Below, piece by piece: positions 1 to 64,000 of a DNA stretch of 64,000 nt; the stretch's first letter is position 1; each line of letters starts with the position of its first letter. The notes below the pieces were generated by a model. It worked only from the letters and a program-made list of their open reading frames with translations. It made no database searches and was not told the DNA's origin. The translations under genes and the position numbers were made by a program. Source of the DNA: Alphaproteobacteria bacterium (GTDB taxonomy: Bacteria > Pseudomonadota > Alphaproteobacteria > Rhizobiales > GCA-2746425); assembly GCA_024743215.1 (NCBI GenBank), contig JANSWZ010000001.1:372001-436000 (forward strand). The letters run 5' to 3'.

Positions 1-1296
1 TGCATAGCGTCCGCCGCAATGGGCGTAGCAAACGACATCAAATTCCTGATTGTCTGCAAAGGCCTCGAACAGGTCTCGCGCTGTCGTGCAATCCGTATCA
101 GCGGTCGTCTGATCTTCGATCAACGCATGGGACGAGCGGCGGATCGTGCGGTTTTCATCGGGGAAATAAACGTTTCTGTCGCCGCCCAAAGATGTGTTGC
201 CGGACCATTCATAGCCCGGCAATGCAACAAAGGATCCGGGTGCATCGAACTCCTCGGTAATTCGGTTCAACTCATTCCAGAACCCGTCGCTGATCTGGAA
301 GTCATTTCCCTGATGGCCACAAGCATCCACAAAGGCGCGGTCTCTGGCGAACGCGAAATAGTCACGTGCGCTTCCTGTGCCAATGGTCTCTTCTGATTGC
401 CCATGCATATCGCCCCAGAAATGCACCAGATCGCGCTGTTCCACTATCAGCGGATTTGTCTGTGCGATTGCTGTTCCTTTTGAATCTTTGACAATTATCG
501 ATGTTTGACCTGCCTTTGACAGGCTCAGTCCTGGAATGATGAGCGCGCAGTCGCCTTTTGTGAAATGCGCGGTTTCTGGAAGGCCTTCGATCTCTGCATC
601 GGTTTCCCGTTCCAGTGTCACAGTGTCTTCACACTGATTGGATGGATTGCCCCATTTATCCTCGCCTTTGATTTTGAGTGAGAATGGTTCGTTTGGTCTG
701 CAGCGTGTTGGCAAAACGGCGACGAAACGTTCCGGTTTGCCCGGTACAATGGCAATGGTTGGCTGAATGGGTAGGGGTTGAAAATTGAACGTTGCAACAG
801 GATCGGCCAGCACACGAAATTCGAATGTATCTTCGCAGAATGTCTGCAGGCGCATGCCCGGACCGCCAAAGTCGGTTACGCCAAATCTGATGATGATCTG
901 ATCGCTTTCCTGAAGAAACCCTTTTACAACTTTGATCCACAAGGTCCGGTCCCAGGGGCGTACATTGCCTTTCGGGTCCCAACGCAATTGAAGCAGTGCG
1001 CCGTTTGAGGCTGTTACGGTGCAGTAGTTGGCGGATTCCGGATGGTCAAATTGCGGGTTTCCCTGATCTGATGCAAAGCGGAAGCAGATGCGCAAACTAC
1101 CGGAATCATCAATGCCAAAAGTTCCAGCCGTATAGGTCAGCGTGAAGGATGCATAGCTGCCTGCTTCGAATTTTCCCGTAGGAGAAATCTCTGCCGATCC
1201 CAATTGCGCAGGATTGATGGCGTGGCGAATGACACCGCTGTCCATTGCTTCCCAGTTTCTGTCGTCATTGCTCTTGGCTGGCAACTGATCGGTCAT
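1..1296 (-). CDS. DUF3604 (PHP-like) protein, C-terminus beyond the left edge
   Basis: An open reading frame with no stop runs leftward from an ATG at 1296 to base 1, giving 432 visible residues. Residues 1-290 look like beta-rich domains. From residue 292 the sequence HFWGDMHGQSEETIG, followed by CGHQGNDF and LPGYEWSG, matches DUF3604, a family with PHP-like metal-binding motifs whose biochemical role is poorly defined. It is the last visible gene of a leftward run with the GntR regulator and the TRAP transporter, 66 bases after the dctM-like stop, so it probably acts on whatever that transporter imports. There is no signal peptide, so it is likely cytoplasmic. Family assignment is fairly firm; function is unknown. 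Confidence 0.75.
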   Translation of the reverse strand, partial: MTDQLPAKSNDDRNWEAMDSGVIRHAINPAQLGSAEISPTGKFEAGSYASFTLTYTAGTFGIDDSGSLRICFRFASDQGNPQFDHPESANYCTVTASNGALLQLRWDPKGNVRPWDRTLWIKVVKGFLQESDQIIIRFGVTDFGGPGMRLQTFCEDTFEFRVLADPVATFNFQPLPIQPTIAIVPGKPERFVAVLPTRCRPNEPFSLKIKGEDKWGNPSNQCEDTVTLERETDAEIEGLPETAHFTKGDCALIIPGLSLSKAGQTSIIVKDSKGTAIAQTNPLIVEQRDLVHFWGDMHGQSEETIGTGSARDYFAFARDRAFVDACGHQGNDFQISDGFWNELNRITEEFDAPGSFVALPGYEWSGNTSLGGDRNVYFPDENRTIRRSSHALIEDQTTADTDCTTARDLFEAFADNQEFDVVCYAHCGGRYA

Positions 1297-1362
1297 AACA
1301 ATTGGTCCATTTCATTGGGGTCTCTCGGCGTGGTGCGGGACGGGCCACTGCGGGTGCTGGAT

Positions 1363-2634
1363 CTATCCAAACAGCCCGACAAGGAAGAGGGAGATTGGCG
1401 GGAAATATGTAATTAGCAGCAAATCCACGATGAGGACCAGAATATAGGGCCAGATCGCAACGACGATCTGCTCTATGGAAACGTCCGTGATGGCTGATGC
1501 AATGAAGAGATCAACACCAAGTGGAGGTGTGACAGTTCCGATGCTGAGATTGACCGAAACAATGATGCCGAACAGGACTGGATCGATGCCGAAGCTCATG
1601 GCGGCTGGATAGAGTATTGCCGTAAAGATGACAATTGCCGCAGCGGCGTTCATCATGCAGCCGACAATCAGCAGAAAGATGTTCACAAACAAAAGATAGA
1701 GGATCTGATTACCCGCAATATCGGCCAGGAAAGCGGACACGTTCTGAGGGATCTGATTGATCGTGATCAGCCAGGCAAACACGCCAGCAGCATTCATGAT
1801 GAACATTACAACTGCAGAGGACATGACTGCACGGGTGAATGCTTTGACAAGGCCCTGAAAGGTGAGCTCCCGATAGGCAAACCCGACGATCAGTCCATAA
1901 AGGGCAGCAATGATGGCGGCCTCAGTTGGTGTGAAGATGCCGCCATAAATACCAGACAGGATGATGACCGGCATCAAAAGCGGCCAGAAGGCTTGCTTGA
2001 AACTGCGCCAGATTTCGGCGCGACCCTGAAATTCCGCTTTTTCTATGCCTTCGCGACCACTCAGATATCGGTTCATGATCAGCAAGGAGATGCAGATCAA
2101 AATGCCAGGGAAAAGCCCGGCGAGAAACAGATCTGCAATTGAAACACCGGTTACGAACCCATAGAGGATCAGCAGAATTGACGGTGGAATGATCATGCCT
2201 GTCACGCCGGCTGCAGCAATGGTTGCTGCCGTGTATTGCGGTCGATAACCTTTTTCGGCCATTGGCTTGTTCAAAACGCCGCCAATGGCGGCAACGGTTG
2301 CGGCGTTGGAGCCGGAAAGCGCTGCAAAGAAGCTGGAGCCAAGAACCGCAACAGCACCCAGACCACCCGTGAGATGGCCCACAAGTGAATTTGCAAACCC
2401 GACGAGCCGGCGCGACATGCCACCTGTCGACATGATTTCGCCTGCCAGAATGAAAAACGGTATGGCTAGGAGTGGAAACGAATTATTGGTCGAAAACATC
2501 CTCTGGACGACGATTTCCAGGCTGATATCGCTGATCACAAGGCCGACAACACTGGCCAGCCCCAGTGAGACCGCGATGGGAACCCGCAGCAACATCAACG
2601 CTACCAGAGAACTGAAAATGGCGAAGGTGGTCAT
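1363..2634 (-). CDS. TRAP transporter large permease (DctM type)
   Basis: A 423-residue, very hydrophobic protein of the normal DctM length, with about a dozen membrane segments and typical stretches such as ALSGSNAATVAAIG and GMIIPPSILLILYG. In this family it forms the channel of a sodium-driven importer with the small Q subunit and a periplasmic receptor. It lies 21 bases after the small permease and ends 66 bases before the DUF3604 gene, in the GntR-controlled leftward cluster. The imported substrate cannot be read from the sequence; organic acids are usual for the family. Confidence 0.93.
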   Translation of the reverse strand: MTTFAIFSSLVALMLLRVPIAVSLGLASVVGLVISDISLEIVVQRMFSTNNSFPLLAIPFFILAGEIMSTGGMSRRLVGFANSLVGHLTGGLGAVAVLGSSFFAALSGSNAATVAAIGGVLNKPMAEKGYRPQYTAATIAAAGVTGMIIPPSILLILYGFVTGVSIADLFLAGLFPGILICISLLIMNRYLSGREGIEKAEFQGRAEIWRSFKQAFWPLLMPVIILSGIYGGIFTPTEAAIIAALYGLIVGFAYRELTFQGLVKAFTRAVMSSAVVMFIMNAAGVFAWLITINQIPQNVSAFLADIAGNQILYLLFVNIFLLIVGCMMNAAAAIVIFTAILYPAAMSFGIDPVLFGIIVSVNLSIGTVTPPLGVDLFIASAITDVSIEQIVVAIWPYILVLIVDLLLITYFPPISLFLVGLFG

Positions 2635-2655
2635 AATTTTCGTCTCCGGCAGGGA

Positions 2656-3156
2656 TCAGCGATCGTCTGCAACAAGCTGGTCGTCAGCAGCTCTCAATTG
2701 TTCAATGAAAAGTTCCAGCGCGTAGATCAACAGGAACCCCATGCCGACTGGAATGGCCGAGTAAACCCAAGCCATGGATACTTCCAGCGCGGGTGAGACT
2801 TGCGGCACAGAACGCGCTGTCAGATGATACCCGCTCCACATGATCGTGACGAAAAACACCACGCAGGCGAGTGTCGAAAACAGGAGCGCAAGTCGCTTGA
2901 CCTGGGCCGGAAGGCTGGCCACCAGAATGCCGATGGCGGCATGCATCTTGCGGCGATAGGCCACCGCAGAACCCAGGAAAATCATCCAAACAAACAGATA
3001 ACGGATCAGCTCATCAGGGAATGCCAGCGAACTCTGAATGATAAACCGGAACACCACTGTCGCAACGCCGAGCGCCAGCATGAGCGCGAATGCAGCGGCA
3101 CAAAGCGCCGTCAGGATGCTTTCTGACAAGTCCAAAGCTTTCTTGACATTGTCCAT
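2656..3156 (-). CDS. TRAP transporter small permease (DctQ type)
   Basis: A 166-residue protein with four predicted membrane helices. It has the DctQ hallmark of an acidic and aromatic stretch around residues 45-70 (PDELIRYLFVWMIFLGSAVAYRR). It pairs with the DctM-like permease that follows 21 bases later and with the receptor that ends 31 bases before it. Order and spacing (receptor, small, large subunit) are classical for a TRAP operon. The role is structural support of the transporter membrane domain. The substrate is unknown. Confidence 0.92.
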   Translation of the reverse strand: MDNVKKALDLSESILTALCAAAFALMLALGVATVVFRFIIQSSLAFPDELIRYLFVWMIFLGSAVAYRRKMHAAIGILVASLPAQVKRLALLFSTLACVVFFVTIMWSGYHLTARSVPQVSPALEVSMAWVYSAIPVGMGFLLIYALELFIEQLRAADDQLVADDR

Positions 3157-3187
3157 TGTCTGTCTCCTGACGGCGTATCTGTTTGTC

Positions 3188-4240
3188 TTACTTGGCTTCG
3201 ACGGCCGAATTGATCAGCTCTTCACCAATCTTTTCGCGATATTCATCCCAGACCGGCTCCATGGCTGTCTGAAACGCCTGGGTCTGCTCTGGTGTCAAAC
3301 GGGTCACCGTCATGCCATTTGCCGCCATTTCTTCCAGATACTGAGCCTCTACCGAGTTGAGTTCGGTGCGCTCCCAATCCTGTGTCATTGTTGCGGTTTC
3401 CTGGAACAGGGCCTGGATGTCCGCAGGCAGCTGCTGCCACATTTTATCATCGGCCAGGAACATGATGCCCGCCCATTGATGATTGGAAAGGGTGATGAAA
3501 TCCTGGACCTTATCAAAGCCAAACGCCTTCACATTGCCGACAGGATTATCCTGTCCATCAACCGTACCCTGTTGCAGACCGGTGAAGACTTCAGACAAGG
3601 CCATGGGCGTTGGGTTGGCTCCAAGTGCCTTGAATGTCGCGACATTCAGTGGATTGTTCACCACACGAAACTTGATGCCCTTCATGTCATCAGGTGATTC
3701 CACCTTGGTCTTGGCCGTGGTGATGGTGCGGAAACCACTTTCATACATGCCGATGGTGCGAATGCCGGTTTTTGCTAACATGTCTGCGAAGAGAGCTTGG
3801 CCAACTGGTCCGTCAGAAACCGCATAGGCATGGGCGCTGTCGCGAAACAGAAATGGCAGATAGAAGATGTCCAGCGGTGGATAGAACGAAGCCACATTGG
3901 TGGTTGGCACAAGCGCAAAGTCGACGACGCCGATTTGTATGCTCTCTACAAGATCACGCGATGAACCAATGGTTGAGTTTGGAAAAACCTCGATTTTGAC
4001 TTTTCCACCGCTCTTTTCCGCAACAGTATCGGCAAACATTTGCGCGCCTTTAGCCAGCGGATGGCTTTCATTGTAGGGATGTCCGAATTTCAATTGCATG
4101 TCAGGCATTTCCTGAGCCAAGGCACCTGTCAGCGTTCCTGTGAGGGCCAGGCCACCGACGGCGAGCATGGCTGTAGCGGTGCGTGCATGCCGCAGAAGGC
4201 CGCCCAATAGGCTAATCTGATTGGATAGAGTCACTTGCAT
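3188..4240 (-). CDS. TRAP transporter periplasmic receptor (DctP type)
   Basis: A 350-residue secreted binding protein. I chose the ATG at 4240 because AGGAGAG sits just upstream. An in-frame ATG ten codons earlier lacks a ribosome site and would spoil the signal peptide. Residues 1-43 form a signal sequence ending ALAQ. The mature part has DctP features: LKFGHPYNESHPL, a conserved Arg region GIKFRVVNNPL near residue 190, and GLQQGTVDGQDNPVG. In this family the Arg binds a carboxylate, so an organic acid substrate is likely. It is the first transporter gene after the GntR regulator. Confidence 0.92.
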   Translation of the reverse strand: MQVTLSNQISLLGGLLRHARTATAMLAVGGLALTGTLTGALAQEMPDMQLKFGHPYNESHPLAKGAQMFADTVAEKSGGKVKIEVFPNSTIGSSRDLVESIQIGVVDFALVPTTNVASFYPPLDIFYLPFLFRDSAHAYAVSDGPVGQALFADMLAKTGIRTIGMYESGFRTITTAKTKVESPDDMKGIKFRVVNNPLNVATFKALGANPTPMALSEVFTGLQQGTVDGQDNPVGNVKAFGFDKVQDFITLSNHQWAGIMFLADDKMWQQLPADIQALFQETATMTQDWERTELNSVEAQYLEEMAANGMTVTRLTPEQTQAFQTAMEPVWDEYREKIGEELINSAVEAK

Positions 4241-4295
4241 TGCTTGCTCTCCTGTTTTGAATGTCTCCACATGAAGTGCGGTGGAGTACCTGCTG

Positions 4296-4313
4296 ATGAG
4301 CCTTTGGGCTCAT
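4296..4313. terminator. Hairpin between GntR and dctP-like genes
   Basis: ATGAGCC and GGCTCAT form a perfect 7-bp stem around a TTTG loop in the 104-base gap between the GntR regulator and the TRAP receptor. A weaker GCGCT/AGCGC stem follows. There is no good U-run on the leftward strand, so this may be an attenuator or processing element rather than a full terminator. Confidence 0.35.
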
Positions 4314-4344
4314 TCTTTGTTGCGCTTCGTTGAGCGCGGTTTCA

Positions 4345-5130
4345 TCAAACTGCCCGGAAATCCGGTTTGCCGTTTTGCGAAATCGGCACGATTTCAATCA
4401 TTCGGTCGCTGGGTGGTACGAAAATGCGCTGCCAGGTGATCGGGGTATCGCGGTAGGTCATTCCGCCGATGGACCAGACAATTCCATATTGCCCGGCGGA
4501 TACATTCAACTCGCGTGCCACGCGGGGCGGGAATGGCAGGCAAGCCATCATTTGGCGTGTGTTCAGCGTGGGCGCGTTGAACCGTTCTGCCAGCATGTCG
4601 CGAAATGACACGCCGTTCAGCGTGGCTTCGCTCATTTGCGCCAACTCTGAAAAACGATCTGCGGGCAGGTAAATCTCGCTGAACACCTCAAACTCATCAT
4701 TGACCGAAACAATGCGGTGAATGTGGACATATTGCTCGACTTGCGAGCCCAGGAATGCACTCCACGGGCCGGTCTCACTGGTCAATTTCACACTGAGGAT
4801 TTTGAAGTAGACCGGGAGCAGTTGTTTGCCGCCTTCCGCCATAAAACGGAAATGCATGAGTTGACCTTCCTGCGCTTGCGCACCGGAAACGAATGTGCCG
4901 CGTCCATGGCTGCGTTCGACCACACCCATTTGCACAAGACTGCGCAATGCCCGCTGGATCGTGCCCAGACTTGCGCTCATCTCAGTTGCCAGCTGATCTT
5001 CGGATGGCAATTGGTCGCCGGGGACCCATCTGCCTTCCTCTATCGCTTTCAGAATGTCTTCAGAAATCTGCTTGTGTTTTGCTTTTGCGGATTTCGGTTG
5101 GTTGGCATTTGCAGGCTGCATTGGGATCAC
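4345..5130 (-). CDS. GntR-family regulator with UTRA domain
   Basis: A 261-residue HutC/FarR-type regulator. Residues 22-90 form the winged helix typical of GntR proteins (ISEDILKAIEEGRWVPGDQLPSE, then LGTIQRALRSLVQMGVV and GRGTFV). Residues 110-255 form a UTRA ligand-binding domain. The start is a GTG at 5130; an ATG at 5121 is equally possible since neither has a clear ribosome site. It heads the leftward TRAP/DUF3604 cluster and probably represses it until the transported compound or a product binds. A 14-bp perfect palindrome lies just upstream of its start, consistent with autoregulation. Confidence 0.9.
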   Translation of the reverse strand: MIPMQPANANQPKSAKAKHKQISEDILKAIEEGRWVPGDQLPSEDQLATEMSASLGTIQRALRSLVQMGVVERSHGRGTFVSGAQAQEGQLMHFRFMAEGGKQLLPVYFKILSVKLTSETGPWSAFLGSQVEQYVHIHRIVSVNDEFEVFSEIYLPADRFSELAQMSEATLNGVSFRDMLAERFNAPTLNTRQMMACLPFPPRVARELNVSAGQYGIVWSIGGMTYRDTPITWQRIFVPPSDRMIEIVPISQNGKPDFRAV

Positions 5131-5144
5131 ACTATTTGTTCAAT

Positions 5145-5158
5145 GTCCTATATAGGAC
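5145..5158. promoter_or_regulatory. Palindromic GntR operator candidate
   Basis: GTCCTATATAGGAC is a perfect 14-bp palindrome lying 14 bases upstream of the GTG start of the GntR regulator. The size and symmetry suit a winged-helix dimer site, and the position suits autoregulation. Binding by this regulator is inferred. Confidence 0.6.
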
Positions 5159-5198
5159 TTTTATCAAATACGGTATGTTCCGTTAAATATGCCGTCAA

Positions 5199-5210
5199 GT
5201 CCTATAGAGT
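5199..5210. promoter_or_regulatory. Second, imperfect GntR half-site
   Basis: GTCCTATAGAGT repeats the first eight bases of the palindrome at 5145-5158, with a degenerate second half. It lies 54 bases further upstream of the GntR gene (about five helical turns), in the convergence-free spacer before the DeoR gene. It may be a secondary operator of the same regulator. Confidence 0.4.
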
Positions 5211-5303
5211 TATTTTGATAAATTGATCAGAATTTGAACACGACGCTGAAAAAAGCATCACGATTTTGCTGGAAATGACCGTAAATTGTGCTGTGGAAGA
5301 GCG

Positions 5304-6077
5304 TTAGGCCGGTTTGTGAGCCTGGTCCGTTGCGCGTTCGACGGACATTCCGGTCAAAAGCTCTGCATATTTGGGGTGGGGTTGCCTGTCTGTAGTCAGA
5401 ATGCTGCCTGGAATCAGTTTGGGCAGGCTTATCTGCATATGATTGTCTGTGAACTTCGAGGCGTCTACGGCCCAGACATGTCTGTCGGCAATTTGCATCA
5501 ACGCCGCGCACATATCTGCTTCACATTGTTCCTGAACCAGAAAGCCTCGCTTCGGATGCACGGATGAAGCCGACAGGAGTGCCCAATCGGTGTGGTGGGA
5601 GGCAATGGTTTCATAGGCTGCCCGATCAAAGGCTGCGCCATCATGATTTCGCAATTCTGAGCCCGCCATGTAAATGCGGTTGCCGGGCACCATGGCCAAT
5701 GTACTGGCGATGAATGTCGAGTTGGTGACCACTGTCAGATCATGATGTTGGCGCAGGGCCTGAGCCACAAAGGCCGAGGTTGAGCCTGTGTCGATTGCAA
5801 CGGAATTGCCGGGCTTGATCATCTGCGCAACTTTATTGGCGATGGCGATCTTGGCCTGTTTGTTGCGGTTCATGCGTGCCAGAAAGGGCGGGTCTGTCAG
5901 GTTTTGGGTGCTGACAATAGCCCCATGGATTTTTTCAACTTCACCGCGATCCACCATGGGTTTAACGATACGGCGAATGGTCTGATCAGATACATTCAGC
6001 AATTTCGCCAGTTCGCTCACCCCGACAGAACCGCGCAAGCTGACAGCGTTTCGAACATCCTGCTCATATTTTGACAT
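5304..6077 (-). CDS. DeoR-family transcriptional regulator
   Basis: A 257-residue DeoR/GlpR-type repressor. The start at 6077 is preferred: AAAGGTG precedes it, whereas an ATG 12 codons upstream has no ribosome site and would overlap the operator repeats. An N-terminal helix-turn-helix (SVGVSELAKLLNVSDQTIRR) is followed by a sugar-isomerase-like sensor domain with IDTGSTSAFVAQAL and VVTNSTFIA. It diverges from the GcvT-family flavoprotein gene at 6190, which it most likely controls with the kinase-like gene after it. Family ligands are phosphorylated metabolites, which fits the neighbouring kinase-like gene. It is a paralogue of the DeoR protein at 10380-11204. Confidence 0.9.
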   Translation of the reverse strand: MSKYEQDVRNAVSLRGSVGVSELAKLLNVSDQTIRRIVKPMVDRGEVEKIHGAIVSTQNLTDPPFLARMNRNKQAKIAIANKVAQMIKPGNSVAIDTGSTSAFVAQALRQHHDLTVVTNSTFIASTLAMVPGNRIYMAGSELRNHDGAAFDRAAYETIASHHTDWALLSASSVHPKRGFLVQEQCEADMCAALMQIADRHVWAVDASKFTDNHMQISLPKLIPGSILTTDRQPHPKYAELLTGMSVERATDQAHKPA

Positions 6078-6105
6078 GCTGGAACACCTTTCGCTGACAT
6101 CGTAT

Positions 6106-6133
6106 ATCAACATAAATCAACAAAAAAGTTGAT
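6106..6133. promoter_or_regulatory. DeoR operator candidate, divergent control region
   Basis: Two ATCAACA copies start exactly 10 bases apart (6106 and 6116). The second forms a perfect inverted repeat ATCAAC-N6-GTTGAT (6116-6133), and a further ATCAACA sits at 6169-6175. The cluster lies between the divergent DeoR and flavoprotein genes. One-turn spacing of direct repeats is a common DeoR-site design. Assignment to this regulator is inferred. Confidence 0.55.
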
Positions 6134-6189
6134 AATTATTGTTTTGGATTTCATAATTTTGAGGAATCATCAACAAGGGCGCGCTTTTA

Positions 6190-8619
6190 ATGTCTGATCC
6201 AACCTCTCGCCATGCTGCCAAACATCTGATCATCGGAGGCGGGATCATCGGATGTTCTATCGCCTATCATCTGGCAAAATCCGGTGAAAAAGATGTTGTG
6301 CTGTTGGAAAAAGCAGCGCTCACTGAAGGGGCAACATGGCATGCTGCCGGGTTGGTTGGGCAGTTGCGATCCAGCCGCAACACCACACGCATGCTGCAGC
6401 GCTCAGTGGCCTTGTATGACGGGCTGGAAGCGGAAACGGGTCTTGCGTGTGACTGGAAGAAAGTGGGGAGCCTTCGGCTGGCTGCCTCGCGGGATCGCTT
6501 GCTGGAAGCCAAGCGTCTCGCCACAATGGCCAAGAGCTTCAATCTGGACATGCAGATCATCTCGCCGCGTGAAGCGAAGGATTTGTTCCCTTACATCAAC
6601 ACGGATGGTTTGCATGGCGCAGCCTTTATTCCCACAGACGGCCATGTAGATCCGGCGAGCCTTTGCCAATCCATAGCTGCCGGTGCACGCATGCATGGCG
6701 CGCAATTGCGACAGGGCGTCAAAGTTCTGGACTTTACGGTTCAGGATGGCCGCATAACTGAAGTGATAACTACCGACGGCATATTTGAGGCTGAAACAGT
6801 GACCCTTGCCAGCGGCATGTGGAGCCGGGAGCTGGGGCAGAAGCTGGGCCTCTCCATTCCAGCTTGTGCAGTGGAACACCAATATATCGTGACAGAGCCA
6901 ATTCCCGGATTCCCGGAGGGGCTACCAACGCTGCGCGATCCGGATCGGCTGGTCTACTATAAACCAGATGCCGGTGGACGGTTGGTCATTGGCGGGTATG
7001 AAGATGATACCATTCCCTTTGGTGACAAAGGGATACCGGGAGAGTTTGTCCGTCAGCTTTTGCCAGAAAACCTGGATCGGTTTGAACCACTGGCAGTTCA
7101 CGCGGCAGAGGTGACCCCGATTGTGAATGAGGTGGGTATTCGTCAGGTAATCAATGGGCCCATTCCCTATTCGGCTGATGGGGATTTTGTGTTGGGTCCC
7201 GTTCCTGATTACAAAAACCTGATGCTGGCAACGGGTTTCCTCTATGGCATCGCTGCAGGCGGCGGTGCTGGTGAAATGATTGCTGAATGGCTGGTGGAAG
7301 GACGGCCAAGCCTTGATTTGTGGCCACTGGATGCGCGGCGTTTTGGGCCGCATCAAGGTGCACGATCCTACATGTATCCACGCGCAGTGGAGCATTATGC
7401 GCATCATTACAAAATGCGCTATCCCGGTCAGGAAAGCAGCGTTGCGCGTGACCTGCGTAAAAGCCCGCTTTATGAGCTGCTTAAGGCCAAGGGCGCCGTC
7501 TATGGCTCCAAAAATGGTTGGGAACGTCCCTTATGGTTTGCGCCTGAAGGTGTGGAGCCCGTTGATCAACTGGATTTCCTGAAGCCGGGCTGGAAGCGTT
7601 ATGTGGCGGAAGAGCATAAGGCCGTGCGCAACAATGTTGCGCTGGTTGATCAAAGCAGTTTTTCCAAATTTGAGCTGGTCGGGCAGGGCGCGCTGGACGC
7701 GCTGCAATACATGGCCGTGTCCAATATGGATAAGCCGCTCGGCTCTGTCATTTACACGCAGCTTTGCAATGAGCGCGGTGGCATTGAAGCTGATGTGACG
7801 ATTACGCGGCTGGGAAAAGATCATTTCTACATCGTAACGGGTGCAGGTTTTGGGGTTCATGACAGTGATTGGATCAGACGCAATCTGCCTGTTGATGGCT
7901 CTGTCGTGCTGGTGGAGGTGACCTCTGGCTGGGCGGTTATCAATTTGTGTGGGCCAAAGGCCAGAGACGTTCTGCAGGCCGTCAGTGAGAATGACGTTTC
8001 CAACAGCGTGTTTCCATTTGCCAAAATGCGGACCATCACCATTGGTGCCGCGCCGGTTCGCGCCATCCGCATTGGTTATGTTGGGGAATTGGGATGGGAA
8101 CTGCATGTGCCGACGGAATTTGCGCAACATGTCTATGACCTATTATGGCAGGCGGGAGACCCTTTTGGCATTCGTGATATCGGCTATCGGGCCATCGACA
8201 CGCTGCGTATGGAAAAAGCCTATTTGTATTGGAGCGCAGATATCACGCCTGATTACACGCCTGTCGAAGCTGGACTGGCCGGACGTGTGCATTTGAAATC
8301 AAAGGGAGCGTTTCTGGGGCGTTCTGTTCTTGAACAACAGAAAATGGGAAGTACGGAGCAGCAACTCTGCTGTTTTGTATCAGACGCAGAACTGCCGTTG
8401 TTCGGTGGCGAAACCATTTTGGCTGATGGGGATGTTGTGTCTTTGGCCTGCAGTGTTGGCTATGGCACGACAGTGGAGCAGACGATCATTCTCGGCTACT
8501 TGCCCACCAAATTACTCGAGCGCGTGGATTTCATGCTTGAGGCTATGGGGGAGTTGCATATGATCAGAAAAGTGAAAGCACCGCTTTATGACCCTGACAA
8601 CGAACGTTTAAAAGCCTGA
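6190..8619 (+). CDS. GcvT-family FAD oxidoreductase (dimethylglycine/sarcosine dehydrogenase-like)
   Basis: An 809-residue two-part enzyme. Residues 10-380 are a DAO-type FAD domain with GGGIIGCS near residue 17. His51 (in ATWHAAGL) aligns with the histidine that carries covalent flavin in dimethylglycine dehydrogenase. The C-terminal half is a GcvT-like folate domain, with GGIEADVT supplying the conserved Asp, and a GcvT_C end. The family oxidatively removes N-methyl groups and passes the one-carbon unit to tetrahydrofolate. Diverges from the DeoR gene and is followed after 15 bases by a choline-kinase-like gene. It is a homologue of the enzyme at 16418-18868. The exact N-methyl substrate is not known. 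Confidence 0.88.
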   Translation: MSDPTSRHAAKHLIIGGGIIGCSIAYHLAKSGEKDVVLLEKAALTEGATWHAAGLVGQLRSSRNTTRMLQRSVALYDGLEAETGLACDWKKVGSLRLAASRDRLLEAKRLATMAKSFNLDMQIISPREAKDLFPYINTDGLHGAAFIPTDGHVDPASLCQSIAAGARMHGAQLRQGVKVLDFTVQDGRITEVITTDGIFEAETVTLASGMWSRELGQKLGLSIPACAVEHQYIVTEPIPGFPEGLPTLRDPDRLVYYKPDAGGRLVIGGYEDDTIPFGDKGIPGEFVRQLLPENLDRFEPLAVHAAEVTPIVNEVGIRQVINGPIPYSADGDFVLGPVPDYKNLMLATGFLYGIAAGGGAGEMIAEWLVEGRPSLDLWPLDARRFGPHQGARSYMYPRAVEHYAHHYKMRYPGQESSVARDLRKSPLYELLKAKGAVYGSKNGWERPLWFAPEGVEPVDQLDFLKPGWKRYVAEEHKAVRNNVALVDQSSFSKFELVGQGALDALQYMAVSNMDKPLGSVIYTQLCNERGGIEADVTITRLGKDHFYIVTGAGFGVHDSDWIRRNLPVDGSVVLVEVTSGWAVINLCGPKARDVLQAVSENDVSNSVFPFAKMRTITIGAAPVRAIRIGYVGELGWELHVPTEFAQHVYDLLWQAGDPFGIRDIGYRAIDTLRMEKAYLYWSADITPDYTPVEAGLAGRVHLKSKGAFLGRSVLEQQKMGSTEQQLCCFVSDAELPLFGGETILADGDVVSLACSVGYGTTVEQTIILGYLPTKLLERVDFMLEAMGELHMIRKVKAPLYDPDNERLKA

Positions 8620-8634
8620 GCGGGAGGGAGCCTT

Positions 8635-9564
8635 ATGAGTGAATTTACCGAAAGCGTGCAGCAGGCGCTGCGCAATGTGCCACACCTTTCCGACATCACG
8701 CTGACTGACAGCCAATTGGTTCGACTGGGAGGGCTGACCAATGTGGTTCACCGGGTGGATCTGGCCAACGAAACGCTGATTGTTCGAATTCCTGGGAAAG
8801 GGACCGAAGAATACATTGATCGTGCCGTTGAGTTGAACAACGCCATTGCTGCCGCGCGGGCCGGAGTGTCGGCAGAGGTGATCTGGGGCGATGCGGGCAG
8901 TGGCATCATGATCAGCGGTTGTATTGAAGACATCGTTACGATGACGCCGGAATTCTTTAGCGAACGTCCTGGCGCGCCCGAACGTGCTGCTTTGGCTTTT
9001 CGGAAGTTACATCAGTCCGGAGAAACATTTCACTTCCGTTTTGAATTGTTTTCCATGATTGAGGATTATCTGAAAGTGCTGTCTGGCAAAGACTCTGAAC
9101 TCCCAGAGGGGTATTCTGAAATTGTCGAGGCTGCGGAGCCTGTTAAAACGGTTCTTTCAGAAAATGAATCCGCTTTGGCGCCCTGTCACTGCGATCCGCT
9201 GTGTGAAAACTTCCTTGATGATGGCACGCGGATGTGGATCGTCGACTGGGAGTATTCCGGCATGAATGATCCGATGTGGGATCTGGGTGATCTCTCGGTT
9301 GAGGCTGGATTTACTGATGAACAGGACAGGGCGATGATGGACGCCTATTTTGATGGGCAGGCCAGCGCTGCCGAGTTTGGGCGCATGGTGGTTTACAAAG
9401 CCATGTGTGATCTGTTGTGGACCTTGTGGGGACTCATCCAGCATGCGGACAAAAACCCGGCGGAAGATTTCTGGGCCTATTCAGTCAACCGCTTTGAGCG
9501 CTGCAAAACGCTCATGCGGAGTTCTGAATTTAAAGCGCACCTGGCAGCAATCAGGGCCGGTTGA
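8635..9564 (+). CDS. Choline/ethanolamine kinase-like phosphotransferase
   Basis: A 309-residue member of the aminoglycoside phosphotransferase/choline kinase fold. Residues 30-50 carry a glycine loop (LGGLTNVVHRV). The catalytic Brenner motif reads CHCDPLCENFL near residue 184, and the metal-binding Asp sits in IVDWEYSGMNDPMWDLGDL. GGGAGCC provides the ribosome site, 15 bases after the flavoprotein. Together with the DeoR regulator, whose relatives sense phosphorylated ligands, this suggests phosphorylation of choline-like amino alcohols or an N-methylated relative. A paralogue lies at 15527-16405. The substrate is inferred from family and neighbours only. Confidence 0.85.
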   Translation: MSEFTESVQQALRNVPHLSDITLTDSQLVRLGGLTNVVHRVDLANETLIVRIPGKGTEEYIDRAVELNNAIAAARAGVSAEVIWGDAGSGIMISGCIEDIVTMTPEFFSERPGAPERAALAFRKLHQSGETFHFRFELFSMIEDYLKVLSGKDSELPEGYSEIVEAAEPVKTVLSENESALAPCHCDPLCENFLDDGTRMWIVDWEYSGMNDPMWDLGDLSVEAGFTDEQDRAMMDAYFDGQASAAEFGRMVVYKAMCDLLWTLWGLIQHADKNPAEDFWAYSVNRFERCKTLMRSSEFKAHLAAIRAG

Positions 9565-9608
9565 AGTGTGACTTTACATGCGGACGGTCAGGACGAAACC
9601 AGCACCAC

Positions 9609-10376
9609 CTAAGAATGTTTGATCAGTTCCAGAAGACTTGCATGAATATCCTGGTTTGCAGCGCTTATCACCCGGCCATCTGATTGCAGTGTCAGATCAT
9701 TGCCGTCCCAGTCGGTCATTATGCCGCCTGCGCCTTGGACGACACAGATCAGGGGCAGGTAGTCATAGGGCTGAAGATCATAGTCTATGACGGCGTCAAT
9801 ATGGCCGGACGCCAGTAACATATGGGGATAGCAATCATAGGCAAAGCGCCTTAGCTGGCCGGTAGTGCAAAGGCGCTGAAAGAGGGTCGGGTGGGCGGCT
9901 GCGATTTTTTCGCCTTCATTGATGTAGAGGGCAGCCGTTGAAAGATCTTTGGTCTGGGACGTGGCAAGAGGTTCTTTTGCGTCCTTGAAAGCGGTTTTGC
10001 CATCTCCAGAATAAACCTCATCCAATTCTGGCATTCTGACAATGCCGAATTGAGGCTTCTCATCTTTCAGCAAGCCCAGAAGCATGCCGTATAGGGGATT
10101 TCCGCTGATAAATGAGCGCGTCCCATCTATGGGATCGATGATCCACTCATAGGCGCTGTTTCCCGTTTCTCGGCCAAACTCTTCCCCGAATATGCCGTGA
10201 TCCGGGAAGCGCTTCAGCAATTCGCGGCGCAGAAAGCCCTCTGTTTCCCTGTCAGCGACAGTGACCGGGCTTTCATCGCTCTTCTGATCTATCGAGAGTG
10301 TGGACCGAAAGTATTTCTGAGGTGTCTTGCAGGCATCGGCGGTAATGCTGAGCGCCGCCGTCATCATTTCGTTCAT
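9609..10376 (-). CDS. Inositol monophosphatase/HisN-like phosphatase
   Basis: A 255-residue metal-dependent phosphatase. Metal-site motifs are present in order: GEEFG near residue 64, WIIDPIDGTRSFI near residue 79, and a late YDLQPYDYLP that replaces the more usual W-D-x-A motif. It resembles the histidinol-phosphate phosphatase branch (HisN), but no his genes are nearby. It starts 3 bases after the DeoR gene at 10380-11204, so both are one transcript. With the two choline-kinase-like genes close by, a job on a phosphorylated amino alcohol or on the regulator's effector is plausible. Convergent with the kinase-like gene at 8635-9564. Confidence 0.85.
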   Translation of the reverse strand: MNEMMTAALSITADACKTPQKYFRSTLSIDQKSDESPVTVADRETEGFLRRELLKRFPDHGIFGEEFGRETGNSAYEWIIDPIDGTRSFISGNPLYGMLLGLLKDEKPQFGIVRMPELDEVYSGDGKTAFKDAKEPLATSQTKDLSTAALYINEGEKIAAAHPTLFQRLCTTGQLRRFAYDCYPHMLLASGHIDAVIDYDLQPYDYLPLICVVQGAGGIMTDWDGNDLTLQSDGRVISAANQDIHASLLELIKHS

Positions 10377-10379
10377 AAA

Positions 10380-11204
10380 CTATGCGCTCTCTCGATTGCG
10401 ATTATTGTCGTCCGTAAGAACCAACTCTACTTCATTTTTATCCAACATATCGCAGATATCAGCAGGCGGCATTTGATCGCTGATGAGCATATCGAAATCG
10501 GAAGGGTCCGACAGAATGATTGGTCCGGATTGATTGAATTTGGAACTGTCCGCCGCCACTATACGAATTCGGGCACGGGATGAAATCTCGCGGGAAAATT
10601 CAGCTTCTTCAACGTCATGCAGCATGAAACCGGCAGAAGCGTTTATGGCAGCAACCGACAGGACCGCATATTGCACGTTGAATTGCTTTACATATTCCAG
10701 TGCTTCGCGACCAAATGCTCCACCATCATGGGCACGTAATTCACCACCGGCCAAAAACACGCGATTGTTGTTTCGGGAGGCGAGCGATTGGGCAACGGTC
10801 AGGGAGTTGGTTACAACGAAGAGATCGCGATGGTTTTGCAATGCAGCCGCTATGTGGGCTGTTGTGGATCCGATATCCAGAAACAGCGTGTCGCCGGAAC
10901 ATATGATTTTTGCAAGGTGCGCGGCAATTGCCTGCTTTTGAAAGGAATTTTCAGAAAACCGCGTGTTGAACGGCTCTTCTACGTGACCACCGGTAATGTG
11001 CACGCCGCCATGGACTTTGCGCACGGCACCAGCATTTGCCAATGTTTTTACATTCCTGCGGATTGTCTCCTCTGACACATTCAGTGTTTCTGCCAACCAG
11101 TGAATTCGACCAGAGCCGCCATGCTGTTGCAGCGTCTCCAGGATCTCCCGTTCCCGGTGGTTGGTATGCTTGAAGAGTGGTTCCGTGGCGTTTGCCTTGG
11201 CCAT
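10380..11204 (-). CDS. DeoR-family transcriptional regulator, second copy
   Basis: A 274-residue DeoR-type repressor with a helix-turn-helix (RIHWLAETLNVSEETIRR) and the sensor domain (FLDIGSTTAHIAAAL, VVTNSLTVAQSL). I chose the second of two adjacent ATGs (11204) because GGGAG sits 6-7 bases before it. It is clearly related to the DeoR protein at 5304-6077 along its length. It is co-transcribed with the phosphatase gene after it and diverges from the betaine-type ABC operon starting at 11416, its likely target. Confidence 0.9.
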   Translation of the reverse strand: MAKANATEPLFKHTNHREREILETLQQHGGSGRIHWLAETLNVSEETIRRNVKTLANAGAVRKVHGGVHITGGHVEEPFNTRFSENSFQKQAIAAHLAKIICSGDTLFLDIGSTTAHIAAALQNHRDLFVVTNSLTVAQSLASRNNNRVFLAGGELRAHDGGAFGREALEYVKQFNVQYAVLSVAAINASAGFMLHDVEEAEFSREISSRARIRIVAADSSKFNQSGPIILSDPSDFDMLISDQMPPADICDMLDKNEVELVLTDDNNRNRESA

Positions 11205-11286
11205 CATTTTCTCCCGACAACTCAGATCCGTTGCGCAACCTGAGATCATTCCCGTCTGTTGATAAGCATTAATCCCACATCAAAAA

Positions 11287-11314
11287 CAACATAAAACGGC
11301 AAAAACCAACAAAA
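11287..11314. promoter_or_regulatory. Second DeoR operator candidate
   Basis: CAACATAAA (11287-11295) and CAACAAAA (11307-11314) lie on one face, 20 bases apart, in the divergent spacer between the second DeoR gene and the ABC binding-protein gene. The same two words occur at 6108-6116 and 6118-6125 in front of the first DeoR gene. The shared words suggest related operators; this is inference. Confidence 0.45.
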
Positions 11315-11415
11315 TTTGTGGCTTTAATATTGACGGGACCTTCAAATTGGCCAAAGCTTTCATTGGTGAATTTACCAGCAGTTCCGAAATTGAACCTATC
11401 GGCTTGGAGAAAAGA

Positions 11416-12357
11416 ATGAAAACCTCATTGATATGCGGCCTTGCGGGGGCGCTTTCCCTTGCAGCGATGCCCGCTCTTGCAGAAGTGGAATCGACTGACC
11501 CAATCAAACTGACCCTGCATGACTGGACAGGTCAGCTCCTGACAACCAACCTCATGGGCGAAGTTCTGAAGAAAGCCGGATACAATATTGATTATGTCCA
11601 GGCCGATTACATTGCTCAATTCGCGGGTTTGAAAACGGGCGATTTGCACGTTGCCATGGAAATCTGGGAAACCACGGGCCGTGAAGCCATGGACGAGGCA
11701 ACCGGAACTGGAAATGTTCAGAATTTGGGCGAAACCGGCATGCAGGCCATCGAAGAGTGGTGGTATCCAAGTTACATGAAAGAAACCTGCCCCGGTCTGC
11801 CGGACTGGAAGGCTCTGAATGAATGCGCCGAAGCGTTTTCAACTGCGGAAACAGCTCCGATGGGGCGCTATCTTGGCGGACCTGTAACCTGGGGTGGCTT
11901 TGATGATGAGCGTGTTGAAGCGCTTGAGATGGACTTTGAAGTTGTCCATGCCGGAACAGATGCAGCTTTGTTCGCTGAATTGGAATCTGCATATCAGCGC
12001 GAGGCGCCGATTGTTCTGTGGGTCTATGCACCACATTGGGCACCTACAAAATTTGATGGCGAGTTTGTAGAATTCCCGGCTTACACATCCGAATGTTACA
12101 GTGACCCGGCTTGGGGCTCCAATCCTGATATGGCCTATGATTGTGGCAAACCGCGTGGCCCGATCTGGAAAGTTGCCTGGAGTGGTGTTGAAGACAAATG
12201 GCCTGGTGCGCATGCGATCATCAAGGCGTTCAACATCGACAATCAGGAAATGGGCGACATGGTTGCCAAGGTCGATCTTGAAAGCGAAAAGCTGGAAGAC
12301 GTCGTTGCCAATTGGATGACTACCAATGAGTCCCGCTGGCAAGAGTGGATCAAATAA
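11416..12357 (+). CDS. Glycine-betaine-type ABC substrate-binding protein (OpuAC/ProX-like)
   Basis: A 313-residue secreted receptor. The start at 11416 is supported by GGAGA six bases upstream and by the signal peptide it creates (MKTSLICGLAGALSLAAMPALA, residues 1-22). The mature protein is rich in Trp and Tyr (EEWWYPSYM, VTWGGF, WVYAPHW), as expected for the aromatic box that binds quaternary ammonium groups in OpuAC proteins. It is the first gene of an operon with an ATPase, a fused double permease, a kinase-like protein and a GcvT-family flavoprotein. It therefore probably delivers betaine or a related N-methylated compound for use as a nutrient. Confidence 0.88.
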   Translation: MKTSLICGLAGALSLAAMPALAEVESTDPIKLTLHDWTGQLLTTNLMGEVLKKAGYNIDYVQADYIAQFAGLKTGDLHVAMEIWETTGREAMDEATGTGNVQNLGETGMQAIEEWWYPSYMKETCPGLPDWKALNECAEAFSTAETAPMGRYLGGPVTWGGFDDERVEALEMDFEVVHAGTDAALFAELESAYQREAPIVLWVYAPHWAPTKFDGEFVEFPAYTSECYSDPAWGSNPDMAYDCGKPRGPIWKVAWSGVEDKWPGAHAIIKAFNIDNQEMGDMVAKVDLESEKLEDVVANWMTTNESRWQEWIK

Positions 12358-12391
12358 GAATCCTACTCGACTGACTGCCAGTTAAATATAT

Positions 12392-12418
12392 GGTGCCGGG
12401 CTTGATTTGCCCGGCACC
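12392..12418 (+). other. Strong hairpin after the binding-protein gene
   Basis: GGTGCCGGGC and GCCCGGCACC form a perfect 10-bp stem with a 7-base loop, 34 bases after the binding-protein stop and before the ATPase gene. There is no U-run. Such elements often protect the upstream mRNA segment so that more receptor than membrane subunit is made. Confidence 0.6.
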
Positions 12419-12478
12419 GATCTGCCGTGGCAAAGTCCTTACTTCAAGATCAACATCGCTGAGCCGCCGGGAGTTTAT

Positions 12479-13500
12479 ATGGAAAAGTCGGTGAAATTGT
12501 CGTGCCGGCATGTCTGGAAGCTCTTTGGACATGGCGCCAAGGAATTTCTTGCAAAATCTGGTGATGTTCCATCTCTTCAAGAGTTGCAGAATGCCGATCT
12601 GATTGGAGCTGTTCGGGACGCGAATATTGAGGTGCTGGAAGGCGAAATCTTCGTCATTATGGGCCTGTCCGGATCCGGCAAATCAACTCTGGTGCGCTGT
12701 CTGTCGCGCCTGGTTGAACCGACAGCTGGAGAATTGCTGTTTGAAGGCGTTGATCTGCGCAAAATGTCCGAACGCGAGCTGATCGAGATCCGCCGACATA
12801 AGCTTGGCATGGTATTTCAGCATTTCGCGCTTCTGCCGCATCTGACCGTGCTCGATAATGTCGCCTTTCCTTTGGATGTTCAGGGACTTGATAAGGCCAG
12901 TTGTGAGGCCAAAGCTCGGCAGGTGATTGATCTTGTTGGCCTGTCCGGCCGGGAGTTGAATTACCCGCGAGAATTGTCCGGTGGACAGCAGCAACGTGTT
13001 GGCATTGCTCGCTCGCTGGCTGTTGAGCCTGAATTATGGTTTCTGGATGAGCCATTCTCCGCGCTTGATCCCTTGATCCGGCGCGAAATGCAGGATGAGT
13101 TTTTGCGCCTGCAATCCATGCTCCACAAAACCATTGTTTTCATTACGCATGATTTTGATGAGGCCATCCGATTGGCTGATCGCATCGCCATCATGAAAGA
13201 TGGCGAAATCATTCAGATTGCCACGCCAGAAGAATTGGTGATGAACCCGGCGACCGATTATGTAGGTGAATTTACCAAACATATTCCAAGAGCCAAGGTC
13301 CTGACTGTCGGATCGGTGATGTCGAAAGAGATCATTGAGGGCACCGAAACTGTTTCGGTCTCTGCACGTATCGAAGAGATTGCAGACAAGGTGGAATCTG
13401 CTGGCAAGCCAATGAGCGTTGTTGACGCGGATGGCAAGCCTGTCGGGTCTATCCGACCATCAACCATCATCGACGTGCTTGTGGGTCGAAAGGTCATTTC

Positions 13501-13504
<4 letters not shown>
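12479..13504 (+). CDS. Glycine-betaine-type ABC transporter ATPase with CBS domain (ProV-like)
   Basis: A 341-residue ATPase. The start at 12479 is preferred: it follows CGGGAG and begins the conserved N-terminus. Walker A is GLSGSGKST near residue 61, the signature is [12 protein letters not shown], and Walker B is LWFLDEPFSALDP. From about residue 275 a CBS-like tail (VGSVMSKEIIEG, MSVVDADGKPVGSI) follows, as in ProV/OpuA proteins where it responds to ionic strength. It overlaps the permease gene by four bases (ATGA), so translation is coupled. Confidence 0.93.
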
Positions 13505-15507
<2,003 letters not shown>

Positions 15508-15526
15508 TGGCTTGGAGGCTTGTGCG

Positions 15527-16405
15527 ATGAATGCAACCCATCTGGAACAGCTGCGCAAGTTGGATTTCTGGTCCGGGCCCATTGAGGCCACGGAACTGAG
15601 CGGTGGTATTACCAACGTCAATTATCTTGTGCGCGATGGTGACCGGAAATATGTCGCGCGGCTTGGCAGTGACATTCCTGAACACCAGGTGATGCGGTTC
15701 AATGAACTGGCGGCCAGCAGAGCTGCCCATGCTGCCGGAATCTCACCTGCGGTAAGGCACTTTGAGCCGGGTGTTTTGATCCTGGATTATGTGGAGAGCC
15801 GCACGCTTGCTGCCGAAAATGTGCAAGATCAGGCCACACTGGAACGCATCATTCCGCTAGTCAAAGCCTGCCACCGGGACATACCACGGTATTTGCGTGG
15901 CCCGATCCTGACATTCTGGGTATTTCACGTTGTTCGTGATTACGCGGCAACTCTGCAAGACGGCGGTTCCAGCCATATCAGCCTGTTGCCGGAGCTTCTG
16001 GCATGTGCTGACAGGCTTGAGCAGGCGTCCTCACCGATTGATCTGGTCTTTGGCCATAATGATCTGTTGCCAGCCAATTTTCTGGATGATGGAAAGCGTC
16101 TCTGGCTGATCGACTGGGACTATGCAGGTTTCAACTCGCCCTTGTTTGATCTGGGCGGTCTTGCTTCCAACAATCAACTCTCCGAAGCGCAGGAGAACTG
16201 GCTTCTGGAAGCCTACTTCGAACAACCCGTCACAGCAGAATTGCTGCATCGATACAGCGCCATGAAATGCGCTTCGCTGCTGCGCGAAACCATGTGGAGC
16301 ATGGTGTCTGAAATCCATTCAGATCTTGCCTTTGATTACGCCGCCTACACCGCAGAAAACCTGACAGGGTTTCGCGCTTCTTATGAAATATTTCTACAGT
16401 CTTGA
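15527..16405 (+). CDS. Choline-kinase-like phosphotransferase, second copy
   Basis: A 292-residue kinase-fold protein. The start at 15527 follows GGAGG with good spacing. The glycine loop is SGGITNVNYLV near residue 27. The catalytic motif is FGHNDLLPANFL near residue 172, and the metal motif is LIDWDYAGFNSPLFDLGGL. These are the choline/ethanolamine kinase forms of the APH fold (LicA-like). It sits between the betaine-type importer and a GcvT-family flavoprotein and ends 12 bases before the latter. It repeats the flavoprotein plus kinase pairing at 6190-9564, in the opposite order. The phospho-acceptor is unknown. Confidence 0.85.
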   Translation: MNATHLEQLRKLDFWSGPIEATELSGGITNVNYLVRDGDRKYVARLGSDIPEHQVMRFNELAASRAAHAAGISPAVRHFEPGVLILDYVESRTLAAENVQDQATLERIIPLVKACHRDIPRYLRGPILTFWVFHVVRDYAATLQDGGSSHISLLPELLACADRLEQASSPIDLVFGHNDLLPANFLDDGKRLWLIDWDYAGFNSPLFDLGGLASNNQLSEAQENWLLEAYFEQPVTAELLHRYSAMKCASLLRETMWSMVSEIHSDLAFDYAAYTAENLTGFRASYEIFLQS

Positions 16406-16417
16406 GGACCAGGCAGA

Positions 16418-18868
16418 ATGAGTGATTTTCCAAAAACAGCCAAAGCCGTGATTATTGGCGGTGGTATTGTCGGCTGTTCCACGGCCTACCATCTGGCCAA
16501 GCTTGGCTGGACGGATACTGTGTTGCTTGAACGCAAGAAACTGACCTCTGGCACGACGTTTCATGCCGCAGGTCTGGTGGGGCAGCTTCGCTCAAGTGCA
16601 AACATCACCCAATTGCTGGGCTATTCGGTCGATCTTTATGATCGGTTGGAAGCTGAAACCGGTCAGGCCACAGGCTGGAAGATGAATGGCGGTTTGCGCC
16701 TTGCCTGTAATGAAGAGCGCTGGACCGAAGTCAAACGTCAGGCGACGACAGCACATTCATTTGGTCTTGATATGCAATTGCTGACGCCCAAAGAAGCATT
16801 GGAATTGTGGCCGTTGATGACAATTGATGATGTGGTAGGCGCGGCCTTTTTACCAACTGATGGTCAGGCCAATCCGTCTGACATCACGCAGTCACTTGCC
16901 AAGGGTGCGCGTATGGCCGGCGCGCGGATCATCGAAGACACGAAAGTGACTTCCATTGAAGTCGAAAAGGGCAAAATCAAAGCTGTCATTACCGATCAGG
17001 GCCGCATTGAATGCGAAGTTGTGATTTGTTGCGCGGGGCAGTGGAGCCGCACATTGGGGGCCAGTGTTGGTGTCAACGTGCCGCTGGTCTCGGTTGAACA
17101 TCAATATATGGTCACGGAGCCGATTGAGGGTGTGACGTCCAATCTGCCAACCCTTCGTGATCCTGACCGATTGACTTACTACAAGGAAGAAGTGGGCGGT
17201 CTGGTGATGGGTGGTTACGAGTCCAACCCGATACCCTGGGCCAATGACGGTATTCCATCAGGGTTTCATTACACGCTGCTGGATTCCAACTTTGATCATT
17301 TTGAACAATTGATGGAACTGTCTCTGGGTCGTGTTCCGGCATTTGAGCATGTCGGGATAAAAGATCTGGTGAATGGACCGGAGAGCTTTACACCGGATGG
17401 CAATTTCATTCTGGGCGAGGCACCGGAGCTTGACAATTTCTATGTGGGCGCGGGGTTTAACGCCTATGGCATTGCCGCTGGTGGTGGCGCTGGAATGGCA
17501 TTGGCCGAATGGGTCGACAAGGGCGAACCGCCGTATGATCTGTGGCCGGTGGATATCCGCCGATTTGGACGCCCGCATTTCGATACAGACTGGGTGCGCA
17601 CGCGAACCATGGAAGCCTATGGCAAACACTACACCATGGCCTGGCCCAATGAAGAGCATGACAGCGGGCGGCCTTGTCGCAAATCACCGCTTTATGAATT
17701 GTTGAAATCCTCCGGGGCCTGTTTTGGCGAAAAGCTGGGCTGGGAACGACCGAACTGGTTTGCTGATCTGGAAGCCGGTGAGAAAGCCGAAGATGTCTAC
17801 AGTTTTGGCCGCCAGAACTGGTTTGACGCTGTGGGACGGGAACATAAAGCCGCGCGTGAGGCTGCAACCTTGTTTGACCAGACGTCCTTTGCCAAATTCG
17901 TGCTGAAGGGACCGGATGCTGAAGCCGCGCTAAGCTGGATTGCGGCCAATGACGTTTCAAAACCCGTTGGGTCATTGATCTACACGCAAATGCTCAACAA
18001 CAAGGGCGGCATTGAATGTGATCTGACTGTGGTCCGTGTTGCCGAAGATGAGTATTACATTGTGACGGGCACAGGGTTTGCGACCCATGATTTTGATTGG
18101 ATTTCGCGCAATATTCCTGACGGGTTAAACGCGCAATTGGTCGATGTGACATCTGCCTATTCTGTTCTGTCGCTGATGGGACCGAATGCCCGCAAAATTC
18201 TTGAAGAAGCAACTCGTGACGATGTGTCCAACGAGACATTTGCTTTCGGTACCTCTCGTATTATCGGCATTGGCGGCTGTCCGGTACGCGCTTTGCGGGT
18301 GACTTATGTCGGTGAGCTTGGGTGGGAGCTGCATCTGCCAACTGAATACGCCACGAAGGTGTATGATGTTCTGACCACTATTGGAGAAAAATACGGGCTG
18401 GCGCTTGCCGGTTACCGGGCCATTGAAAGTCTGCGTCTTGAGAAAGGCTATCGCGCCTGGGGATCGGATATTGGCCCCGATCACACACCCATAGAAGCCG
18501 GGCTTGGTTGGGCGGTCAAATTGAGGAAGAATATTGACTTCAAGGGCCGCGAAGCGATGCAGCAACAAAAGAGCGAAGGCGTGCGCAAAATGCTGGCTGG
18601 TTTCACCGTGGATGATCCGGAGATTATTCTGGTTGGCCGGGAGACAATTTACCGAAATGGAGAGCGGGTTGGTTGGCTGACCAGTGGCGGTTTCGGCTAC
18701 ACAATCGGCAAGTCGATTGGCTATGGCTATGTCCGTCATCCCGAAGGCGTTGATAAGGCTTTTCTTGAAACAGGTGACTATGAGTTGGAAGTGGCAACCA
18801 TCCGGGTGAAAGCGCAGCTTCATACCAACGCTCTTTATGATCCGAAAATGGAACGCATCAAAATCTAG
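16418..18868 (+). CDS. GcvT-family FAD oxidoreductase, second copy
   Basis: An 816-residue enzyme with the same architecture as that at 6190-8619. It has an FAD domain with GGGIVGCSTAYHLAK, His49 in TFHAAGL at the covalent-flavin position, a linker domain, then GcvT_N (NKGGIECDLTVVR) and GcvT_C domains. The two proteins align end to end with many identical blocks. The family demethylates dimethylglycine, sarcosine or similar compounds with transfer of the carbon to tetrahydrofolate. It is the last gene of the betaine-type import operon, which suggests catabolism of an imported methylated amine rather than osmoprotection. Confidence 0.88.
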   Translation: MSDFPKTAKAVIIGGGIVGCSTAYHLAKLGWTDTVLLERKKLTSGTTFHAAGLVGQLRSSANITQLLGYSVDLYDRLEAETGQATGWKMNGGLRLACNEERWTEVKRQATTAHSFGLDMQLLTPKEALELWPLMTIDDVVGAAFLPTDGQANPSDITQSLAKGARMAGARIIEDTKVTSIEVEKGKIKAVITDQGRIECEVVICCAGQWSRTLGASVGVNVPLVSVEHQYMVTEPIEGVTSNLPTLRDPDRLTYYKEEVGGLVMGGYESNPIPWANDGIPSGFHYTLLDSNFDHFEQLMELSLGRVPAFEHVGIKDLVNGPESFTPDGNFILGEAPELDNFYVGAGFNAYGIAAGGGAGMALAEWVDKGEPPYDLWPVDIRRFGRPHFDTDWVRTRTMEAYGKHYTMAWPNEEHDSGRPCRKSPLYELLKSSGACFGEKLGWERPNWFADLEAGEKAEDVYSFGRQNWFDAVGREHKAAREAATLFDQTSFAKFVLKGPDAEAALSWIAANDVSKPVGSLIYTQMLNNKGGIECDLTVVRVAEDEYYIVTGTGFATHDFDWISRNIPDGLNAQLVDVTSAYSVLSLMGPNARKILEEATRDDVSNETFAFGTSRIIGIGGCPVRALRVTYVGELGWELHLPTEYATKVYDVLTTIGEKYGLALAGYRAIESLRLEKGYRAWGSDIGPDHTPIEAGLGWAVKLRKNIDFKGREAMQQQKSEGVRKMLAGFTVDDPEIILVGRETIYRNGERVGWLTSGGFGYTIGKSIGYGYVRHPEGVDKAFLETGDYELEVATIRVKAQLHTNALYDPKMERIKI

Positions 18869-18910
18869 GTGGGTCCGCCGTTGCTTAAAGTCTGAGCATA
18901 TTTCACGTCA

Positions 18911-18932
18911 TATTCCGGATTTGGCCGGAATA
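18911..18932 (+). terminator. Hairpin ending the betaine-type operon
   Basis: TATTCCGG and CCGGAATA form a perfect 8-bp stem with a 6-base loop, 42 bases after the flavoprotein stop. No clear U-run follows, so it may be a weak or factor-assisted terminator. The remaining gap to 19081 holds no gene. Confidence 0.4.
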
Positions 18933-19081
18933 AAGGCGTGTTCTTGTTGTAAAATCAGACTGTGTGTTACGCCGGGTAGACGCTCCGGGATCAGAGAACC
19001 AGTGTTCCTGCTCCAACCTCTCACGGGCGATTGTGGTGATTGCCGCAATCAAATCTACAACGCGGTTCTTGGGAGGAACTC

Positions 19082-20344
19082 ATGAAATTGAAACTGCTAT
19101 CTACTATCTCCATGGCGGCTGTAATGGCCACTGGTATGGCTCATGCCGCATCACATTCAGGACCAATGAAAGTTGGTGTACTCGCGACGCTTGAGGGTAC
19201 TTACACAGCTCTTGGTGAAGACGGTGTTCGTGGTCTGAAAACAGCATTGGGCCAATTCGATGGCAAAGCCGGTGGCAGAGAGATCGAGTTGATTATTCAA
19301 TCGACTGATACCTCTCCTGACAGCGCCGTTCGTGGTGCACGCAAACTGGTTGAACAGGACGGTGTCGAATTGGTAATCGGGCCGCTTTCCGGTTCTGAAG
19401 GTATTGCCATTCGCGATTATGCCAAAACGCAGCCTCAGGCGACTTTCATCAATGGTATTTCTGGTGCTCAGGAAACCACTTATGTGACGCCAGCTGACAA
19501 CTTCTTCCGTTTCAACACGGATGGAGCTCAGTGGTCTGCCGGTCTTGGCGACTATGTGTACAATGACAAGGGCTATAAGACTGTTGCCACTGTTGGCGAG
19601 GATTATTCCTTCATTTACACGCAGGTCTTTGGCTTCGCGCTTGAGTATTGTGCTGCTGGTGGTGAAATCACCGAGCGGTTCTGGGTGCCATTGGGAACCA
19701 AGGATTTTGGCTCGATCATCGCGGCGCTGCCTGATGATGTGGATGCAATCTATCTCGGCCTTGGTGGCGGAGATGCGGTCAACTTTCTCAACCAATACCA
19801 GCAGGCTGGTGGTGATGCCAATCTGATTGGTGGCAGTATCATGGTTGATGGAACCGTTCTCAACTCCAAAGGCTCCGCCAAGGATGCCTTGATTGGTACC
19901 CCATCTTCCGGACCTCAGGCTGATACATGGGATGATCCGAAGTGGCAGGCTTACGTGAAAGCCTACCAGGATGCATTTGCTCCTGAAGATCGCTTCCCGA
20001 GCCCGTCGCTTCTGGCCACTGGTTACTACAATGCAACGACGGCTGCCTTTACCTGCCTAAACGAGGTCGATGGCGACATGTCTGATGGTCATGCGGCTTT
20101 CCGCCAATGTCTGTCGACACTTGAGCTTGATGCGCCAAACGGCAAAATCACGCTGGATGAAAACCGTCAGGCCGTCGGTACCAACTTCGTATCCGAAGTG
20201 GTTCAGCAGGATGACGGCACGCTTGCAACACAACTGGTTGCGATGAAAGAAAACGTGAATCAGACGCTGGGCATCGACAAGGATGCATTTGCGGGTATTG
20301 GTCTTCCTTCAAGGGAAGTCCCAGCATGTAAGGCATCCTATTAA
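19082..20344 (+). CDS. Branched-chain amino-acid-type ABC substrate-binding protein
   Basis: A 420-residue secreted receptor of the LivJ/LivK fold. Start at 19082 follows TGGGAGGAACTC and opens a signal peptide ending MAHAAS near residue 23. The mature part begins MKVGVLATLEGTYTALGEDGVRG, with LVEQDGVELVIGPLSGSEG and the late DAPNGKITLDENRQA, all typical of the family. Its matching permeases and ATPases lie about 4 kb downstream (24308-29350), after two dehydrogenase genes and a regulator. It probably supplies that importer, and its ligand may not be an amino acid, since this family also binds aromatics, amides and other small molecules. Confidence 0.88.
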   Translation: MKLKLLSTISMAAVMATGMAHAASHSGPMKVGVLATLEGTYTALGEDGVRGLKTALGQFDGKAGGREIELIIQSTDTSPDSAVRGARKLVEQDGVELVIGPLSGSEGIAIRDYAKTQPQATFINGISGAQETTYVTPADNFFRFNTDGAQWSAGLGDYVYNDKGYKTVATVGEDYSFIYTQVFGFALEYCAAGGEITERFWVPLGTKDFGSIIAALPDDVDAIYLGLGGGDAVNFLNQYQQAGGDANLIGGSIMVDGTVLNSKGSAKDALIGTPSSGPQADTWDDPKWQAYVKAYQDAFAPEDRFPSPSLLATGYYNATTAAFTCLNEVDGDMSDGHAAFRQCLSTLELDAPNGKITLDENRQAVGTNFVSEVVQQDDGTLATQLVAMKENVNQTLGIDKDAFAGIGLPSREVPACKASY

Positions 20345-20365
20345 TCAGTAGGATCTCTTTTCCGG

Positions 20366-20399
20366 CCCGGGAGGGTTCGTTTCTCCCGGGTCACTTTTT
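20366..20399 (+). terminator. Intrinsic terminator after the binding-protein gene
   Basis: CCCGGGAG and CTCCCGGG form a perfect 8-bp stem with a 9-base loop, followed by TCACTTTTTC. It lies 21 bases after the receptor stop and 53 bases before the alcohol-dehydrogenase-like start. It should reduce read-through and give excess receptor. Confidence 0.75.
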
Positions 20400-20451
20400 C
20401 TCACCCGCGTATGGCGCTCGCTAGCGATGCCCATATTCCCAGGGTAGTGAT

Positions 20452-21582
20452 ATGACACTTATCACCTATGTCACACGCATCCATTTCGCCGATGGCGTTC
20501 TGGAAGAAGCCTTGTGGTCAGAAATCAAGGCCAATGAGAAAAAGCGACCATTGCTGGTTGTGAATTCCGATGAACTTGACGAGCAGCTTGCCGAGCGCTT
20601 TTTTGCCAGTCTTCCGGTTCGCACCTCGGTTGAAATGTTCTCCGATGTACCTTCATTTCCAACAGAAGACGCGGTTCAGCGCCTGGCGAAAACCTATAAG
20701 GCAAACAATTGTGATGTGCTGATTGCCCTTGGGCACAGCAATGTCATAGATCTGGCCAAGGCAGCACGCATTGCCATGGTACATGATCAGCCTCTCTCAG
20801 TTTTTTCACATGCTGAGGGCGGGTCCCGCAGAATTGGCAAGAATTTGCCTGACCTCTTTGCTGTTCCCAGCATATCCGGATTTGGTGCTGCCGTAAGCGC
20901 GCATACATCTGTCCTCATGAATGCCGGTGAACGCCAATTGTTGATGTGTCGCAAGCTGATACCAACAATGACAATTTGTGACCCAACCCTGACTTTGGGA
21001 GCGACCGATAGGATTACAGCCAGTGCTGGCGCCGACGCCATCGCCAGATGCGTGGAAGCCTATTTGTCGCGTGGCTACAACCCGCCAGCCGATGGCATTG
21101 CGCTTGATGGATTGTCCCGAGCCGTCCATCATCTGCACAAGGTCTTGAAGAGTGACAATCTGGAATCCCGACGGGAGTTGATGGCCGCAAGTCTCAATGG
21201 ATCGCTTGCTTTGCAAAAGGGGCTTGGCGCTACTAACGCCATCAACACTGCGCTTGAGACGGTTTCCAGGCGGGCTCTTGATCCTGGTGCACTCAGCCGC
21301 TTGATTTTACCGGCAGTCCTTCGCTTCAATGCAGAGGCGGCAAAGGAGAAATATCAACCATTGCGGCAGATGTTTTCCGTCAAGCCCAAAGAGACGCTGG
21401 CAGATGGACTTCAGGCCTTTTTGGGTGATCTTCCCTTGCCACAGAGTCTGTCTGAAATGGGCTTGGGAATTGATCAGATAACGGCTGCCGCTCCCTTGGC
21501 TGCACATGATCTGGACAGCGTGACAAACCCTAGACTTGTGCAAAGCAACGACCTTTTTTCCATCATGGAATCAGTCCACTAG
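20452..21582 (+). CDS. Iron-containing alcohol dehydrogenase-family protein lacking the iron ligands
   Basis: A 376-residue protein with the PF00465 fold outline: CDPTLTLG, DAIARCVEAYLSR, GLGATNAINTAL and RLILPAVLRFN all align. Of the four usual iron ligands only Asp195 is kept. The three His positions read Arg199, Asn262 and Pro278. The NAD loop is GHSN rather than GGGS. The fold is therefore recognisable, but canonical iron-dependent alcohol oxidation is doubtful. It may use another metal, have a changed reaction, or be regulatory. It is 11 bases before the aldehyde dehydrogenase gene and downstream of the ABC receptor, so it is linked to the same substrate. Confidence 0.75.
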   Translation: MTLITYVTRIHFADGVLEEALWSEIKANEKKRPLLVVNSDELDEQLAERFFASLPVRTSVEMFSDVPSFPTEDAVQRLAKTYKANNCDVLIALGHSNVIDLAKAARIAMVHDQPLSVFSHAEGGSRRIGKNLPDLFAVPSISGFGAAVSAHTSVLMNAGERQLLMCRKLIPTMTICDPTLTLGATDRITASAGADAIARCVEAYLSRGYNPPADGIALDGLSRAVHHLHKVLKSDNLESRRELMAASLNGSLALQKGLGATNAINTALETVSRRALDPGALSRLILPAVLRFNAEAAKEKYQPLRQMFSVKPKETLADGLQAFLGDLPLPQSLSEMGLGIDQITAAAPLAAHDLDSVTNPRLVQSNDLFSIMESVH

Positions 21583-21593
21583 GATCCTGACTT

Positions 21594-23024
21594 ATGAAAC
21601 CTTTGCTTATCAATGGTGAATGGATAACCACGTCTCACGGACGGGATAACATCAATCCCTCTGATATCAGTGACGTGATCGACGTTTATGCGCAGGCTGG
21701 TATTGCCGAAACTCAGGCTGCGATCGAAGCGGCCGCGTTGGCGGCCGGAAAATGGGGTCACAGTACGCCGCAACAAAGACATGATGTGTTGTTGCGGACG
21801 GCTAATGAAATTCTGCAGCGCAAGGATGAAATCGGTCGGTTGCTCAGCCGGGAGGAGGGCAAAACCCTTGCCGAAGGCATCGCGGAGACCACGCGTGCGG
21901 CACAGATATTTGATTTCTTTGCTGGCGAGGCGTTGCGGTTGACGGGTGATAAGCTTGCCTCAGTGCGTCCAGGTGTGGAAGTGGATATCACCCGTGAACC
22001 TGTTGGCGTTGTTGGGATTATTGCTCCCTGGAACTTTCCAATTGCCATTCCGGCATGGAAAATGGCCCCAGCCATTTGCTACGGAAATGCTGTCGTTATG
22101 AAGCCTGCCGAACTGGTTCCGGGGTGTTCCTGGGTGCTTGCCGATATTTTGCATCGCTCGGGCGCGCCAGCCGGGGTCGTCAATCTGGTTATGGGACCGG
22201 GTTCGGTTGTCGGACAGGAAATGCTGGACAATGCAAAGGTTGATGCAATTTCCTTTACGGGATCGGCTGCAACCGGTGCGCGGGTAGGTGATGCCTGCAT
22301 GAAGCAAATGAAGAAGGTTCAGCTTGAAATGGGTGGCAAGAACCCATTTGTTATTCTGGACGACGCGGATCTGGACACAGCTGTTGAGTGTACGGTCAAC
22401 GGAGCGTTTTTCTCGACAGGACAACGTTGCACTGCTTCGTCCAGGATCATTGTCACCGAAGGCATTCACAATCGCTTTGTGGAAGCGGTGATTGAAAGAG
22501 TGCGTATGCTGGTTGTTGATGATGCGTTGAAGCCAACCACCCACATAGGGCCTGTGGTTGATGAAAGCCAATTGCAGCAAGACCTTGATTACGTTGACAT
22601 TGCGCGTGCACAAGGCGGCAATGTGCGCATTGGTGGAGAAGTTCTGCAACGTGAGAAACAAGGCTTTTACTTTCAACCGGCTTTGATCACTGATACGCAG
22701 AACACGATGCGGATCAACCGTGAAGAGGTCTTTGGTCCTGTTGCTTCTGTCATTCGTGTGAAGGATTATGACGAGGCTCTTCATGTGGCGAACGACACCG
22801 AATTCGGTCTGTCGTCCGGAATTTGCACGACGAGCCTGAAATACGCCAGCCACTTCAAACGCCATGCGGAGGCGGGTATGGTTATGGTCAATCTACCGAC
22901 GGCCGGGGTCGATTACCATGTGCCATTCGGCGGACGAAAAGCCTCAAGCTATGGCGCGCGAGAGCAGGGTAGCTATGCTCGAGAATTTTTTACAATCGTA
23001 AAAACAGCCTATACCGCTCCCTGA
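21594..23024 (+). CDS. NAD(P)-dependent aldehyde dehydrogenase
   Basis: A 476-residue ALDH of standard length. The cofactor site is [13 protein letters not shown] (near residue 144) and FTGSAATGA. The general base Glu is in LEMGGKNPF, and the nucleophile is Cys279 in [10 protein letters not shown]. The C-terminal [15 protein letters not shown] resembles alpha-ketoglutaric semialdehyde dehydrogenases, so a sugar-acid or short semialdehyde is a reasonable guess. It lies 11 bases downstream of the ADH-like gene. It probably oxidises an aldehyde formed in the pathway encoded by the large operon downstream; the substrate is inferred. Confidence 0.9.
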
Positions 23025-23220
23025 ACCATCTGCCGACCCTGAATCAAAGATGTAAGTTGATCTGCAAGACGATTTGCGATCTTTTGACGTAACTCTTAGT
23101 CTCTTTCTTGACCCATGAGTATTGCCAAATCTCGGTAGTGATTGTGTTATTTTGAAGTCTGCTCATACTTTTGCATCCAAAGGCACAAAGAGGCCGGGTG
23201 CTTACCCCAGGGAGGAATAC

Positions 23221-24048
23221 ATGAGCGAAGCTATATCCGTTCACCACGGGGCGTTTGGTCGCGCCGCGCTTTATCAGTTGGACAAGCCGATCATTACACA
23301 TGCTCATCGCGAAGGGCATTTGATCTTTTATCTCAGCGGGTCGAAGGCATCTGTAAGCGTTGGAGACTCGGCTTTCCCAGCAGATGAATCCTATGCGGTG
23401 GCCGTTGGTCCTTGGGAGCCGCACAGCTTTGAACTGACAGAAAACAGCGATGCGTGCCTATGTCTTGTGCTCTACATCAAGCCAATGTGGTTCCTGGAGA
23501 CAAGCCATTCAGCGGAATTTGCGTTGAGCTTTGGTAGTCCCTGTATTGAATTGACGCCGACTGTTTCGAAATGGGTCAATCGACTGACCTCACTTCTGCT
23601 TGAAGAAGAGAATTCAGATTTGTTCGACGGGTTTCTTTATGAGGCGACGCGCCAGTGTTTCGATCAATCCTGGCATGGGGTCAATGATCGCACACCACTA
23701 AAGGGCATGCGGACCAAGTTCACAGACTATCGGGTACGTCGTTCTCTTCGGTTGATGCAGGAAATGTTCACCGATGATGTTGAAATTGAATGGCTTGCTC
23801 GGCAGGCAGGACTTTCTCGGCCACATTTTTTCAAGCTGTTCAAGAAACAGATGGGCATAACGCCCAACATATATCTCAACACGTTGCGCTCTGAGCAGGC
23901 GATTGAAGATTTGATGACCACCGGCAAATCGGTGACAGATATCGGGTATGATCTTGGCTTTTCATCGCAAGCCAGCTTCACTCGATTCTTCACCTCCAAT
24001 GTCGGGATTCCGCCCAGCGATTACCGCCGGGTTGCCCATATCATTTGA
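23221..24048 (+). CDS. AraC-family transcriptional activator
   Basis: A 275-residue regulator. Start at 23221 follows CAGGGAGGAATAC. Residues 10-95 form a cupin-type ligand domain (ITHAHREGHLIFYLSG, VGPWEPHSFEL). The last 100 residues carry two helix-turn-helix segments (EIEWLARQAGLSRPHFFKLFKKQ and VTDIGYDLGFSSQASFTRFF). It sits between the dehydrogenase pair and the 22.6-kb operon, in the same direction, with 260 bases before the next permease gene. It is the likely activator of one or both units in response to the imported compound. Confidence 0.9.
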   Translation: MSEAISVHHGAFGRAALYQLDKPIITHAHREGHLIFYLSGSKASVSVGDSAFPADESYAVAVGPWEPHSFELTENSDACLCLVLYIKPMWFLETSHSAEFALSFGSPCIELTPTVSKWVNRLTSLLLEEENSDLFDGFLYEATRQCFDQSWHGVNDRTPLKGMRTKFTDYRVRRSLRLMQEMFTDDVEIEWLARQAGLSRPHFFKLFKKQMGITPNIYLNTLRSEQAIEDLMTTGKSVTDIGYDLGFSSQASFTRFFTSNVGIPPSDYRRVAHII

Positions 24049-24242
24049 GGTCCGAACTCTGGCGCGGTCGCTTCGGTCGTTTTCCCTATGATAGGCCAAC
24101 CGAGAAGACTTTCGGGTATGCCTAAATTGGACAAAGCCCTTTAGCTTTTCCCTTGGAGCGGCCTTTTGCAGGGCTGCAGGTCCGGAATCGCAAATCGTCG
24201 ATGGTCCGGATTGGGAGGACGAGCTTGGAGGAGCCGCCATAC

Positions 24243-24311
24243 ATGACTGGTATATGGACAGATGGATCGAATTGTCCTGACCATCAGGCTTGTCTGGTGG
24301 GCATGCGATGA
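24243..24311 (+). CDS. 22-codon leader peptide coupled to the permease gene
   Basis: A short open frame starts at ATG 24243, nine bases after a very strong ribosome site (GGAGGAG at 24227-24233). It encodes MTGIWTDGSNCPDHQACLVGMR. Its stop overlaps the permease ATG in the ATGA form. The permease itself has no good ribosome site, so translation of the leader would deliver ribosomes to it. No run of one amino acid suggests classical attenuation. It could be a coupling leader or a regulatory uORF; expression is not shown. Confidence 0.5.
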   Translation: MTGIWTDGSNCPDHQACLVGMR

Positions 24312-25318
24312 GACAATTTGCCAATCGACATCCAGTTTGGAGCGGCATCATCGTGATTGCGGCTGCTGTCCTGTTGTGGATGATCTTTGCGATTTGGCCT
24401 GACTGGCTGGTGGATGCCATTGGCCGCAAGAAAATCTTCCTCAATGCGCTGTTTAACGGCATTACCCTTGGCGGCCTCTACTTTCTGGTCGCTAGTGGTT
24501 TCACTCTCATTTTTGGTCTGATGCGCAATGTCAATCTGGCGCATGGCTCCCTGTATCTTCTGGGGGGCTATATTGGCTTTTTCGTTGCCGATATGACGGG
24601 ATACTGGCTGTTGGCCTTTCCGGCTGCCTTTATCGTCGTGGGATTGCTTGGCATCCTGATGCAGATTTTCGTTTTCCAGAAGATGGAGGGTGAAGATTTG
24701 CGCCAAACGCTTGTAACCATTGGTATTTCCATCGTTTTGGCAGATCTGATGTTGTGGTCTTTTGGCGGTGATTTCTTCAATATTTCCCCACCACAATGGT
24801 TGAGTGGTCCATTGACAACCTTCTTTGTCACTGGCGCAAAAAGTTCTGGTGAGTTGGTCTATCTGAAATATCCGATCGTTCGCATCGTCATTTTCGTCGC
24901 ATCAGTTGTTATTGGGTTGGGCATGTGGATGCTGCTGAACCGTACCCGCATCGGGATGCTCATTCGTGCCGGTGTTGATGATCGTGACATGCTGTCTGCA
25001 ACTGGTGCCCGCATTCAAGTGGTGTTTATTGGCGTGTTTGCCTTTGGCGCAGGTCTGGCAGGTGTTGCCGGGGTCGTCGGTGGCACATTCCAATCTGTCG
25101 CGCCCGGCGAGGATATAAGATTTTTGCTGGCATCGCTTGTTGTGGTGATCGTGGGCGGAATGGGCTCGATCCCCGGTGCTGCAATTGGCGCGCTTGTGAT
25201 TGGCTTGGCTGAGCAACTCGGCTCGGTTTACTTTCCCACCTATGCGGTGGTGCTGACTTTCCTGATCATGGTTGTGGTTCTTGCATTCCGGCCTCAGGGC
25301 CTGTTGGGGAGAGCCTAG
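24308..25318 (+). CDS. Branched-chain amino-acid-type ABC permease (LivH-like)
   Basis: A 336-residue membrane protein with about eight helices and LivH features: GLYFLVASGFTLIFGLMRNVNLAHG, GVDDRDMLSATG (the ATPase-docking loop) and VVIVGGMGSIPGAAIGALVIG. I start at 24308, where the ATG overlaps the leader stop. Three bases separate it from the LivM-like gene. It forms half of the channel for the receptor at 19082-20344 and opens the 22.6-kb operon. Confidence 0.9.
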   Translation: MRQFANRHPVWSGIIVIAAAVLLWMIFAIWPDWLVDAIGRKKIFLNALFNGITLGGLYFLVASGFTLIFGLMRNVNLAHGSLYLLGGYIGFFVADMTGYWLLAFPAAFIVVGLLGILMQIFVFQKMEGEDLRQTLVTIGISIVLADLMLWSFGGDFFNISPPQWLSGPLTTFFVTGAKSSGELVYLKYPIVRIVIFVASVVIGLGMWMLLNRTRIGMLIRAGVDDRDMLSATGARIQVVFIGVFAFGAGLAGVAGVVGGTFQSVAPGEDIRFLLASLVVVIVGGMGSIPGAAIGALVIGLAEQLGSVYFPTYAVVLTFLIMVVVLAFRPQGLLGRA

Positions 25319-25321
25319 AGC

Positions 25322-26386
25322 ATGGCCGTCATCGATGAAAGCGGAGTGAGTGATACAGAAGGTCGTAAAACAGGCTGGGCCGAGCAGATTCCAGTGCAAT
25401 ATTGGGTTGTTGCGATCCTGCTGCTGATCATGCCCGCCTTCGCCAGTGATTTCACGCTGTATCAGATATTTGGCTGGTCTTTCATTCTTGGCATGATTGC
25501 TCTCAGCCTGATGTTTCTGGCGGGTTATGGCGGGATGGTCAGCCTGGTGCAGATGACCATTGCCGCTCTGGCTGGCTACATGATTGCGATCTTTGGCGAC
25601 AGTGCCATAACCGACATCAGCCAGGGTTGGCCCTGGTATGTGACCATTCCAATCGCGCTTATTGTGGCCATGCTGTTTGGGTCGGTTGTGGGCTGGCTGT
25701 CTGTGCGCACCGAGGGCATTTATACGATCATGATCACGCTGGCGATTGCGTCAGCCTTTTTCTACTTTACGCGCCAGAACTATGTGGTCTTTAACGGCTT
25801 TTCCGGTTTTAACGGGGTCTTGCCACCCAATCTGTTCGGGGTGGATTGGCGCGGCAGCAAGGCCTTCTATTACCTGACGCTTTTCTGGGCCGTCGCGGCC
25901 TATCTGATCGTATTGTATCTTTCCCGTGCACCGTTTGGTCTGGCGCTTCAGGGCGTGCGCGACAATCCGCGCCGGATGGCAGCGCTGGGGTTTAATGTGA
26001 ATGCCCATCGGGTTGCAGCCTACGCTTTTGCGGCAGTGATCGCGGCCATTGGTGGCATCCTGCTGACATGGCAGTCTGCACAGGTTTCACCCGGAACGGC
26101 CGGTGTCGGGCCCGTAATCGATATTCTGATTATCGCAGTGATTGGCGGTATGCGGCACCCAATTGGCCCTTTTATCGGGGCGTTTATCTACGTGCTTTTG
26201 AAAACATTCTCCATTGATGTGCTCACATCTTTGGGTCTGGGTGGTGAGCGGTTTCAGTTGCTGATCGGTATCAGCTTCCTTGTGATCGTGTTCTGGTCAC
26301 CAGACGGAATTTTGGGCCTTTGGGACAAATGGCGCCAGAGAAGCGACAAAGATCCTTTGCGTGATGCCGGGGAGAGCAATCTATGA
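25322..26386 (+). CDS. Branched-chain amino-acid-type ABC permease (LivM-like)
   Basis: A 354-residue membrane protein with LivM motifs: LAGYGGMVSLVQMTIAALAGY, GWLSVRTEGIYTIMITLA, VRDNPRRMAALGFN (docking loop) and VIGGMRHPIGPFIGA. It has about ten membrane segments and pairs with the preceding LivH-like protein. The last four bases overlap the LivG-like ATPase gene (ATGA). The ligand is unknown. Confidence 0.92.
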   Translation: MAVIDESGVSDTEGRKTGWAEQIPVQYWVVAILLLIMPAFASDFTLYQIFGWSFILGMIALSLMFLAGYGGMVSLVQMTIAALAGYMIAIFGDSAITDISQGWPWYVTIPIALIVAMLFGSVVGWLSVRTEGIYTIMITLAIASAFFYFTRQNYVVFNGFSGFNGVLPPNLFGVDWRGSKAFYYLTLFWAVAAYLIVLYLSRAPFGLALQGVRDNPRRMAALGFNVNAHRVAAYAFAAVIAAIGGILLTWQSAQVSPGTAGVGPVIDILIIAVIGGMRHPIGPFIGAFIYVLLKTFSIDVLTSLGLGGERFQLLIGISFLVIVFWSPDGILGLWDKWRQRSDKDPLRDAGESNL

Positions 26387-27174
26387 ATGCTCCCGCGACA
26401 GTTGCGGATCGGTTGAGCGCTACCGGCACTGCCAATGCGTTGGAATTGCGTGGTGTCTCCAAGCTTTTTGGTGCTCTTGCGGCTCTTTCTGACATCAGTA
26501 TTACGGTGCGCCCGGGAGAACGAAGAGCCGTGTTGGGATCGAACGGTGCCGGCAAGACCACGCTTTTCAACTGCATCACGGGCGACTTTCTGCCAACCGG
26601 CGGATCAATTCGGTTTTTCGGCGAAGATATTTCTGAATTTCCTGCCCATGAGCGCATTCGGCGCGGGTTGCGTCGCACCTATCAGATCTCATTGCTTTTC
26701 ACCGGTTTGACCGTCCTGGACAATGTATATCTGGCCTGTTGCGGAGTATCGCGCGGCCGCTTTTCCTTTATCCGTCCGCGCCGCAACGATGCGTTGATGG
26801 CAAGCGCGGAAGATCTTGTCCGGGTGGTGCATCTGGAAGATGCGAAAGACACACCGGTTTCGGTTTTGTCTTATGGTCAGCAACGTCAGCTTGAAATTGC
26901 CATGGCCCTATCTGGTGCGCCGCGCTTCATTCTGTTTGATGAACCTGCAGCCGGCCTGTCACCGACTGAGCGCGGAGAATTGGTGGAAATCCTCACCGGA
27001 CTGCCATCGCATATGGGCTACATCATCATTGAACACGATATGGATGTGGCTCTGCGGGTCGCTGAATCTGTGACCATGATGCATAATGGTCGCATCTTCA
27101 AAGAAGGCAAACCTGCTGAAATTGAAGAGGACCCGGAAGTCCAGGCGCTTTATCTGGGGGGTGATGATGGCTGA
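26383..27174 (+). CDS. Branched-chain amino-acid-type ABC ATPase (LivG-like)
   Basis: A 263-residue ATPase. Walker A is GSNGAGKTT near residue 51, the signature is the LivG form [12 protein letters not shown], Walker B is [12 protein letters not shown], and the switch His is in IIEHDM. Residues 1-20 form a short variable N-terminal extension. It overlaps the permease gene by four bases and the next ATPase fusion gene by eight, so all are translated together. It forms a heterodimer with the ATPase half of the next protein. Confidence 0.92.
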
Positions 27175-29350
27175 TCGATCAGGCCCCGTTCTCGAGGTTC
27201 GAGACCTCAATGTCTATTATGGTCAATCTCATGCCTTGCAAGGCGTGAATTTGACATTGAGCCGTGGCGTGTTGTCCGTGGTTGGGCGTAATGGCATGGG
27301 GAAAACAACCCTTTGCAAGGCAATTATGGGTCTGGAGCCCATGGCGGCTGGCTCCATCAGTTTCAACGGGCAATCGCTGGCGGGATTGATTCCAGCCCAG
27401 ATCGCACGGCTTGGTATCGGCTATGTGCCACAGGGGCGTCGGCTGTGGCGGTCGCTGACAGTGGATGAGCATCTGCAACTTGTTGCGCGCAAAGGCGGTG
27501 CCTGGACGCCTGAACGTATTTATTCAACCTTCCCAAGACTGGCCGAACGCAAATCCAATGGCGGCGCACAATTATCTGGTGGCGAACAGCAGATGCTGGC
27601 TATTGGCAGAGCGCTTCTGCTGAACCCTAAATTGCTGGTTATGGATGAGCCGACCGAAGGTTTGGCCCCGGTTATCGTCAATCAGGTTGCCGAAATGTTG
27701 GTGCGACTTGCCAAAGAAGATGATGTCGATGTTCTCGTGATTGAACAGAATATCGGTGTGGCCTGTTCGGTTTCCGAACAAGTTGCCATCATGGTCAATG
27801 GCAAGATCAACCGGGTCATGGATGCCGGGTTGCTGGCTGGTGATCGGGACCTTCAACAGGCCTTGTTGGGCGTTGGCAGGCATGCTCACGATGAAACGCC
27901 TGATGCCAATGCGGCTGAAAGGTCTGAGGGCAAGGATCAGGACCACGACCAGGATCATGAGCAGGGTCCGGTTCGGATTTATGTGTCCAATCCGAAAGTA
28001 CCTACGCGCTGGTCGCAGCCGGTTCCGGTGCGCGTTATCGAAGGTAGCGCCAGAACGCAGACGCAGGAACGCACGAGCGGTAGCAGTTCCAGCGGACCGA
28101 TGCGTGCGCTGTCCCGAGGCGCCGCCACAACAGTGTTGGTAGCAGGAACGCTGGATACGAAGGGTGAAGAACTGCGCTTCATGCGCGATTTGCTGAAGGC
28201 AAACGGATTGCGGGTTCAACTGGTGGATCTGTCCACCAGTGGCAAGCCCTCTGGCGCTGAGGTTCCGCCCCATGCGGTTGCTGCGTTCCATCCAAGGGGC
28301 GTATCTGGTGTTTTCACCGGTGATCGGGGAACGGCTGTTGCTGGCATGACATTGGCGTTTGAGCGCTGGATTGCCCATCAGAGCAATGTAGCCGGTGTCA
28401 TTTCTGCCGGAGGTTCAGGCGGAACAGCCTTGGTTGCGCCAGCGATGCGGGCTCTGCCCATTGGTGTGCCGAAACTCATGGTTTCCACGGTCGCAAGTGG
28501 CAATGTGGGACAATATGTCGGCCCCGCAGACATTATGATGCTGCATTCAGTGGCAGATGTTCAGGGATTGAACTCCATAACGCGAGAAGTCCTGTCCAAC
28601 GGTGCTCAGGCAATGGCTGGCATGGTCAAAAGCCGCGCAAAGGTGCCCGTGGTCGCCTCGGAGAAACCGGCCATAGGCCTCACCATGTTTGGGGTCACAA
28701 CACCCTGTGTTCAGCAAATCACCGCCCAGCTTGAAGATGATTATGATTGTCTGGTGTTCCACGCCACTGGCGTTGGCGGGCGGTCCATGGAAAAGCTTTT
28801 GGACAGCGGCATGTTGTCGGCTGTTCTCGACCTGACCACGACAGAAATCTGCGACATGATTGCGGGGGGCGTATTTCCTGCCACAGAAGATCGGTTCGAT
28901 GCCTCAATCCGTGCGGGGATCCCCTTTATCGGGTCCTGCGGCGCGCTTGATATGGTGAATTTTGCTGCTCCGGAAACGGTGCCAGAGAGATATCGCGACC
29001 GAAACCTGTATGAACACAATCCACAGATCACCCTGATGCGCACGACGTCGGACGAAAACCGGCAAATGGGACATTGGATTGGTGAGAAGTTGAATTTGAT
29101 GACTGGGCCCGTGCGCTTTTTCCTGCCGGAAGGCGGAGTGTCTATGCTCGATGCGCCTGGAATGGCGTTTCACGACCCGGAGGCTGACGCCGCCCTGTTT
29201 GGTGCTTTGGAAGAAACCGTGCGCCAGACCACCAACCGTCAATTGATACGAGTTCCACACAATATCAACGACCAGGCATTTGCTGATCTGGTTGTTCAAA
29301 CTTTCCGCACCTTTCATTCCGTGCGGACCAAAAAAGTCTCAGGAGAATAA
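27167..29350 (+). CDS. LivF-like ABC ATPase fused to a Tm-1-like (UPF0261) ATP-binding domain
   Basis: A 727-residue fusion. Residues 1-240 are a complete LivF ATPase: [36 protein letters not shown] and VIEQNI. Residues 240-315 are a low-complexity linker rich in Asp, Glu, His and Gln, then Ser and Arg. From about residue 320, [13 protein letters not shown] begins a full UPF0261 domain ([44 protein letters not shown]). In tomato Tm-1 this domain is joined to a TIM barrel. Here the barrel is the next gene, 3 bases away. The ATG at 27167 is chosen over 27164 for spacing from GGGGG. The fusion ties an unassigned enzyme to the importer; its reaction is unknown. Confidence 0.9.
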
Positions 29351-29353
29351 TGC

Positions 29354-30181
29354 ATGTTTGATCGCAATGAGTTGATGAAGCGATACCGGGAAATGGTGGC
29401 CAAGGGTGAGCCGATCATTGGTGGTGGTGCCGGTACGGGCCTGTCAGCGAAATGCGAAGAGGCGGGCGGTATTGATCTGATCGTGATCTATAATTCAGGG
29501 CGTTACCGCATGGCAGGTCGCGGCAGTCTCGCTGGCTTGATGCCTTATGGCGATGCAAATGCTGTTGTCATGGACATGGCCGGAGAAGTGTTGCCGGTGG
29601 TAAAACATACACCCGTTCTGGCCGGTGTTTGCGCCTCCGATCCGTTTCGGATCATGGACAAATTCCTGGATGACGTAAAAGCAGCGGGCTTTTCCGGTGT
29701 GCAGAATTTTCCAACTGTTGGACTGATTGACGGTAACTTCCGGGCCAATCTGGAAGAAACCGGAATGTCCTACAGTCTGGAAGTCGACATGATCGCGCTG
29801 GCGCATGAAAAGGGCCTTCTGACCACGCCTTATGTGTTTTCCACGGAAGACGCGACGGCCATGGCCAAGGCCGGAGCGGATATCATTGTCTGTCATCTGG
29901 GACTGACAACAGGCGGTGCCATTGGCGCCGAGACCTCGCTGACGCTGGAGCAATGCCCCGCGATCGTTGATGAATGGGCAGCAGCGGCGCTGGCAGAGAA
30001 GCCTGACGCGATCATCCTGGTGCATGGTGGGCCAGTGGCCATGCCTGAGGACGCAGCTTTCGTCCTGAAACACACTTCGAATTGTCACGGCTTTTATGGC
30101 GCTTCCTCAATGGAACGGCTGCCAACAGAAATTGCACTGACAGAACAAACCAGAAAATTCAAACAGATCGGCCGCAGTTAA
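29354..30181 (+). CDS. Phosphoenolpyruvate hydrolase-family TIM-barrel protein (Tm-1 C-terminal type)
   Basis: A 275-residue TIM barrel of the PF09370 type, which is annotated as phosphoenolpyruvate hydrolase-like but is functionally poorly defined. Recognisable blocks are [51 protein letters not shown] and [18 protein letters not shown] precedes the start. The family usually travels with UPF0261 proteins, and the two are one polypeptide in plant Tm-1. Here UPF0261 is attached to the preceding ATPase instead. The pair probably acts together on an early intermediate of the operon's pathway. Confidence 0.85.
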
Positions 30182-30202
30182 GCGGTAACGAGGGAGCATG
30201 CC

Positions 30203-33200
30203 ATGACCGGGCAACTGATTGGACAATTGATCCTTTGGCTGATTTTAGCAGTCATCGTCATTTTCATTCTGTATTGGGTGATGAATTGGCTTTATCGCCG
30301 TTCCACCAAGGAAATCGCATTTGTCAGAACGGGTTTTCTGGGTGAACGCGTCGTGATTGATGGCGGCGCTTTTGTCTGGCCGATTGTTCATGACATTACG
30401 CCGGTCAATATGAATACGCTGCAATTGGAAGTGACGCGTGCCCGTGAGCAGGCGCTGATTACCAAAGACCGCATTCGCGTTGATGTCGAAGCTGAGTTTT
30501 ATGTCCGTGTTCAACAGGACAAAAAGTCGGTGAGTGTGGCAGCCGCTACACTTGGCCGCCGCACCCTGGAACCGGAACGGCTGCATTCCCTTCTGGCCGG
30601 TAAATTTGTCTCCGCACTGCGGACAACGGCTGCCGAAATGACCAGTGAAGAATTGTTGGAAAACCGTAATACGTATGTGGCGCGCGTGCTGGAAGCGGCT
30701 CAGGCCGGTCTGGACAAGAACGGATTGGAGCTGGAAAGTCTGGCTATTACAGACATTGATCAGTCTGATATCGAGTATTTCAACCCGTCCAATCGCTTCG
30801 ATGCGGAAGGTCTGACCACCGTTATCAAATCCATCGAGGAACGTCGCAAGCTGCGCAATGACATTGAGCAGGATGCGATGATCAAGATCCGCAGCCGTAA
30901 TCTGGAAGCCGAAAAACAGGCCTTGCTGATTGAAAAGGAAAGCGAAGAAGCGCGACTCGATCAGGAACGCGAAGTCGAATTCCGCCGGGCGCAGCAACGC
31001 ACGGATCTGGTACGCGAACGAGCTGAGCGTGAGAAGGAGGCCGAACAAGCATCGCTTCTGTCCCGTGAAGCTATTGAAACCTCCCGCATTCAGAACGAGC
31101 AACAAATCGCCGAATCCCGCATCGATTCTGAACAGAAGATTCGGCAGAGAGAAATTGCTCATAAGAAATCCGTGGATGAAGCGGAAATCGTGTCTCACGA
31201 AGCCATTGAAAAGGCACGGATATCTCAGGAACGTGTGCTGAGCGAAGAGCGGATCAAGAACCAGCAACAGACGGATTCCGCAGATATTGTGGCGAAGGAA
31301 GCCATTGAGAAAGCGCGTATTTCTCAGGAACGGTCTGTCACTGAGGCGCGTATTGCCAAGGACAAAGACACTCAGTCCATGGAAATCGAACGCCAACGTT
31401 CTGTTGACGAAGCCGAAATTCTGGCCCGTGAGATGATCGAAAAGGCGCGCATTGCTCAGGAGCGCAGTGTCACTGAAGCCCGCATTGCTTTGGAGCAAGG
31501 TACCAAAGAGAAAGAGATTGCGCGTAATCTTGCCGTTCAAGAGGCTGAAATTGCGTCTCGTGAAGCATCTGAGAAACTGCGTATTGCGCAAGAGACGACT
31601 GTGAATGCAGAGCGCATCAAGTCTGATCGTGCAACGCGGGAATTGGAGATAGAACGCCAGAAGGTGCTTGAGGAAGCAGAGATTGCATCCCAGCAAGCAA
31701 CCGAAGCAGCGCGGATTGCCCGTGAAAAGGCGTTGTCGGCTGAGCGGATTGCATCTGAACAGGCAACCCGTGCGCTTGATATCGAACGCCAACGCATCAT
31801 TGAAGAGGCAACAATTGCCTCTCGTGAAAGCACCGATACAACTCGTATCGCGCAAGAAGAGCGCATCCGAGCGCTGGAGATTGAACGCAATCGCGCCGTG
31901 GATGAAGCAGAAATTGCGGCGCGAGAGGCCGTCGAAAAAGCGCGTATCGCGCAAGAGAAACAACTCTCATTTGACCGAACCGCAGCCCGTGAAGAGACTG
32001 ACGAACGGGAAGTTGGGCGCAAGAAAGCGCTTGAGGCTGCTGAAATTGCGGCGAAAGAAGCAACAGAGGCACGCCGCATAGCACAAGAAAAGGCGACCGC
32101 TGCCGAGCGTATCGCCTTTGAAAAAGCAACCCGCGAGCTGGAAATTGAGCGCAATCAGGCTTTGGATGAGGCTGAAGTTGCTTCGCGCGAAGCTGTTGAG
32201 GCTGCTCGCATTGCGCAGGAAGCGAAGCTTTCGCTGCAACGTATTGAAAGCGATGAGAAAACCAAGGAACGTGAAGTTGCGAGAGGACGTGCTCTGGAAT
32301 CAGCTGAACTTGCCAAAGCCGAGGCTTTGGAAGCGGCGCGGATTGCCAAAGAGAAGAAGGTTGCGGCAGAGCGCATTGCTTATGAGCAGGATCTGCGTGA
32401 ACGCGAGATTGCTCGAAATCGAACCGTTGACGCGGCCAGCATAGCGGCCCAACAGGATATCAACAGCCGCCGAATTTCCGAGGAAGGCAAGACACGCGCA
32501 GCGGAAATCGAGAAAGAGGCAGAGATACGGTCTCGTGAAATCGAGAAAAATGAAGCTATTGAAAGCGCTGAGATATCTTCCCGGCGTCTGGTCGATCAGC
32601 TTCGCATTGAAAAAGAACGCGAAACCACATCAGAGAAAATCTCGCGTGATGAAGGTATTCGGAATCTGGAAATTGCCCGGAACCAGGCTCTTGATGCAGC
32701 TCAGATTGCTGCTGATGAGGCGATTGAGGCGGCGCGTGTTGCCAAGGAAAAAACGGTGGATGCCGAGAAAATCCTGGCGCAGCAGGAACTGGATACCAAA
32801 AAACTTGAACGCAAAAAGGTTCTGGAGCAGATCGAGATTGCTCGGGTTCAGGTCTTGCGGGAGGCCGAAATTGCCTCACAGGAAGAAGTCGAGCGTGCGC
32901 GCATTGCCTCTGAACGTGGGCTGGATGATGCCCGGATTGGCCATCAGACCGAGCGCAGGCGTCTTGAGATAAATCGTGAGAAAGCTGTTGAGCAGGCGCT
33001 CATGGACAAGGCGATTGACCTTTACAAAAAGTCGTTGGACGAAAGTGCAGCTGCCGCTGAAGCTGATGCAGCGAAAGCGCATGCAGCACAGGCTGCCGAG
33101 AAGGTCAAAACAGTCAAAGAAACCGAGGAGGCTTCCAGACGCAAAACCGTTGATGTGGTGCTGGCTGAAAAGCAGGCTGAGGAAAAACGCATTGCGGCGG

Positions 33201-33703
33201 AAGCAGAGCGCATTCGTTCTGCCGTTGAGGCGGAAGCACAGAAACTTATCAATGAAGCTGAAAACGTGCTCACAGATGCCGCCCGTCACTCACTCTTCAA
33301 ACGCAAGATGCTGGAGCATGTAGAAGGCATCGTGGCAGCGTCTGTCAAACCGCTTGAGAAGATCAACGAGATCAAGATCATGCAATTGGGTGGCTCTGGC
33401 GGCAACGGTATTGGCTGGGGTAATGGCGATGGCGAGTCTGGTGGCGGAAACAGTAGCGGCGGCGGCGGTGGCAGCCCTACCGATGAGGTGATCAATTCAG
33501 CTCTTCGGTACAGGGTTCAGGCGCCCATGATCGATAGTCTGTTGTCGGATATCGGCATTGATGGTGCGAACATTTCCAAACAGGGCGGTCTGATCCGCGA
33601 AGCATCGGACATGACGCGGATGCAGGCCGAACTCAACCGATCTCAAAAGGGCAAGGATGACGGCAAGGACGGGAAAGAACCCAAATCCGGGGACAAGAAA
33701 TAA
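30203..33703 (+). CDS. Giant SPFH/flotillin-like protein with a 57-unit hendecad rod
   Basis: A 1,166-residue protein, about twice the usual flotillin length. Residues 5-29 are one membrane segment. Residues 30-220 form an SPFH (band 7) domain (FVRTGFLGERVVIDGGAFVWP, KDRIRVDVEAEFYVRV, LESLAITDIDQSDIEYFNP). Residues 222-1000 are charged helix. Within it, residues 296-923 repeat every 11 residues with Ile, Leu or Val at a fixed position and no phase break, in 44-residue super-units built around EAEIASREA and EKARIAQE. A Gly-rich stretch (near residues 1065-1090) and a Lys/Asp-rich tail end it. GAGGGAG precedes the start. Flotillins build oligomeric membrane scaffolds; here the likely clients are the importer and the enzymes of the same operon. 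This client role is inferred. Confidence 0.88.
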   Translation: MTGQLIGQLILWLILAVIVIFILYWVMNWLYRRSTKEIAFVRTGFLGERVVIDGGAFVWPIVHDITPVNMNTLQLEVTRAREQALITKDRIRVDVEAEFYVRVQQDKKSVSVAAATLGRRTLEPERLHSLLAGKFVSALRTTAAEMTSEELLENRNTYVARVLEAAQAGLDKNGLELESLAITDIDQSDIEYFNPSNRFDAEGLTTVIKSIEERRKLRNDIEQDAMIKIRSRNLEAEKQALLIEKESEEARLDQEREVEFRRAQQRTDLVRERAEREKEAEQASLLSREAIETSRIQNEQQIAESRIDSEQKIRQREIAHKKSVDEAEIVSHEAIEKARISQERVLSEERIKNQQQTDSADIVAKEAIEKARISQERSVTEARIAKDKDTQSMEIERQRSVDEAEILAREMIEKARIAQERSVTEARIALEQGTKEKEIARNLAVQEAEIASREASEKLRIAQETTVNAERIKSDRATRELEIERQKVLEEAEIASQQATEAARIAREKALSAERIASEQATRALDIERQRIIEEATIASRESTDTTRIAQEERIRALEIERNRAVDEAEIAAREAVEKARIAQEKQLSFDRTAAREETDEREVGRKKALEAAEIAAKEATEARRIAQEKATAAERIAFEKATRELEIERNQALDEAEVASREAVEAARIAQEAKLSLQRIESDEKTKEREVARGRALESAELAKAEALEAARIAKEKKVAAERIAYEQDLREREIARNRTVDAASIAAQQDINSRRISEEGKTRAAEIEKEAEIRSREIEKNEAIESAEISSRRLVDQLRIEKERETTSEKISRDEGIRNLEIARNQALDAAQIAADEAIEAARVAKEKTVDAEKILAQQELDTKKLERKKVLEQIEIARVQVLREAEIASQEEVERARIASERGLDDARIGHQTERRRLEINREKAVEQALMDKAIDLYKKSLDESAAAAEADAAKAHAAQAAEKVKTVKETEEASRRKTVDVVLAEKQAEEKRIAAEAERIRSAVEAEAQKLINEAENVLTDAARHSLFKRKMLEHVEGIVAASVKPLEKINEIKIMQLGGSGGNGIGWGNGDGESGGGNSSGGGGGSPTDEVINSALRYRVQAPMIDSLLSDIGIDGANISKQGGLIREASDMTRMQAELNRSQKGKDDGKDGKEPKSGDKK
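31088..32971 (+). repeat. In-frame 33-base/132-base repeat encoding the hendecad rod
   Basis: A 1.9-kb segment of degenerate tandem repeats inside the SPFH gene. The protein repeats every 11 residues (33 bases), and the clearest super-unit is 44 residues (132 bases). EAEI-type starts are 77, 44, 44, 44, 33 and then mostly 44 residues apart, so units were lost or gained in whole hendecads. The bases have diverged far more than the amino acids, so the array is old and under selection. Confidence 0.85.
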
Positions 33704-34140
33704 TGGCTCGGGTTTACATCTCATCCGTCATCAATGCACCGGCGGCAAAGGTCTGGGAATATATCCGGGATTTCAACGGGTTGCCGAAGTGGCATCCACG
33801 TATCCGTGACAGCCGTATTGAAGACGCGCTGCCTTCGGACAAGGTGGGCTGTATTCGCAGTTTCCATCTTCAAAATGGCGATGCGTTACGCGAGCAACTT
33901 CTGGGTCTGTCTGATTACGACATGTTCTACACATATGCGATCCTTGAAAGTCCGATGCCGCTTACCGATTACATTTCAACACTACGCCTGACACCTATCA
34001 CAGATGGTGAGCGCTGTTTTGGCGAATGGTCTGCGGAGTTTTCATGTGATCCGGCGAATGAAACAGATTTGGTAACGGGTGTTGGTACCAACGTTTTTCA
34101 GGGCGGCTTTGACGCGCTGAAACGGCATTTCGGTAATTAG
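33703..34140 (+). CDS. SRPBCC-fold protein (CoxG-like), first copy
   Basis: A 145-residue START/SRPBCC-fold protein. The opening YISSVINAPAAKVWEYIRDFNGLPKWHP is typical, as is a late hydrophobic helix near GGFDALKRHF. It begins inside the stop codon of the SPFH gene (one-base overlap). It is homologous to the protein at 34679-35122. In carbon monoxide dehydrogenase operons an SRPBCC protein, CoxG, helps recruit the enzyme to the membrane, and a similar role next to this molybdenum enzyme is plausible. A lipid-, ligand- or cyclase-type function is possible too. Confidence 0.82.
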   Translation: MARVYISSVINAPAAKVWEYIRDFNGLPKWHPRIRDSRIEDALPSDKVGCIRSFHLQNGDALREQLLGLSDYDMFYTYAILESPMPLTDYISTLRLTPITDGERCFGEWSAEFSCDPANETDLVTGVGTNVFQGGFDALKRHFGN

Positions 34141-34186
34141 AAACCTGATGAAACGGGTCGGTTTTCAAACGACGGGAGGAAACGTC

Positions 34187-34657
34187 ATGAAACTTTTGAA
34201 ACTGCTTCTAACAACTGCTGTCTTTGCAGGTGCTTCGTCCTTCGCAATTGCTCAGGAACCGAGACCCTTGCCGCCGCTGGCCATGCAACCCAATGCCGAG
34301 ACGGTGACATTCGAGCATATTGACGCGCTCAATGAATGCGATTGGGACCGGTTGATGGCGCAGTACCCTGAAGAAGTGCTGTTCATTCTGCCAAATGGTG
34401 TCTGGGTGGAAGGCCGCCGTGCCATTGGTGATGTGTTTGCCGGGTTCTGCACGCCCCGTGAAGACGGTGGATTCAAAGGCGCAACTTTCATCGCGGAAAA
34501 GGTCAAGACGGTTGAAAACACCGTGAATGTTTCCTGGCGTGTGGAAGCGGACTGGTTGGCTGAGCCCTATAAGGGCGCTGACGCATACGTCACCCATGAT
34601 GGGTTGATGTATGTGCAGGTCACCACTTTCGATCCTGCCGACATGAAATTCAAATAG
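34187..34657 (+). CDS. Secreted NTF2/SnoaL-like protein
   Basis: A 156-residue protein. Start at 34187 follows GACGGGAGGAAACGTC and creates a signal peptide (residues 1-22, ending SFAIAQ). The mature part fits the NTF2/SnoaL alpha+beta cone: FEHIDALNECDWDRLMAQYPEEVLFILPNG (split), a central GRRAIGDVFAGF helix, and late strands with VSWRVEADW. It sits between two related SRPBCC genes. It is the only clearly exported product among these closely spaced catabolic genes, so it may bind the substrate in the periplasm before import. No catalytic residue can be assigned. Confidence 0.75.
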   Translation: MKLLKLLLTTAVFAGASSFAIAQEPRPLPPLAMQPNAETVTFEHIDALNECDWDRLMAQYPEEVLFILPNGVWVEGRRAIGDVFAGFCTPREDGGFKGATFIAEKVKTVENTVNVSWRVEADWLAEPYKGADAYVTHDGLMYVQVTTFDPADMKFK

Positions 34658-34678
34658 GTCGGGACGGGTTAGGCGATC

Positions 34679-35122
34679 ATGGTCAAAGTTATCCGCAGTA
34701 CAGTTCTTTCAGCACCGGTCGAAGCGGTGTGGGATGTGCTGCGCGATTTTAACGGCCATGACCGCTGGCATCCGGCGGTTGCAACCAGCAAGGTGGAGCG
34801 GAACATTTCCAGTGATCAGGTGGGGTGCGTAAGGCGCTTCCGTCTGGAGGATGGCTCGGAACTGCGTGAGCAATTGCTGTCACTATCTGACATTGAACAA
34901 ACCTTCAGCTACTGCCTGCTGGATACACCTATTCCGTTGTTCAATTATGTGGCGCATGTGCGCTTGTTTCCGGTGACCGATGGTGACCAGACGTTCTGGG
35001 AATGGGAAAGCAAATTTGACACCAAAAGTGGTGAGGAAGAGAAGATGGCAACCCTTGTCGGAGACGGCATATACACCACCGGGTTTGATGCCATTCGCAC
35101 GCATTTGGGACTTGGGGACTAG
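34679..35122 (+). CDS. SRPBCC-fold protein (CoxG-like), second copy
   Basis: A 147-residue paralogue of the protein at 33703-34140. The same landmarks occur in order: VWDVLRDFNGHDRWHP, VGCVRRFRLEDG, LREQLLSLSD, and a final GFDAIRTHLG. It ends three bases before the FAD subunit of the molybdenum hydroxylase. The duplication around a secreted NTF2-like gene suggests two non-equivalent partners or a heterodimer. A role in enzyme assembly or membrane attachment, as for CoxG, is inferred from position. Confidence 0.82.
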   Translation: MVKVIRSTVLSAPVEAVWDVLRDFNGHDRWHPAVATSKVERNISSDQVGCVRRFRLEDGSELREQLLSLSDIEQTFSYCLLDTPIPLFNYVAHVRLFPVTDGDQTFWEWESKFDTKSGEEEKMATLVGDGIYTTGFDAIRTHLGLGD

Positions 35123-35125
35123 ACA

Positions 35126-35926
35126 ATGCTGACAGTTGAGACCTTTGACACTTTGGCACAGGCAGCTGGTGCCATGACGCCGGAAAGCCGCTTCCTTGGC
35201 GGCGGGACGCTGATCATGCGCGGTGTCAATTATGGTGATCAGAGTTTTCAGCGGATTGTCCGGGTGAGAGATCGTAGCCTACGGGAAATCCGCAGCGAAA
35301 GCGGCCGCATTGTCATTGGCGCTGGTGCGACGATGGCCGACGTCATGGCAGCTTCCGAGACGTCCTTCCTAGCGGACGTTGCCAGACAGGTTGGCGGTCC
35401 TGCCGTGCGCAACATGGCGACGATTGGCGGTAATCTGTTTGCGCCACATCCCTATGGTGATTTTACAACGGCCTTGTTGGCGCTTGATGCCAGTGTGCGC
35501 CTGTCTGATGGGTCAGAGCAGCCGATCGAGAATTTTCTGTCTGCACGCTCTTCCATGCGGGGGCTGGTCGCATCTGTTTCCGTTTCACGGCCAATGGGTG
35601 ATGAATTCCGCTTTCGCAAGGTAAGCCGCGTCAAACCGAAAGGTGTCTCGGTTATGAGCATTGCGGTCTGGTTACCGCGTCAGGGTGGGCGCATTTCACA
35701 AGCACGCATTGCCTTTGGGGCGATGGGTCCGACGCCACTTCGAGCAAAAGCCGCGGAGCAGGCATTGGAAGGTGTGAACCTTGATGCTCAAGGTATTGAG
35801 CAGGCACTTTCGGTTGCCACGGCGGGTCTCAGTCCAATGGATGATTCACTGGCCTCAGCCTGGTATCGCAACGAAGTCGCGCCGGTGCATCTGCGCCGTG
35901 TTCTGTTAGGTGAGGGGAACCGATAA
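35126..35926 (+). CDS. Molybdenum hydroxylase FAD subunit (xanthine dehydrogenase family, medium)
   Basis: A 266-residue FAD-binding subunit (CoxM/XdhB-like). FAD motifs are FLGGGTLIMRG near residue 25 and GGPAVRNMATIGGNLFAPHPYGD (split) near residue 90-110. The C-terminal part matches the CO dehydrogenase flavoprotein C-terminal domain. Within the enzyme it passes electrons from the 2Fe-2S subunit to the acceptor. It overlaps the next gene by one base. Size and order (FAD, 2Fe-2S, Mo subunit) match the three-subunit members of the family. Confidence 0.9.
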   Translation: MLTVETFDTLAQAAGAMTPESRFLGGGTLIMRGVNYGDQSFQRIVRVRDRSLREIRSESGRIVIGAGATMADVMAASETSFLADVARQVGGPAVRNMATIGGNLFAPHPYGDFTTALLALDASVRLSDGSEQPIENFLSARSSMRGLVASVSVSRPMGDEFRFRKVSRVKPKGVSVMSIAVWLPRQGGRISQARIAFGAMGPTPLRAKAAEQALEGVNLDAQGIEQALSVATAGLSPMDDSLASAWYRNEVAPVHLRRVLLGEGNR

Positions 35927-36408
35927 TGGCTAAAACACCGGTACGCTTTACCCTGAACGGGTCCGAGACTGCACTGTTTGTGGATGGCGGTGCCAATCTG
36001 CTGGACACTTTGCGCCGTGGTGTTGGTGATCTGTCTCCCAAATATGGTTGCGGGCAGGGCACCTGCGGCACCTGCACTGTGCTTATTGATGGCGAACCCC
36101 ATCTCAGCTGCCTAACGTTGGCTGAAACCGTGGAAGGGCGCAGCATCGAGACAACCGGTGGCCTGTCCAATGGCGCCGATTTGCACCCGCTGCAACGCGT
36201 ATTCATGGAAAACTTTGGAGCGCAATGTGGCTATTGCACGCCTGGCATGTTGATGGCGGCCAAGGCGCTGCTCGCTAAAAATCCAAATCCCAGTCGTGAA
36301 GAGGTGGTGGAGGCAATTTCGGGCAATATCTGCCGCTGCACGGGGTATGAGCCGATAATTGATGCAATCCTGGCGACCGCAGGACAAATGCGTGGGAGAG
36401 TTGCCTGA
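35926..36408 (+). CDS. Molybdenum hydroxylase 2Fe-2S subunit
   Basis: A 160-residue iron-sulfur subunit (CoxS-like) with both cluster domains. The ferredoxin-like domain has YGCGQGTCGTC and HLSC around residues 45-67. The helical domain has CGYCTPGM near residue 102 and CRCTGYEP near residue 138. All eight cysteines of the two clusters are present. It overlaps both neighbours by one base, so the FAD, Fe-S and first Mo-subunit genes are translationally linked. Confidence 0.95.
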   Translation: MAKTPVRFTLNGSETALFVDGGANLLDTLRRGVGDLSPKYGCGQGTCGTCTVLIDGEPHLSCLTLAETVEGRSIETTGGLSNGADLHPLQRVFMENFGAQCGYCTPGMLMAAKALLAKNPNPSREEVVEAISGNICRCTGYEPIIDAILATAGQMRGRVA

Positions 36409-38246
36409 TGTCCTCGATTGAATTCAGAAAAGACCTGTTTGCTGATGAGCGTGACGACACGCTGAAGGAAATCGGCAAGCCGACCATCCGCCAGGATATA
36501 CTGGGTCATGTGACCGGGCGTTCGCCCTATTTTGATGATCATCTGTTTGAAGGGCTGCTGCATATGCGGTGCGTGCGCTCGCCGCACCATCATGCGCGTA
36601 TTCGCTCCATTGATACCTCGGCTGCAGATCGCATGCCGGGCGTCAGGCGCGTCATACGGCCGGAAGATGTACCGAATAATCTCAATACACTTTTGGCGCT
36701 GATCAATTTCGGCAAGGATGATGAAGCACTTCTGCAGGGCAAGAAGGTGGCTTATGTTGGCGAGCCGATTGTCGCGATCATAGCCGAAACGGAACGGCAG
36801 GCACGTGATGCTGCTGCTGTCGTGCGTGTCGACTATGAAGTGCTGCCGCATGTGCTGGATGTGGAGGAGGCGCTTGAGCCGAACGCACCGGTGGTCAGCG
36901 AGACCTATCCCAACAATACGTTTGATTATCACGAACTTTATGATCATCAGAAGCTGCGGTTTGGTGATGTGGAGAAGGGTTTTGCCGAAGCCGACCACAT
37001 TGTCGAAGGCCGCTATCAGATGTCACCGATTGAGCAGGCTCCAACCGAGACCTGTGGTGCCATCGCTGCGCCCGAAACGAATGACCGGTTTGTCTGTTAC
37101 ACTTCCACACAGGCTCTGTTCTTCTCATTGGGCACAACCGCTAAATTGCTGGATATGCCATCCTCTCAGCTGCATTTTATCGGCGGTACCGTGGGGGGTG
37201 GTTTTGGTGGCAAGGTAGACAGTCTGCACGAGCCATTGGCAGTACTTGGGTCGAAACTGACCGGCGCGCCGGTGAAATACATATTTGACCGGGCAGAGGA
37301 AATGCAGGTCGGCGCGCCGCGTGGCGCAGAGCGCTGGTACATCAAGGACGGGGTGATGAATGACGGGCGCATTGTGGCGCGTCAATTTACCGGGTTCTTT
37401 GATTGCGGTGCCTATACACGGCTAAGCTCCTACGCCATCATCAAGGGTACGGGCCATCTGCCGGGGCCGTATTCCATCCCGAATGTCGCGTCCAATGTCT
37501 ATTGTGTTTACACCAACAGGACCCCAGCCACTGCCATGCGTGGCTTTGGGATCACGGGCGTCGATTTTTCCATCGAATGCCACATGGACAAGGTTGCTGA
37601 AGCCGTTGGGATGAACCCGATTGAGCTGCGCATTCTCAACGCTTATCGCGATGGGGATATGAAGGCGCATCGGCGACTGGCCAAAAATACGGCACTCATT
37701 GAATGCTGCCAGGTGGCTGCCAGCAAGGCCGATTGGGCAATCAGCGCACAGGCTGCTGCACAAACCAGCCTGCAAGGCGGTGGTGGCGAGCGGGCCGCTA
37801 TTCCAGAGACTGTAACGGATCAGGCCGGCAAGATCGGTGAGCGTCGGCGAAACAAGATTCCAACTGCGCCCGGAGAAGGTGCGTCGGCCAAAGGTCGGGT
37901 TGCTGCAGGAACTTCAGTGGCACCCATTATCGCTGTTCCCCCGCAACGCGATGATATGATTATTGACCCTGCCAGGACGGGCCATCGGAAATCCGCTGCA
38001 GAGCAATCGCCTGCCGTTCCATCTGTGCATTCGGCACCGATTGCTCCGCCACGTTATACACCGCCAACGCCACCAACTCAGGCACCAATGGCTCCGCCGC
38101 CTGCGGCACCTGTCGCTCAACCACAGCAGCAAGCGGCAGCGGTCCAGCCGGCTGCGGCTGAACCTTACAAGCCGACTGAACCGTTCCAAAAGGGCATCAA
38201 GCGCCCCGGCGTATCGCGGTTCATATCTGGCACAAGGAGGCGATGA
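36408..38246 (+). CDS. Molybdenum hydroxylase large subunit, N-terminal half with Pro/Gln-rich tail
   Basis: A 612-residue protein. Residues 20-440 cover the first part of a Mo-pterin hydroxylase subunit: the a/b hammerhead (LGHVTGRSPYFDDHLFEG), the cofactor loop GGTVGGGFGGK near residue 260, and the active-site segment TPATAMRGFG near residue 375. The CO-dehydrogenase loop with its Cys is absent, so this is not a form I CODH. At about residue 444 homology stops and a 165-residue low-complexity tail begins, rich in Pro, Ala and Gln and ending in basic residues. The rest of the subunit is the next gene. A full subunit is usually about 750-800 residues, so this is gene fission rather than truncation. 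Confidence 0.88.
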   Translation: MSSIEFRKDLFADERDDTLKEIGKPTIRQDILGHVTGRSPYFDDHLFEGLLHMRCVRSPHHHARIRSIDTSAADRMPGVRRVIRPEDVPNNLNTLLALINFGKDDEALLQGKKVAYVGEPIVAIIAETERQARDAAAVVRVDYEVLPHVLDVEEALEPNAPVVSETYPNNTFDYHELYDHQKLRFGDVEKGFAEADHIVEGRYQMSPIEQAPTETCGAIAAPETNDRFVCYTSTQALFFSLGTTAKLLDMPSSQLHFIGGTVGGGFGGKVDSLHEPLAVLGSKLTGAPVKYIFDRAEEMQVGAPRGAERWYIKDGVMNDGRIVARQFTGFFDCGAYTRLSSYAIIKGTGHLPGPYSIPNVASNVYCVYTNRTPATAMRGFGITGVDFSIECHMDKVAEAVGMNPIELRILNAYRDGDMKAHRRLAKNTALIECCQVAASKADWAISAQAAAQTSLQGGGGERAAIPETVTDQAGKIGERRRNKIPTAPGEGASAKGRVAAGTSVAPIIAVPPQRDDMIIDPARTGHRKSAAEQSPAVPSVHSAPIAPPRYTPPTPPTQAPMAPPPAAPVAQPQQQAAAVQPAAAEPYKPTEPFQKGIKRPGVSRFISGTRRR

Positions 38247-38247
38247 A

Positions 38248-39270
38248 ATGGCACTTCACAAAGGGCGCGGCTTTGCCTGTATCAACTATCCCATCGGTAT
38301 GAATCTGGGTGGCGATCCCAGTCAGGCACTGGTGCATTCCACGCCTGATGGCAAATTCATGGTGTCGTTGAGTGCCATTGATCTGGGGCAGGGGATGAAG
38401 TCTGTCACCCGGCAGATAGCGGCTGAAACACTGGGTGTTCCCGTCGCAGACGTCTATGTGGACACAGCAGACAGCGATACTGGGCCTCATGATATGGGCT
38501 CATTTGCCTCACGTGGAACGCACCGTGTGGGCAATGCGGTCATTCGTGCTGCGGCTGAAGCACGCGCGGCAATGATGGAAGCTGCCGCAGATGAGTTGGA
38601 AGTCAATCCTGCTGATCTGGACACGGATGGCGAAGGCAACATTCATGTCAAAGGCGCGCCGGGTCGGTCTATAACTGTGGCCGATACGGCCATTGCGGCA
38701 CAATTCAAGCAAGGGAAAACGCTCTCGGGGAGAGGTATCTTTCTCATTCCAACTTCAGATGTGGATGCTGATACGGGCGAGATGACACCTGTGTCCTGTT
38801 TTGCCCATGCCGCCGTTGTGGTTGATCTGGAAGTTGATGATGAGACCGGTGAGGTCACGGTCAGTCAGGTGAATTCTGCCTATGAGGTTGGCCGTGCGCT
38901 CAACCCGAAAATGGTGGAGCAGCAATTGATTGGTGGCGCATGGATGGGCATTTCTCATGCGCTCTATGAAACCACGGAGCCCTACTATCCGGACCGCTCT
39001 CACGGTCCTGATGACTACAATAGCTATTTGATGCCGGGCGCAGGCGACGTGGTGCCTCATAATATTGCGGTACTGGAACGGCCTGCAGAGGACGCGCCAT
39101 TTGGCGGTAAGGGCCCGGGCGAGATGTGTGCCAATCCGCTACTGCCTGCTGTCGCGAACGCCATTTACAATGCTGTTGGGGTGCGCTGCGATATGTTGCC
39201 GATTACTCCTGAAAAAGTTTTGCGTGGCATTCAGGCCAATGGCGGAGCCCAACCAAAGGGGACTTTCTAA
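38248..39270 (+). CDS. Molybdenum hydroxylase large subunit, C-terminal half
   Basis: A 340-residue protein that supplies the second Mo-pterin domain: MALHKGRGFACINYPIGMN, IDLGQGMKSVTRQIAAE, DMGSFASRGTHRVGNA, and GGKGPGEM with the Glu that acts as base in this family. The start at 38248 has a perfect AGGAGG seven bases upstream and begins one base after the first half's stop, so both are meant to be translated. It must assemble with the first half to form the active site. The usual domain boundary falls exactly at the break. Confidence 0.88.
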   Translation: MALHKGRGFACINYPIGMNLGGDPSQALVHSTPDGKFMVSLSAIDLGQGMKSVTRQIAAETLGVPVADVYVDTADSDTGPHDMGSFASRGTHRVGNAVIRAAAEARAAMMEAAADELEVNPADLDTDGEGNIHVKGAPGRSITVADTAIAAQFKQGKTLSGRGIFLIPTSDVDADTGEMTPVSCFAHAAVVVDLEVDDETGEVTVSQVNSAYEVGRALNPKMVEQQLIGGAWMGISHALYETTEPYYPDRSHGPDDYNSYLMPGAGDVVPHNIAVLERPAEDAPFGGKGPGEMCANPLLPAVANAIYNAVGVRCDMLPITPEKVLRGIQANGGAQPKGTF

Positions 39271-39273
39271 GCC

Positions 39274-40155
39274 GTGGCAGTTCGTCCTTCCATTGCTGGT
39301 ATCAATTCGCCGGACGGTTTGCAGTCTGCGCTTGTTGGTGCGCAATATTTAGCGGATGAGGGTTTGTCGACATCGGCCTATCTGGCACTGGCGTTGGGAA
39401 AACCGCTTTTGCTGGAAGGTGCGCCCGGTGTGGGTAAAACGGAAGCCGCCAAAGCAATTGGTGCTGTGTTGGGGCGCACGGTCATTCGCCTGCAGTGCTT
39501 TGAAGGTATTGATGCGGCGGCAGCGCTTTATGAATGGAATTACACCCGGCAGATGCTGGCCATTCGTCAGGCTGGCGATGAATATGTGAATATATATGGC
39601 GATGAATTTCTGTTGGCTCGTCCGATGTTGGAAGCATTGCGGTCACCGGAAAATACAGTCCTGCTGATTGATGAAATCGACCGTTCTGATCATGAATTTG
39701 AAGCGTTTTTGCTGGAGTTCTTGTCTGACTTCCAGATTTCAATTCCGGAAACAGGCACGGTTCGGGCCACTCAGGCTCCTGTAGTCGTGCTGACTTCCAA
39801 CCGCACACGCGATTTGCATGAAGCACTGCGTAGGCGCTGCGTCTATCATTGGATTGATTATCCTGATGCGGCCCTTGAAGCTGAAATCGTCATGACACGT
39901 GCCAGCACTGTGGTGCGTGCCACGGCTGATGCTGTTGTGGCCGCTGTCACACAATTGCGAGCAGAGCCTTTGGCGAAGCCTCCAGGCGTGGCTGAAACCG
40001 TGGAGTGGGCAGAAGCTGCAACATTGTTGCATTCGCAAGGCAATCCTTGGCCGCAGGCGTTTCGCAAGGCCATTGGCGTGGCGCTGAAAGACCATGATGA
40101 TCTGACATATATGCAGCCGCGACTCGATGCGCTGCTTCCATCGGAGGCCGCATAA
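39274..40155 (+). CDS. MoxR-type AAA+ ATPase (CoxD-like)
   Basis: A 293-residue AAA+ ATPase starting at a GTG. Walker A is EGAPGVGKTE near residue 48, Walker B is VLLIDEIDRSD near residue 128, and the sensor segment is VLTSNRTRDLHEALRRRC. It overlaps the next gene, a VWA protein, by one base. MoxR/VWA pairs act as chaperones in metalloenzyme maturation, and CoxD/CoxE do so for the Mo-Cu site of CO dehydrogenase. Here they follow the molybdenum hydroxylase directly and probably mature its active site. Confidence 0.9.
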   Translation: MAVRPSIAGINSPDGLQSALVGAQYLADEGLSTSAYLALALGKPLLLEGAPGVGKTEAAKAIGAVLGRTVIRLQCFEGIDAAAALYEWNYTRQMLAIRQAGDEYVNIYGDEFLLARPMLEALRSPENTVLLIDEIDRSDHEFEAFLLEFLSDFQISIPETGTVRATQAPVVVLTSNRTRDLHEALRRRCVYHWIDYPDAALEAEIVMTRASTVVRATADAVVAAVTQLRAEPLAKPPGVAETVEWAEAATLLHSQGNPWPQAFRKAIGVALKDHDDLTYMQPRLDALLPSEAA

Positions 40156-41255
40156 TGCTTCCGCGCGCCATAGAACCTTTTGTGAATTTTGCCGGGTTGT
40201 TGCGCGCCCATGGTTTTGCTGTGGCTCCGGATCAAACCACTGGGTTTATTGAAGCCATTGGGCTGCTGGGCCCTCGGCATATGAATGATATCCGCCGGGC
40301 GGCATTATCAATGCTGGCAATTCCTCGAGAGCGGGAAACGGAGTTCGATGCGCTGTTCCGGGCTTTTTTCATGGGTCAGACGGTCGCGGCACCCGCCAAT
40401 GCCGGTGACGATGAAGAAGAGGTTGAGGCGTTTGAAGCCAGTGACGGCGAATCCGAGGTGCCTGAAGGAGATGAAATTGAGGATTCCGGTGCTGAGGCGA
40501 CGGCTGCTGAAAGTTTGAGCCAGCGCAGTTTCGGGCCGCGGGACGAAGCTGCTGCCTTGCAGGATTTCGCGCGCCGTGCACCCGGCAGTTTGCCGCGTCG
40601 CTTGTCTTACAGGCGTTCTGCTGCGCGTCACGGAGAACGACTGAATATGCGCAAAGCACTGCGCGAAGCCGTGCAACGCGATGGGGAAGTGTTCACACTG
40701 CCGCAACTGCGCCGAAAGACACGGCAACGGCGATTGTTGCTGCTGATTGATGTTTCAGGCTCGATGAAAGAGCAGACAGACGCAACTTTGCGCTTTGCCC
40801 ACACACTGGCACAGGTGGCGGACCGATTTGAGGCTTTTACACTTGGCACGCGCCTGACGCGCATTACGCAAGCACTTGCGCCGAAAGACAGTCAGGAAGC
40901 TTTGGAACGAACCGGCCGACTGGTTGCCGATTTTGACGGCGGCACACGTATTGGCGATGCGCTTCAGGCGTATTTGGCTGTGCCCAGATTTGCCGGGTTT
41001 GCCCGTGGATCTGCCGTGATCGTGCTGTCTGACGGGTTGGAACGCGGCGAGCCGAATGCGTTGATTGACGCGGTCTGGCGACTGTCACGCATGGCCTGGC
41101 GTTTGGACTGGCTGTCGCCACTTGCCGGAGATGCCGGCTATGTGCCTCAGACAGAAGCTCTGGCCGCTATTCGTCCTTATCTCGACAGTCTGTCTGATGG
41201 CAGTGATACGCAGGCCATCTGTAACCACGTTTTGAACCTTGCGAGGGCTGCATGA
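40155..41255 (+). CDS. VWA-domain protein (CoxE-like) with acidic linker
   Basis: A 366-residue partner of the MoxR ATPase. Residues 1-75 are an N-terminal helical domain. Residues 80-120 are very acidic (DDEEEVEAFEASDGESEVPE region). From about residue 190 a VWA domain follows with the metal motif LLLIDVSGSMKE, then FDGGTRIGDALQAYL and VIVLSDGLERGE. The layout is that of CoxE. It overlaps both neighbours. Role: substrate-recognising partner of the AAA+ ATPase during assembly of the molybdenum enzyme, by analogy. Confidence 0.9.
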   Translation: MLPRAIEPFVNFAGLLRAHGFAVAPDQTTGFIEAIGLLGPRHMNDIRRAALSMLAIPRERETEFDALFRAFFMGQTVAAPANAGDDEEEVEAFEASDGESEVPEGDEIEDSGAEATAAESLSQRSFGPRDEAAALQDFARRAPGSLPRRLSYRRSAARHGERLNMRKALREAVQRDGEVFTLPQLRRKTRQRRLLLLIDVSGSMKEQTDATLRFAHTLAQVADRFEAFTLGTRLTRITQALAPKDSQEALERTGRLVADFDGGTRIGDALQAYLAVPRFAGFARGSAVIVLSDGLERGEPNALIDAVWRLSRMAWRLDWLSPLAGDAGYVPQTEALAAIRPYLDSLSDGSDTQAICNHVLNLARAA

Positions 41256-42127
41256 TCGACGCACATCACCATATCTGGCTGCAGAAGGATCTGCCCTGGT
41301 TGCTGGGACCTGAGCAACCACGTATTTTTGGGCCCTACGCCGACATCAAGCGTGACTATCTGATTGATGAATATCTGAATGACCTTAAAGGGCTTGGCAT
41401 TACCAAATCGGTTTATGTTCAGGCCAATTGGGCACCCAACTGGTTCGAGGACGAGGTGGCCTGGGTTCAATCAGTGGCCGACGTAAGCGGCTGGCCTCAT
41501 GGCATTGTCGGTTATGCGGATTTTATGGTCGATGATGTGCGGCCGCAATTGGATCGCCTGAAGAAATATCCCTTGATGCGCGGTGTGCGCCAGCAACTGC
41601 ACTGGCATGAAAACCCGCTTTACCGCTTTGCTGCGACACCGGATCTGCCGACCAATTCTGTGCTCCAACGCAATATCGCGCATCTTGGTGACTATGGTTG
41701 GACTTTTGATTTGCAGGTGTTTTCCGGTCAAATGGAGGCTGCCGTCGAGCTGGCACATGCGTGCCCGGATGTGACGTTCATTTTGCAGCATGCGGGCATG
41801 CTGGAAGATTCCAGCGTAGATGGCTGGGCTGCATGGCGCAAGGGCATGAAGCGTCTGTCCAAGTGCAAGAATGTGGTGACGAAGCTTTCAGCATTCGGAA
41901 CCTTTATTCATCGCAATGATCCGGAATTCATCGCGGAGATGGTTTCTGAAACTGTGGGGATCTTCGGGGCCAAGCGCTGCATGTTCGGCTCCAACTTTCC
42001 GATTGAGAAATTGTGGACCTCCTATGCGGAGCTGTTTGCAGCCTTTCAGAAAGCAACCTCCGGTCTGCCAAAAGCACAGCAAAAGGCGATTTTTCACGAC
42101 ACCGCAGCGCGGGTCTACCAACTTTGA
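41252..42127 (+). CDS. Amidohydrolase_2-family metal hydrolase
   Basis: A 291-residue TIM-barrel hydrolase (PF04909). The metal motif HxH is at residues 5-7 (IDAHHHIW), a later His is in FILQHAGM near residue 176, and the C-terminal strand reads RCMFGSNFPIEK, where the usual Asp is Asn, as in part of this family. The family includes lactonases and decarboxylases acting on sugar lactones and aromatic acids. It overlaps the VWA gene by four bases (ATGA). In this operon it likely works on a ring-opening or decarboxylation step after hydroxylation. Confidence 0.87.
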   Translation: MIDAHHHIWLQKDLPWLLGPEQPRIFGPYADIKRDYLIDEYLNDLKGLGITKSVYVQANWAPNWFEDEVAWVQSVADVSGWPHGIVGYADFMVDDVRPQLDRLKKYPLMRGVRQQLHWHENPLYRFAATPDLPTNSVLQRNIAHLGDYGWTFDLQVFSGQMEAAVELAHACPDVTFILQHAGMLEDSSVDGWAAWRKGMKRLSKCKNVVTKLSAFGTFIHRNDPEFIAEMVSETVGIFGAKRCMFGSNFPIEKLWTSYAELFAAFQKATSGLPKAQQKAIFHDTAARVYQL

Positions 42128-42185
42128 CGTATCAATTAGCAATCACGGGCCATTGGCCCATCGGACTTAAAAGGGAGAAACACAT

Positions 42186-43034
42186 ATGGCGCTGACAATT
42201 CATGTTCTCGATTATGGAGACATCGAACTGGAGACTTCATTCCTGGTGCTTGGTCATGAATGTGGCCGGGTGCGGCGGGTTCCGGTTTACGGCTTTCTGA
42301 TCCTTGGCGGCGAATATCCAATCGTTGTCGATACCGGGTATCGGGACAATGCGATCATGGAATCGCTGGGAATGCGCGGGCTGCAGTTCCACGACAATAT
42401 GATTGAAAATCAATTGGCCAAACATGGCGTTAAAATGGGCGATGTGCGCTACGTGCTGCACACCCATCTTCATATTGACCATGCAGGCAAGGATGATCTG
42501 TTCCCAATGAACACCACGGTGGTGATCAACCGCAAGGAAATGGAATTCTCTGTTTCTGGCATCATGTTTCCGCAATATCCAAAGCCGGATATTCTGCACC
42601 TTGTAGAGCGGATTTATGAGCCGGAAGCGATGCGGTTCCTTGATCTTGAAATCACGCAGGCTGAGGAAATAATTCCCGGCGTGTGGTGCGAGGCAGCCGG
42701 TGCACACACCGAAGGCTCCATGAATGTGATTGTTGAAACCGCTGAAGGTCTGGCCTGTATCTGCGGTGATGTGATTTATGATTTCAACGACCAGATCGTC
42801 AACCATGTCCACACCAATATGGATATGGAGCCACGGGTAACCGGCAATCATTCCGGCTCGAAGCGGGAAGAGAAGGGCGCTATCAAACGCCTTTTGAACA
42901 ATTATAAATTCCTGCTGCCTGTGCATGATCGTCCAGCCAAAATTGATCGCCAGAAAGTTGTCGGCCGTTTGGGCATGACGGTTCCTGGCCCTCTGGTTGA
43001 AACTGTGCCGAACCGGGACTGGTTCCCCGCGTAA
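42186..43034 (+). CDS. Metallo-beta-lactamase-fold hydrolase (AHL-lactonase-like)
   Basis: A 282-residue MBL-fold enzyme. Zinc ligands are all present: THLHIDHAG near residue 92, His in AHTEGSMNVIV near residue 176, Asp in CGDVIYDF, and the last His in LPVHDRP near residue 245. The spacing resembles N-acyl-homoserine lactonases. No quorum-sensing genes are nearby, so a lactone or cyclic amide intermediate of the operon pathway is the more likely target. The 58-base gap upstream contains AAGGGAGAAAC as ribosome site. Confidence 0.88.
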   Translation: MALTIHVLDYGDIELETSFLVLGHECGRVRRVPVYGFLILGGEYPIVVDTGYRDNAIMESLGMRGLQFHDNMIENQLAKHGVKMGDVRYVLHTHLHIDHAGKDDLFPMNTTVVINRKEMEFSVSGIMFPQYPKPDILHLVERIYEPEAMRFLDLEITQAEEIIPGVWCEAAGAHTEGSMNVIVETAEGLACICGDVIYDFNDQIVNHVHTNMDMEPRVTGNHSGSKREEKGAIKRLLNNYKFLLPVHDRPAKIDRQKVVGRLGMTVPGPLVETVPNRDWFPA

Positions 43035-43054
43035 GGGGCTTGGAGGACAGCATT

Positions 43055-44674
43055 ATGAGCCACACCGCGATTGACCGGAATTTTCACAAGCTCATTGATG
43101 AATATGCGCCTGTTGCCCAACTGGGCACGGGATTTGTATTCACAGAGGGACCGATCTGGCACCCGGTGCAAAACCATCTGCTGTTCTCTGATATGCCGGG
43201 CGATGTCCGGCGCAAATGGACACCGGATGGACGCATTGAAGAAGTCATGCGCCCGTCCAACAAAGCCAATGGCATGACCTATGATGCGGATTTGAATTTG
43301 TTGGCCTGCGAACATGCCACCAGTTCTGTTGCGCGCTTTCTCCCAGATGGAAGGCGGGAGGTTCTGTGTTCCCATTTTGAAGGCAGGGAGCTGAATTCTC
43401 CCAATGACATCTGCGTGCGATCGGATGGCCGTATCTACTTCACAGACCCGACTTATGGGCGGATGGAACATTTTGGCGTGCCACGTTCAACCCAACAGGG
43501 GTTTCAGGGCGTTTACATGCTGGAGCCGGGGCACAATCCGGGCGATGAGCCTGTGCTGGTGTCCGATCGGTATATGTTCAACCAGCCAAATGGTTTGTGT
43601 TTCTCGCCCTGCGAACGGTGGATGTGGGTCAATGATACCGATCAGGCCAATATCCGCATGTTTGACGTTGGTGATGACGGACGATTGACCAATGGGCGGA
43701 TTTTTGCGTCAGGCATACGAGATTCTATGAAGCCGGGTCTGCCAGATGGCATGAAGGCTGATATTGAAGGCAATGTCTGGGTGACAGCGCCGGGTGGTGT
43801 CTGGGTCTATTCATTCCATGGCATGCTGCTCGGTAAGGTGTCTGTTCCTGAAATGGTCGCCAATCTGCATTGGGGTGGTGACAATTGGGACACGCTGTTC
43901 ATGACCTCCAGCACGTCGCTTTACTCGGTGAAAACAAAAGTGCGGTCGCGCAATGAACCTTTCATGAATCCCAATGTTCAAACCGGCGGAGCAACAAACG
44001 TGACATCAGCGCAGCCACAAGCCCAAACGCAACCACAATCACAGTCACAAACACAAATTGGCGGGGCCGGTTTGAAAATCGATCCAAGCAAAGCGGTCTT
44101 GCTTATACAGGATATGCAAAATGACGTCATGATGGATGGCGGCGCATTTGCGGAAACCGGGTCTCCTGAACACGCAAAGCAGCAAAATGTGCTGGCCAAT
44201 TCCGCGCGTCTGGCCGAGGCCTGTCGCGCTGCCGGTGTGCTGGTCATTCATGTGTGGCTTGTATGTGAACCAGGCCATCCGGCAATGGCACGCAACTCAC
44301 CTTTGATGGAAGGCCTGATTGACGGAAATGCCATGGTACGCGGCACATGGGGTGTTCAACCCGCTCCCGGGCTGGAGCAGAAGCCTGGTGATCTGGTCGT
44401 GGAAAAAATGACAATGAGCGCCTGGGAAAGCGGACGACTGGAAAATTACATCAAGGGCGCAGGCCGCAATGTCATCATCAATACCGGTGCCTGGACCAAT
44501 ATGAGCGTTGAGCACACGGCTCGGACCGGCGCTGACAAGGGCTATAAGATTGTTCTGCCGGAAGATGCCTGCTCCACCATGAACGCAGACTGGCACCGGG
44601 TTTCCATTGAATACGCCATGACGAATGTGGCGACTGTCACCAATGTTGATGCGGTGATTGCAGCCCTGAGGTAA
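43055..44674 (+). CDS. SMP-30/gluconolactonase fused to an isochorismatase-like domain with Cys replaced by Ser
   Basis: A 539-residue fusion. Start at 43055 follows TTGGAGGACAG. Residues 1-300 form the six-bladed SMP-30 lactonase fold (FTEGPIWHP, GMTYDADLNLLACEH, LNSPNDICVRSDGRIYFTDPTYG split). Residues 305-341 are a Gln/Pro/Ser/Thr linker. Residues 342-539 are an isochorismatase-type domain. Its Asp353 (LIQDMQND) and Lys451 (VEKMTMSAW) are kept, but the nucleophile position in TNMSVEHTA is Ser484, where Cys is usual. The first half probably opens a lactone. The second may hydrolyse an amide by a changed mechanism or be non-catalytic. Confidence 0.87.
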   Translation: MSHTAIDRNFHKLIDEYAPVAQLGTGFVFTEGPIWHPVQNHLLFSDMPGDVRRKWTPDGRIEEVMRPSNKANGMTYDADLNLLACEHATSSVARFLPDGRREVLCSHFEGRELNSPNDICVRSDGRIYFTDPTYGRMEHFGVPRSTQQGFQGVYMLEPGHNPGDEPVLVSDRYMFNQPNGLCFSPCERWMWVNDTDQANIRMFDVGDDGRLTNGRIFASGIRDSMKPGLPDGMKADIEGNVWVTAPGGVWVYSFHGMLLGKVSVPEMVANLHWGGDNWDTLFMTSSTSLYSVKTKVRSRNEPFMNPNVQTGGATNVTSAQPQAQTQPQSQSQTQIGGAGLKIDPSKAVLLIQDMQNDVMMDGGAFAETGSPEHAKQQNVLANSARLAEACRAAGVLVIHVWLVCEPGHPAMARNSPLMEGLIDGNAMVRGTWGVQPAPGLEQKPGDLVVEKMTMSAWESGRLENYIKGAGRNVIINTGAWTNMSVEHTARTGADKGYKIVLPEDACSTMNADWHRVSIEYAMTNVATVTNVDAVIAALR

Positions 44675-44679
44675 GCGAA

Positions 44680-45735
44680 ATGAAAACCATGAAAGGCCCG
44701 GCAATATTTCTGGCCCAGTTTGCGGGCGACAATGCGCCATTTAACTCGCTGGAAAATATTGTAAAATGGGCTGCTTCCCTTGGTTACAAGGGTGTCCAGA
44801 TACCGACCTTCGACAAACGGCTGTTTGACCTCGACAAAGCAGCCGCCAGTTATGATTACTGCGACGAAGTCATCGGCATATGCCGCGAGGCTGGTGTCGA
44901 GGTGACCGAGTTGTCCACACATCTGCAAGGGCAATTGGTGGCGGTGCATCCTGCCTATGACGCAATGTTTGATGCGTTTGCACCAGAAGAGGTGCGTGGC
45001 AATCCGTCTGCGCGGCAGGCCTGGGCGGTTGATCAGGTGACGAAAGCAGCACGGGTCAGCCAGCGTATGCGACTGGAGGCCAGTGTTTCCTTCACCGGTG
45101 CGCTTGCCTGGCCATTTGTGTATCCCTATCCACAACGGCCCGAAGGATTGGTGGAAGAAGCTTTTTCAGAACTGGGACGGCGCTGGCGCCCCATTCTGGA
45201 TGCCTATGACGCATCCGGTGTGGACCTTTGCTATGAAATTCATCCCAGTGAAGATGTGTTTGATGGAACGACCTTTGAGCGTTTTCTGGAACAGGTCGGC
45301 AATCACAAACGTTGCATGATCAATTACGATCCGAGCCATTTTGTGCTGCAATGCATGGATTATCTCGGCTTCATCGATGTCTATCACGAACGCATTGGTG
45401 CGTTTCATGTCAAGGATGCCGAGTTCAATCCATCCGCCCGCCAAGGTGTCTATTCAGGGTATTCCAACTGGGTAGACAGGGCAGGCAGGTTCCGGTCACT
45501 TGGAGACGGGCAGGTCGACTTTTCCGCGGTGTTTTCAAAGCTTGCCGCTTATGATTACGATCGCTGGGCCGTGCTTGAATGGGAGTGCGCTCTGAAACAC
45601 CCTGAAGATGGTGCTGCAGAAGGCGCGCCCTTTATTCGTGATCACATTATCCGTATCACCGACCATGCTTTTGACGATTTTGCTGGTTCCGGTACGGACC
45701 GGGCGACCAACCGCAAGCTGCTGGGCCTGACTTGA
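44680..45735 (+). CDS. Sugar phosphate isomerase/epimerase-family TIM barrel
   Basis: A 351-residue protein of the xylose isomerase-like TIM-barrel family (PF01261). Metal-site candidates are Glu in LCYEIHPSED near residue 187, Asp in INYDPSHF near residue 219, His and Asp in GAFHVKDAEF near residue 246, and Glu in AVLEWECAL near residue 300. It lies 5 bases after the fusion gene and its TGA overlaps the ATG of the following oxidoreductase. Such pairs with Gfo/Idh/MocA enzymes are common in inositol-like and sugar-derivative pathways. The substrate is not known. Confidence 0.88.
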   Translation: MKTMKGPAIFLAQFAGDNAPFNSLENIVKWAASLGYKGVQIPTFDKRLFDLDKAAASYDYCDEVIGICREAGVEVTELSTHLQGQLVAVHPAYDAMFDAFAPEEVRGNPSARQAWAVDQVTKAARVSQRMRLEASVSFTGALAWPFVYPYPQRPEGLVEEAFSELGRRWRPILDAYDASGVDLCYEIHPSEDVFDGTTFERFLEQVGNHKRCMINYDPSHFVLQCMDYLGFIDVYHERIGAFHVKDAEFNPSARQGVYSGYSNWVDRAGRFRSLGDGQVDFSAVFSKLAAYDYDRWAVLEWECALKHPEDGAAEGAPFIRDHIIRITDHAFDDFAGSGTDRATNRKLLGLT

Positions 45736-46883
45736 TGGAAACCGGAAGCAAACGACCGCGCATACGTTTGGGAATGGTGGGTGGTGGACAGGACGCCTTC
45801 ATTGGCGGCGTTCATCGCATGGCGGCACGGCTGGATGATGAGTTTGAGCTTGTTGCCGGGGCGTTGTCTTCATCGCCCGAGCGCGCTTTAGGGTCGGGGC
45901 AGGCATTGGGGCTTCCGTCTGACCGCATTTATACGGACTATGAGACCATGGCGCGGTCTGAAAACGCCCGGCCTGATGGCATTGACGCTGTTGCAATTGT
46001 AACGCCCAACCACATGCATTTCAAAGTCGCGGAAACATTCCTCAATCTTGGTTTTCACGTCATCTGCGATAAGCCGATGACGCTGAGCTTAACCGAAGCC
46101 CAGCGCTTGCATGACATGGTGAGCCGTTCCAGCCGTGTGTTTGTGTTGACGCATAATTACTCCGGCTACCCCATGGTGCGGCAGGCCCGTGAGATGGTTC
46201 AGAGCGGTGCCATAGGCGATGTCCGTGTTGTGCAGGCTGAATATCCTCAGGGGTGGTTGAGTTCACGTCAGGACAGTAAGCAGGCCGAATGGAGGAGTGA
46301 TCCTGCTCGTGCCGGTGCAGGTGGGTCGATTGGTGATATCGGCACGCATGCCTATCACCTTGCGCAGTTCGTCACCGGGCTGACAGCAGAGGAATTGACA
46401 GCTGATCTTGCCACCTTTGTACCGGGACGCCAGTTGGACGACAACGCCCATATTCTGTTGCGTTACAAGGGCGGCGCGCGCGGTATGATTTGGTCCAGCC
46501 AGGTTGCCATCGGCAAGGAAAACGCATTGCGACTGCGCGTGTTTGGCAGCAGGGGCGGGCTGGAATGGTCTCAGGAAGAGCCAAACATCCTTTGGGTGCA
46601 TGATCTGGGCGCATCCACGCGAAAGATCACCCGTGGTTCACCTGAAGCCGGCGAAGCGGCAAGCCGCGTAACACGCATTCCCGCTGGTCATCCGGAAGGC
46701 TATCTGGAAGGCTTTGCAACGATCTACCGGGAGGCTGCAGAGCTGATCCGCGCCGCTGACGGTGATAGCGTTTCCGATCCGGCAGCGATGGCACCGGACT
46801 CGGCAGATGGTCTTGCCGGGCTGCAATTCATTGATGCGTGTGTGCGCTCAAATCTGCAGGGGTCCAGCTGGGTGCGGATCTGA
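45735..46883 (+). CDS. Gfo/Idh/MocA-family NAD(P)-dependent oxidoreductase
   Basis: A 382-residue dehydrogenase. Residues 8-130 form the nucleotide-binding fold (LGMVGGGQDAFIGGVH, VAIVTPNHMHF), with the catalytic Lys in VICDKPMTLSL near residue 101. The C-terminal substrate domain carries GGSIGDIGTHAYHLAQFV near residue 194. Start at ATG 45735 overlaps the previous stop by one base. It is the last gene of the 22.6-kb operon. Paired with the isomerase-like barrel it suggests that a polyol- or sugar-like part of the substrate is oxidised and rearranged. Confidence 0.9.
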   Translation: METGSKRPRIRLGMVGGGQDAFIGGVHRMAARLDDEFELVAGALSSSPERALGSGQALGLPSDRIYTDYETMARSENARPDGIDAVAIVTPNHMHFKVAETFLNLGFHVICDKPMTLSLTEAQRLHDMVSRSSRVFVLTHNYSGYPMVRQAREMVQSGAIGDVRVVQAEYPQGWLSSRQDSKQAEWRSDPARAGAGGSIGDIGTHAYHLAQFVTGLTAEELTADLATFVPGRQLDDNAHILLRYKGGARGMIWSSQVAIGKENALRLRVFGSRGGLEWSQEEPNILWVHDLGASTRKITRGSPEAGEAASRVTRIPAGHPEGYLEGFATIYREAAELIRAADGDSVSDPAAMAPDSADGLAGLQFIDACVRSNLQGSSWVRI

Positions 46884-47098
46884 GCAATCCGGTCTGTTTT
46901 CGTATCCTGAACATCACTGCACTATCCATCAATCCCGTCATAACCAGCCAATCCAGTTTTGAGTTCGAATTCTGACGCAGAGCAACATGCGTTCTGGTTA
47001 TGGGTGCTTGGCCATATGTTATTGGACAGCATTTGGGTGCGACAATACGCTCCACCGGTTGTTAAAAACAAAATCCCGGATTGGGAGGAATTGCGAAT

Positions 47099-47671
47099 AT
47101 GAAAAATTCTAAGAAAGCCTCTGCATTACTTGTTTCGGTGGGGCTCTTTGCGGCTGTTACTGCAAGCGCTGCGAATGCGGAAACATTTACAGTAACGTCC
47201 TCATCTTTTCCTGATAATGGTTTGATGGACTCCAAATACGCAGGCAAAGGCGGCCCGCGTAATTGTGACGGAGAAAACATATCTCCCCAATTGTCCTGGT
47301 CGAACCCTCCAGAGGGGACAAAAAGCTACGCAATTGTAGTCACTGATGCGGTTGGTCAACATGGGCTTGGTGTTGATCATTGGACGGCCTATGGCATCCC
47401 TGTTTCAACCACTTCAATGCCTGAGGGCGAGGGCAGTGCTCCGTCATCTGCCTTCGTTGGTGGTCTCAACATCACCAAGAAGGACATCTATCTAGGTCCT
47501 TGCCCTGATGTCGGTGATGCGCCCCACCATTATGAATTCATGCTGGTTGCGCTTTCGCTGGAACCGGACGCGTTGGAAGCTGGCTTAACCAGGCTGGAGC
47601 TGTTTGAAGCGATGAAAGATCACAGCATCGCTGCAACGAGTTTTGTTGGTCGCTACGCCCGAAACAAGTAG
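47099..47671 (+). CDS. Secreted PEBP-family protein (YbhB/YbcL-like)
   Basis: A 190-residue protein with a signal peptide (residues 1-28, ending SAANAE). Start at 47099 follows TTGGGAGGAATTGC. It has the phosphatidylethanolamine-binding protein fold: GENISPQLSWSNPPEGTKSYAI (split), DHWTAYGIP, GPCPDVGDAPHHYEFMLVAL (split). Bacterial members bind small anionic ligands and their physiological role is mostly unknown. It lies 215 bases after the large operon with its own likely promoter, and before convergent ABC genes. Confidence 0.85.
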   Translation: MKNSKKASALLVSVGLFAAVTASAANAETFTVTSSSFPDNGLMDSKYAGKGGPRNCDGENISPQLSWSNPPEGTKSYAIVVTDAVGQHGLGVDHWTAYGIPVSTTSMPEGEGSAPSSAFVGGLNITKKDIYLGPCPDVGDAPHHYEFMLVALSLEPDALEAGLTRLELFEAMKDHSIAATSFVGRYARNK

Positions 47672-47681
47672 GCCTCAAACC

Positions 47682-47712
47682 GTGTCCCGCGTTTGACTTT
47701 GCGGGACACTTT
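47682..47712. terminator. Convergent terminator hairpin
   Basis: GTGTCCCGC and GCGGGACAC form a perfect 9-bp stem with a 10-base loop, followed by TTT on the plus strand. It starts 10 bases after the PEBP stop and lies before the end of the leftward permease gene, so it could serve both transcripts. Confidence 0.65.
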
Positions 47713-47743
47713 AGAAGAGTTGTATTGGCCTGTTCGGCAGGAT

Positions 47744-48430
47744 CTAGTGCCCGTCTCCCAATTGACCAAAGCGGCCTTCTGCCCATCTTGAAAAGCGCAG
47801 AACCGGGTAGCAATACAGGAAGTAGAAGAAGGCGATCAGCATGTAGATAAACATGATATCGCCGGGCATGCGCATGATAGCGACTTCGCCCTGACGTGTC
47901 AGTTCAGCGATGCCAATGACAGACAACACAGCTGTGCTTTTGATCACGATTACATAAACGCTTGCCATTGGCGGGATGGTCAGCTTCAGAGCCTGCGGAA
48001 TGATGACAGTGCGATAGGTCTGGGTTTTTGACATGCCGACCGAGCGCGCCGCTTCGCTTTGTCCGTTGGGTACCGCAATGATCGCCGAGGCCACGATTTC
48101 CGTCACATAGCTTGAGGTATAAAGCGATAGCGACACAATAGCTGCCGTGTAGCTGTCGAACGAAAGCCATGCGATGCCCAGCGATGGCAGCACAAAATAG
48201 ATGATATATAATTGCACCAGATAGGGTGATCCACGCAGTACGTGCAAATAGGCGTTGATGAACTTTTCCAGCACATAAATGCCGAGTGTTTTTCCTATAC
48301 CCAGAGCAAAACCGATCAGTGAACCACACAGGATCGAAATTATGGATATCTGAAACGTTATCCAGAGTCCTTTCAGAAGAAAGGGCCAAAGGCTCTGAAC
48401 AATGGAGAATTTATCTGCGATCATTTCCAC
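47744..48430 (-). CDS. Polar amino-acid-type ABC permease
   Basis: A 228-residue HisM/GlnP-type permease with five membrane helices. The ATPase-docking loop is EAARSVGMSKTQTYRTVIIPQALKLTIPP (split here) near residue 135, and VLRGSPYLVQLYIIYFVLPSLG is the family signature. It starts 11 bases after the companion permease and is the last gene of the leftward amino-acid import cluster. It forms a heterodimer with that permease. Confidence 0.93.
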   Translation of the reverse strand: MEMIADKFSIVQSLWPFLLKGLWITFQISIISILCGSLIGFALGIGKTLGIYVLEKFINAYLHVLRGSPYLVQLYIIYFVLPSLGIAWLSFDSYTAAIVSLSLYTSSYVTEIVASAIIAVPNGQSEAARSVGMSKTQTYRTVIIPQALKLTIPPMASVYVIVIKSTAVLSVIGIAELTRQGEVAIMRMPGDIMFIYMLIAFFYFLYCYPVLRFSRWAEGRFGQLGDGH

Positions 48431-48441
48431 ATCAAATCTCC

Positions 48442-49140
48442 TTAATTCGATTTCCAGGCGCTACCGCCCAGTTTTTTCTGAACGATGCCCGACAGCACCA
48501 GCATCATTGCGTAAATGCCAAGATAGCAAACGGCTGTCGTGACATAGCTTTCAGTGGCAATCACAGTTTCTGAGAACATCTGGAGACCTGCTCCCATCAG
48601 CTCGAATACTGCAATGATGGACAACAAGGACGTATCCTTGATCAGCACAGCAGTTTGGCCCAGCAAGGGGGGCATCACATTTGCAATGGCTTGCGGCAAG
48701 GTGACATTTACCAAGGTTTGCTGTGGTGTCATTCCAACAGACAATGCACCTTCGATCTGACCACGATTTACAGATTCAATGCCTGCCCGAATGATCTCGC
48801 CCATATAAGGTGCTGTATGGATGGTCAGAGCAATAATGCCGGTCTGAGTCTCATCGAAAAAGTCGCCGTAGCCGCGTGGTAGAAGGGCTGGCAGACCATA
48901 ATAGACAATATAGATTTGAATGAGCAGCGGCGTTGATCGGATAAATTGGATGTACCCGGCAACCGGACGCCAGATCATTGGATTTTTGGACATTCGCGCA
49001 AGTGCCAGGAAGGTCCCGATAATCAGTGACAATATGAGGCAAAGCGCAGAAATCCAAAGCGTTTGCCCAACGCCAGCCACAAAGACATCGGCATATTGTC
49101 CGACAATCCGAAAATTAAAGTAGTTCTGAAGCCATTCCAT
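48442..49140 (-). CDS. Polar amino-acid-type ABC permease
   Basis: A 232-residue HisQ/GlnP-type permease. FIRSTPLLIQIYIVYYGLPALL and GALSVGMTPQQTLVNVTLPQAI (docking loop) are typical of the family. It lies 79 bases after the binding-protein gene, with a strong hairpin in the gap, and 11 bases before the second permease. Together they form the membrane channel for the receptor at 49220-50017. Confidence 0.93.
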   Translation of the reverse strand: MEWLQNYFNFRIVGQYADVFVAGVGQTLWISALCLILSLIIGTFLALARMSKNPMIWRPVAGYIQFIRSTPLLIQIYIVYYGLPALLPRGYGDFFDETQTGIIALTIHTAPYMGEIIRAGIESVNRGQIEGALSVGMTPQQTLVNVTLPQAIANVMPPLLGQTAVLIKDTSLLSIIAVFELMGAGLQMFSETVIATESYVTTAVCYLGIYAMMLVLSGIVQKKLGGSAWKSN

Positions 49141-49188
49141 AATCTATCCGAGGGCGTTGACACGCAGCCCAATGCGGTGGGAGTGATC

Positions 49189-49210
49189 CGGGGCGCGCTG
49201 CGGCGCCCCG
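49189..49210 (-). other. Strong hairpin after the binding-protein gene
   Basis: CGGGGCGC and GCGCCCCG form a perfect 8-bp GC stem with a 6-base loop between the binding-protein stop and the permease start. There is no U-run. It is the third of four receptor genes in this window followed by a GC-rich stem, consistent with mRNA stabilisation for receptor excess. Confidence 0.6.
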
Positions 49211-49219
49211 AAGCAGGTT

Positions 49220-50017
49220 TTATTTGTGGTCGGCTTCCCAAGCAGTGGAATTCCACCAGTATTCAAGCTTTTGGTCCAAACGGCCATCAGCACGGATCAG
49301 GCGCATGTAATTGTTGAGCGCCAGCAGCAGATGCATGGAGTCAGGACGTGTTGCAAAGCCAAGAGGCTCTTGGGCAAGCAGTCCGTCCAATACTTTGATT
49401 TCGTCAATCGAGCTCATGAAGCCGGCAATGGTTGCCTTGTCAGAGAGACCGGCTTTTGCGCGGCCAGACACGACAGCCTGGACCACTTGAGCCGTACCAC
49501 CTGCAAATTCCTTCAACTCAGCGTCTGGAAGCACCTTGCGTGCTGTTTCTGCCCAGGAAGAAGCCTGTGTGGCACCAACAGACACATCAGCTGAATTCAG
49601 ATCCTGCCAAGTTGAGTAGCCAGAGTCATTCAGAGCAAACGCTATGGTCTCTGAGAAGAAGACAGGCTCGGTGAACACAATTTGCATGTGACGTTTTGCC
49701 GTTGGCGTCATATCAGCGGCAATGAAATCTGCTTTGCCGGATGACAGCGCCGGAATCAGACCTTTCCAGTCGTAATCCTGAATGATCAGTTTGACTTCCA
49801 TGTCATCAGCCATCATCTGGGCAAGCTCAATGGCAAAGCCTGTGCGCTCTCCGTCCTTGTTGACGAAGCTTACGGGTGGGCCCTGTGTCTGCACTGCAAT
49901 GGTCATTTCACCTGTACGGACGATTTTTTCCATCGTTGTTTCGGCCCAGGAAGCCGTTGAAGTCAGGGCAAGCACTGCTGCGCCGACGGTGGTTGTAATT
50001 AGGGTTGTCAGTTTCAT
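49220..50017 (-). CDS. Amino-acid-type ABC substrate-binding protein (SBP_bac_3)
   Basis: A 265-residue periplasmic receptor with a signal peptide (residues 1-25, ending STASWAE). Family landmarks: RTGEMTIAVQTQGPPVSFVNKDG (split), GFAIELAQMMADDM, and GKADFIAADMTPTAKR near residue 95, where the Arg and Asp/Thr positions bind the amino-acid carboxylate. It lies 122 bases after the ATPase gene. With the DapF-like epimerase in the same cluster, the ligand may be an unusual or D-amino acid, or a diaminopimelate-like compound; this is a guess from context. Confidence 0.9.
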   Translation of the reverse strand: MKLTTLITTTVGAAVLALTSTASWAETTMEKIVRTGEMTIAVQTQGPPVSFVNKDGERTGFAIELAQMMADDMEVKLIIQDYDWKGLIPALSSGKADFIAADMTPTAKRHMQIVFTEPVFFSETIAFALNDSGYSTWQDLNSADVSVGATQASSWAETARKVLPDAELKEFAGGTAQVVQAVVSGRAKAGLSDKATIAGFMSSIDEIKVLDGLLAQEPLGFATRPDSMHLLLALNNYMRLIRADGRLDQKLEYWWNSTAWEADHK

Positions 50018-50139
50018 TTTCTGATGTTCTCCACTTTGGTTTCTAGACAGTTTATTTTAGAGGACATGATCTGCGCGCTGTTTTTCAGGTTCTTGCGCCA
50101 GTTTGTCTCATCATGTCATCTTGACGAACTTGTTGACTC

Positions 50140-50892
50140 TCAAAGAATTTGACGCAGGAAGTCCTGCGCGCGATCAGTTTGTGGATTATCAAAGAAATCG
50201 TCCGGGTTGTTTTCTTCAACGATCGCCCCTTCATCCATAAAGATCACGCGATGAGCAGCTTCGCGCGCAAAGCCCATTTCATGAGTGACGACGGCCATGG
50301 TCATTCCATCGGCGGCCAGTCCGCGCATCAGTTCAAGAACGCCTCCAACCGTTTCTGGGTCCAACGCAGAGGTGGCCTCATCAAACAGCATGACTTTCGG
50401 CTTCATGGCCAGCGAGCGGGCGATGGCCACACGCTGTTGCTGGCCGCCAGACAGCATGGCGGGATAATTGTTGCCGCGATCCGGAATGCCGACTTTTCCC
50501 AGCAGATCATTTGCAATTTCTTCCGCTTCCTTACGGCTGCGCTTGGCCACAATCATCTGGGGCATGACAATGTTTTCCATGGCCGTTTTGTGCTGGAACA
50601 GATTGAAGTGCTGGAAGACCATGCCAACTTTGGCGCGCAGGGCGTTGATGTCAGTCTTCTTGTCAGTGACGTTTACGCCATCAATTGTAATTGTTCCGCT
50701 GTCTACCTCATTCAGTCGGTTGATAGACCGAAGGAGCGTAGATTTCCCGGAACCAGATGGGCCAATGATGACAACGACTTCGCCCCGATCAATATGGTTG
50801 GTTACATTGTTTAATGCATGAACCGGCTCAGGGCGTGACTTCAGATGGTAGGTCTTGCTGACCTTGTCGATCACAATCATTGGATCATTCAT
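50140..50892 (-). CDS. Amino-acid-type ABC ATPase (GlnQ/HisP-like)
   Basis: A 250-residue ATPase. The start at 50892 is chosen because GGGAGGG lies upstream and the ATG overlaps the DapF-like stop by four bases. Walker A is [18 protein letters not shown] near residue 40, the signature is [15 protein letters not shown], Walker B is [14 protein letters not shown], and the switch is [14 protein letters not shown]-like (VVTHEMGFA). All polar amino-acid importer hallmarks are present. It serves the permeases at 47744-49140. Confidence 0.95.
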
Positions 50893-51776
50893 ACGGCACG
50901 TCCCTCCCGACCGGTTAGGCGGCCACTGAAACAAAACTCGACGGGCCCCGTCAAGATTGCGTTTCTACTTTCTTCAACGATCACATTAACCGATCCGGCT
51001 AACATGTCCACGACGATCTCTTTTTTGTTTGTCAGCCCCAATAGCTGTGCGGCGCGTGCAGCAACACATGCGCCCGAACCGCAGGCTTTAGTAAGAATGC
51101 CTGGACGCTCAAAAACAGAAAGCCGGATAAGACTATTGCTCATTTTCTGCGCAACGCCAACATTTACCTTTCGCAGGAAGAGCGGATCATTCTGAATTGG
51201 TCGTGCCAAAGCCGCCACATCCAGGGCATCAAGATCATCAACAAAGAAGACAATATGCGGATTGCCAATGTTGAGTGCGACGCCGTTTTTCAGCGGTCCA
51301 TTGGTCAATGGAATATCCAGCGTATCCACATCCCGGGTCAAAGGTATTGATTGCCAATGCGTTGAAATATTTCCCATTTCCACGCTTACCAGCTGCTTGT
51401 CCCGGCGCCAGCAGCGCAAGGACCCGACAGCAGTTTCGAGCACAATTTCATCCAGCTCAGTCTCTTCCAGCATCAGCCACGCAAAGCATCTGGTGGCATT
51501 GCCGCAAGCTTCAGCATCTTGCCCATCAATGTTGATGATCCGCATGAAGGCATAAGCGCCGTTAGAAGCCCCGGCTGCGGTTGGCGGTTCTATGATCAAG
51601 AGTTGATCGCCGCCGATTCCGGTATTCACATCGCAGATTTGAACAGTCTCTTTGACCGTTGGATTATAAGGGTTTTTGCGACCGTCCACGATTACAAAGT
51701 GATTATGCAAGCCTTGCATTTTCACAAACGCTCGTCCTGATGTCGGGATTATGCGGGACCAGTCGATTTTTTGCAT
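50889..51776 (-). CDS. Diaminopimelate epimerase-family protein (DapF paralogue)
   Basis: A 295-residue protein with the DapF two-domain fold. Both catalytic cysteines are present: EACGNATRC near residue 85 and [14 protein letters not shown] near residue 225. The N-terminal [13 protein letters not shown] has His where DapF usually has Asp (GNDF). Start at ATG 51776 is chosen; the ribosome site is weak and a TTG 7 codons upstream is possible. It overlaps the amino-acid importer ATPase gene by four bases, which is unusual for biosynthetic DapF. It more likely inverts the stereochemistry of the imported amino acid. Confidence 0.85.
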
Positions 51777-51872
51777 TTGTAGGAAACTCGCTGGCAATGC
51801 GCCGTGTAGACCATAGGTAGGGCCTCAAACTTTGGACCCTTGGCCACGGATATGCAAGCGATTGTGTTTGAG

Positions 51873-51910
51873 CCCCGCAGCCGGCTCGATTGTTGTTTTG
51901 GGCTGCGGGG
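51873..51910. terminator. Hairpin between alanine dehydrogenase and DapF-like genes
   Basis: CCCCGCAGCC and GGCTGCGGGG form a perfect 10-bp stem with an 18-base loop in the gap after the alanine dehydrogenase gene. No U-run follows on either strand, so its terminator role is moderate. Confidence 0.45.
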
Positions 51911-51953
51911 ATTATCAAGCGTCGTTGATCAGTCTTAATGCTTCAAATGGCTA

Positions 51954-53069
51954 TCAATTCAACAACTTGTCGGCGGGCACGTAGTCGTAGCCAAGAGACT
52001 GGGCAACGGGTTCGCATGTTACTTTGCCATTGCACACATTCAGACCATTGCGCAGATGCGCATCGTTGGACAGCGCAGCTTTCCAACCCAGATTTGCAAT
52101 TCTCACCGCATGGGGCAATGTGGTGTTGTTAAGTGCATATGTGGAGGTCCTGGCAACACCGCCAGGCATGTTGGCGACGCAATAATGCACAATTTCGTCG
52201 ACTACATAGGTTGGCTCGGCGTGTGTTGTCGCCTTTGATGTTTCAAAACAACCACCCTGATCAATGGCAACATCCACAAGAACTGATCCGTTCTTCATGG
52301 TGCTGAGCATCTCTCTGGTAACCAGCTTTGGTGCAGCAGCACCGGGAACAAGTACCGCGCCGATCACAAGATCAGCCTCGGCGACGCTGGCAGCCAGATT
52401 GGCGCGGTTTGAATAGAGTGTTTTGGCACGGGAGCCAAAATGCGCATCCAGGCGTTCAAGCGCTTCCGGGCTTCGGTCCAGTATGGTGACATCCGCACCA
52501 AGACCAACGGCCATTTGCGCGGCGTTGTAACCGACAACACCACCACCGATGATCAATACATTTGCTGGCGCTACGCCAGGTACACCGCCCAACAGAATGC
52601 CGCGGCCACCATGGGATTTTTCGAGCGCCGTAGCGCCTGCCTGAATGGACATCCGCCCGGCAACCTGGCTCATTGGTTTGAGCAGCGGCAGCCCTCCAAG
52701 GCGGTCTGTGACAGTTTCATAAGCAATGCAAACAGCGCCGGATTTAACAAGATCTCTTGTCTGGTCGGGGTCTGGTGCAAGATGCAGATACGTATAGAGA
52801 ATTTGACCCTCGCGCAGTTGCGCACGCTCTACGGCCTGTGGTTCTTTCACTTTCACAACCATATCGCATTCCGCGAAGATTTCTGCAGCTGTATCAACGA
52901 TCCGCGCACCAGCGTCCACGTAATCCTGATCTGTCGAGCCGATGCCGCTGCCGGCTTCTGTCTCGACCAGAACTTCGTGCTGATTTGCAACCAGTTCTGT
53001 GACACTTTCCGGTGTCAGGCCGACGCGATATTCGTGATTTTTGATTTCTTTTGGTGTGCCGATGCGCAT
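51954..53069 (-). CDS. ald: Alanine dehydrogenase
   Basis: A 371-residue enzyme of the normal length that interconverts L-alanine and pyruvate plus ammonium with NAD. Landmarks: [20 protein letters not shown], the pyruvate-site Lys in VVKVKEPQ near residue 75, catalytic His in TYLHLAPD near residue 96, the NAD fold [17 protein letters not shown] near residue 172, and [17 protein letters not shown] (split). Divergent from an Lrp-type regulator gene, the common arrangement for ald. In sulfonate users Ald recycles the alanine made by taurine-pyruvate aminotransferase, but that enzyme is not in this window. Confidence 0.96.
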
Positions 53070-53115
53070 TGTTGTCTCCCAAGTTTATGAGCGGACCCTA
53101 AGTCTGTTCACAGTG

Positions 53116-53134
53116 TTTCACGGATTGCGTGAAA
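53116..53134. promoter_or_regulatory. Inverted repeat in the ald/lrp control region
   Basis: TTTCACG and CGTGAAA form a perfect 7-bp inverted repeat with a 5-base centre, followed by six T residues. It lies between the divergent alanine dehydrogenase and Lrp-type genes, 47 bases from the ald start. It is a candidate Lrp-type operator overlapping the ald promoter; binding is not shown. Confidence 0.5.
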
Positions 53135-53215
53135 TTTTTTGCGAAAAACTGTGGGAATCTCTCGATATTTCAGTTAAATCTTCGAGTATATTTGAATATT
53201 TCGGGAGAAAACACA

Positions 53216-53674
53216 GTGGATCGTATTGATGGTGGAATATTACGGCGTCTTCAGCGAGACTCCGCGATCCCCGTTGCAGAGCTTGCCAATGCCGTGGGAC
53301 TATCTGCGTCTGCTTGCCATCGCCGGATCAAGCTATTGGAGGAAGATGGTGTGATTGAGGGCTATGTGGCCCGGATCAACCGCGCAAAGCTTGGCCTCAA
53401 AATCATGGTATTTGTTGAAATTGCTCTCACATCCCAAAGTCAGGATGTGCTTGATGCCTTTGAACAAGCAGTGCTGCGCTATGAAGACATTCTGGAGTGC
53501 CACCTGACCACCGGGGAGGCAGATTATTTGCTGAGGATTGCGGCACGCGATGTGGCGGATTACGACGGTATTCACCGCAATTGCCTGGCAAAACTGCCTG
53601 GTGTTTCCAGCATGCACACAAGCTTTATCTTACGGTCCATAAAAGGCACTCAGGAATTTCCGGTGCGCATCTAG
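53216..53674 (+). CDS. Lrp/AsnC-family regulator
   Basis: A 152-residue regulator, the usual Lrp size, when started at the GTG at 53216 (CGGGAG six to nine bases upstream). A longer frame from 53129 would add 29 residues not seen in the family. The helix-turn-helix is IPVAELANAVGLSASACHRRIKLLEEDGVI (split), and the C-terminal RAM domain has VFVEIALTSQSQ and CHLTTGEADYLLRI. Divergent from ald, so it probably controls ald in response to alanine or a similar amino acid, and itself. Confidence 0.92.
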   Translation: MDRIDGGILRRLQRDSAIPVAELANAVGLSASACHRRIKLLEEDGVIEGYVARINRAKLGLKIMVFVEIALTSQSQDVLDAFEQAVLRYEDILECHLTTGEADYLLRIAARDVADYDGIHRNCLAKLPGVSSMHTSFILRSIKGTQEFPVRI

Positions 53675-53854
53675 CGTGTCTTGGAAGTGTTTTTGACATA
53701 GGTTTTAAGAATGAATTTTTACATTTTTGAATCGTGTCAATCACCCTGCAAAACAATTAGTTGATGTGAAGTGAGCGTCCAATCAGGTGAATTCTGACCT
53801 AAAGCACCCCACCTTTTACCTATAGCGGGGCACTTAGGAACAGGAGACATCGTT

Positions 53855-54361
53855 ATGAGACATTTTTTAAAACTCTCCAAAATGCTAACAGTGTCGCTTG
53901 GATTGCTTGTGGCTCCAGCGACTGCCGAACAGGTGGTATCATCTACCTACAAAGTCGGGACCGATCATCTGTTTGATGTAAGCTCGAGCGATTCAAATCA
54001 GGTGTTTCAGGCATCCGAACTGCTGGAGATGCGAGTTCTGGTCCACTCCTATTTGTGGGCAATTTCCAATAAGCAGGCGGAACTGCTCTATCTGACCGCT
54101 GCTGAGACAGTGATTAGCAAATACGCTACGCCGAACGCATTTTTGCAACGGATGCAAAAGGTCCATCGACCGGTCGTAAATGGCAGTCTGGTCCGATTTG
54201 ATGGTGTAAGCATCAAGGATGGCGTTCCTGTGCAGAGCGTTTACATCAAGGATGAACGCGGCCTTCAGTGGCTTGCCTCTTACTTTCTGACAAAACAGGC
54301 TGATGGTCAGTGGAAGATTGCCGGATGTATCATTGTGCTGGCTCCGGGTCAGAATGTCTGA
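53855..54361 (+). CDS. Secreted DUF4864-like protein
   Basis: A 168-residue protein with a signal peptide (residues 1-25, ending ATAEQ). Start at 53855 follows ACAGGAGACATCG. The body fits the DUF4864 pattern of short alpha-beta proteins: VLVHSYLWAISNKQAELLYLTAAE (split), an FLQRMQKVHRPV helix, and a final strand WKIAGCIIV. The function of this family is unknown. It is a single gene between the Lrp gene and the convergent pta gene, with 180 bases of spacer upstream. Confidence 0.75.
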   Translation: MRHFLKLSKMLTVSLGLLVAPATAEQVVSSTYKVGTDHLFDVSSSDSNQVFQASELLEMRVLVHSYLWAISNKQAELLYLTAAETVISKYATPNAFLQRMQKVHRPVVNGSLVRFDGVSIKDGVPVQSVYIKDERGLQWLASYFLTKQADGQWKIAGCIIVLAPGQNV

Positions 54362-54377
54362 TCTTCGGCATTAGCGG

Positions 54378-55376
54378 TCAGTCAGTCACCTGTGCACAGG
54401 TGACTGCAATCAGATTATAGACATCGGTCGCGTTGCAGCCACGGGACAAATCATTGGCTGGTTTTGCAAGTCCCTGCAGAATTGGCCCAATCGCCTCTGC
54501 ACCGCCAATGCGCTGCGCAATCTTGTAGCCGATATTGGCTGCCTCAAGGTTTGGAAACACGAAGATATTGGCGTCTCCCTGTATGACAGCATTCGGAGCC
54601 TTGGCTGCTGCAACTGAGGGAACAAAAGCGGCGTCAAACTGCAACTCACCTGAGATTTTCAATGTAGGTGCGCGCGATTGTGCCAATGCGGTGGCGGCCG
54701 ACACGGCATCGACTTTGGGGTGTTTGGCGCTTCCGAAGGTTGAAAAACTCAACATCGCAACGCGCGGCTCAACTCCGATCAACCTTTGAAACGATTCCGC
54801 AGAGGCGAGGGCGATTGATGCCAGTTCTTCTACATTTGGCGCGATGCTCAGGCCAGCGTCGGCAAATGCGAACACGCCCTTTTTGTCGTGGTGGGGTTTG
54901 TTCAGGATCATCAGGAAAAAACTGGAGACCAGTTCCGTATCCGGCGCAGTGCCGATGATCTGCAAAGCGGCGCGCACAGTATCGGCTGTGGTTGAAATGG
55001 CTCCTGCTATTGTTCCATCGCCATGGTTTTCGTGGACCATCATGGCTGCAAACGCGAGCGGGTTCAGCACCGCTTGCGCAGCCTGTTCTGGTGTAATGCC
55101 TTTATGTTTGCGCAGTTTGTAAAATTCTTCTGCAAAGGGCGCGATCAGCTCTGATTTTGCTGGATCAGCAATCTGCAAACCATCTGGTAAACCGTTTTGA
55201 AAGTTGTCGCTTTTTAGAATTCGGTCCTGATCGCCCACAAGTGTTACGCGTGCGATGCCTTCACTTACCGCGCGCAGTGCGCCGGACTGGATGCGGTCAT
55301 CTTCACCTTCGGCCATGATGATGTGACGCGGGTATGCGCGGGCGGCTCGCACCAGGGCTTCCATCGGATTTTCCAT
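54378..55376 (-). CDS. pta: Phosphate acetyltransferase
   Basis: A 332-residue short-form Pta, the catalytic domain only, which converts acetyl phosphate to acetyl-CoA. Landmarks: IIMAEGEDDRI near residue 20, GAISTTADTVRAALQIIG near residue 125, SSFFLMIL, FADAGLSIAPN, and VFPNLEAANIGYKIAQRIGGAEAIGPILQGL (split) near residue 275. It follows xsc after 124 bases. In sulfonate dissimilation Pta handles the acetyl phosphate that Xsc makes, so the pair forms the end of the pathway. A 24-bp palindrome covers its last codons. Confidence 0.95.
   Translation of the reverse strand: MENPMEALVRAARAYPRHIIMAEGEDDRIQSGALRAVSEGIARVTLVGDQDRILKSDNFQNGLPDGLQIADPAKSELIAPFAEEFYKLRKHKGITPEQAAQAVLNPLAFAAMMVHENHGDGTIAGAISTTADTVRAALQIIGTAPDTELVSSFFLMILNKPHHDKKGVFAFADAGLSIAPNVEELASIALASAESFQRLIGVEPRVAMLSFSTFGSAKHPKVDAVSAATALAQSRAPTLKISGELQFDAAFVPSVAAAKAPNAVIQGDANIFVFPNLEAANIGYKIAQRIGGAEAIGPILQGLAKPANDLSRGCNATDVYNLIAVTCAQVTD
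54383..54406. terminator. 24-bp perfect palindrome over the pta stop region
   Basis: CAGTCACCTGTG and its reverse complement meet without a spacer at 54383-54406, inside the last ten codons of pta and 22 bases after the DUF4864-like stop. It can form a long stem in either transcript and may act as a convergent terminator, although no U-run follows. Confidence 0.45.
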
Positions 55377-55500
55377 AAAGATTCAAACCCTTTAGACGGT
55401 TGTTTGGCAATCGGTATCATTTGTCGCACATCAGGCCAGCGCATTCTCCATCGAATGCACTGGCCTGTGTCTGTACCGCTTCATAGAGCGGTTGGTTGTG

Positions 55501-57279
55501 TTATGCGCCAGCCTGCGGACGCATGTCAGCCGGATCGATACCAGCTACAGAGACTGGCTTTTTCATGGCATCGCGCCGGAATGGTTCACCCAGTTCCTGA
55601 TTCAACACCACTTCGATGAAAGTTGTAACACCGTCTTCCATCTGTTCTTTAACAGCGGTGTTCAGTGCGTTGGTCAGGTCTTCCATCGTGGTGACCTGGA
55701 CACCTTTCAAGCCGCAGCCTTCTGCAACCTTTGCGTATTCGACACCCAGGTTGAGTTCCGTTCCGACAAAATTATCTTCATACCAAAGGGTCGTATTGCG
55801 CTTTTCAGCGCCCCATTGGTAGTTGCGGAAGATGATCATGGTGATAGGCGGCCAGTCATTGCGGCCGCACGCAGTCATTTCATTCATGGAAATGCCAAAC
55901 GCACCGTCACCTGCAAATCCGACAACCGGAACATCCGGACAGCCAATTTTTGCACCCAAAATGGATGGGAAGCCATAGCCACATGGGCCAAAGAGGCCGG
56001 GTGCCAGATATTTGCGGCCTTGTTCAAAGGTCGGATAGGCGTTGCCGATTGCGCAGTTATTGCCAATGTCTGACGAGATAATTGCGTCTTTTGGCAGGGC
56101 TGACTGGATCGCCCGCCATGCCATGCGTGGAGACATATGATCTGGTTGACGATTGCGCGAACGCTCGTTCCAGCTTGTACCTGGATCATCATCTTCGTGA
56201 TCCATGGAACTCAATTGCTGTAGCCAGGCTGATTTGATCTGATGGATCTGTGCTTCACGCTGCTTGCGTTCGTGGTTGCCAGCATCTGGAGACAATTGCT
56301 CCAGCAATTGTTCTGCAACCAGTTTTGCATCACCCTGAATTCCCACTGTGACCTTTTTGGTGAGGCCGATGCGGTCTGAATTCATATCAACCTGAATGAC
56401 CTTGGCGTCTTTGGGCCAATAGTCGATGCCGTAGCCGGGCAGGGTCGAGAATGGGTTGAGACGGGTTCCAAGGGCCAGCACCACATCCGCTTTGGAAATC
56501 AGTTCCATGGCGGCTTTGGAGCCATTGTAGCCGAGTGGTCCAACAGACAGTGCGTGGCTTCCCGGGAATGCATCATTGTGCTGATAACCGCAGCATACCG
56601 GAGAGCTGAGGCGCTCGGCCAATGCTGCCGAGGCCGGGATGCCACCAGCGAGAATGACACCGGCCCCGTTGAGTATGACCGGGAATTTGGCTTCCGACAG
56701 GAGTTTTGCTGCCTGTGAAATAGCTTCTTTTCCGCCTGAAGGACGTTCCAGCCGAACGATCTGCGGCATTTCAATATCAACGACCTGTGTCCAGTAGTCA
56801 CGTGGCACATTGATTTGTGCTGGCCCTGATCCGCGCCAGGCTTTTTCGATAACCCGGTTCAGAACTTCTGCCATGCGAGAAGGATCGCGAACTTCTTCCT
56901 GGTAGCAAACCATGTCTTCAAACAGTTTCATCTGTTCGATTTCCTGAAATCCACCTTGACCGATTGTCTTGTTCGCAGCCTGCGGAGTGACCAGCAGCAG
57001 GGGCGTGTGGTTCCAGAAAGCGGTTTTGACAGGGGTTACGAAATTGGTGATGCCCGGACCATTTTGAGCAATTGCCATGCTCATTTTGCCAGTAGAGCGC
57101 GTGTAACCGTCAGCTGTCATGCCAGCATTGGTTTCATGGGCGCAATCCCAAAACTTGATTCCCGCTTGAGGGAACAAGTCGGAGATAGGCATCATCGCAG
57201 AACCGATAATACCAAACGCGTGTTCAATGCCGTGCATCTGAAGTACTTTTACAAATGCCTCTTCGGTCGTCATTTTCAT
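55501..57279 (-). CDS. xsc: Sulfoacetaldehyde acetyltransferase
   Basis: A 592-residue thiamine-diphosphate enzyme that turns sulfoacetaldehyde and phosphate into acetyl phosphate and sulfite. N-terminal domain with MTTEEAFVKVLQMHGIEHAFGIIGSAMMPISD (split). The cofactor motif is VGFAGDGAFGISMNEMTACGRNDWP (split) near residue 460. The C-terminal RNYQWGAEKRNTTLWYEDNFVGTEL region (split) is specific to Xsc rather than acetolactate synthases. Followed by pta, as in most sulfonate degraders. The GMC oxidoreductase 71 bases upstream on the same strand probably makes its substrate. Confidence 0.95.
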   Translation of the reverse strand: MKMTTEEAFVKVLQMHGIEHAFGIIGSAMMPISDLFPQAGIKFWDCAHETNAGMTADGYTRSTGKMSMAIAQNGPGITNFVTPVKTAFWNHTPLLLVTPQAANKTIGQGGFQEIEQMKLFEDMVCYQEEVRDPSRMAEVLNRVIEKAWRGSGPAQINVPRDYWTQVVDIEMPQIVRLERPSGGKEAISQAAKLLSEAKFPVILNGAGVILAGGIPASAALAERLSSPVCCGYQHNDAFPGSHALSVGPLGYNGSKAAMELISKADVVLALGTRLNPFSTLPGYGIDYWPKDAKVIQVDMNSDRIGLTKKVTVGIQGDAKLVAEQLLEQLSPDAGNHERKQREAQIHQIKSAWLQQLSSMDHEDDDPGTSWNERSRNRQPDHMSPRMAWRAIQSALPKDAIISSDIGNNCAIGNAYPTFEQGRKYLAPGLFGPCGYGFPSILGAKIGCPDVPVVGFAGDGAFGISMNEMTACGRNDWPPITMIIFRNYQWGAEKRNTTLWYEDNFVGTELNLGVEYAKVAEGCGLKGVQVTTMEDLTNALNTAVKEQMEDGVTTFIEVVLNQELGEPFRRDAMKKPVSVAGIDPADMRPQAGA

Positions 57280-57306
57280 GGCAGTGTCCTTTCACCAAAC
57301 CCTGAA

Positions 57307-57332
57307 CCGCATGGGTGACATGCGGCGTTTTT
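57307..57332 (+). terminator. Hairpin with U-run between GMC and xsc genes
   Basis: CCGCATG and CATGCGG form a perfect 7-bp stem with a 5-base loop, followed by CGTTTTTATT on the plus strand. Both flanking genes run leftward, so as an intrinsic terminator it would stop antisense transcripts. In the leftward mRNA it is only a stem in the xsc leader. Confidence 0.35.
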
Positions 57333-57350
57333 ATTCAATTATTGAAAGCC

Positions 57351-58958
57351 TTAGAGGCTACGCCTGTCCTCTAAGATCAAATCACTTGCTTTTTCACCGA
57401 TCATAATGGCCGGTGCATTCGTATTGCCGGATACAATTTCCGGCATGATGGAACAATCCGCTATCCGCAATCCATCCATCCCATGTACCCGCAACCGCGC
57501 ATCCACCACAGCCTGATCATCTGATCCCATCTTGCAGGTGCCTGTGGGGTGGTAGATGGTTGTGGCCGTATTGCGAACCCATTCCAGAATGTCTGCATCT
57601 TCAACCAGTACCTCTTTCGGTGAATGAGGACTGGCGATTTTGCTATCCAACGGCTTTTGTCTGGCGATGCTCTGGGCGATTTTCACGCCATCGATGATTG
57701 TGTTGCAATCGGTTTCGGTGGCCAGATAATTGGGATGGATTGTTGGATATCCGGATGGGTCTTTGCTGTTCAGGCGAATTTCTCCTCGGCTTTCGGGCCT
57801 GAGCTGGCAGACAGACATGGTGAAGGCGGAAAATGGATGTACGCCTTCGCCAGGACTATCAGCAGACCATGGCTGGATGTGAAACTGAATATCGGGTGTT
57901 TCCAGTTCGTTTCTTGTTTTCAGGAAACCTGTAGCAAGGCTTGCTGCCATGGTCATAGGGCCAGCTCTGAACAAAATGTATTTCAGGGCAATGCGTGCTT
58001 GATTAAACAGACTGCGTACTTCGTCGTTTAATGTGGGTTCATTGCACTTGTAAACCAGACGTGCCTGCAGATGGTCCTGCAGATTCTTGCCAACGCCGGG
58101 CAGGTTGGTGACCACATCAATGTCGGCACTGCGTATTTGTTCAGCTTCCCCAATTCCTGACTGCATCAACAATTGTGGTGAGCCGATGGAGCCGGACGAC
58201 AATACAACCTCGCTTCGCGCCTTGACGGTCTGTTCTTTGCCTTGCGCGTTTTTGAAGACCACGCCCGTCACGCGACGGCCCTCAATGGCGAGCCGCTGAA
58301 CATTTGCGTGGGTGATGATTTGCAGATTTTCCCGATTTCTGACCGGATTGAGATAGGCAACTGCGGCGCTGCAGCGTCGGCCATTGCGGGTGGTCAGCTG
58401 AAAATAGCCAACACCTTCCTGCTTCGCGCCATTGTAATCGTCATTATAGGCGTAACCCTCATTCTGGGCTGCAGCGACCCAGGCATCACAGATCGGGCGG
58501 CTAAGACGCATGTTGGATACATCCAGTGGTCCACCGACGCCGTGGAAATCATCTTCGCCGCGCTCCTGATTTTCTGCACGCTTGAAGAGGGGCAGAACAT
58601 CGTCCCAGCCCCAGCCCTCGTTGCCCATCTGCCGCCACCGGTCATAATCCCGTGCCTGTCCACGCACATAAAGCAAGCCGTTCAGAGAAGAAGACCCGCC
58701 CAGGACCTTGCCACGGGGCCAATCCAGCTTGCGACCATTCAACCCTGGATCAGCTTCGGTGGTGTAACACCAATCCACCGCGGGATTGTGCATGGTTTTG
58801 AAATAACCCACCGGGATATGGATCCACGGATTCCAGTCGCGCCCGCCGGCTTCCAGCAGAATCACTTTTATGGATGGGTCGGCGCTGAGCCGGTTGGCGA
58901 TCACGCAGCCTGCAGAACCGGCGCCAATGATTACATAGTCGGCCTCCAATTGTTCCAT
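57351..58958 (-). CDS. GMC-family flavin dehydrogenase, candidate isethionate dehydrogenase (IseJ-like)
   Basis: A 535-residue GMC oxidoreductase. FAD site: DYVIIGAGSAGCVIANRL near residue 8 and VLLEAGGRDWNPWIHIP (as ILLEAGG) near residue 35. Signatures WPRGKVLGGSSSLNGLLYVRG (split) and SGSIGSPQLLMQSGIG. The catalytic His is in IYHPTGTCKMG near residue 470. It resembles choline dehydrogenase (BetA) in general form. However, its place beside xsc-pta and divergent from a TRAP importer with an IclR regulator matches isethionate clusters, where a GMC enzyme (IseJ) oxidises isethionate to sulfoacetaldehyde. General family is firm, substrate is inferred. Confidence 0.85.
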   Translation of the reverse strand: MEQLEADYVIIGAGSAGCVIANRLSADPSIKVILLEAGGRDWNPWIHIPVGYFKTMHNPAVDWCYTTEADPGLNGRKLDWPRGKVLGGSSSLNGLLYVRGQARDYDRWRQMGNEGWGWDDVLPLFKRAENQERGEDDFHGVGGPLDVSNMRLSRPICDAWVAAAQNEGYAYNDDYNGAKQEGVGYFQLTTRNGRRCSAAVAYLNPVRNRENLQIITHANVQRLAIEGRRVTGVVFKNAQGKEQTVKARSEVVLSSGSIGSPQLLMQSGIGEAEQIRSADIDVVTNLPGVGKNLQDHLQARLVYKCNEPTLNDEVRSLFNQARIALKYILFRAGPMTMAASLATGFLKTRNELETPDIQFHIQPWSADSPGEGVHPFSAFTMSVCQLRPESRGEIRLNSKDPSGYPTIHPNYLATETDCNTIIDGVKIAQSIARQKPLDSKIASPHSPKEVLVEDADILEWVRNTATTIYHPTGTCKMGSDDQAVVDARLRVHGMDGLRIADCSIMPEIVSGNTNAPAIMIGEKASDLILEDRRSL

Positions 58959-59094
58959 GGCACCGTATCCTCCCCAAACGCCACTTTTGGCGTCACCTAT
59001 TAAATGTCAGTTCCGTTTCTGACTTGCCAATCGCACAATAATATGTATTTTTGAGACTGCAAGTCTTAATTATTGATGTTTCTGGGAGGAACTC

Positions 59095-60327
59095 ATGAAA
59101 GTCTCAAATGCCCTGAGTGGTATATCTCGTCGTGACCTTTTCAAATTATCCGGGCGATACGGCCTGACAACAACGCTTCTGGCGGCCGGTGCAATGGGCG
59201 GCGGTGTAACGCTGGCATCCCTCGCGCAGGCAGCTGAGTCGACTTATACAAAGCGCTACAAAAAGGAAGCCAAACACACGCTGAAATTCGGCGCTGCTGG
59301 TCTGAATGCGCGTAGCCTTCTTATCGAACGTGCTGGTTCATTGACATTCGCTCAGGATCTTGAAGAGCGGACTGACGGTGAAATTCGGGTCGAGTTCATC
59401 GGTGACAATCAGATTTGTGGCCAGTTGTCGTGTGTTGAAAAAACGCAGCTTGGCATCGTTGATCTGTATTCTGCTTCCACGCAGAACTCTGCTGGTGGCG
59501 CTCCGTACCTTAACGTTCTCGATTATGCCTACATGTTCCCAAGTCGTGCTGCCCAGTATCATTTCCTGTACAGCCCAGAGAGCCAACGCATTTTGCGCGA
59601 TCCTCTGGAAAAACGCCATGGATTGAAATTTCTCTTCAGCCATGCAGAACTTCGCGGCATCCAGCTTGGTCTCAAATTCGAAGACAAGCCAACTGTTACC
59701 AAACTGGAAGAACTATTCGGCACGAAAAATCGTGTAACAGGCACTCAGCTTGGCCGTATCGCCATGCAGCTGCTAAACCTCAATCCAGTGCCAGTAGCAT
59801 GGGAAGAAACACTTGATGGCCTGAAGCAGGGCCTCATTGATGGTGCTGAAACATGGGCATCAGCTGTTGCCTATGCAAACATGTCACCTGTTGTCTCTCA
59901 GGCTGTTGACCTGAAATTCTTCTGCGGCACAGAACACACTTCCATCTCCTCAAAAGTCTTTGATGCAATGGATGGGCACCTTCAGGATGCGATTATGGAA
60001 TCTGCTTACCTGGCTCAGGTCCATGTGCAGGCGGCCAATGAAGCAGCACTTGTTAACACTGTTGGTTTTTCTGATCCACAACTGCCTGACACTGTGTTTG
60101 CCAAGAATAATGTTCGTCCTGCATTTTTGGCTGACGACCAAATCAAGATGGCTGAAGAAATGTGTTCTCCCGAGTTTAATCCGGAGCCATGGGCTCAGTG
60201 GCGTGAGCGCCTGAACAACTGGTCTGGTGGCATTGACACCTATGCAGATATTCACAAGGTTGCGCGTGAAATTCCTGTTGATACTCTGGCAGAAAATGTA
60301 GAGCCACGTCGCTGGTGGCGCGGTTGA
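59095..60327 (+). CDS. TRAP receptor with Tat signal (IseK/TauK-like)
   Basis: A 410-residue periplasmic receptor of the DctP family. Start follows TGGGAGGAACTC. The N-terminus has a twin-arginine signal, ISRRDLFKLSG near residues 10-20, then a hydrophobic stretch and ASLAQAAES near residue 48. The Tat route means it is exported folded, which is less common for these receptors. The mature part has QIFGDNQICGQLSCVEKTQLGIVDLYSAS-like landmarks and GLKQGLIDGAETWASAV. Divergent from the GMC gene; heads the transporter operon. An organosulfonate such as isethionate is the likely ligand from context. Confidence 0.88.
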   Translation: MKVSNALSGISRRDLFKLSGRYGLTTTLLAAGAMGGGVTLASLAQAAESTYTKRYKKEAKHTLKFGAAGLNARSLLIERAGSLTFAQDLEERTDGEIRVEFIGDNQICGQLSCVEKTQLGIVDLYSASTQNSAGGAPYLNVLDYAYMFPSRAAQYHFLYSPESQRILRDPLEKRHGLKFLFSHAELRGIQLGLKFEDKPTVTKLEELFGTKNRVTGTQLGRIAMQLLNLNPVPVAWEETLDGLKQGLIDGAETWASAVAYANMSPVVSQAVDLKFFCGTEHTSISSKVFDAMDGHLQDAIMESAYLAQVHVQAANEAALVNTVGFSDPQLPDTVFAKNNVRPAFLADDQIKMAEEMCSPEFNPEPWAQWRERLNNWSGGIDTYADIHKVAREIPVDTLAENVEPRRWWRG

Positions 60328-60340
60328 TCTAACTAACGCG

Positions 60341-60372
60341 CAGGCGGTTTGCGGCAAACCGCAAACCGCCTG
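60341..60372 (+). other. Very strong hairpin after the receptor gene
   Basis: CAGGCGGTTTGCGG and CCGCAAACCGCCTG form a perfect 14-bp stem with a CAAA loop, 13 bases after the receptor stop. No U-run follows. It probably stabilises the receptor part of the transcript or lowers expression of the membrane genes downstream. Confidence 0.7.
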
Positions 60373-60442
60373 TATGAATCGTTGCTGGCTAAGCTTGGAC
60401 CTGGCAAACAGGGCGAGATGATTTCTGGGGAGGAAATCAGTT

Positions 60443-61111
60443 ATGGGCTCCATTTTTGGAGATGTTGCGGTCGTTATTGCCGCAATTCTTGAAGGTGACT
60501 CCTGGGGGATGAAAGAGGCCTTTGGTGGGCCGGGCATCTGGGTTATCGGACTGGTTGCTGTCTTGTTGGGGGCCTGGTTGATTGCGGCGCTCTACAGGCT
60601 AAGCCCTTTCATCGAGAAGCATCTTGAACGTGCGTTGATGGTTTGGAGCTATTTGCTGATTGCCGGCATTATCTTCGTTGAAGTCGTGCGCAGGTTTGTT
60701 TTGAATGAACAGGTCCCGTGGTCCACGACTGTGCCGCCATATCTATTTTTGATCATGACCTGGTTCGGATGTGCTTACAATGTTCGGCTCCGGACCCATT
60801 TGGCATTCTCGGAGTTTCGGACAAATCTACCGCGTATCGGCCAGATGCTGTGCCTATCGTTGGATGCAGTTCTATGGATCGGTATCTGCTGGGTGGTGGT
60901 TGTCACCTCTATGCGTGTGGTCGTGAATTCGGCAGCCAATTTTCAGATTATGCTGGGGACCGATGATGTGATGCAGTGGTGGTTCCTGCTGAGTGTGCCC
61001 ATCAGCTTTGTAATGCTGGCGGCGCGCGCTTATCAAAATCTCAGTGAAGACATTGCAAATTTCCGGTCTGGTGAAGACCTGATTTCGACTGCTGTCATTG
61101 GCGGCGAGTGA
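60443..61111 (+). CDS. TRAP small permease (IseL/TauL-like)
   Basis: A 222-residue DctQ-type protein, somewhat longer than average because of an extra N-terminal helix region (residues 1-50). Four core helices follow, with VEVVRRFVLNEQVPWSTTVPPYLFLIMTWFG (split) as the family signature. Start follows GGGGAGGAAATCAG. It lies between the receptor and the large permease, from which it is separated by 10 bases. Part of the sulfonate-type TRAP importer. Confidence 0.9.
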   Translation: MGSIFGDVAVVIAAILEGDSWGMKEAFGGPGIWVIGLVAVLLGAWLIAALYRLSPFIEKHLERALMVWSYLLIAGIIFVEVVRRFVLNEQVPWSTTVPPYLFLIMTWFGCAYNVRLRTHLAFSEFRTNLPRIGQMLCLSLDAVLWIGICWVVVVTSMRVVVNSAANFQIMLGTDDVMQWWFLLSVPISFVMLAARAYQNLSEDIANFRSGEDLISTAVIGGE

Positions 61112-61121
61112 GGAGAGCATC

Positions 61122-62483
61122 ATGACCGATGGAACCTGGATAACGCTTATTTCAATTGGGGTGACCCTGTTTTTTATGCTGGGGGTACCTGTATTTCTCG
61201 TCATTGCCTATTGGGTTTTGGGTTGCAGTTTCGTGATTGGACTGCCCCTGATAAATATCGGAACGGCTTTGTCCGATGTTTTCACTGACGGCTTTGCGCT
61301 GCTGGCGATGCCGCTTTTCATTTTAACGGGTGATCTGATCAACAAATCCGGTATTGCGCGGCGATTGTCGGATTTTGCCTATTCCTGTCTTGGCTGGCTG
61401 CGTGGTGGTCTGGCGATGGCTGCGTTGGCTGCCTGCGGCCTGTTTGCTGCAATCTCTGGCTCCAATTCCGCTACAACTGCGACCATTGGGTCGATGTTGC
61501 ATCCGGAAATGGTGAAGGGCGGGTATGATGAACGCTTTTCTGCAGCAACAGCGGCTGCCGGCGGTACGGTGGGAATTATCATTCCGCCATCAATTATCTT
61601 TATCATTTACGGGTTCCTGATGAACCTGCCGATTTCAGATCTGTTCATTGCCGGAATTATTCCCGGTGCATTGATGGTCATGGGCATGCAACTGGCATGT
61701 TGGATCATATGTCGTCTCAATGGTTGGGGCTTCCTGATTCCCTTGCAACTGACCCGGGTTCTCAAAACGGCTTTTGGTGCGTGGTTGGGATTTTTTGCCA
61801 TCGGGCTTGTTCTGTATGGCATCTACACCGGCAAATTTTCTCCAACGGAAGCCGCCAGTGTGACTGTTGGGTTCTGCATTATTGTCGGGCTAATTTCGCT
61901 GCCGCTTTATAAAATGATGGGTTCACGGGATGAGGCCAGGCCGCATACCGAGAAAAGTTATGCCGAAATGCTGGTGGTTCAGGGTTTCAAGCTAACGGAA
62001 ATTCCTTCGATTACTCTGCGGTCTGCTCAGATCACCGGCATTCTGGCTCCTTTGATCGGGATCTCTGTAGTTATGCAGCAGATATTGTCCAGTCTTGGTG
62101 CCGCCGAGACGATCACTGCCTTTGTCACAAGCATGGGCGGCTATCATGCGGTGTTGTTCACAGCTATGGCAATTGTTTTTGTGTTTGGCATGATTTTGGA
62201 AAGTCTGCCTGTAACTATCATTCTTGCACCTATCCTGGCGCCGATTGCAGCTTCGATTGGCGTTGATCCAATCCAGTTTGCAGTCATTTTCCTGGTTGGG
62301 GCATCAATTGGATTCATTACACCGCCTTATGGATTGAACCTCTATGTGGCCAGTGGTGTGACGGGTGTTCCATATTTCAGACTGCTGCGCTATACGGTTC
62401 CCTATCTGGCGGCGCTGATTGCAGTCTGGTTTGTGGTGGCACTGGTGCCGGAACTCTCAACCATGCTGTTGCCGAGCCGTTAG
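61122..62483 (+). CDS. TRAP large permease (IseM/TauM-like)
   Basis: A 453-residue DctM-type permease. Start at 61122 follows GAGGAGAGCATC. Motifs: FALLAMPLFILTGDLINKSG (split), AAISGSNSATTATIGSMLHPEM (split), GTVGIIIPPSIIFIIYG and GASIGFITPPYGLNLYVASG. It forms the transport channel with the small permease before it. The regulator gene begins 27 bases downstream. Confidence 0.92.
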   Translation: MTDGTWITLISIGVTLFFMLGVPVFLVIAYWVLGCSFVIGLPLINIGTALSDVFTDGFALLAMPLFILTGDLINKSGIARRLSDFAYSCLGWLRGGLAMAALAACGLFAAISGSNSATTATIGSMLHPEMVKGGYDERFSAATAAAGGTVGIIIPPSIIFIIYGFLMNLPISDLFIAGIIPGALMVMGMQLACWIICRLNGWGFLIPLQLTRVLKTAFGAWLGFFAIGLVLYGIYTGKFSPTEAASVTVGFCIIVGLISLPLYKMMGSRDEARPHTEKSYAEMLVVQGFKLTEIPSITLRSAQITGILAPLIGISVVMQQILSSLGAAETITAFVTSMGGYHAVLFTAMAIVFVFGMILESLPVTIILAPILAPIAASIGVDPIQFAVIFLVGASIGFITPPYGLNLYVASGVTGVPYFRLLRYTVPYLAALIAVWFVVALVPELSTMLLPSR

Positions 62484-62510
62484 AGGACTTTCCCACACGG
62501 ATTGGCAAGC

Positions 62511-63281
62511 ATGACAGACCAGAACGACACCAACGACACGATCCCGACAAATCTGCGTTTGCTGTTCGTATTAGAGGAATTGTCAAATGCCGGCGTGCCG
62601 ATGACGCCAACGGAAATAAATCAGAAGCTTGGTTTGCCCAAGCCAACGATTCACCGGCTGTTTTCAACGCTCGAAAGTGAAGGCTTTTTGCAGCGTGAAA
62701 TCGATGGGCGGTCATACGCTCCGGGTCGACGTCTGCGACATCTGTCTATGGGCGTATTGTCTTCTCTGCGGGTGCGCACAGCGCGCCTGTCAGTGCTGAA
62801 CGCCCTGGCAGAGCATATTGGCGAGACCTGCAATATATCGGTTCCTGACCGGGATTCCATGGTTTACATTGATCGTGTGGAGACCAAATGGCCGTTGCGT
62901 ATTCAGCTGCCGATTGGCACCAGCGTGCCGTTCTATTGCACAGCCAGCGGCAAACTCTACCTCAGCAAATTGAAAAAAGCGCATCTTGAACGATATCTGG
63001 CTTCGGTGAATCTTGAACGAAGAACACCTAAAACGATCACTGACCAGGCTGAATTATTGGCTGAAATCAAGAAGACGCGCAGCCAAGGCTACTCGGAAGA
63101 TAATGAAGAGTTCATGGAAGGCATGATTGCCATCGCCGTTCCCATTATCGACGTCCATGGACGTTTGGTCTCAACCTTGTCGTTCCATGCCCCGACCCAG
63201 CGTCTCAGTTTGAAAGACGCTGGCGCTCATCTTGATCGTTTGAGAGCAGGCGCTGATGATTTGGCGCAATTGCTGGTGTGA
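62511..63281 (+). CDS. IclR-family regulator (IseR-like)
   Basis: A 256-residue IclR protein. Residues 12-75 form the winged helix (MTPTEINQKLGLPKPTIHRLFSTLESEGFL split). Residues 90-250 are the IclR effector domain with GETCNISVPDRDSMVYIDRVE (split) and VPFYCTASGKLYLS. Start at ATG 62511 is chosen, though its ribosome site is weak. It closes the TRAP operon. IclR-type regulators accompany isethionate transport and oxidation genes in other proteobacteria, which supports the isethionate reading. It probably controls the divergent GMC/TRAP promoters at 58959-59094. Confidence 0.88.
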   Translation: MTDQNDTNDTIPTNLRLLFVLEELSNAGVPMTPTEINQKLGLPKPTIHRLFSTLESEGFLQREIDGRSYAPGRRLRHLSMGVLSSLRVRTARLSVLNALAEHIGETCNISVPDRDSMVYIDRVETKWPLRIQLPIGTSVPFYCTASGKLYLSKLKKAHLERYLASVNLERRTPKTITDQAELLAEIKKTRSQGYSEDNEEFMEGMIAIAVPIIDVHGRLVSTLSFHAPTQRLSLKDAGAHLDRLRAGADDLAQLLV

Positions 63282-63285
63282 AGCT

Positions 63286-63303
63286 CTAGGGTGTGGACCC
63301 TAG
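63286..63303. terminator. Convergent hairpin after the IclR gene
   Basis: CTAGGGT and ACCCTAG form a perfect 7-bp stem with a GTGG loop between the IclR stop and the end of the leftward flavoprotein gene, whose TAG stop lies in the stem. It may end both transcripts; the U-run is poor. Confidence 0.45.
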
Positions 63304-64000
63304 GCCTTCACACGTTCTGACTTTGGATCATAAAGCGGTCGTGTGGATGCCAATGCCGGAAAACGCTCTCCGGCGACTTCGATTTCGTATTTGCTCTCCA
63401 GCATCTCGGCAATGGTTTCTCCTTCGCATGGCACATAGCCAAGGCCTATGGAGGCGCCCAGATGATGGCCGTAATTTCCAGATGTCAGATGGGATACGAT
63501 TTTGCCGTCCCGGAGGATTGTTTCATTGTGGTAGAGCATTGGCTCGCTGTCGGTGAGCTGAAACTGAACAAACCGTCGTAACAATCCGTTTTCCCTCTTG
63601 CGCAACACCGCATCGCGGCCAACAAAATCCGGTTTGGCGGTTTTCACAGCGAAGCCAAGGCCAGCCTCAAGCACATGATCCTCGTCGGTAATATCATGTC
63701 CAAAGTGGCGGTAGGCTTTTTCGATACGGCAGGAATCCAGCGTGTGAAGACCGCACAATTTCAGGCCAACATCCTGGCCGGCAGCTTCAATGCTTTCAAA
63801 TATGTGGGCTGCCATATCGCTTGATGCGTAAATTTCCCATCCCAATTCTCCGACATATGTGACCCTGTGTGCACGTGCCAGACCCATACCGATCTCTATT
63901 TCGTGCATCTGGCCAAATGGGTGGTGTTCGTTTGAAAAATCGTTTGGCGAACAGGCCTGAAGGATGTCTCTGGATTTCGGGCCCATCAAACACAGAACAG
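63300..64000 (-). CDS. GcvT-family oxidoreductase, third copy, C-terminal part only
   Basis: The frame is open through the right edge, so only the last 233 residues are seen. They match the GcvT_N end and GcvT_C domain of the dimethylglycine/sarcosine dehydrogenase group: LMGPKSRDILQ, VTYVGELGWEIYASSD, CGLHTLDSCRIEKAYRHFGHDI (split) and RPLYDPKSERVKA, the latter very close to the ends of the proteins at 6190-8619 and 16418-18868. The FAD domain should lie beyond base 64000. The substrate is unknown. Confidence 0.87.
   Translation of the reverse strand, partial: VLCLMGPKSRDILQACSPNDFSNEHHPFGQMHEIEIGMGLARAHRVTYVGELGWEIYASSDMAAHIFESIEAAGQDVGLKLCGLHTLDSCRIEKAYRHFGHDITDEDHVLEAGLGFAVKTAKPDFVGRDAVLRKRENGLLRRFVQFQLTDSEPMLYHNETILRDGKIVSHLTSGNYGHHLGASIGLGYVPCEGETIAEMLESKYEIEVAGERFPALASTRPLYDPKSERVKA

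Follow-up and report, generated by a model that had tools for sequence, protein, structure and literature searches.

What is a flotillin-type protein doing in the middle of an operon for the import and oxidation of a small molecule? The question is posed by a window of 64,000 nucleotides from an alphaproteobacterial genome, in which 20 genes on the + strand follow one another from a LivH-type permease, whose start codon is TTG at 24290 or ATG at 24308, to position 46883 (Table 1). Neighbouring genes share a few bases or are separated by at most 21, the sole exception being a gap of 58 bases (42127/42186). These values derive from gene coordinates, with the LivF-UPF0261 gene counted from its likely start near 27164; its frame opens at 27086. 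A preliminary description had seen here one co-directional operon with LivHMGF-type import, a split molybdenum (Mo) hydroxylase, an SPFH protein and several hydrolases, and both the coordinates and Pfam bear this out. By its Pfam domains the importer is of the LIV type (HAAT), with two BPD_transp_2 permeases, two ATPases and a Peripla_BP_6 binding protein, and the hydroxylase is of the xanthine dehydrogenase family, with 2Fe-2S pair, FAD subunit, hammerhead, MoCoBD_1 and MoCoBD_2.

Table 1. Genes of the locus, in window coordinates.
Feature	Position	Strand	Basis and remarks
LIV-type solute-binding protein (Peripla_BP_6)	19040..20344	+	Pfam 3e-50
Iron-containing alcohol dehydrogenase	20452..21582	+	Pfam; some related loci have one
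Aldehyde dehydrogenase	21594..23024	+	Pfam; some related loci have one
AraC-family regulator	23122..24048	+	Pfam; adjoins LivH in most Mo-bearing loci
LivH-type permease	24308..25318	+	Pfam BPD_transp_2
LivM-type permease	25322..26386	+	Pfam BPD_transp_2
LivG-type ATPase	26383..27174	+	Pfam ABC_tran
LivF-type ATPase-UPF0261 fusion (probable kinase domain)	27164..29350	+	Pfam; fold/profile match to Tm-1, Saro_1862; start codon inferred
PEP-hydrolase-like TIM barrel	29354..30181	+	Pfam 3e-130; PDB 2P10 1e-119
SPFH/flotillin protein, 1166 aa, hendecad arm of ~790 residues	30203..33703	+	Pfam Band_7, Flot
SRPBCC protein 1	33703..34140	+	Pfam Polyketide_cyc2; paralogue of SRPBCC 2
SnoaL-like protein, signal-peptide-like start	34148..34657	+	Pfam SnoaL_2; few relatives carry one
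SRPBCC protein 2	34679..35122	+	Pfam Polyketide_cyc2
Mo hydroxylase FAD subunit	35126..35926	+	Pfam FAD_binding_5, CO_deh_flav_C
Mo hydroxylase 2Fe-2S subunit	35926..36408	+	Pfam Fer2, Fer2_2
Mo subunit N half, C-terminal tail ending SRFISGTRRR	36408..38246	+	Pfam Ald_Xan_dh_C, MoCoBD_1
Mo subunit C half	38248..39270	+	Pfam MoCoBD_2; start codon (ATG ~38248) inferred
MoxR-type AAA ATPase, CoxD-like	39274..40155	+	Pfam AAA, AAA_5
VWA protein, CoxE-like	40155..41255	+	Pfam VWA_CoxE (PF05762) 2e-42, over cut-off
Amidohydrolase, lactonase type	41252..42127	+	Pfam Amidohydro_2; PDB 4DLF
Metallo-beta-lactamase fold, lactonase type	42186..43034	+	Pfam; PDB AHL lactonases, 4-pyridoxolactonase
Gluconolactonase-type + isochorismatase-type fusion	43040..44674	+	Pfam SGL, Isochorismatase; last conserved gene
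Xylose-isomerase-like TIM barrel, local addition, non-core	44680..45735	+	Pfam AP_endonuc_2
Gfo/Idh/MocA oxidoreductase, local addition, non-core	45732..46883	+	Pfam

Is the set an accident of one genome? The preliminary description held that known families are not normally combined like this, a view that finds no support: the arrangement is widespread, and the operon behaves as one conserved system. In a sample of 297 genomes of the order, an SPFH gene lies within 12 kb of 45 of the 55 UPF0261 frames long enough to be fusions, versus 2 of the 86 shorter ones. In a sample of 349 genomes of the phylum it accompanies all 12 fusion-length frames, nine of these 12 genomes being already in the order sample. 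SPFH gene and fusion are mostly together, not apart. Among the 62 named loci with at least 9 kb downstream, 60 carry the SPFH gene and two SRPBCC genes and 49 carry the Mo hydroxylase; the gene order is identical in all 49, and this recurrence exceeds chance.

The 20 genes had also been taken for one membrane-organised system. The linkage of SPFH and fusion speaks for such a system, but the 20-gene span does not survive as its unit. The conserved unit begins upstream of LivH, with the binding protein, dehydrogenases and AraC gene, and ends with the lactonase-isochorismatase fusion. A Peripla_BP_6 binding protein is found also in the locus of Yoonia, of Shinella and in most long named loci, and the SGL-Isochorismatase fusion recurs in all 10 further genomes. 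The two genes that follow it do not keep their place: in the stretches fetched from G002 and G003 both are absent from the corresponding place, and the Gfo/Idh/MocA gene has no match anywhere in those stretches. Relatives of the xylose-isomerase-like gene, common elsewhere, occur in 129 of the 297 genomes. On these grounds both genes were dropped as core members. In L094, however, relatives of the two are found on the upstream side of the locus. Within the unit, the SnoaL-like gene is matched only in L041, L042, L112 and G003, and five Mesorhizobium-type loci gave no match to the PEP-hydrolase.

The protein that raises the question passes the Pfam cut-offs for Band_7 and Flot and falls far below the NCBIfam cut-off for FloT (34 versus 700 bits). 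It resembles Flotillin1/2 and HflK/C, described in the available text of PMC11260169, in its SPFH/Flot domains, predicted N-terminal membrane helix and long charged helical region. Those proteins make closed cages, and flotillin walls are there portrayed as sealed barrels, fit for isolating reactions. Unlike them, the protein here sits in a catabolic operon, and whereas the flotillin wall helix has 186 residues, the arm among the relatives of the present protein runs from 218 to 892.

Then there is the manner in which that length varies. The arm has a sequence periodicity of 11, strongest at 44, and its length changes among relatives in steps of 11 residues, falling on two phases modulo 11 in 68 of 68 members of a first set and 26 of 27 of a second; control lengths occupy all 11 classes. 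This quantised arm is new. A literature search found no mention of the hendecad in the 20 matches listed of 36, and no DNA tandem repeats were found in the gene. An AlphaFold model of the single chain has a mean pLDDT of 58, with breaks in the helix. In the named set, SPFH proteins have 835-1260 aa in Mo-bearing loci (n=54) and 562-784 aa in those without Mo (n=14), at least one of the 14 (L070) lying at a contig end with the Mo gene beyond view. That cargo sets arm length was rejected as a rule; there is only a trend, and two further loci without Mo reach 857 and 959 aa. The loci without Mo retain both SPFH and SRPBCC genes, and since type B loci have SPFH without the Mo enzyme, the SPFH protein serves more than the hydroxylase.

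What, then, might attach the hydroxylase to it? The large Mo subunit is divided between two genes, one with hammerhead and MoCoBD_1, the other with MoCoBD_2. Read by eye, the translations show the motifs of the xanthine dehydrogenase family: for the catalytic Glu, GPGE in the C half, and for the cluster Cys residues of the FeS subunit, CGQGTCGTC and CGYC...CRC. Scores lie far below the NCBIfam equivalog cut-offs for CoxL, 4-hydroxybenzoyl-CoA reductase and XdhA, and identity with the second of these was rejected on that account. At the split point the N half bears a variable Pro/Ala-rich tail that ends approximately in RFxSxxGxRRR. The end is RR or RKR in all 51 N halves and fits the strict pattern in 48. 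Among 8312 frames of at least 100 aa the strict pattern has 53 matches, 50 of which share their tail with a known Mo subunit, and the other three sit at the Mo subunit's place. The tail is absent from nine of nine related split subunits taken from stretches without SPFH, eight of them adjoined by CoxD and CoxE genes. The tail, its conserved end and its co-occurrence with SPFH are new, and because it is present in SPFH loci and absent from those nine relatives, it gives physical linkage a concrete form. A tailed subunit also occurs in G261, whose draft genome showed no SPFH. Since the distribution of both tail and SPFH follows a single clade, one event may account for their association. A C-terminal motif of the SPFH protein was considered as the docking partner and set aside as not general (22 of 54 Mo-bearing loci, none of 14 others).

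The Mo subunit of nicotinate dehydrogenase, likewise of the xanthine dehydrogenase family, consists of two polypeptides, as in this operon. In the PDB the N half matches its 425-residue chain (3HRD) best; the operon differs in the long, conserved-end tail at the split, the SPFH protein and the CoxD/CoxE-type partners. As in aerobic CO dehydrogenase (CoxD/CoxE/CoxG), a MoxR-type AAA gene and a VWA_CoxE gene follow the Mo genes and there are small SRPBCC-type proteins. Of the Cox-like factors named in the preliminary description, the AAA and VWA proteins stand by Pfam and CoxG does not: neither SRPBCC protein matches that family, Pfam giving only Polyketide_cyc2, with Polyketide_cyc in addition for SRPBCC 1. 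Unlike in the Cox system, these two are paralogues (43% identical) from another Pfam family, and the Mo subunit is not CoxL. Pfam found no CoxF in the operon.

At the other end of the system, the second ABC ATPase is fused to the N and C domains of UPF0261 (PF06792 and PF23189, both over cut-off), with the Tm-1 fold (the best chains score TM 0.84-0.87). The domain is homologous over its full length to Saro_1862, whose structure was solved in the presence of acetovanillone (PDB 9MPY), at 33% identity; the fold is the same, and most of its conserved blocks recur in that protein. The homology to an acetovanillone-binding protein is new. Saro_1862 is probably the aromatic kinase MarK, described for that organism as a single-component kinase with which the breakdown of acetovanillone begins (PMC13101465, available text); PMC12911418, PMC13406360 and PMC11837543 held nothing of use on MarK or the Saro numbers. 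UPF0261 is often a separate gene adjoining PEP-hydrolase-like genes, with several transporter types, and the available text of PMC5028733 reports that it co-evolves with a TIM-barrel gene (491 of 504 barrel genomes also have UPF0261). The same succession is seen here, unlike that pair and unlike MarK and Tm-1 in that UPF0261 is fused to LivF, and unlike the pair in being tied to SPFH. The literature search found no text naming UPF0261 together with flotillin, nor any paper naming flotillin together with molybdenum hydroxylase.

I propose, with slightly less than even confidence, that the operon encodes one uptake-and-oxidation system, in which import-coupled phosphorylation is followed by oxidation on a flotillin-type scaffold. 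The importer and its own binding protein would take up a small hydroxylated compound, probably aromatic or heteroaromatic; UPF0261 on LivF, judging by homology, would phosphorylate it on entry and so trap it; and the PEP-hydrolase-like barrel would work on the phosphorylated compound. The SPFH protein, with its N-terminal helix as anchor, would build a flotillin-type cage or collar walled by the long hendecad helices, to which the Mo hydroxylase might dock through the RFxSxxGxRRR tail. Beside the docked enzyme the two SRPBCC proteins may hold a hydrophobic partner, either a quinone or the substrate, and the CoxD/CoxE-like proteins would mature the Mo centre. The lactonase- and amidase-type enzymes would then open the product, ring opening being suggested by the hydrolase families. 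A bolder version, which I put forward as a doubtful possibility, is a bacterial metabolic compartment of a new kind, an anchored flotillin cage loaded by the tail and fed by a kinase-bearing ABC importer. Its wall height would be set in units of 11 residues, reaching roughly 100 nm or beyond should the arm run as a single continuous helix, and the split of the subunit would serve to free a C-terminal docking tail.

An alternative, itself rather unlikely, is that the SPFH protein organises a membrane microdomain without any closed compartment, gathering importer and oxidase laterally, with the tail as tether to SPFH or lipid and a lipophilic substrate or quinone handed over more easily. Bacterial flotillins are usually described, in the text available, as microdomain scaffolds, a basic tail suits lipid as well, and SPFH and SRPBCC are kept in loci without Mo; yet Flotillin1/2 and HflK/C make closed cages (PMC11260169, as available), and the exact 11-residue steps point to an ordered coiled wall. 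The tail's partner could indeed be lipid, or else a maturation protein. It is improbable that the tail is unconnected with SPFH, the latter being only co-regulated, and recruits the CoxD/CoxE-like proteins or some other partner. Their genes lie directly 3' of the Mo genes, and the co-occurrence of tail and SPFH would then be no more than the history of one clade, but CoxD and CoxE do not need the tail, because eight of the nine tail-less relatives have both genes alongside.

Nor need UPF0261 be a kinase: as a regulatory domain that binds ATP, it may gate the importer. One would expect a gating domain to be fused to the ATPase, as UPF0261 is; identity to Saro_1862 is only 33%, and plant Tm-1 is an antiviral inhibitor (PMC5028733, available text). 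I consider this unlikely, since separate UPF0261 genes beside PEP-hydrolase-like genes and several transporter types fit an enzyme better, as do the blocks common to Saro_1862. Of similarly low probability is an ordinary operon for catabolism of an N- or O-heterocycle, in which SPFH would only assist, in stress or in quality control. A normal pathway can be composed of the importer, the dehydrogenases, the Mo hydroxylase and the hydrolases, and Mo loci that lack the tail but have these enzymes occur without SPFH. Against such an operon stand the tight linkage of fusion and SPFH and the association of tail and SPFH.

The substrate of the proposed uptake-and-oxidation system may be a common environmental compound, because genomes of Bradyrhizobium, Bosea, Roseibium and the roseobacter type all carry the operon. 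The hydrolases have PDB relatives that point to lactones and amides (4DLF for the amidohydrolase, 3E5Z for the gluconolactonase type, 3KL2 for the isochorismatase type; AHL lactonases and 4-pyridoxolactonase for the metallo-beta-lactamase fold). None is close enough to name the substrate, and the attempt was given up; the L-fucono-lactonase NCBIfam model scores 99 against a cut-off of 400 bits. Vitamin B6 and nicotinate were considered and found unsupported, as was the acetovanillone (Hpe/Acv) route, Pfam showing no carboxylase gene in the operon.

If the proposal is right, a bacterial flotillin, one of a class of largely obscure function, acquires a defined job, a cargo and a likely docking signal. 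The UPF0261 family, to which the plant antiviral gene Tm-1 belongs, is tied to an importer ATPase, which suggests that an ABC system can couple import to phosphorylation. For experiment, the tail, the divided Mo subunit and the stepwise length of the arm offer short, concrete handles. Many bacteria of soil and sea have the block of about 20 genes in its conserved order.

The genes for the flotillin-like SPFH protein and for the LivF-UPF0261 fusion, an importer-type ATPase joined to a UPF0261 domain, belong to a widespread, conserved system. The preliminary description had proposed one membrane-organised system, to be refuted if the two genes proved mostly apart in related genomes. That pattern was sought in whole genomes and not found, because most fusion-length frames adjoin SPFH in both samples searched, one from the order and one from the phylum. 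In 297 genomes of the order, 141 UPF0261 matches were listed (E up to 1e-40), and frames of at least 600 aa were counted as fusion-length, on length alone. On the same strand and no more than 12 kb away, SPFH accompanies 45 of the 55 fusion-length frames but only 2 of the 86 shorter ones (Fisher p 2e-24, relatedness ignored), one of those two being a fragment of 173 residues on a contig of 7.5 kb. Judged from the other side, 45 of 48 SPFH matches of at least 360 bits adjoin UPF0261, as against 2 of 24 weaker ones. As for the ten long frames with no SPFH nearby, two genomes (G105, G245) have a strong match (at least 360 bits) on another contig, two frames (G121:C212 and G116) sit at contig ends, one genome (G102) has the operon cut into two parts about 170 kb apart, both kept, and the frames of G204, G150, G070 and G230 match UPF0261 only distantly (at most 321 bits). 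The draft of G261 has no SPFH match. Among 349 genomes of the phylum, read by eye, SPFH is adjacent to 12 of 12 fusion-length frames and to 0 of 18 others, though the order sample had already included 9 of the 12 genomes concerned. Twelve of the 13 SPFH matches that reach 358 bits stand beside a listed fusion and the last (G579) beside a diverged LivF-UPF0261 match.

Named genomes were also scanned by means of a UPF0261 alignment, and of the best 80 among 589 confirmed stretches, 72 have an SPFH match. Among the 62 of these 80 with 9 kb or more of sequence following the fusion, the SRPBCC pair stays with SPFH in 60 (SPFH was not found in the other two, L063 and L111) and the Mo hydroxylase is present in 49, all 49 with the order UPF0261, PEP hydrolase (where present), SPFH, SRPBCC 1, SRPBCC 2, FAD, FeS, Mo-N, Mo-C. 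These loci were picked by UPF0261 similarity, and the whole-genome searches served to lessen that bias. Ten additional Mo-bearing genomes were read downstream, and all have, in order, CoxD, CoxE, amidohydrolase, metallo-beta-lactamase (9 of the 10) and the SGL-isochorismatase fusion, after which a binding-protein gene comes next in two. No description of this system was found in the open-access literature searched.

In the window itself, the preliminary description's run of twenty genes in one direction is borne out: all lie on the + strand, with overlaps of a few bases and gaps of at most 21 bases apart from one of 58. Most of its domain calls agree with Pfam and some had to be corrected; the SRPBCC proteins, in particular, do not fall in the CoxG family by Pfam. 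The quartet directly upstream recurs beside the locus in other genomes.

Features of the locus in the window
Feature	Position	Strand	Remark
LIV-type binding protein, iron-type alcohol dehydrogenase, aldehyde dehydrogenase, AraC regulator	19040-24048	+	directly upstream of operon
LivF-UPF0261 fusion	27164 (probable start)-29350	+	
SPFH protein	30203-33703	+	1166 aa
Mo-N	36408-38246	+	N half of split Mo subunit
Mo-C	38248 (probable start)-39270	+	C half of split Mo subunit

Within the genus, the locus is present in two of the four other species examined (G002 and G003), with matched proteins 88-100% identical; G001 has an unfused UPF0261 only, and a search of G004 for UPF0261 found none. Farther away, a Yoonia and a Shinella plasmid keep an identical gene order from the binding protein through the SGL-isochorismatase fusion, with no SnoaL match in either locus and no ALDH or metallo-beta-lactamase match in that of Shinella. 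On a Variovorax plasmid the importer and fusion genes are accompanied by PEP hydrolase, SPFH and a pair of SRPBCC genes; the stretch read there shows no Mo enzyme. In Thermomicrobium UPF0261 is unfused and stands with importer and PEP-hydrolase genes and an unsplit Mo hydroxylase, and the stretch has no SPFH match. The xylose-isomerase-like gene has relatives in 129 of the 297 genomes of the order, none of them, by eye, closer than 50 kb to SPFH in other SPFH-bearing genomes. Three consecutive tyrosine recombinase genes after the Yoonia locus (L033 35085-38268) hint at mobility. Yoonia LivG, PEP hydrolase and FeS subunit each match in two pieces (L033 14189-17907 and 23260-23735), as if by frameshift or assembly error. 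Five Mesorhizobium-type loci (L105, L106, L109, L114, L115) have fusion, SPFH and SRPBCC genes and no PEP-hydrolase match. L088, labelled Frankia, has a match pattern nearly equal to that of Bradyrhizobium loci and is perhaps mislabelled.

Splitting of the Mo subunit is already known: the best PDB match of Mo-N is a 425-residue chain of nicotinate dehydrogenase, 3HRD_A. What is new is that the split point bears a tail. Across 51 loci (the window, the Yoonia and Shinella plasmids, and 48 named loci), Mo-N runs 523-640 residues from the match start, with a variable Pro/Ala-rich stretch (P 25%, A 17%) after MoCoBD_1 and then a short end, approximately RFxSxxGxRRR, at the very C-terminus. All 51 end in RR or RKR and 48 fit the strict pattern RFx[ST]x(2-7)R[RK]R(1-2). 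Among 8312 frames of at least 100 aa in the stretches over 9 kb, that pattern has 53 matches, 50 sharing their last 22 residues with the tail set and three (L068, L125, L128) occupying the Mo subunit's place. Each of six more first-tier Mo-N genes carries the tail, that of G116 departing from the strict pattern; those of G041 and G205 end exactly as L047 and L084 and are not independent cases. A second tier of split subunits (n=9, 50-58% identical) stands beside FAD, FeS and Mo-C genes, with CoxD, CoxE and amidohydrolase in 8 of 9, one SRPBCC gene in 3 of 9 and no SPFH match in stretches of 14-16 kb. All nine stop, without tail, 451-463 residues after the match start. G261, one of the six additional first-tier cases, has a tailed subunit and no SPFH match in its draft. 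Since tail and SPFH follow one clade, their association may be a single event.

The locus exists as type A, with the Mo hydroxylase, and type B, without it. In the three type B loci checked, SRPBCC 2 and a zinc-type dehydrogenase form a single fused protein, and one type B locus, L079, has FAA hydrolase, alpha/beta hydrolase and amidohydrolase alongside. Several genomes with a tail-less split subunit hold a Mo-less SPFH locus elsewhere (e.g. G208, G121, G089).

Linkage and tail together make membrane organisation well supported; a compartment and the chemistry remain plausible proposals. The sequence of the SPFH protein is periodic in steps of 11 residues, with the strongest signal at 44. Its arm, taken from a fixed anchor in the SPFH domain to another close to the C-terminus, is 218-892 residues long, and in the 68 of 69 proteins measurable (one gave no C-terminal anchor) all 25 distinct lengths are 1 or 9 mod 11, a pattern with a chance of about 2e-17 if lengths are uniform and independent. 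Of 27 further proteins from whole genomes, one identical to a protein of the first set, 23 fall in class 1, three in class 9 and one (L145) in class 4. Classes 9, 1 and 4 are spaced 3 residues apart, about one helical turn. Tailed Mo subunits, as control, spread over all 11 classes. The AlphaFold model is mostly helical over 204-1020, at low confidence and with breaks. Flotillin cage wall helices are reported at 186 residues (PMC11260169); by extrapolation at 0.15 nm per residue, a 790-residue helix, if unbroken, would reach about 118 nm.

The two SRPBCC proteins are paralogues, 43% identical. Their nearest functional analogue known to me would be CoxG, a likeness of function only: CoxG is described as a quinone-binding protein, proposed to carry electrons from Mo enzyme to quinone pool (PMC13240472), and a growth effect has been reported (PMC4240915).

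The predicted fold of UPF0261 (pLDDT 87) resembles Tm-1 (best chains TM 0.84-0.87) and also 9MPY (TM about 0.6, 33% identity), an entry titled as acetovanillone-bound Saro_1862 from Novosphingobium aromaticivorans; most of the conserved blocks are common to UPF0261 and Saro_1862. Acetovanillone catabolism in that organism is reported to begin with MarK, a single-component kinase (PMC13101465), and I infer that Saro_1862 is MarK. The joining of such a domain to LivF suggests import-coupled phosphorylation. In Thermomicrobium the locus further includes a PEP/pyruvate-binding gene and a PEP-utilising one, a type of pair for which phenol phosphorylation has been reported elsewhere (PMC12167813).

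UPF0261 and PEP-hydrolase genes also occur together in L122 and L123: in Azospirillum close to a 2-dehydropantoate reductase gene, with Mo hydroxylase and SRPBCC genes in the stretch, and in Bradyrhizobium close to a ketopantoate hydroxymethyltransferase-like gene. The window's genome has a second, unfused UPF0261 gene (G000:C10:125343-126533). Downstream of the operon, at 47081-50017, are a phosphatidylethanolamine-binding-protein-like gene and, on the opposite strand, a polar-amino-acid-type ABC importer. Upstream, at 8635-18868, a group of genes may form a catabolic cluster of betaine or sarcosine type: two choline-kinase-like genes, an inositol monophosphatase, a DeoR regulator, an ABC importer of glycine-betaine type and a large FAD oxidoreductase that includes an aminomethyltransferase domain.
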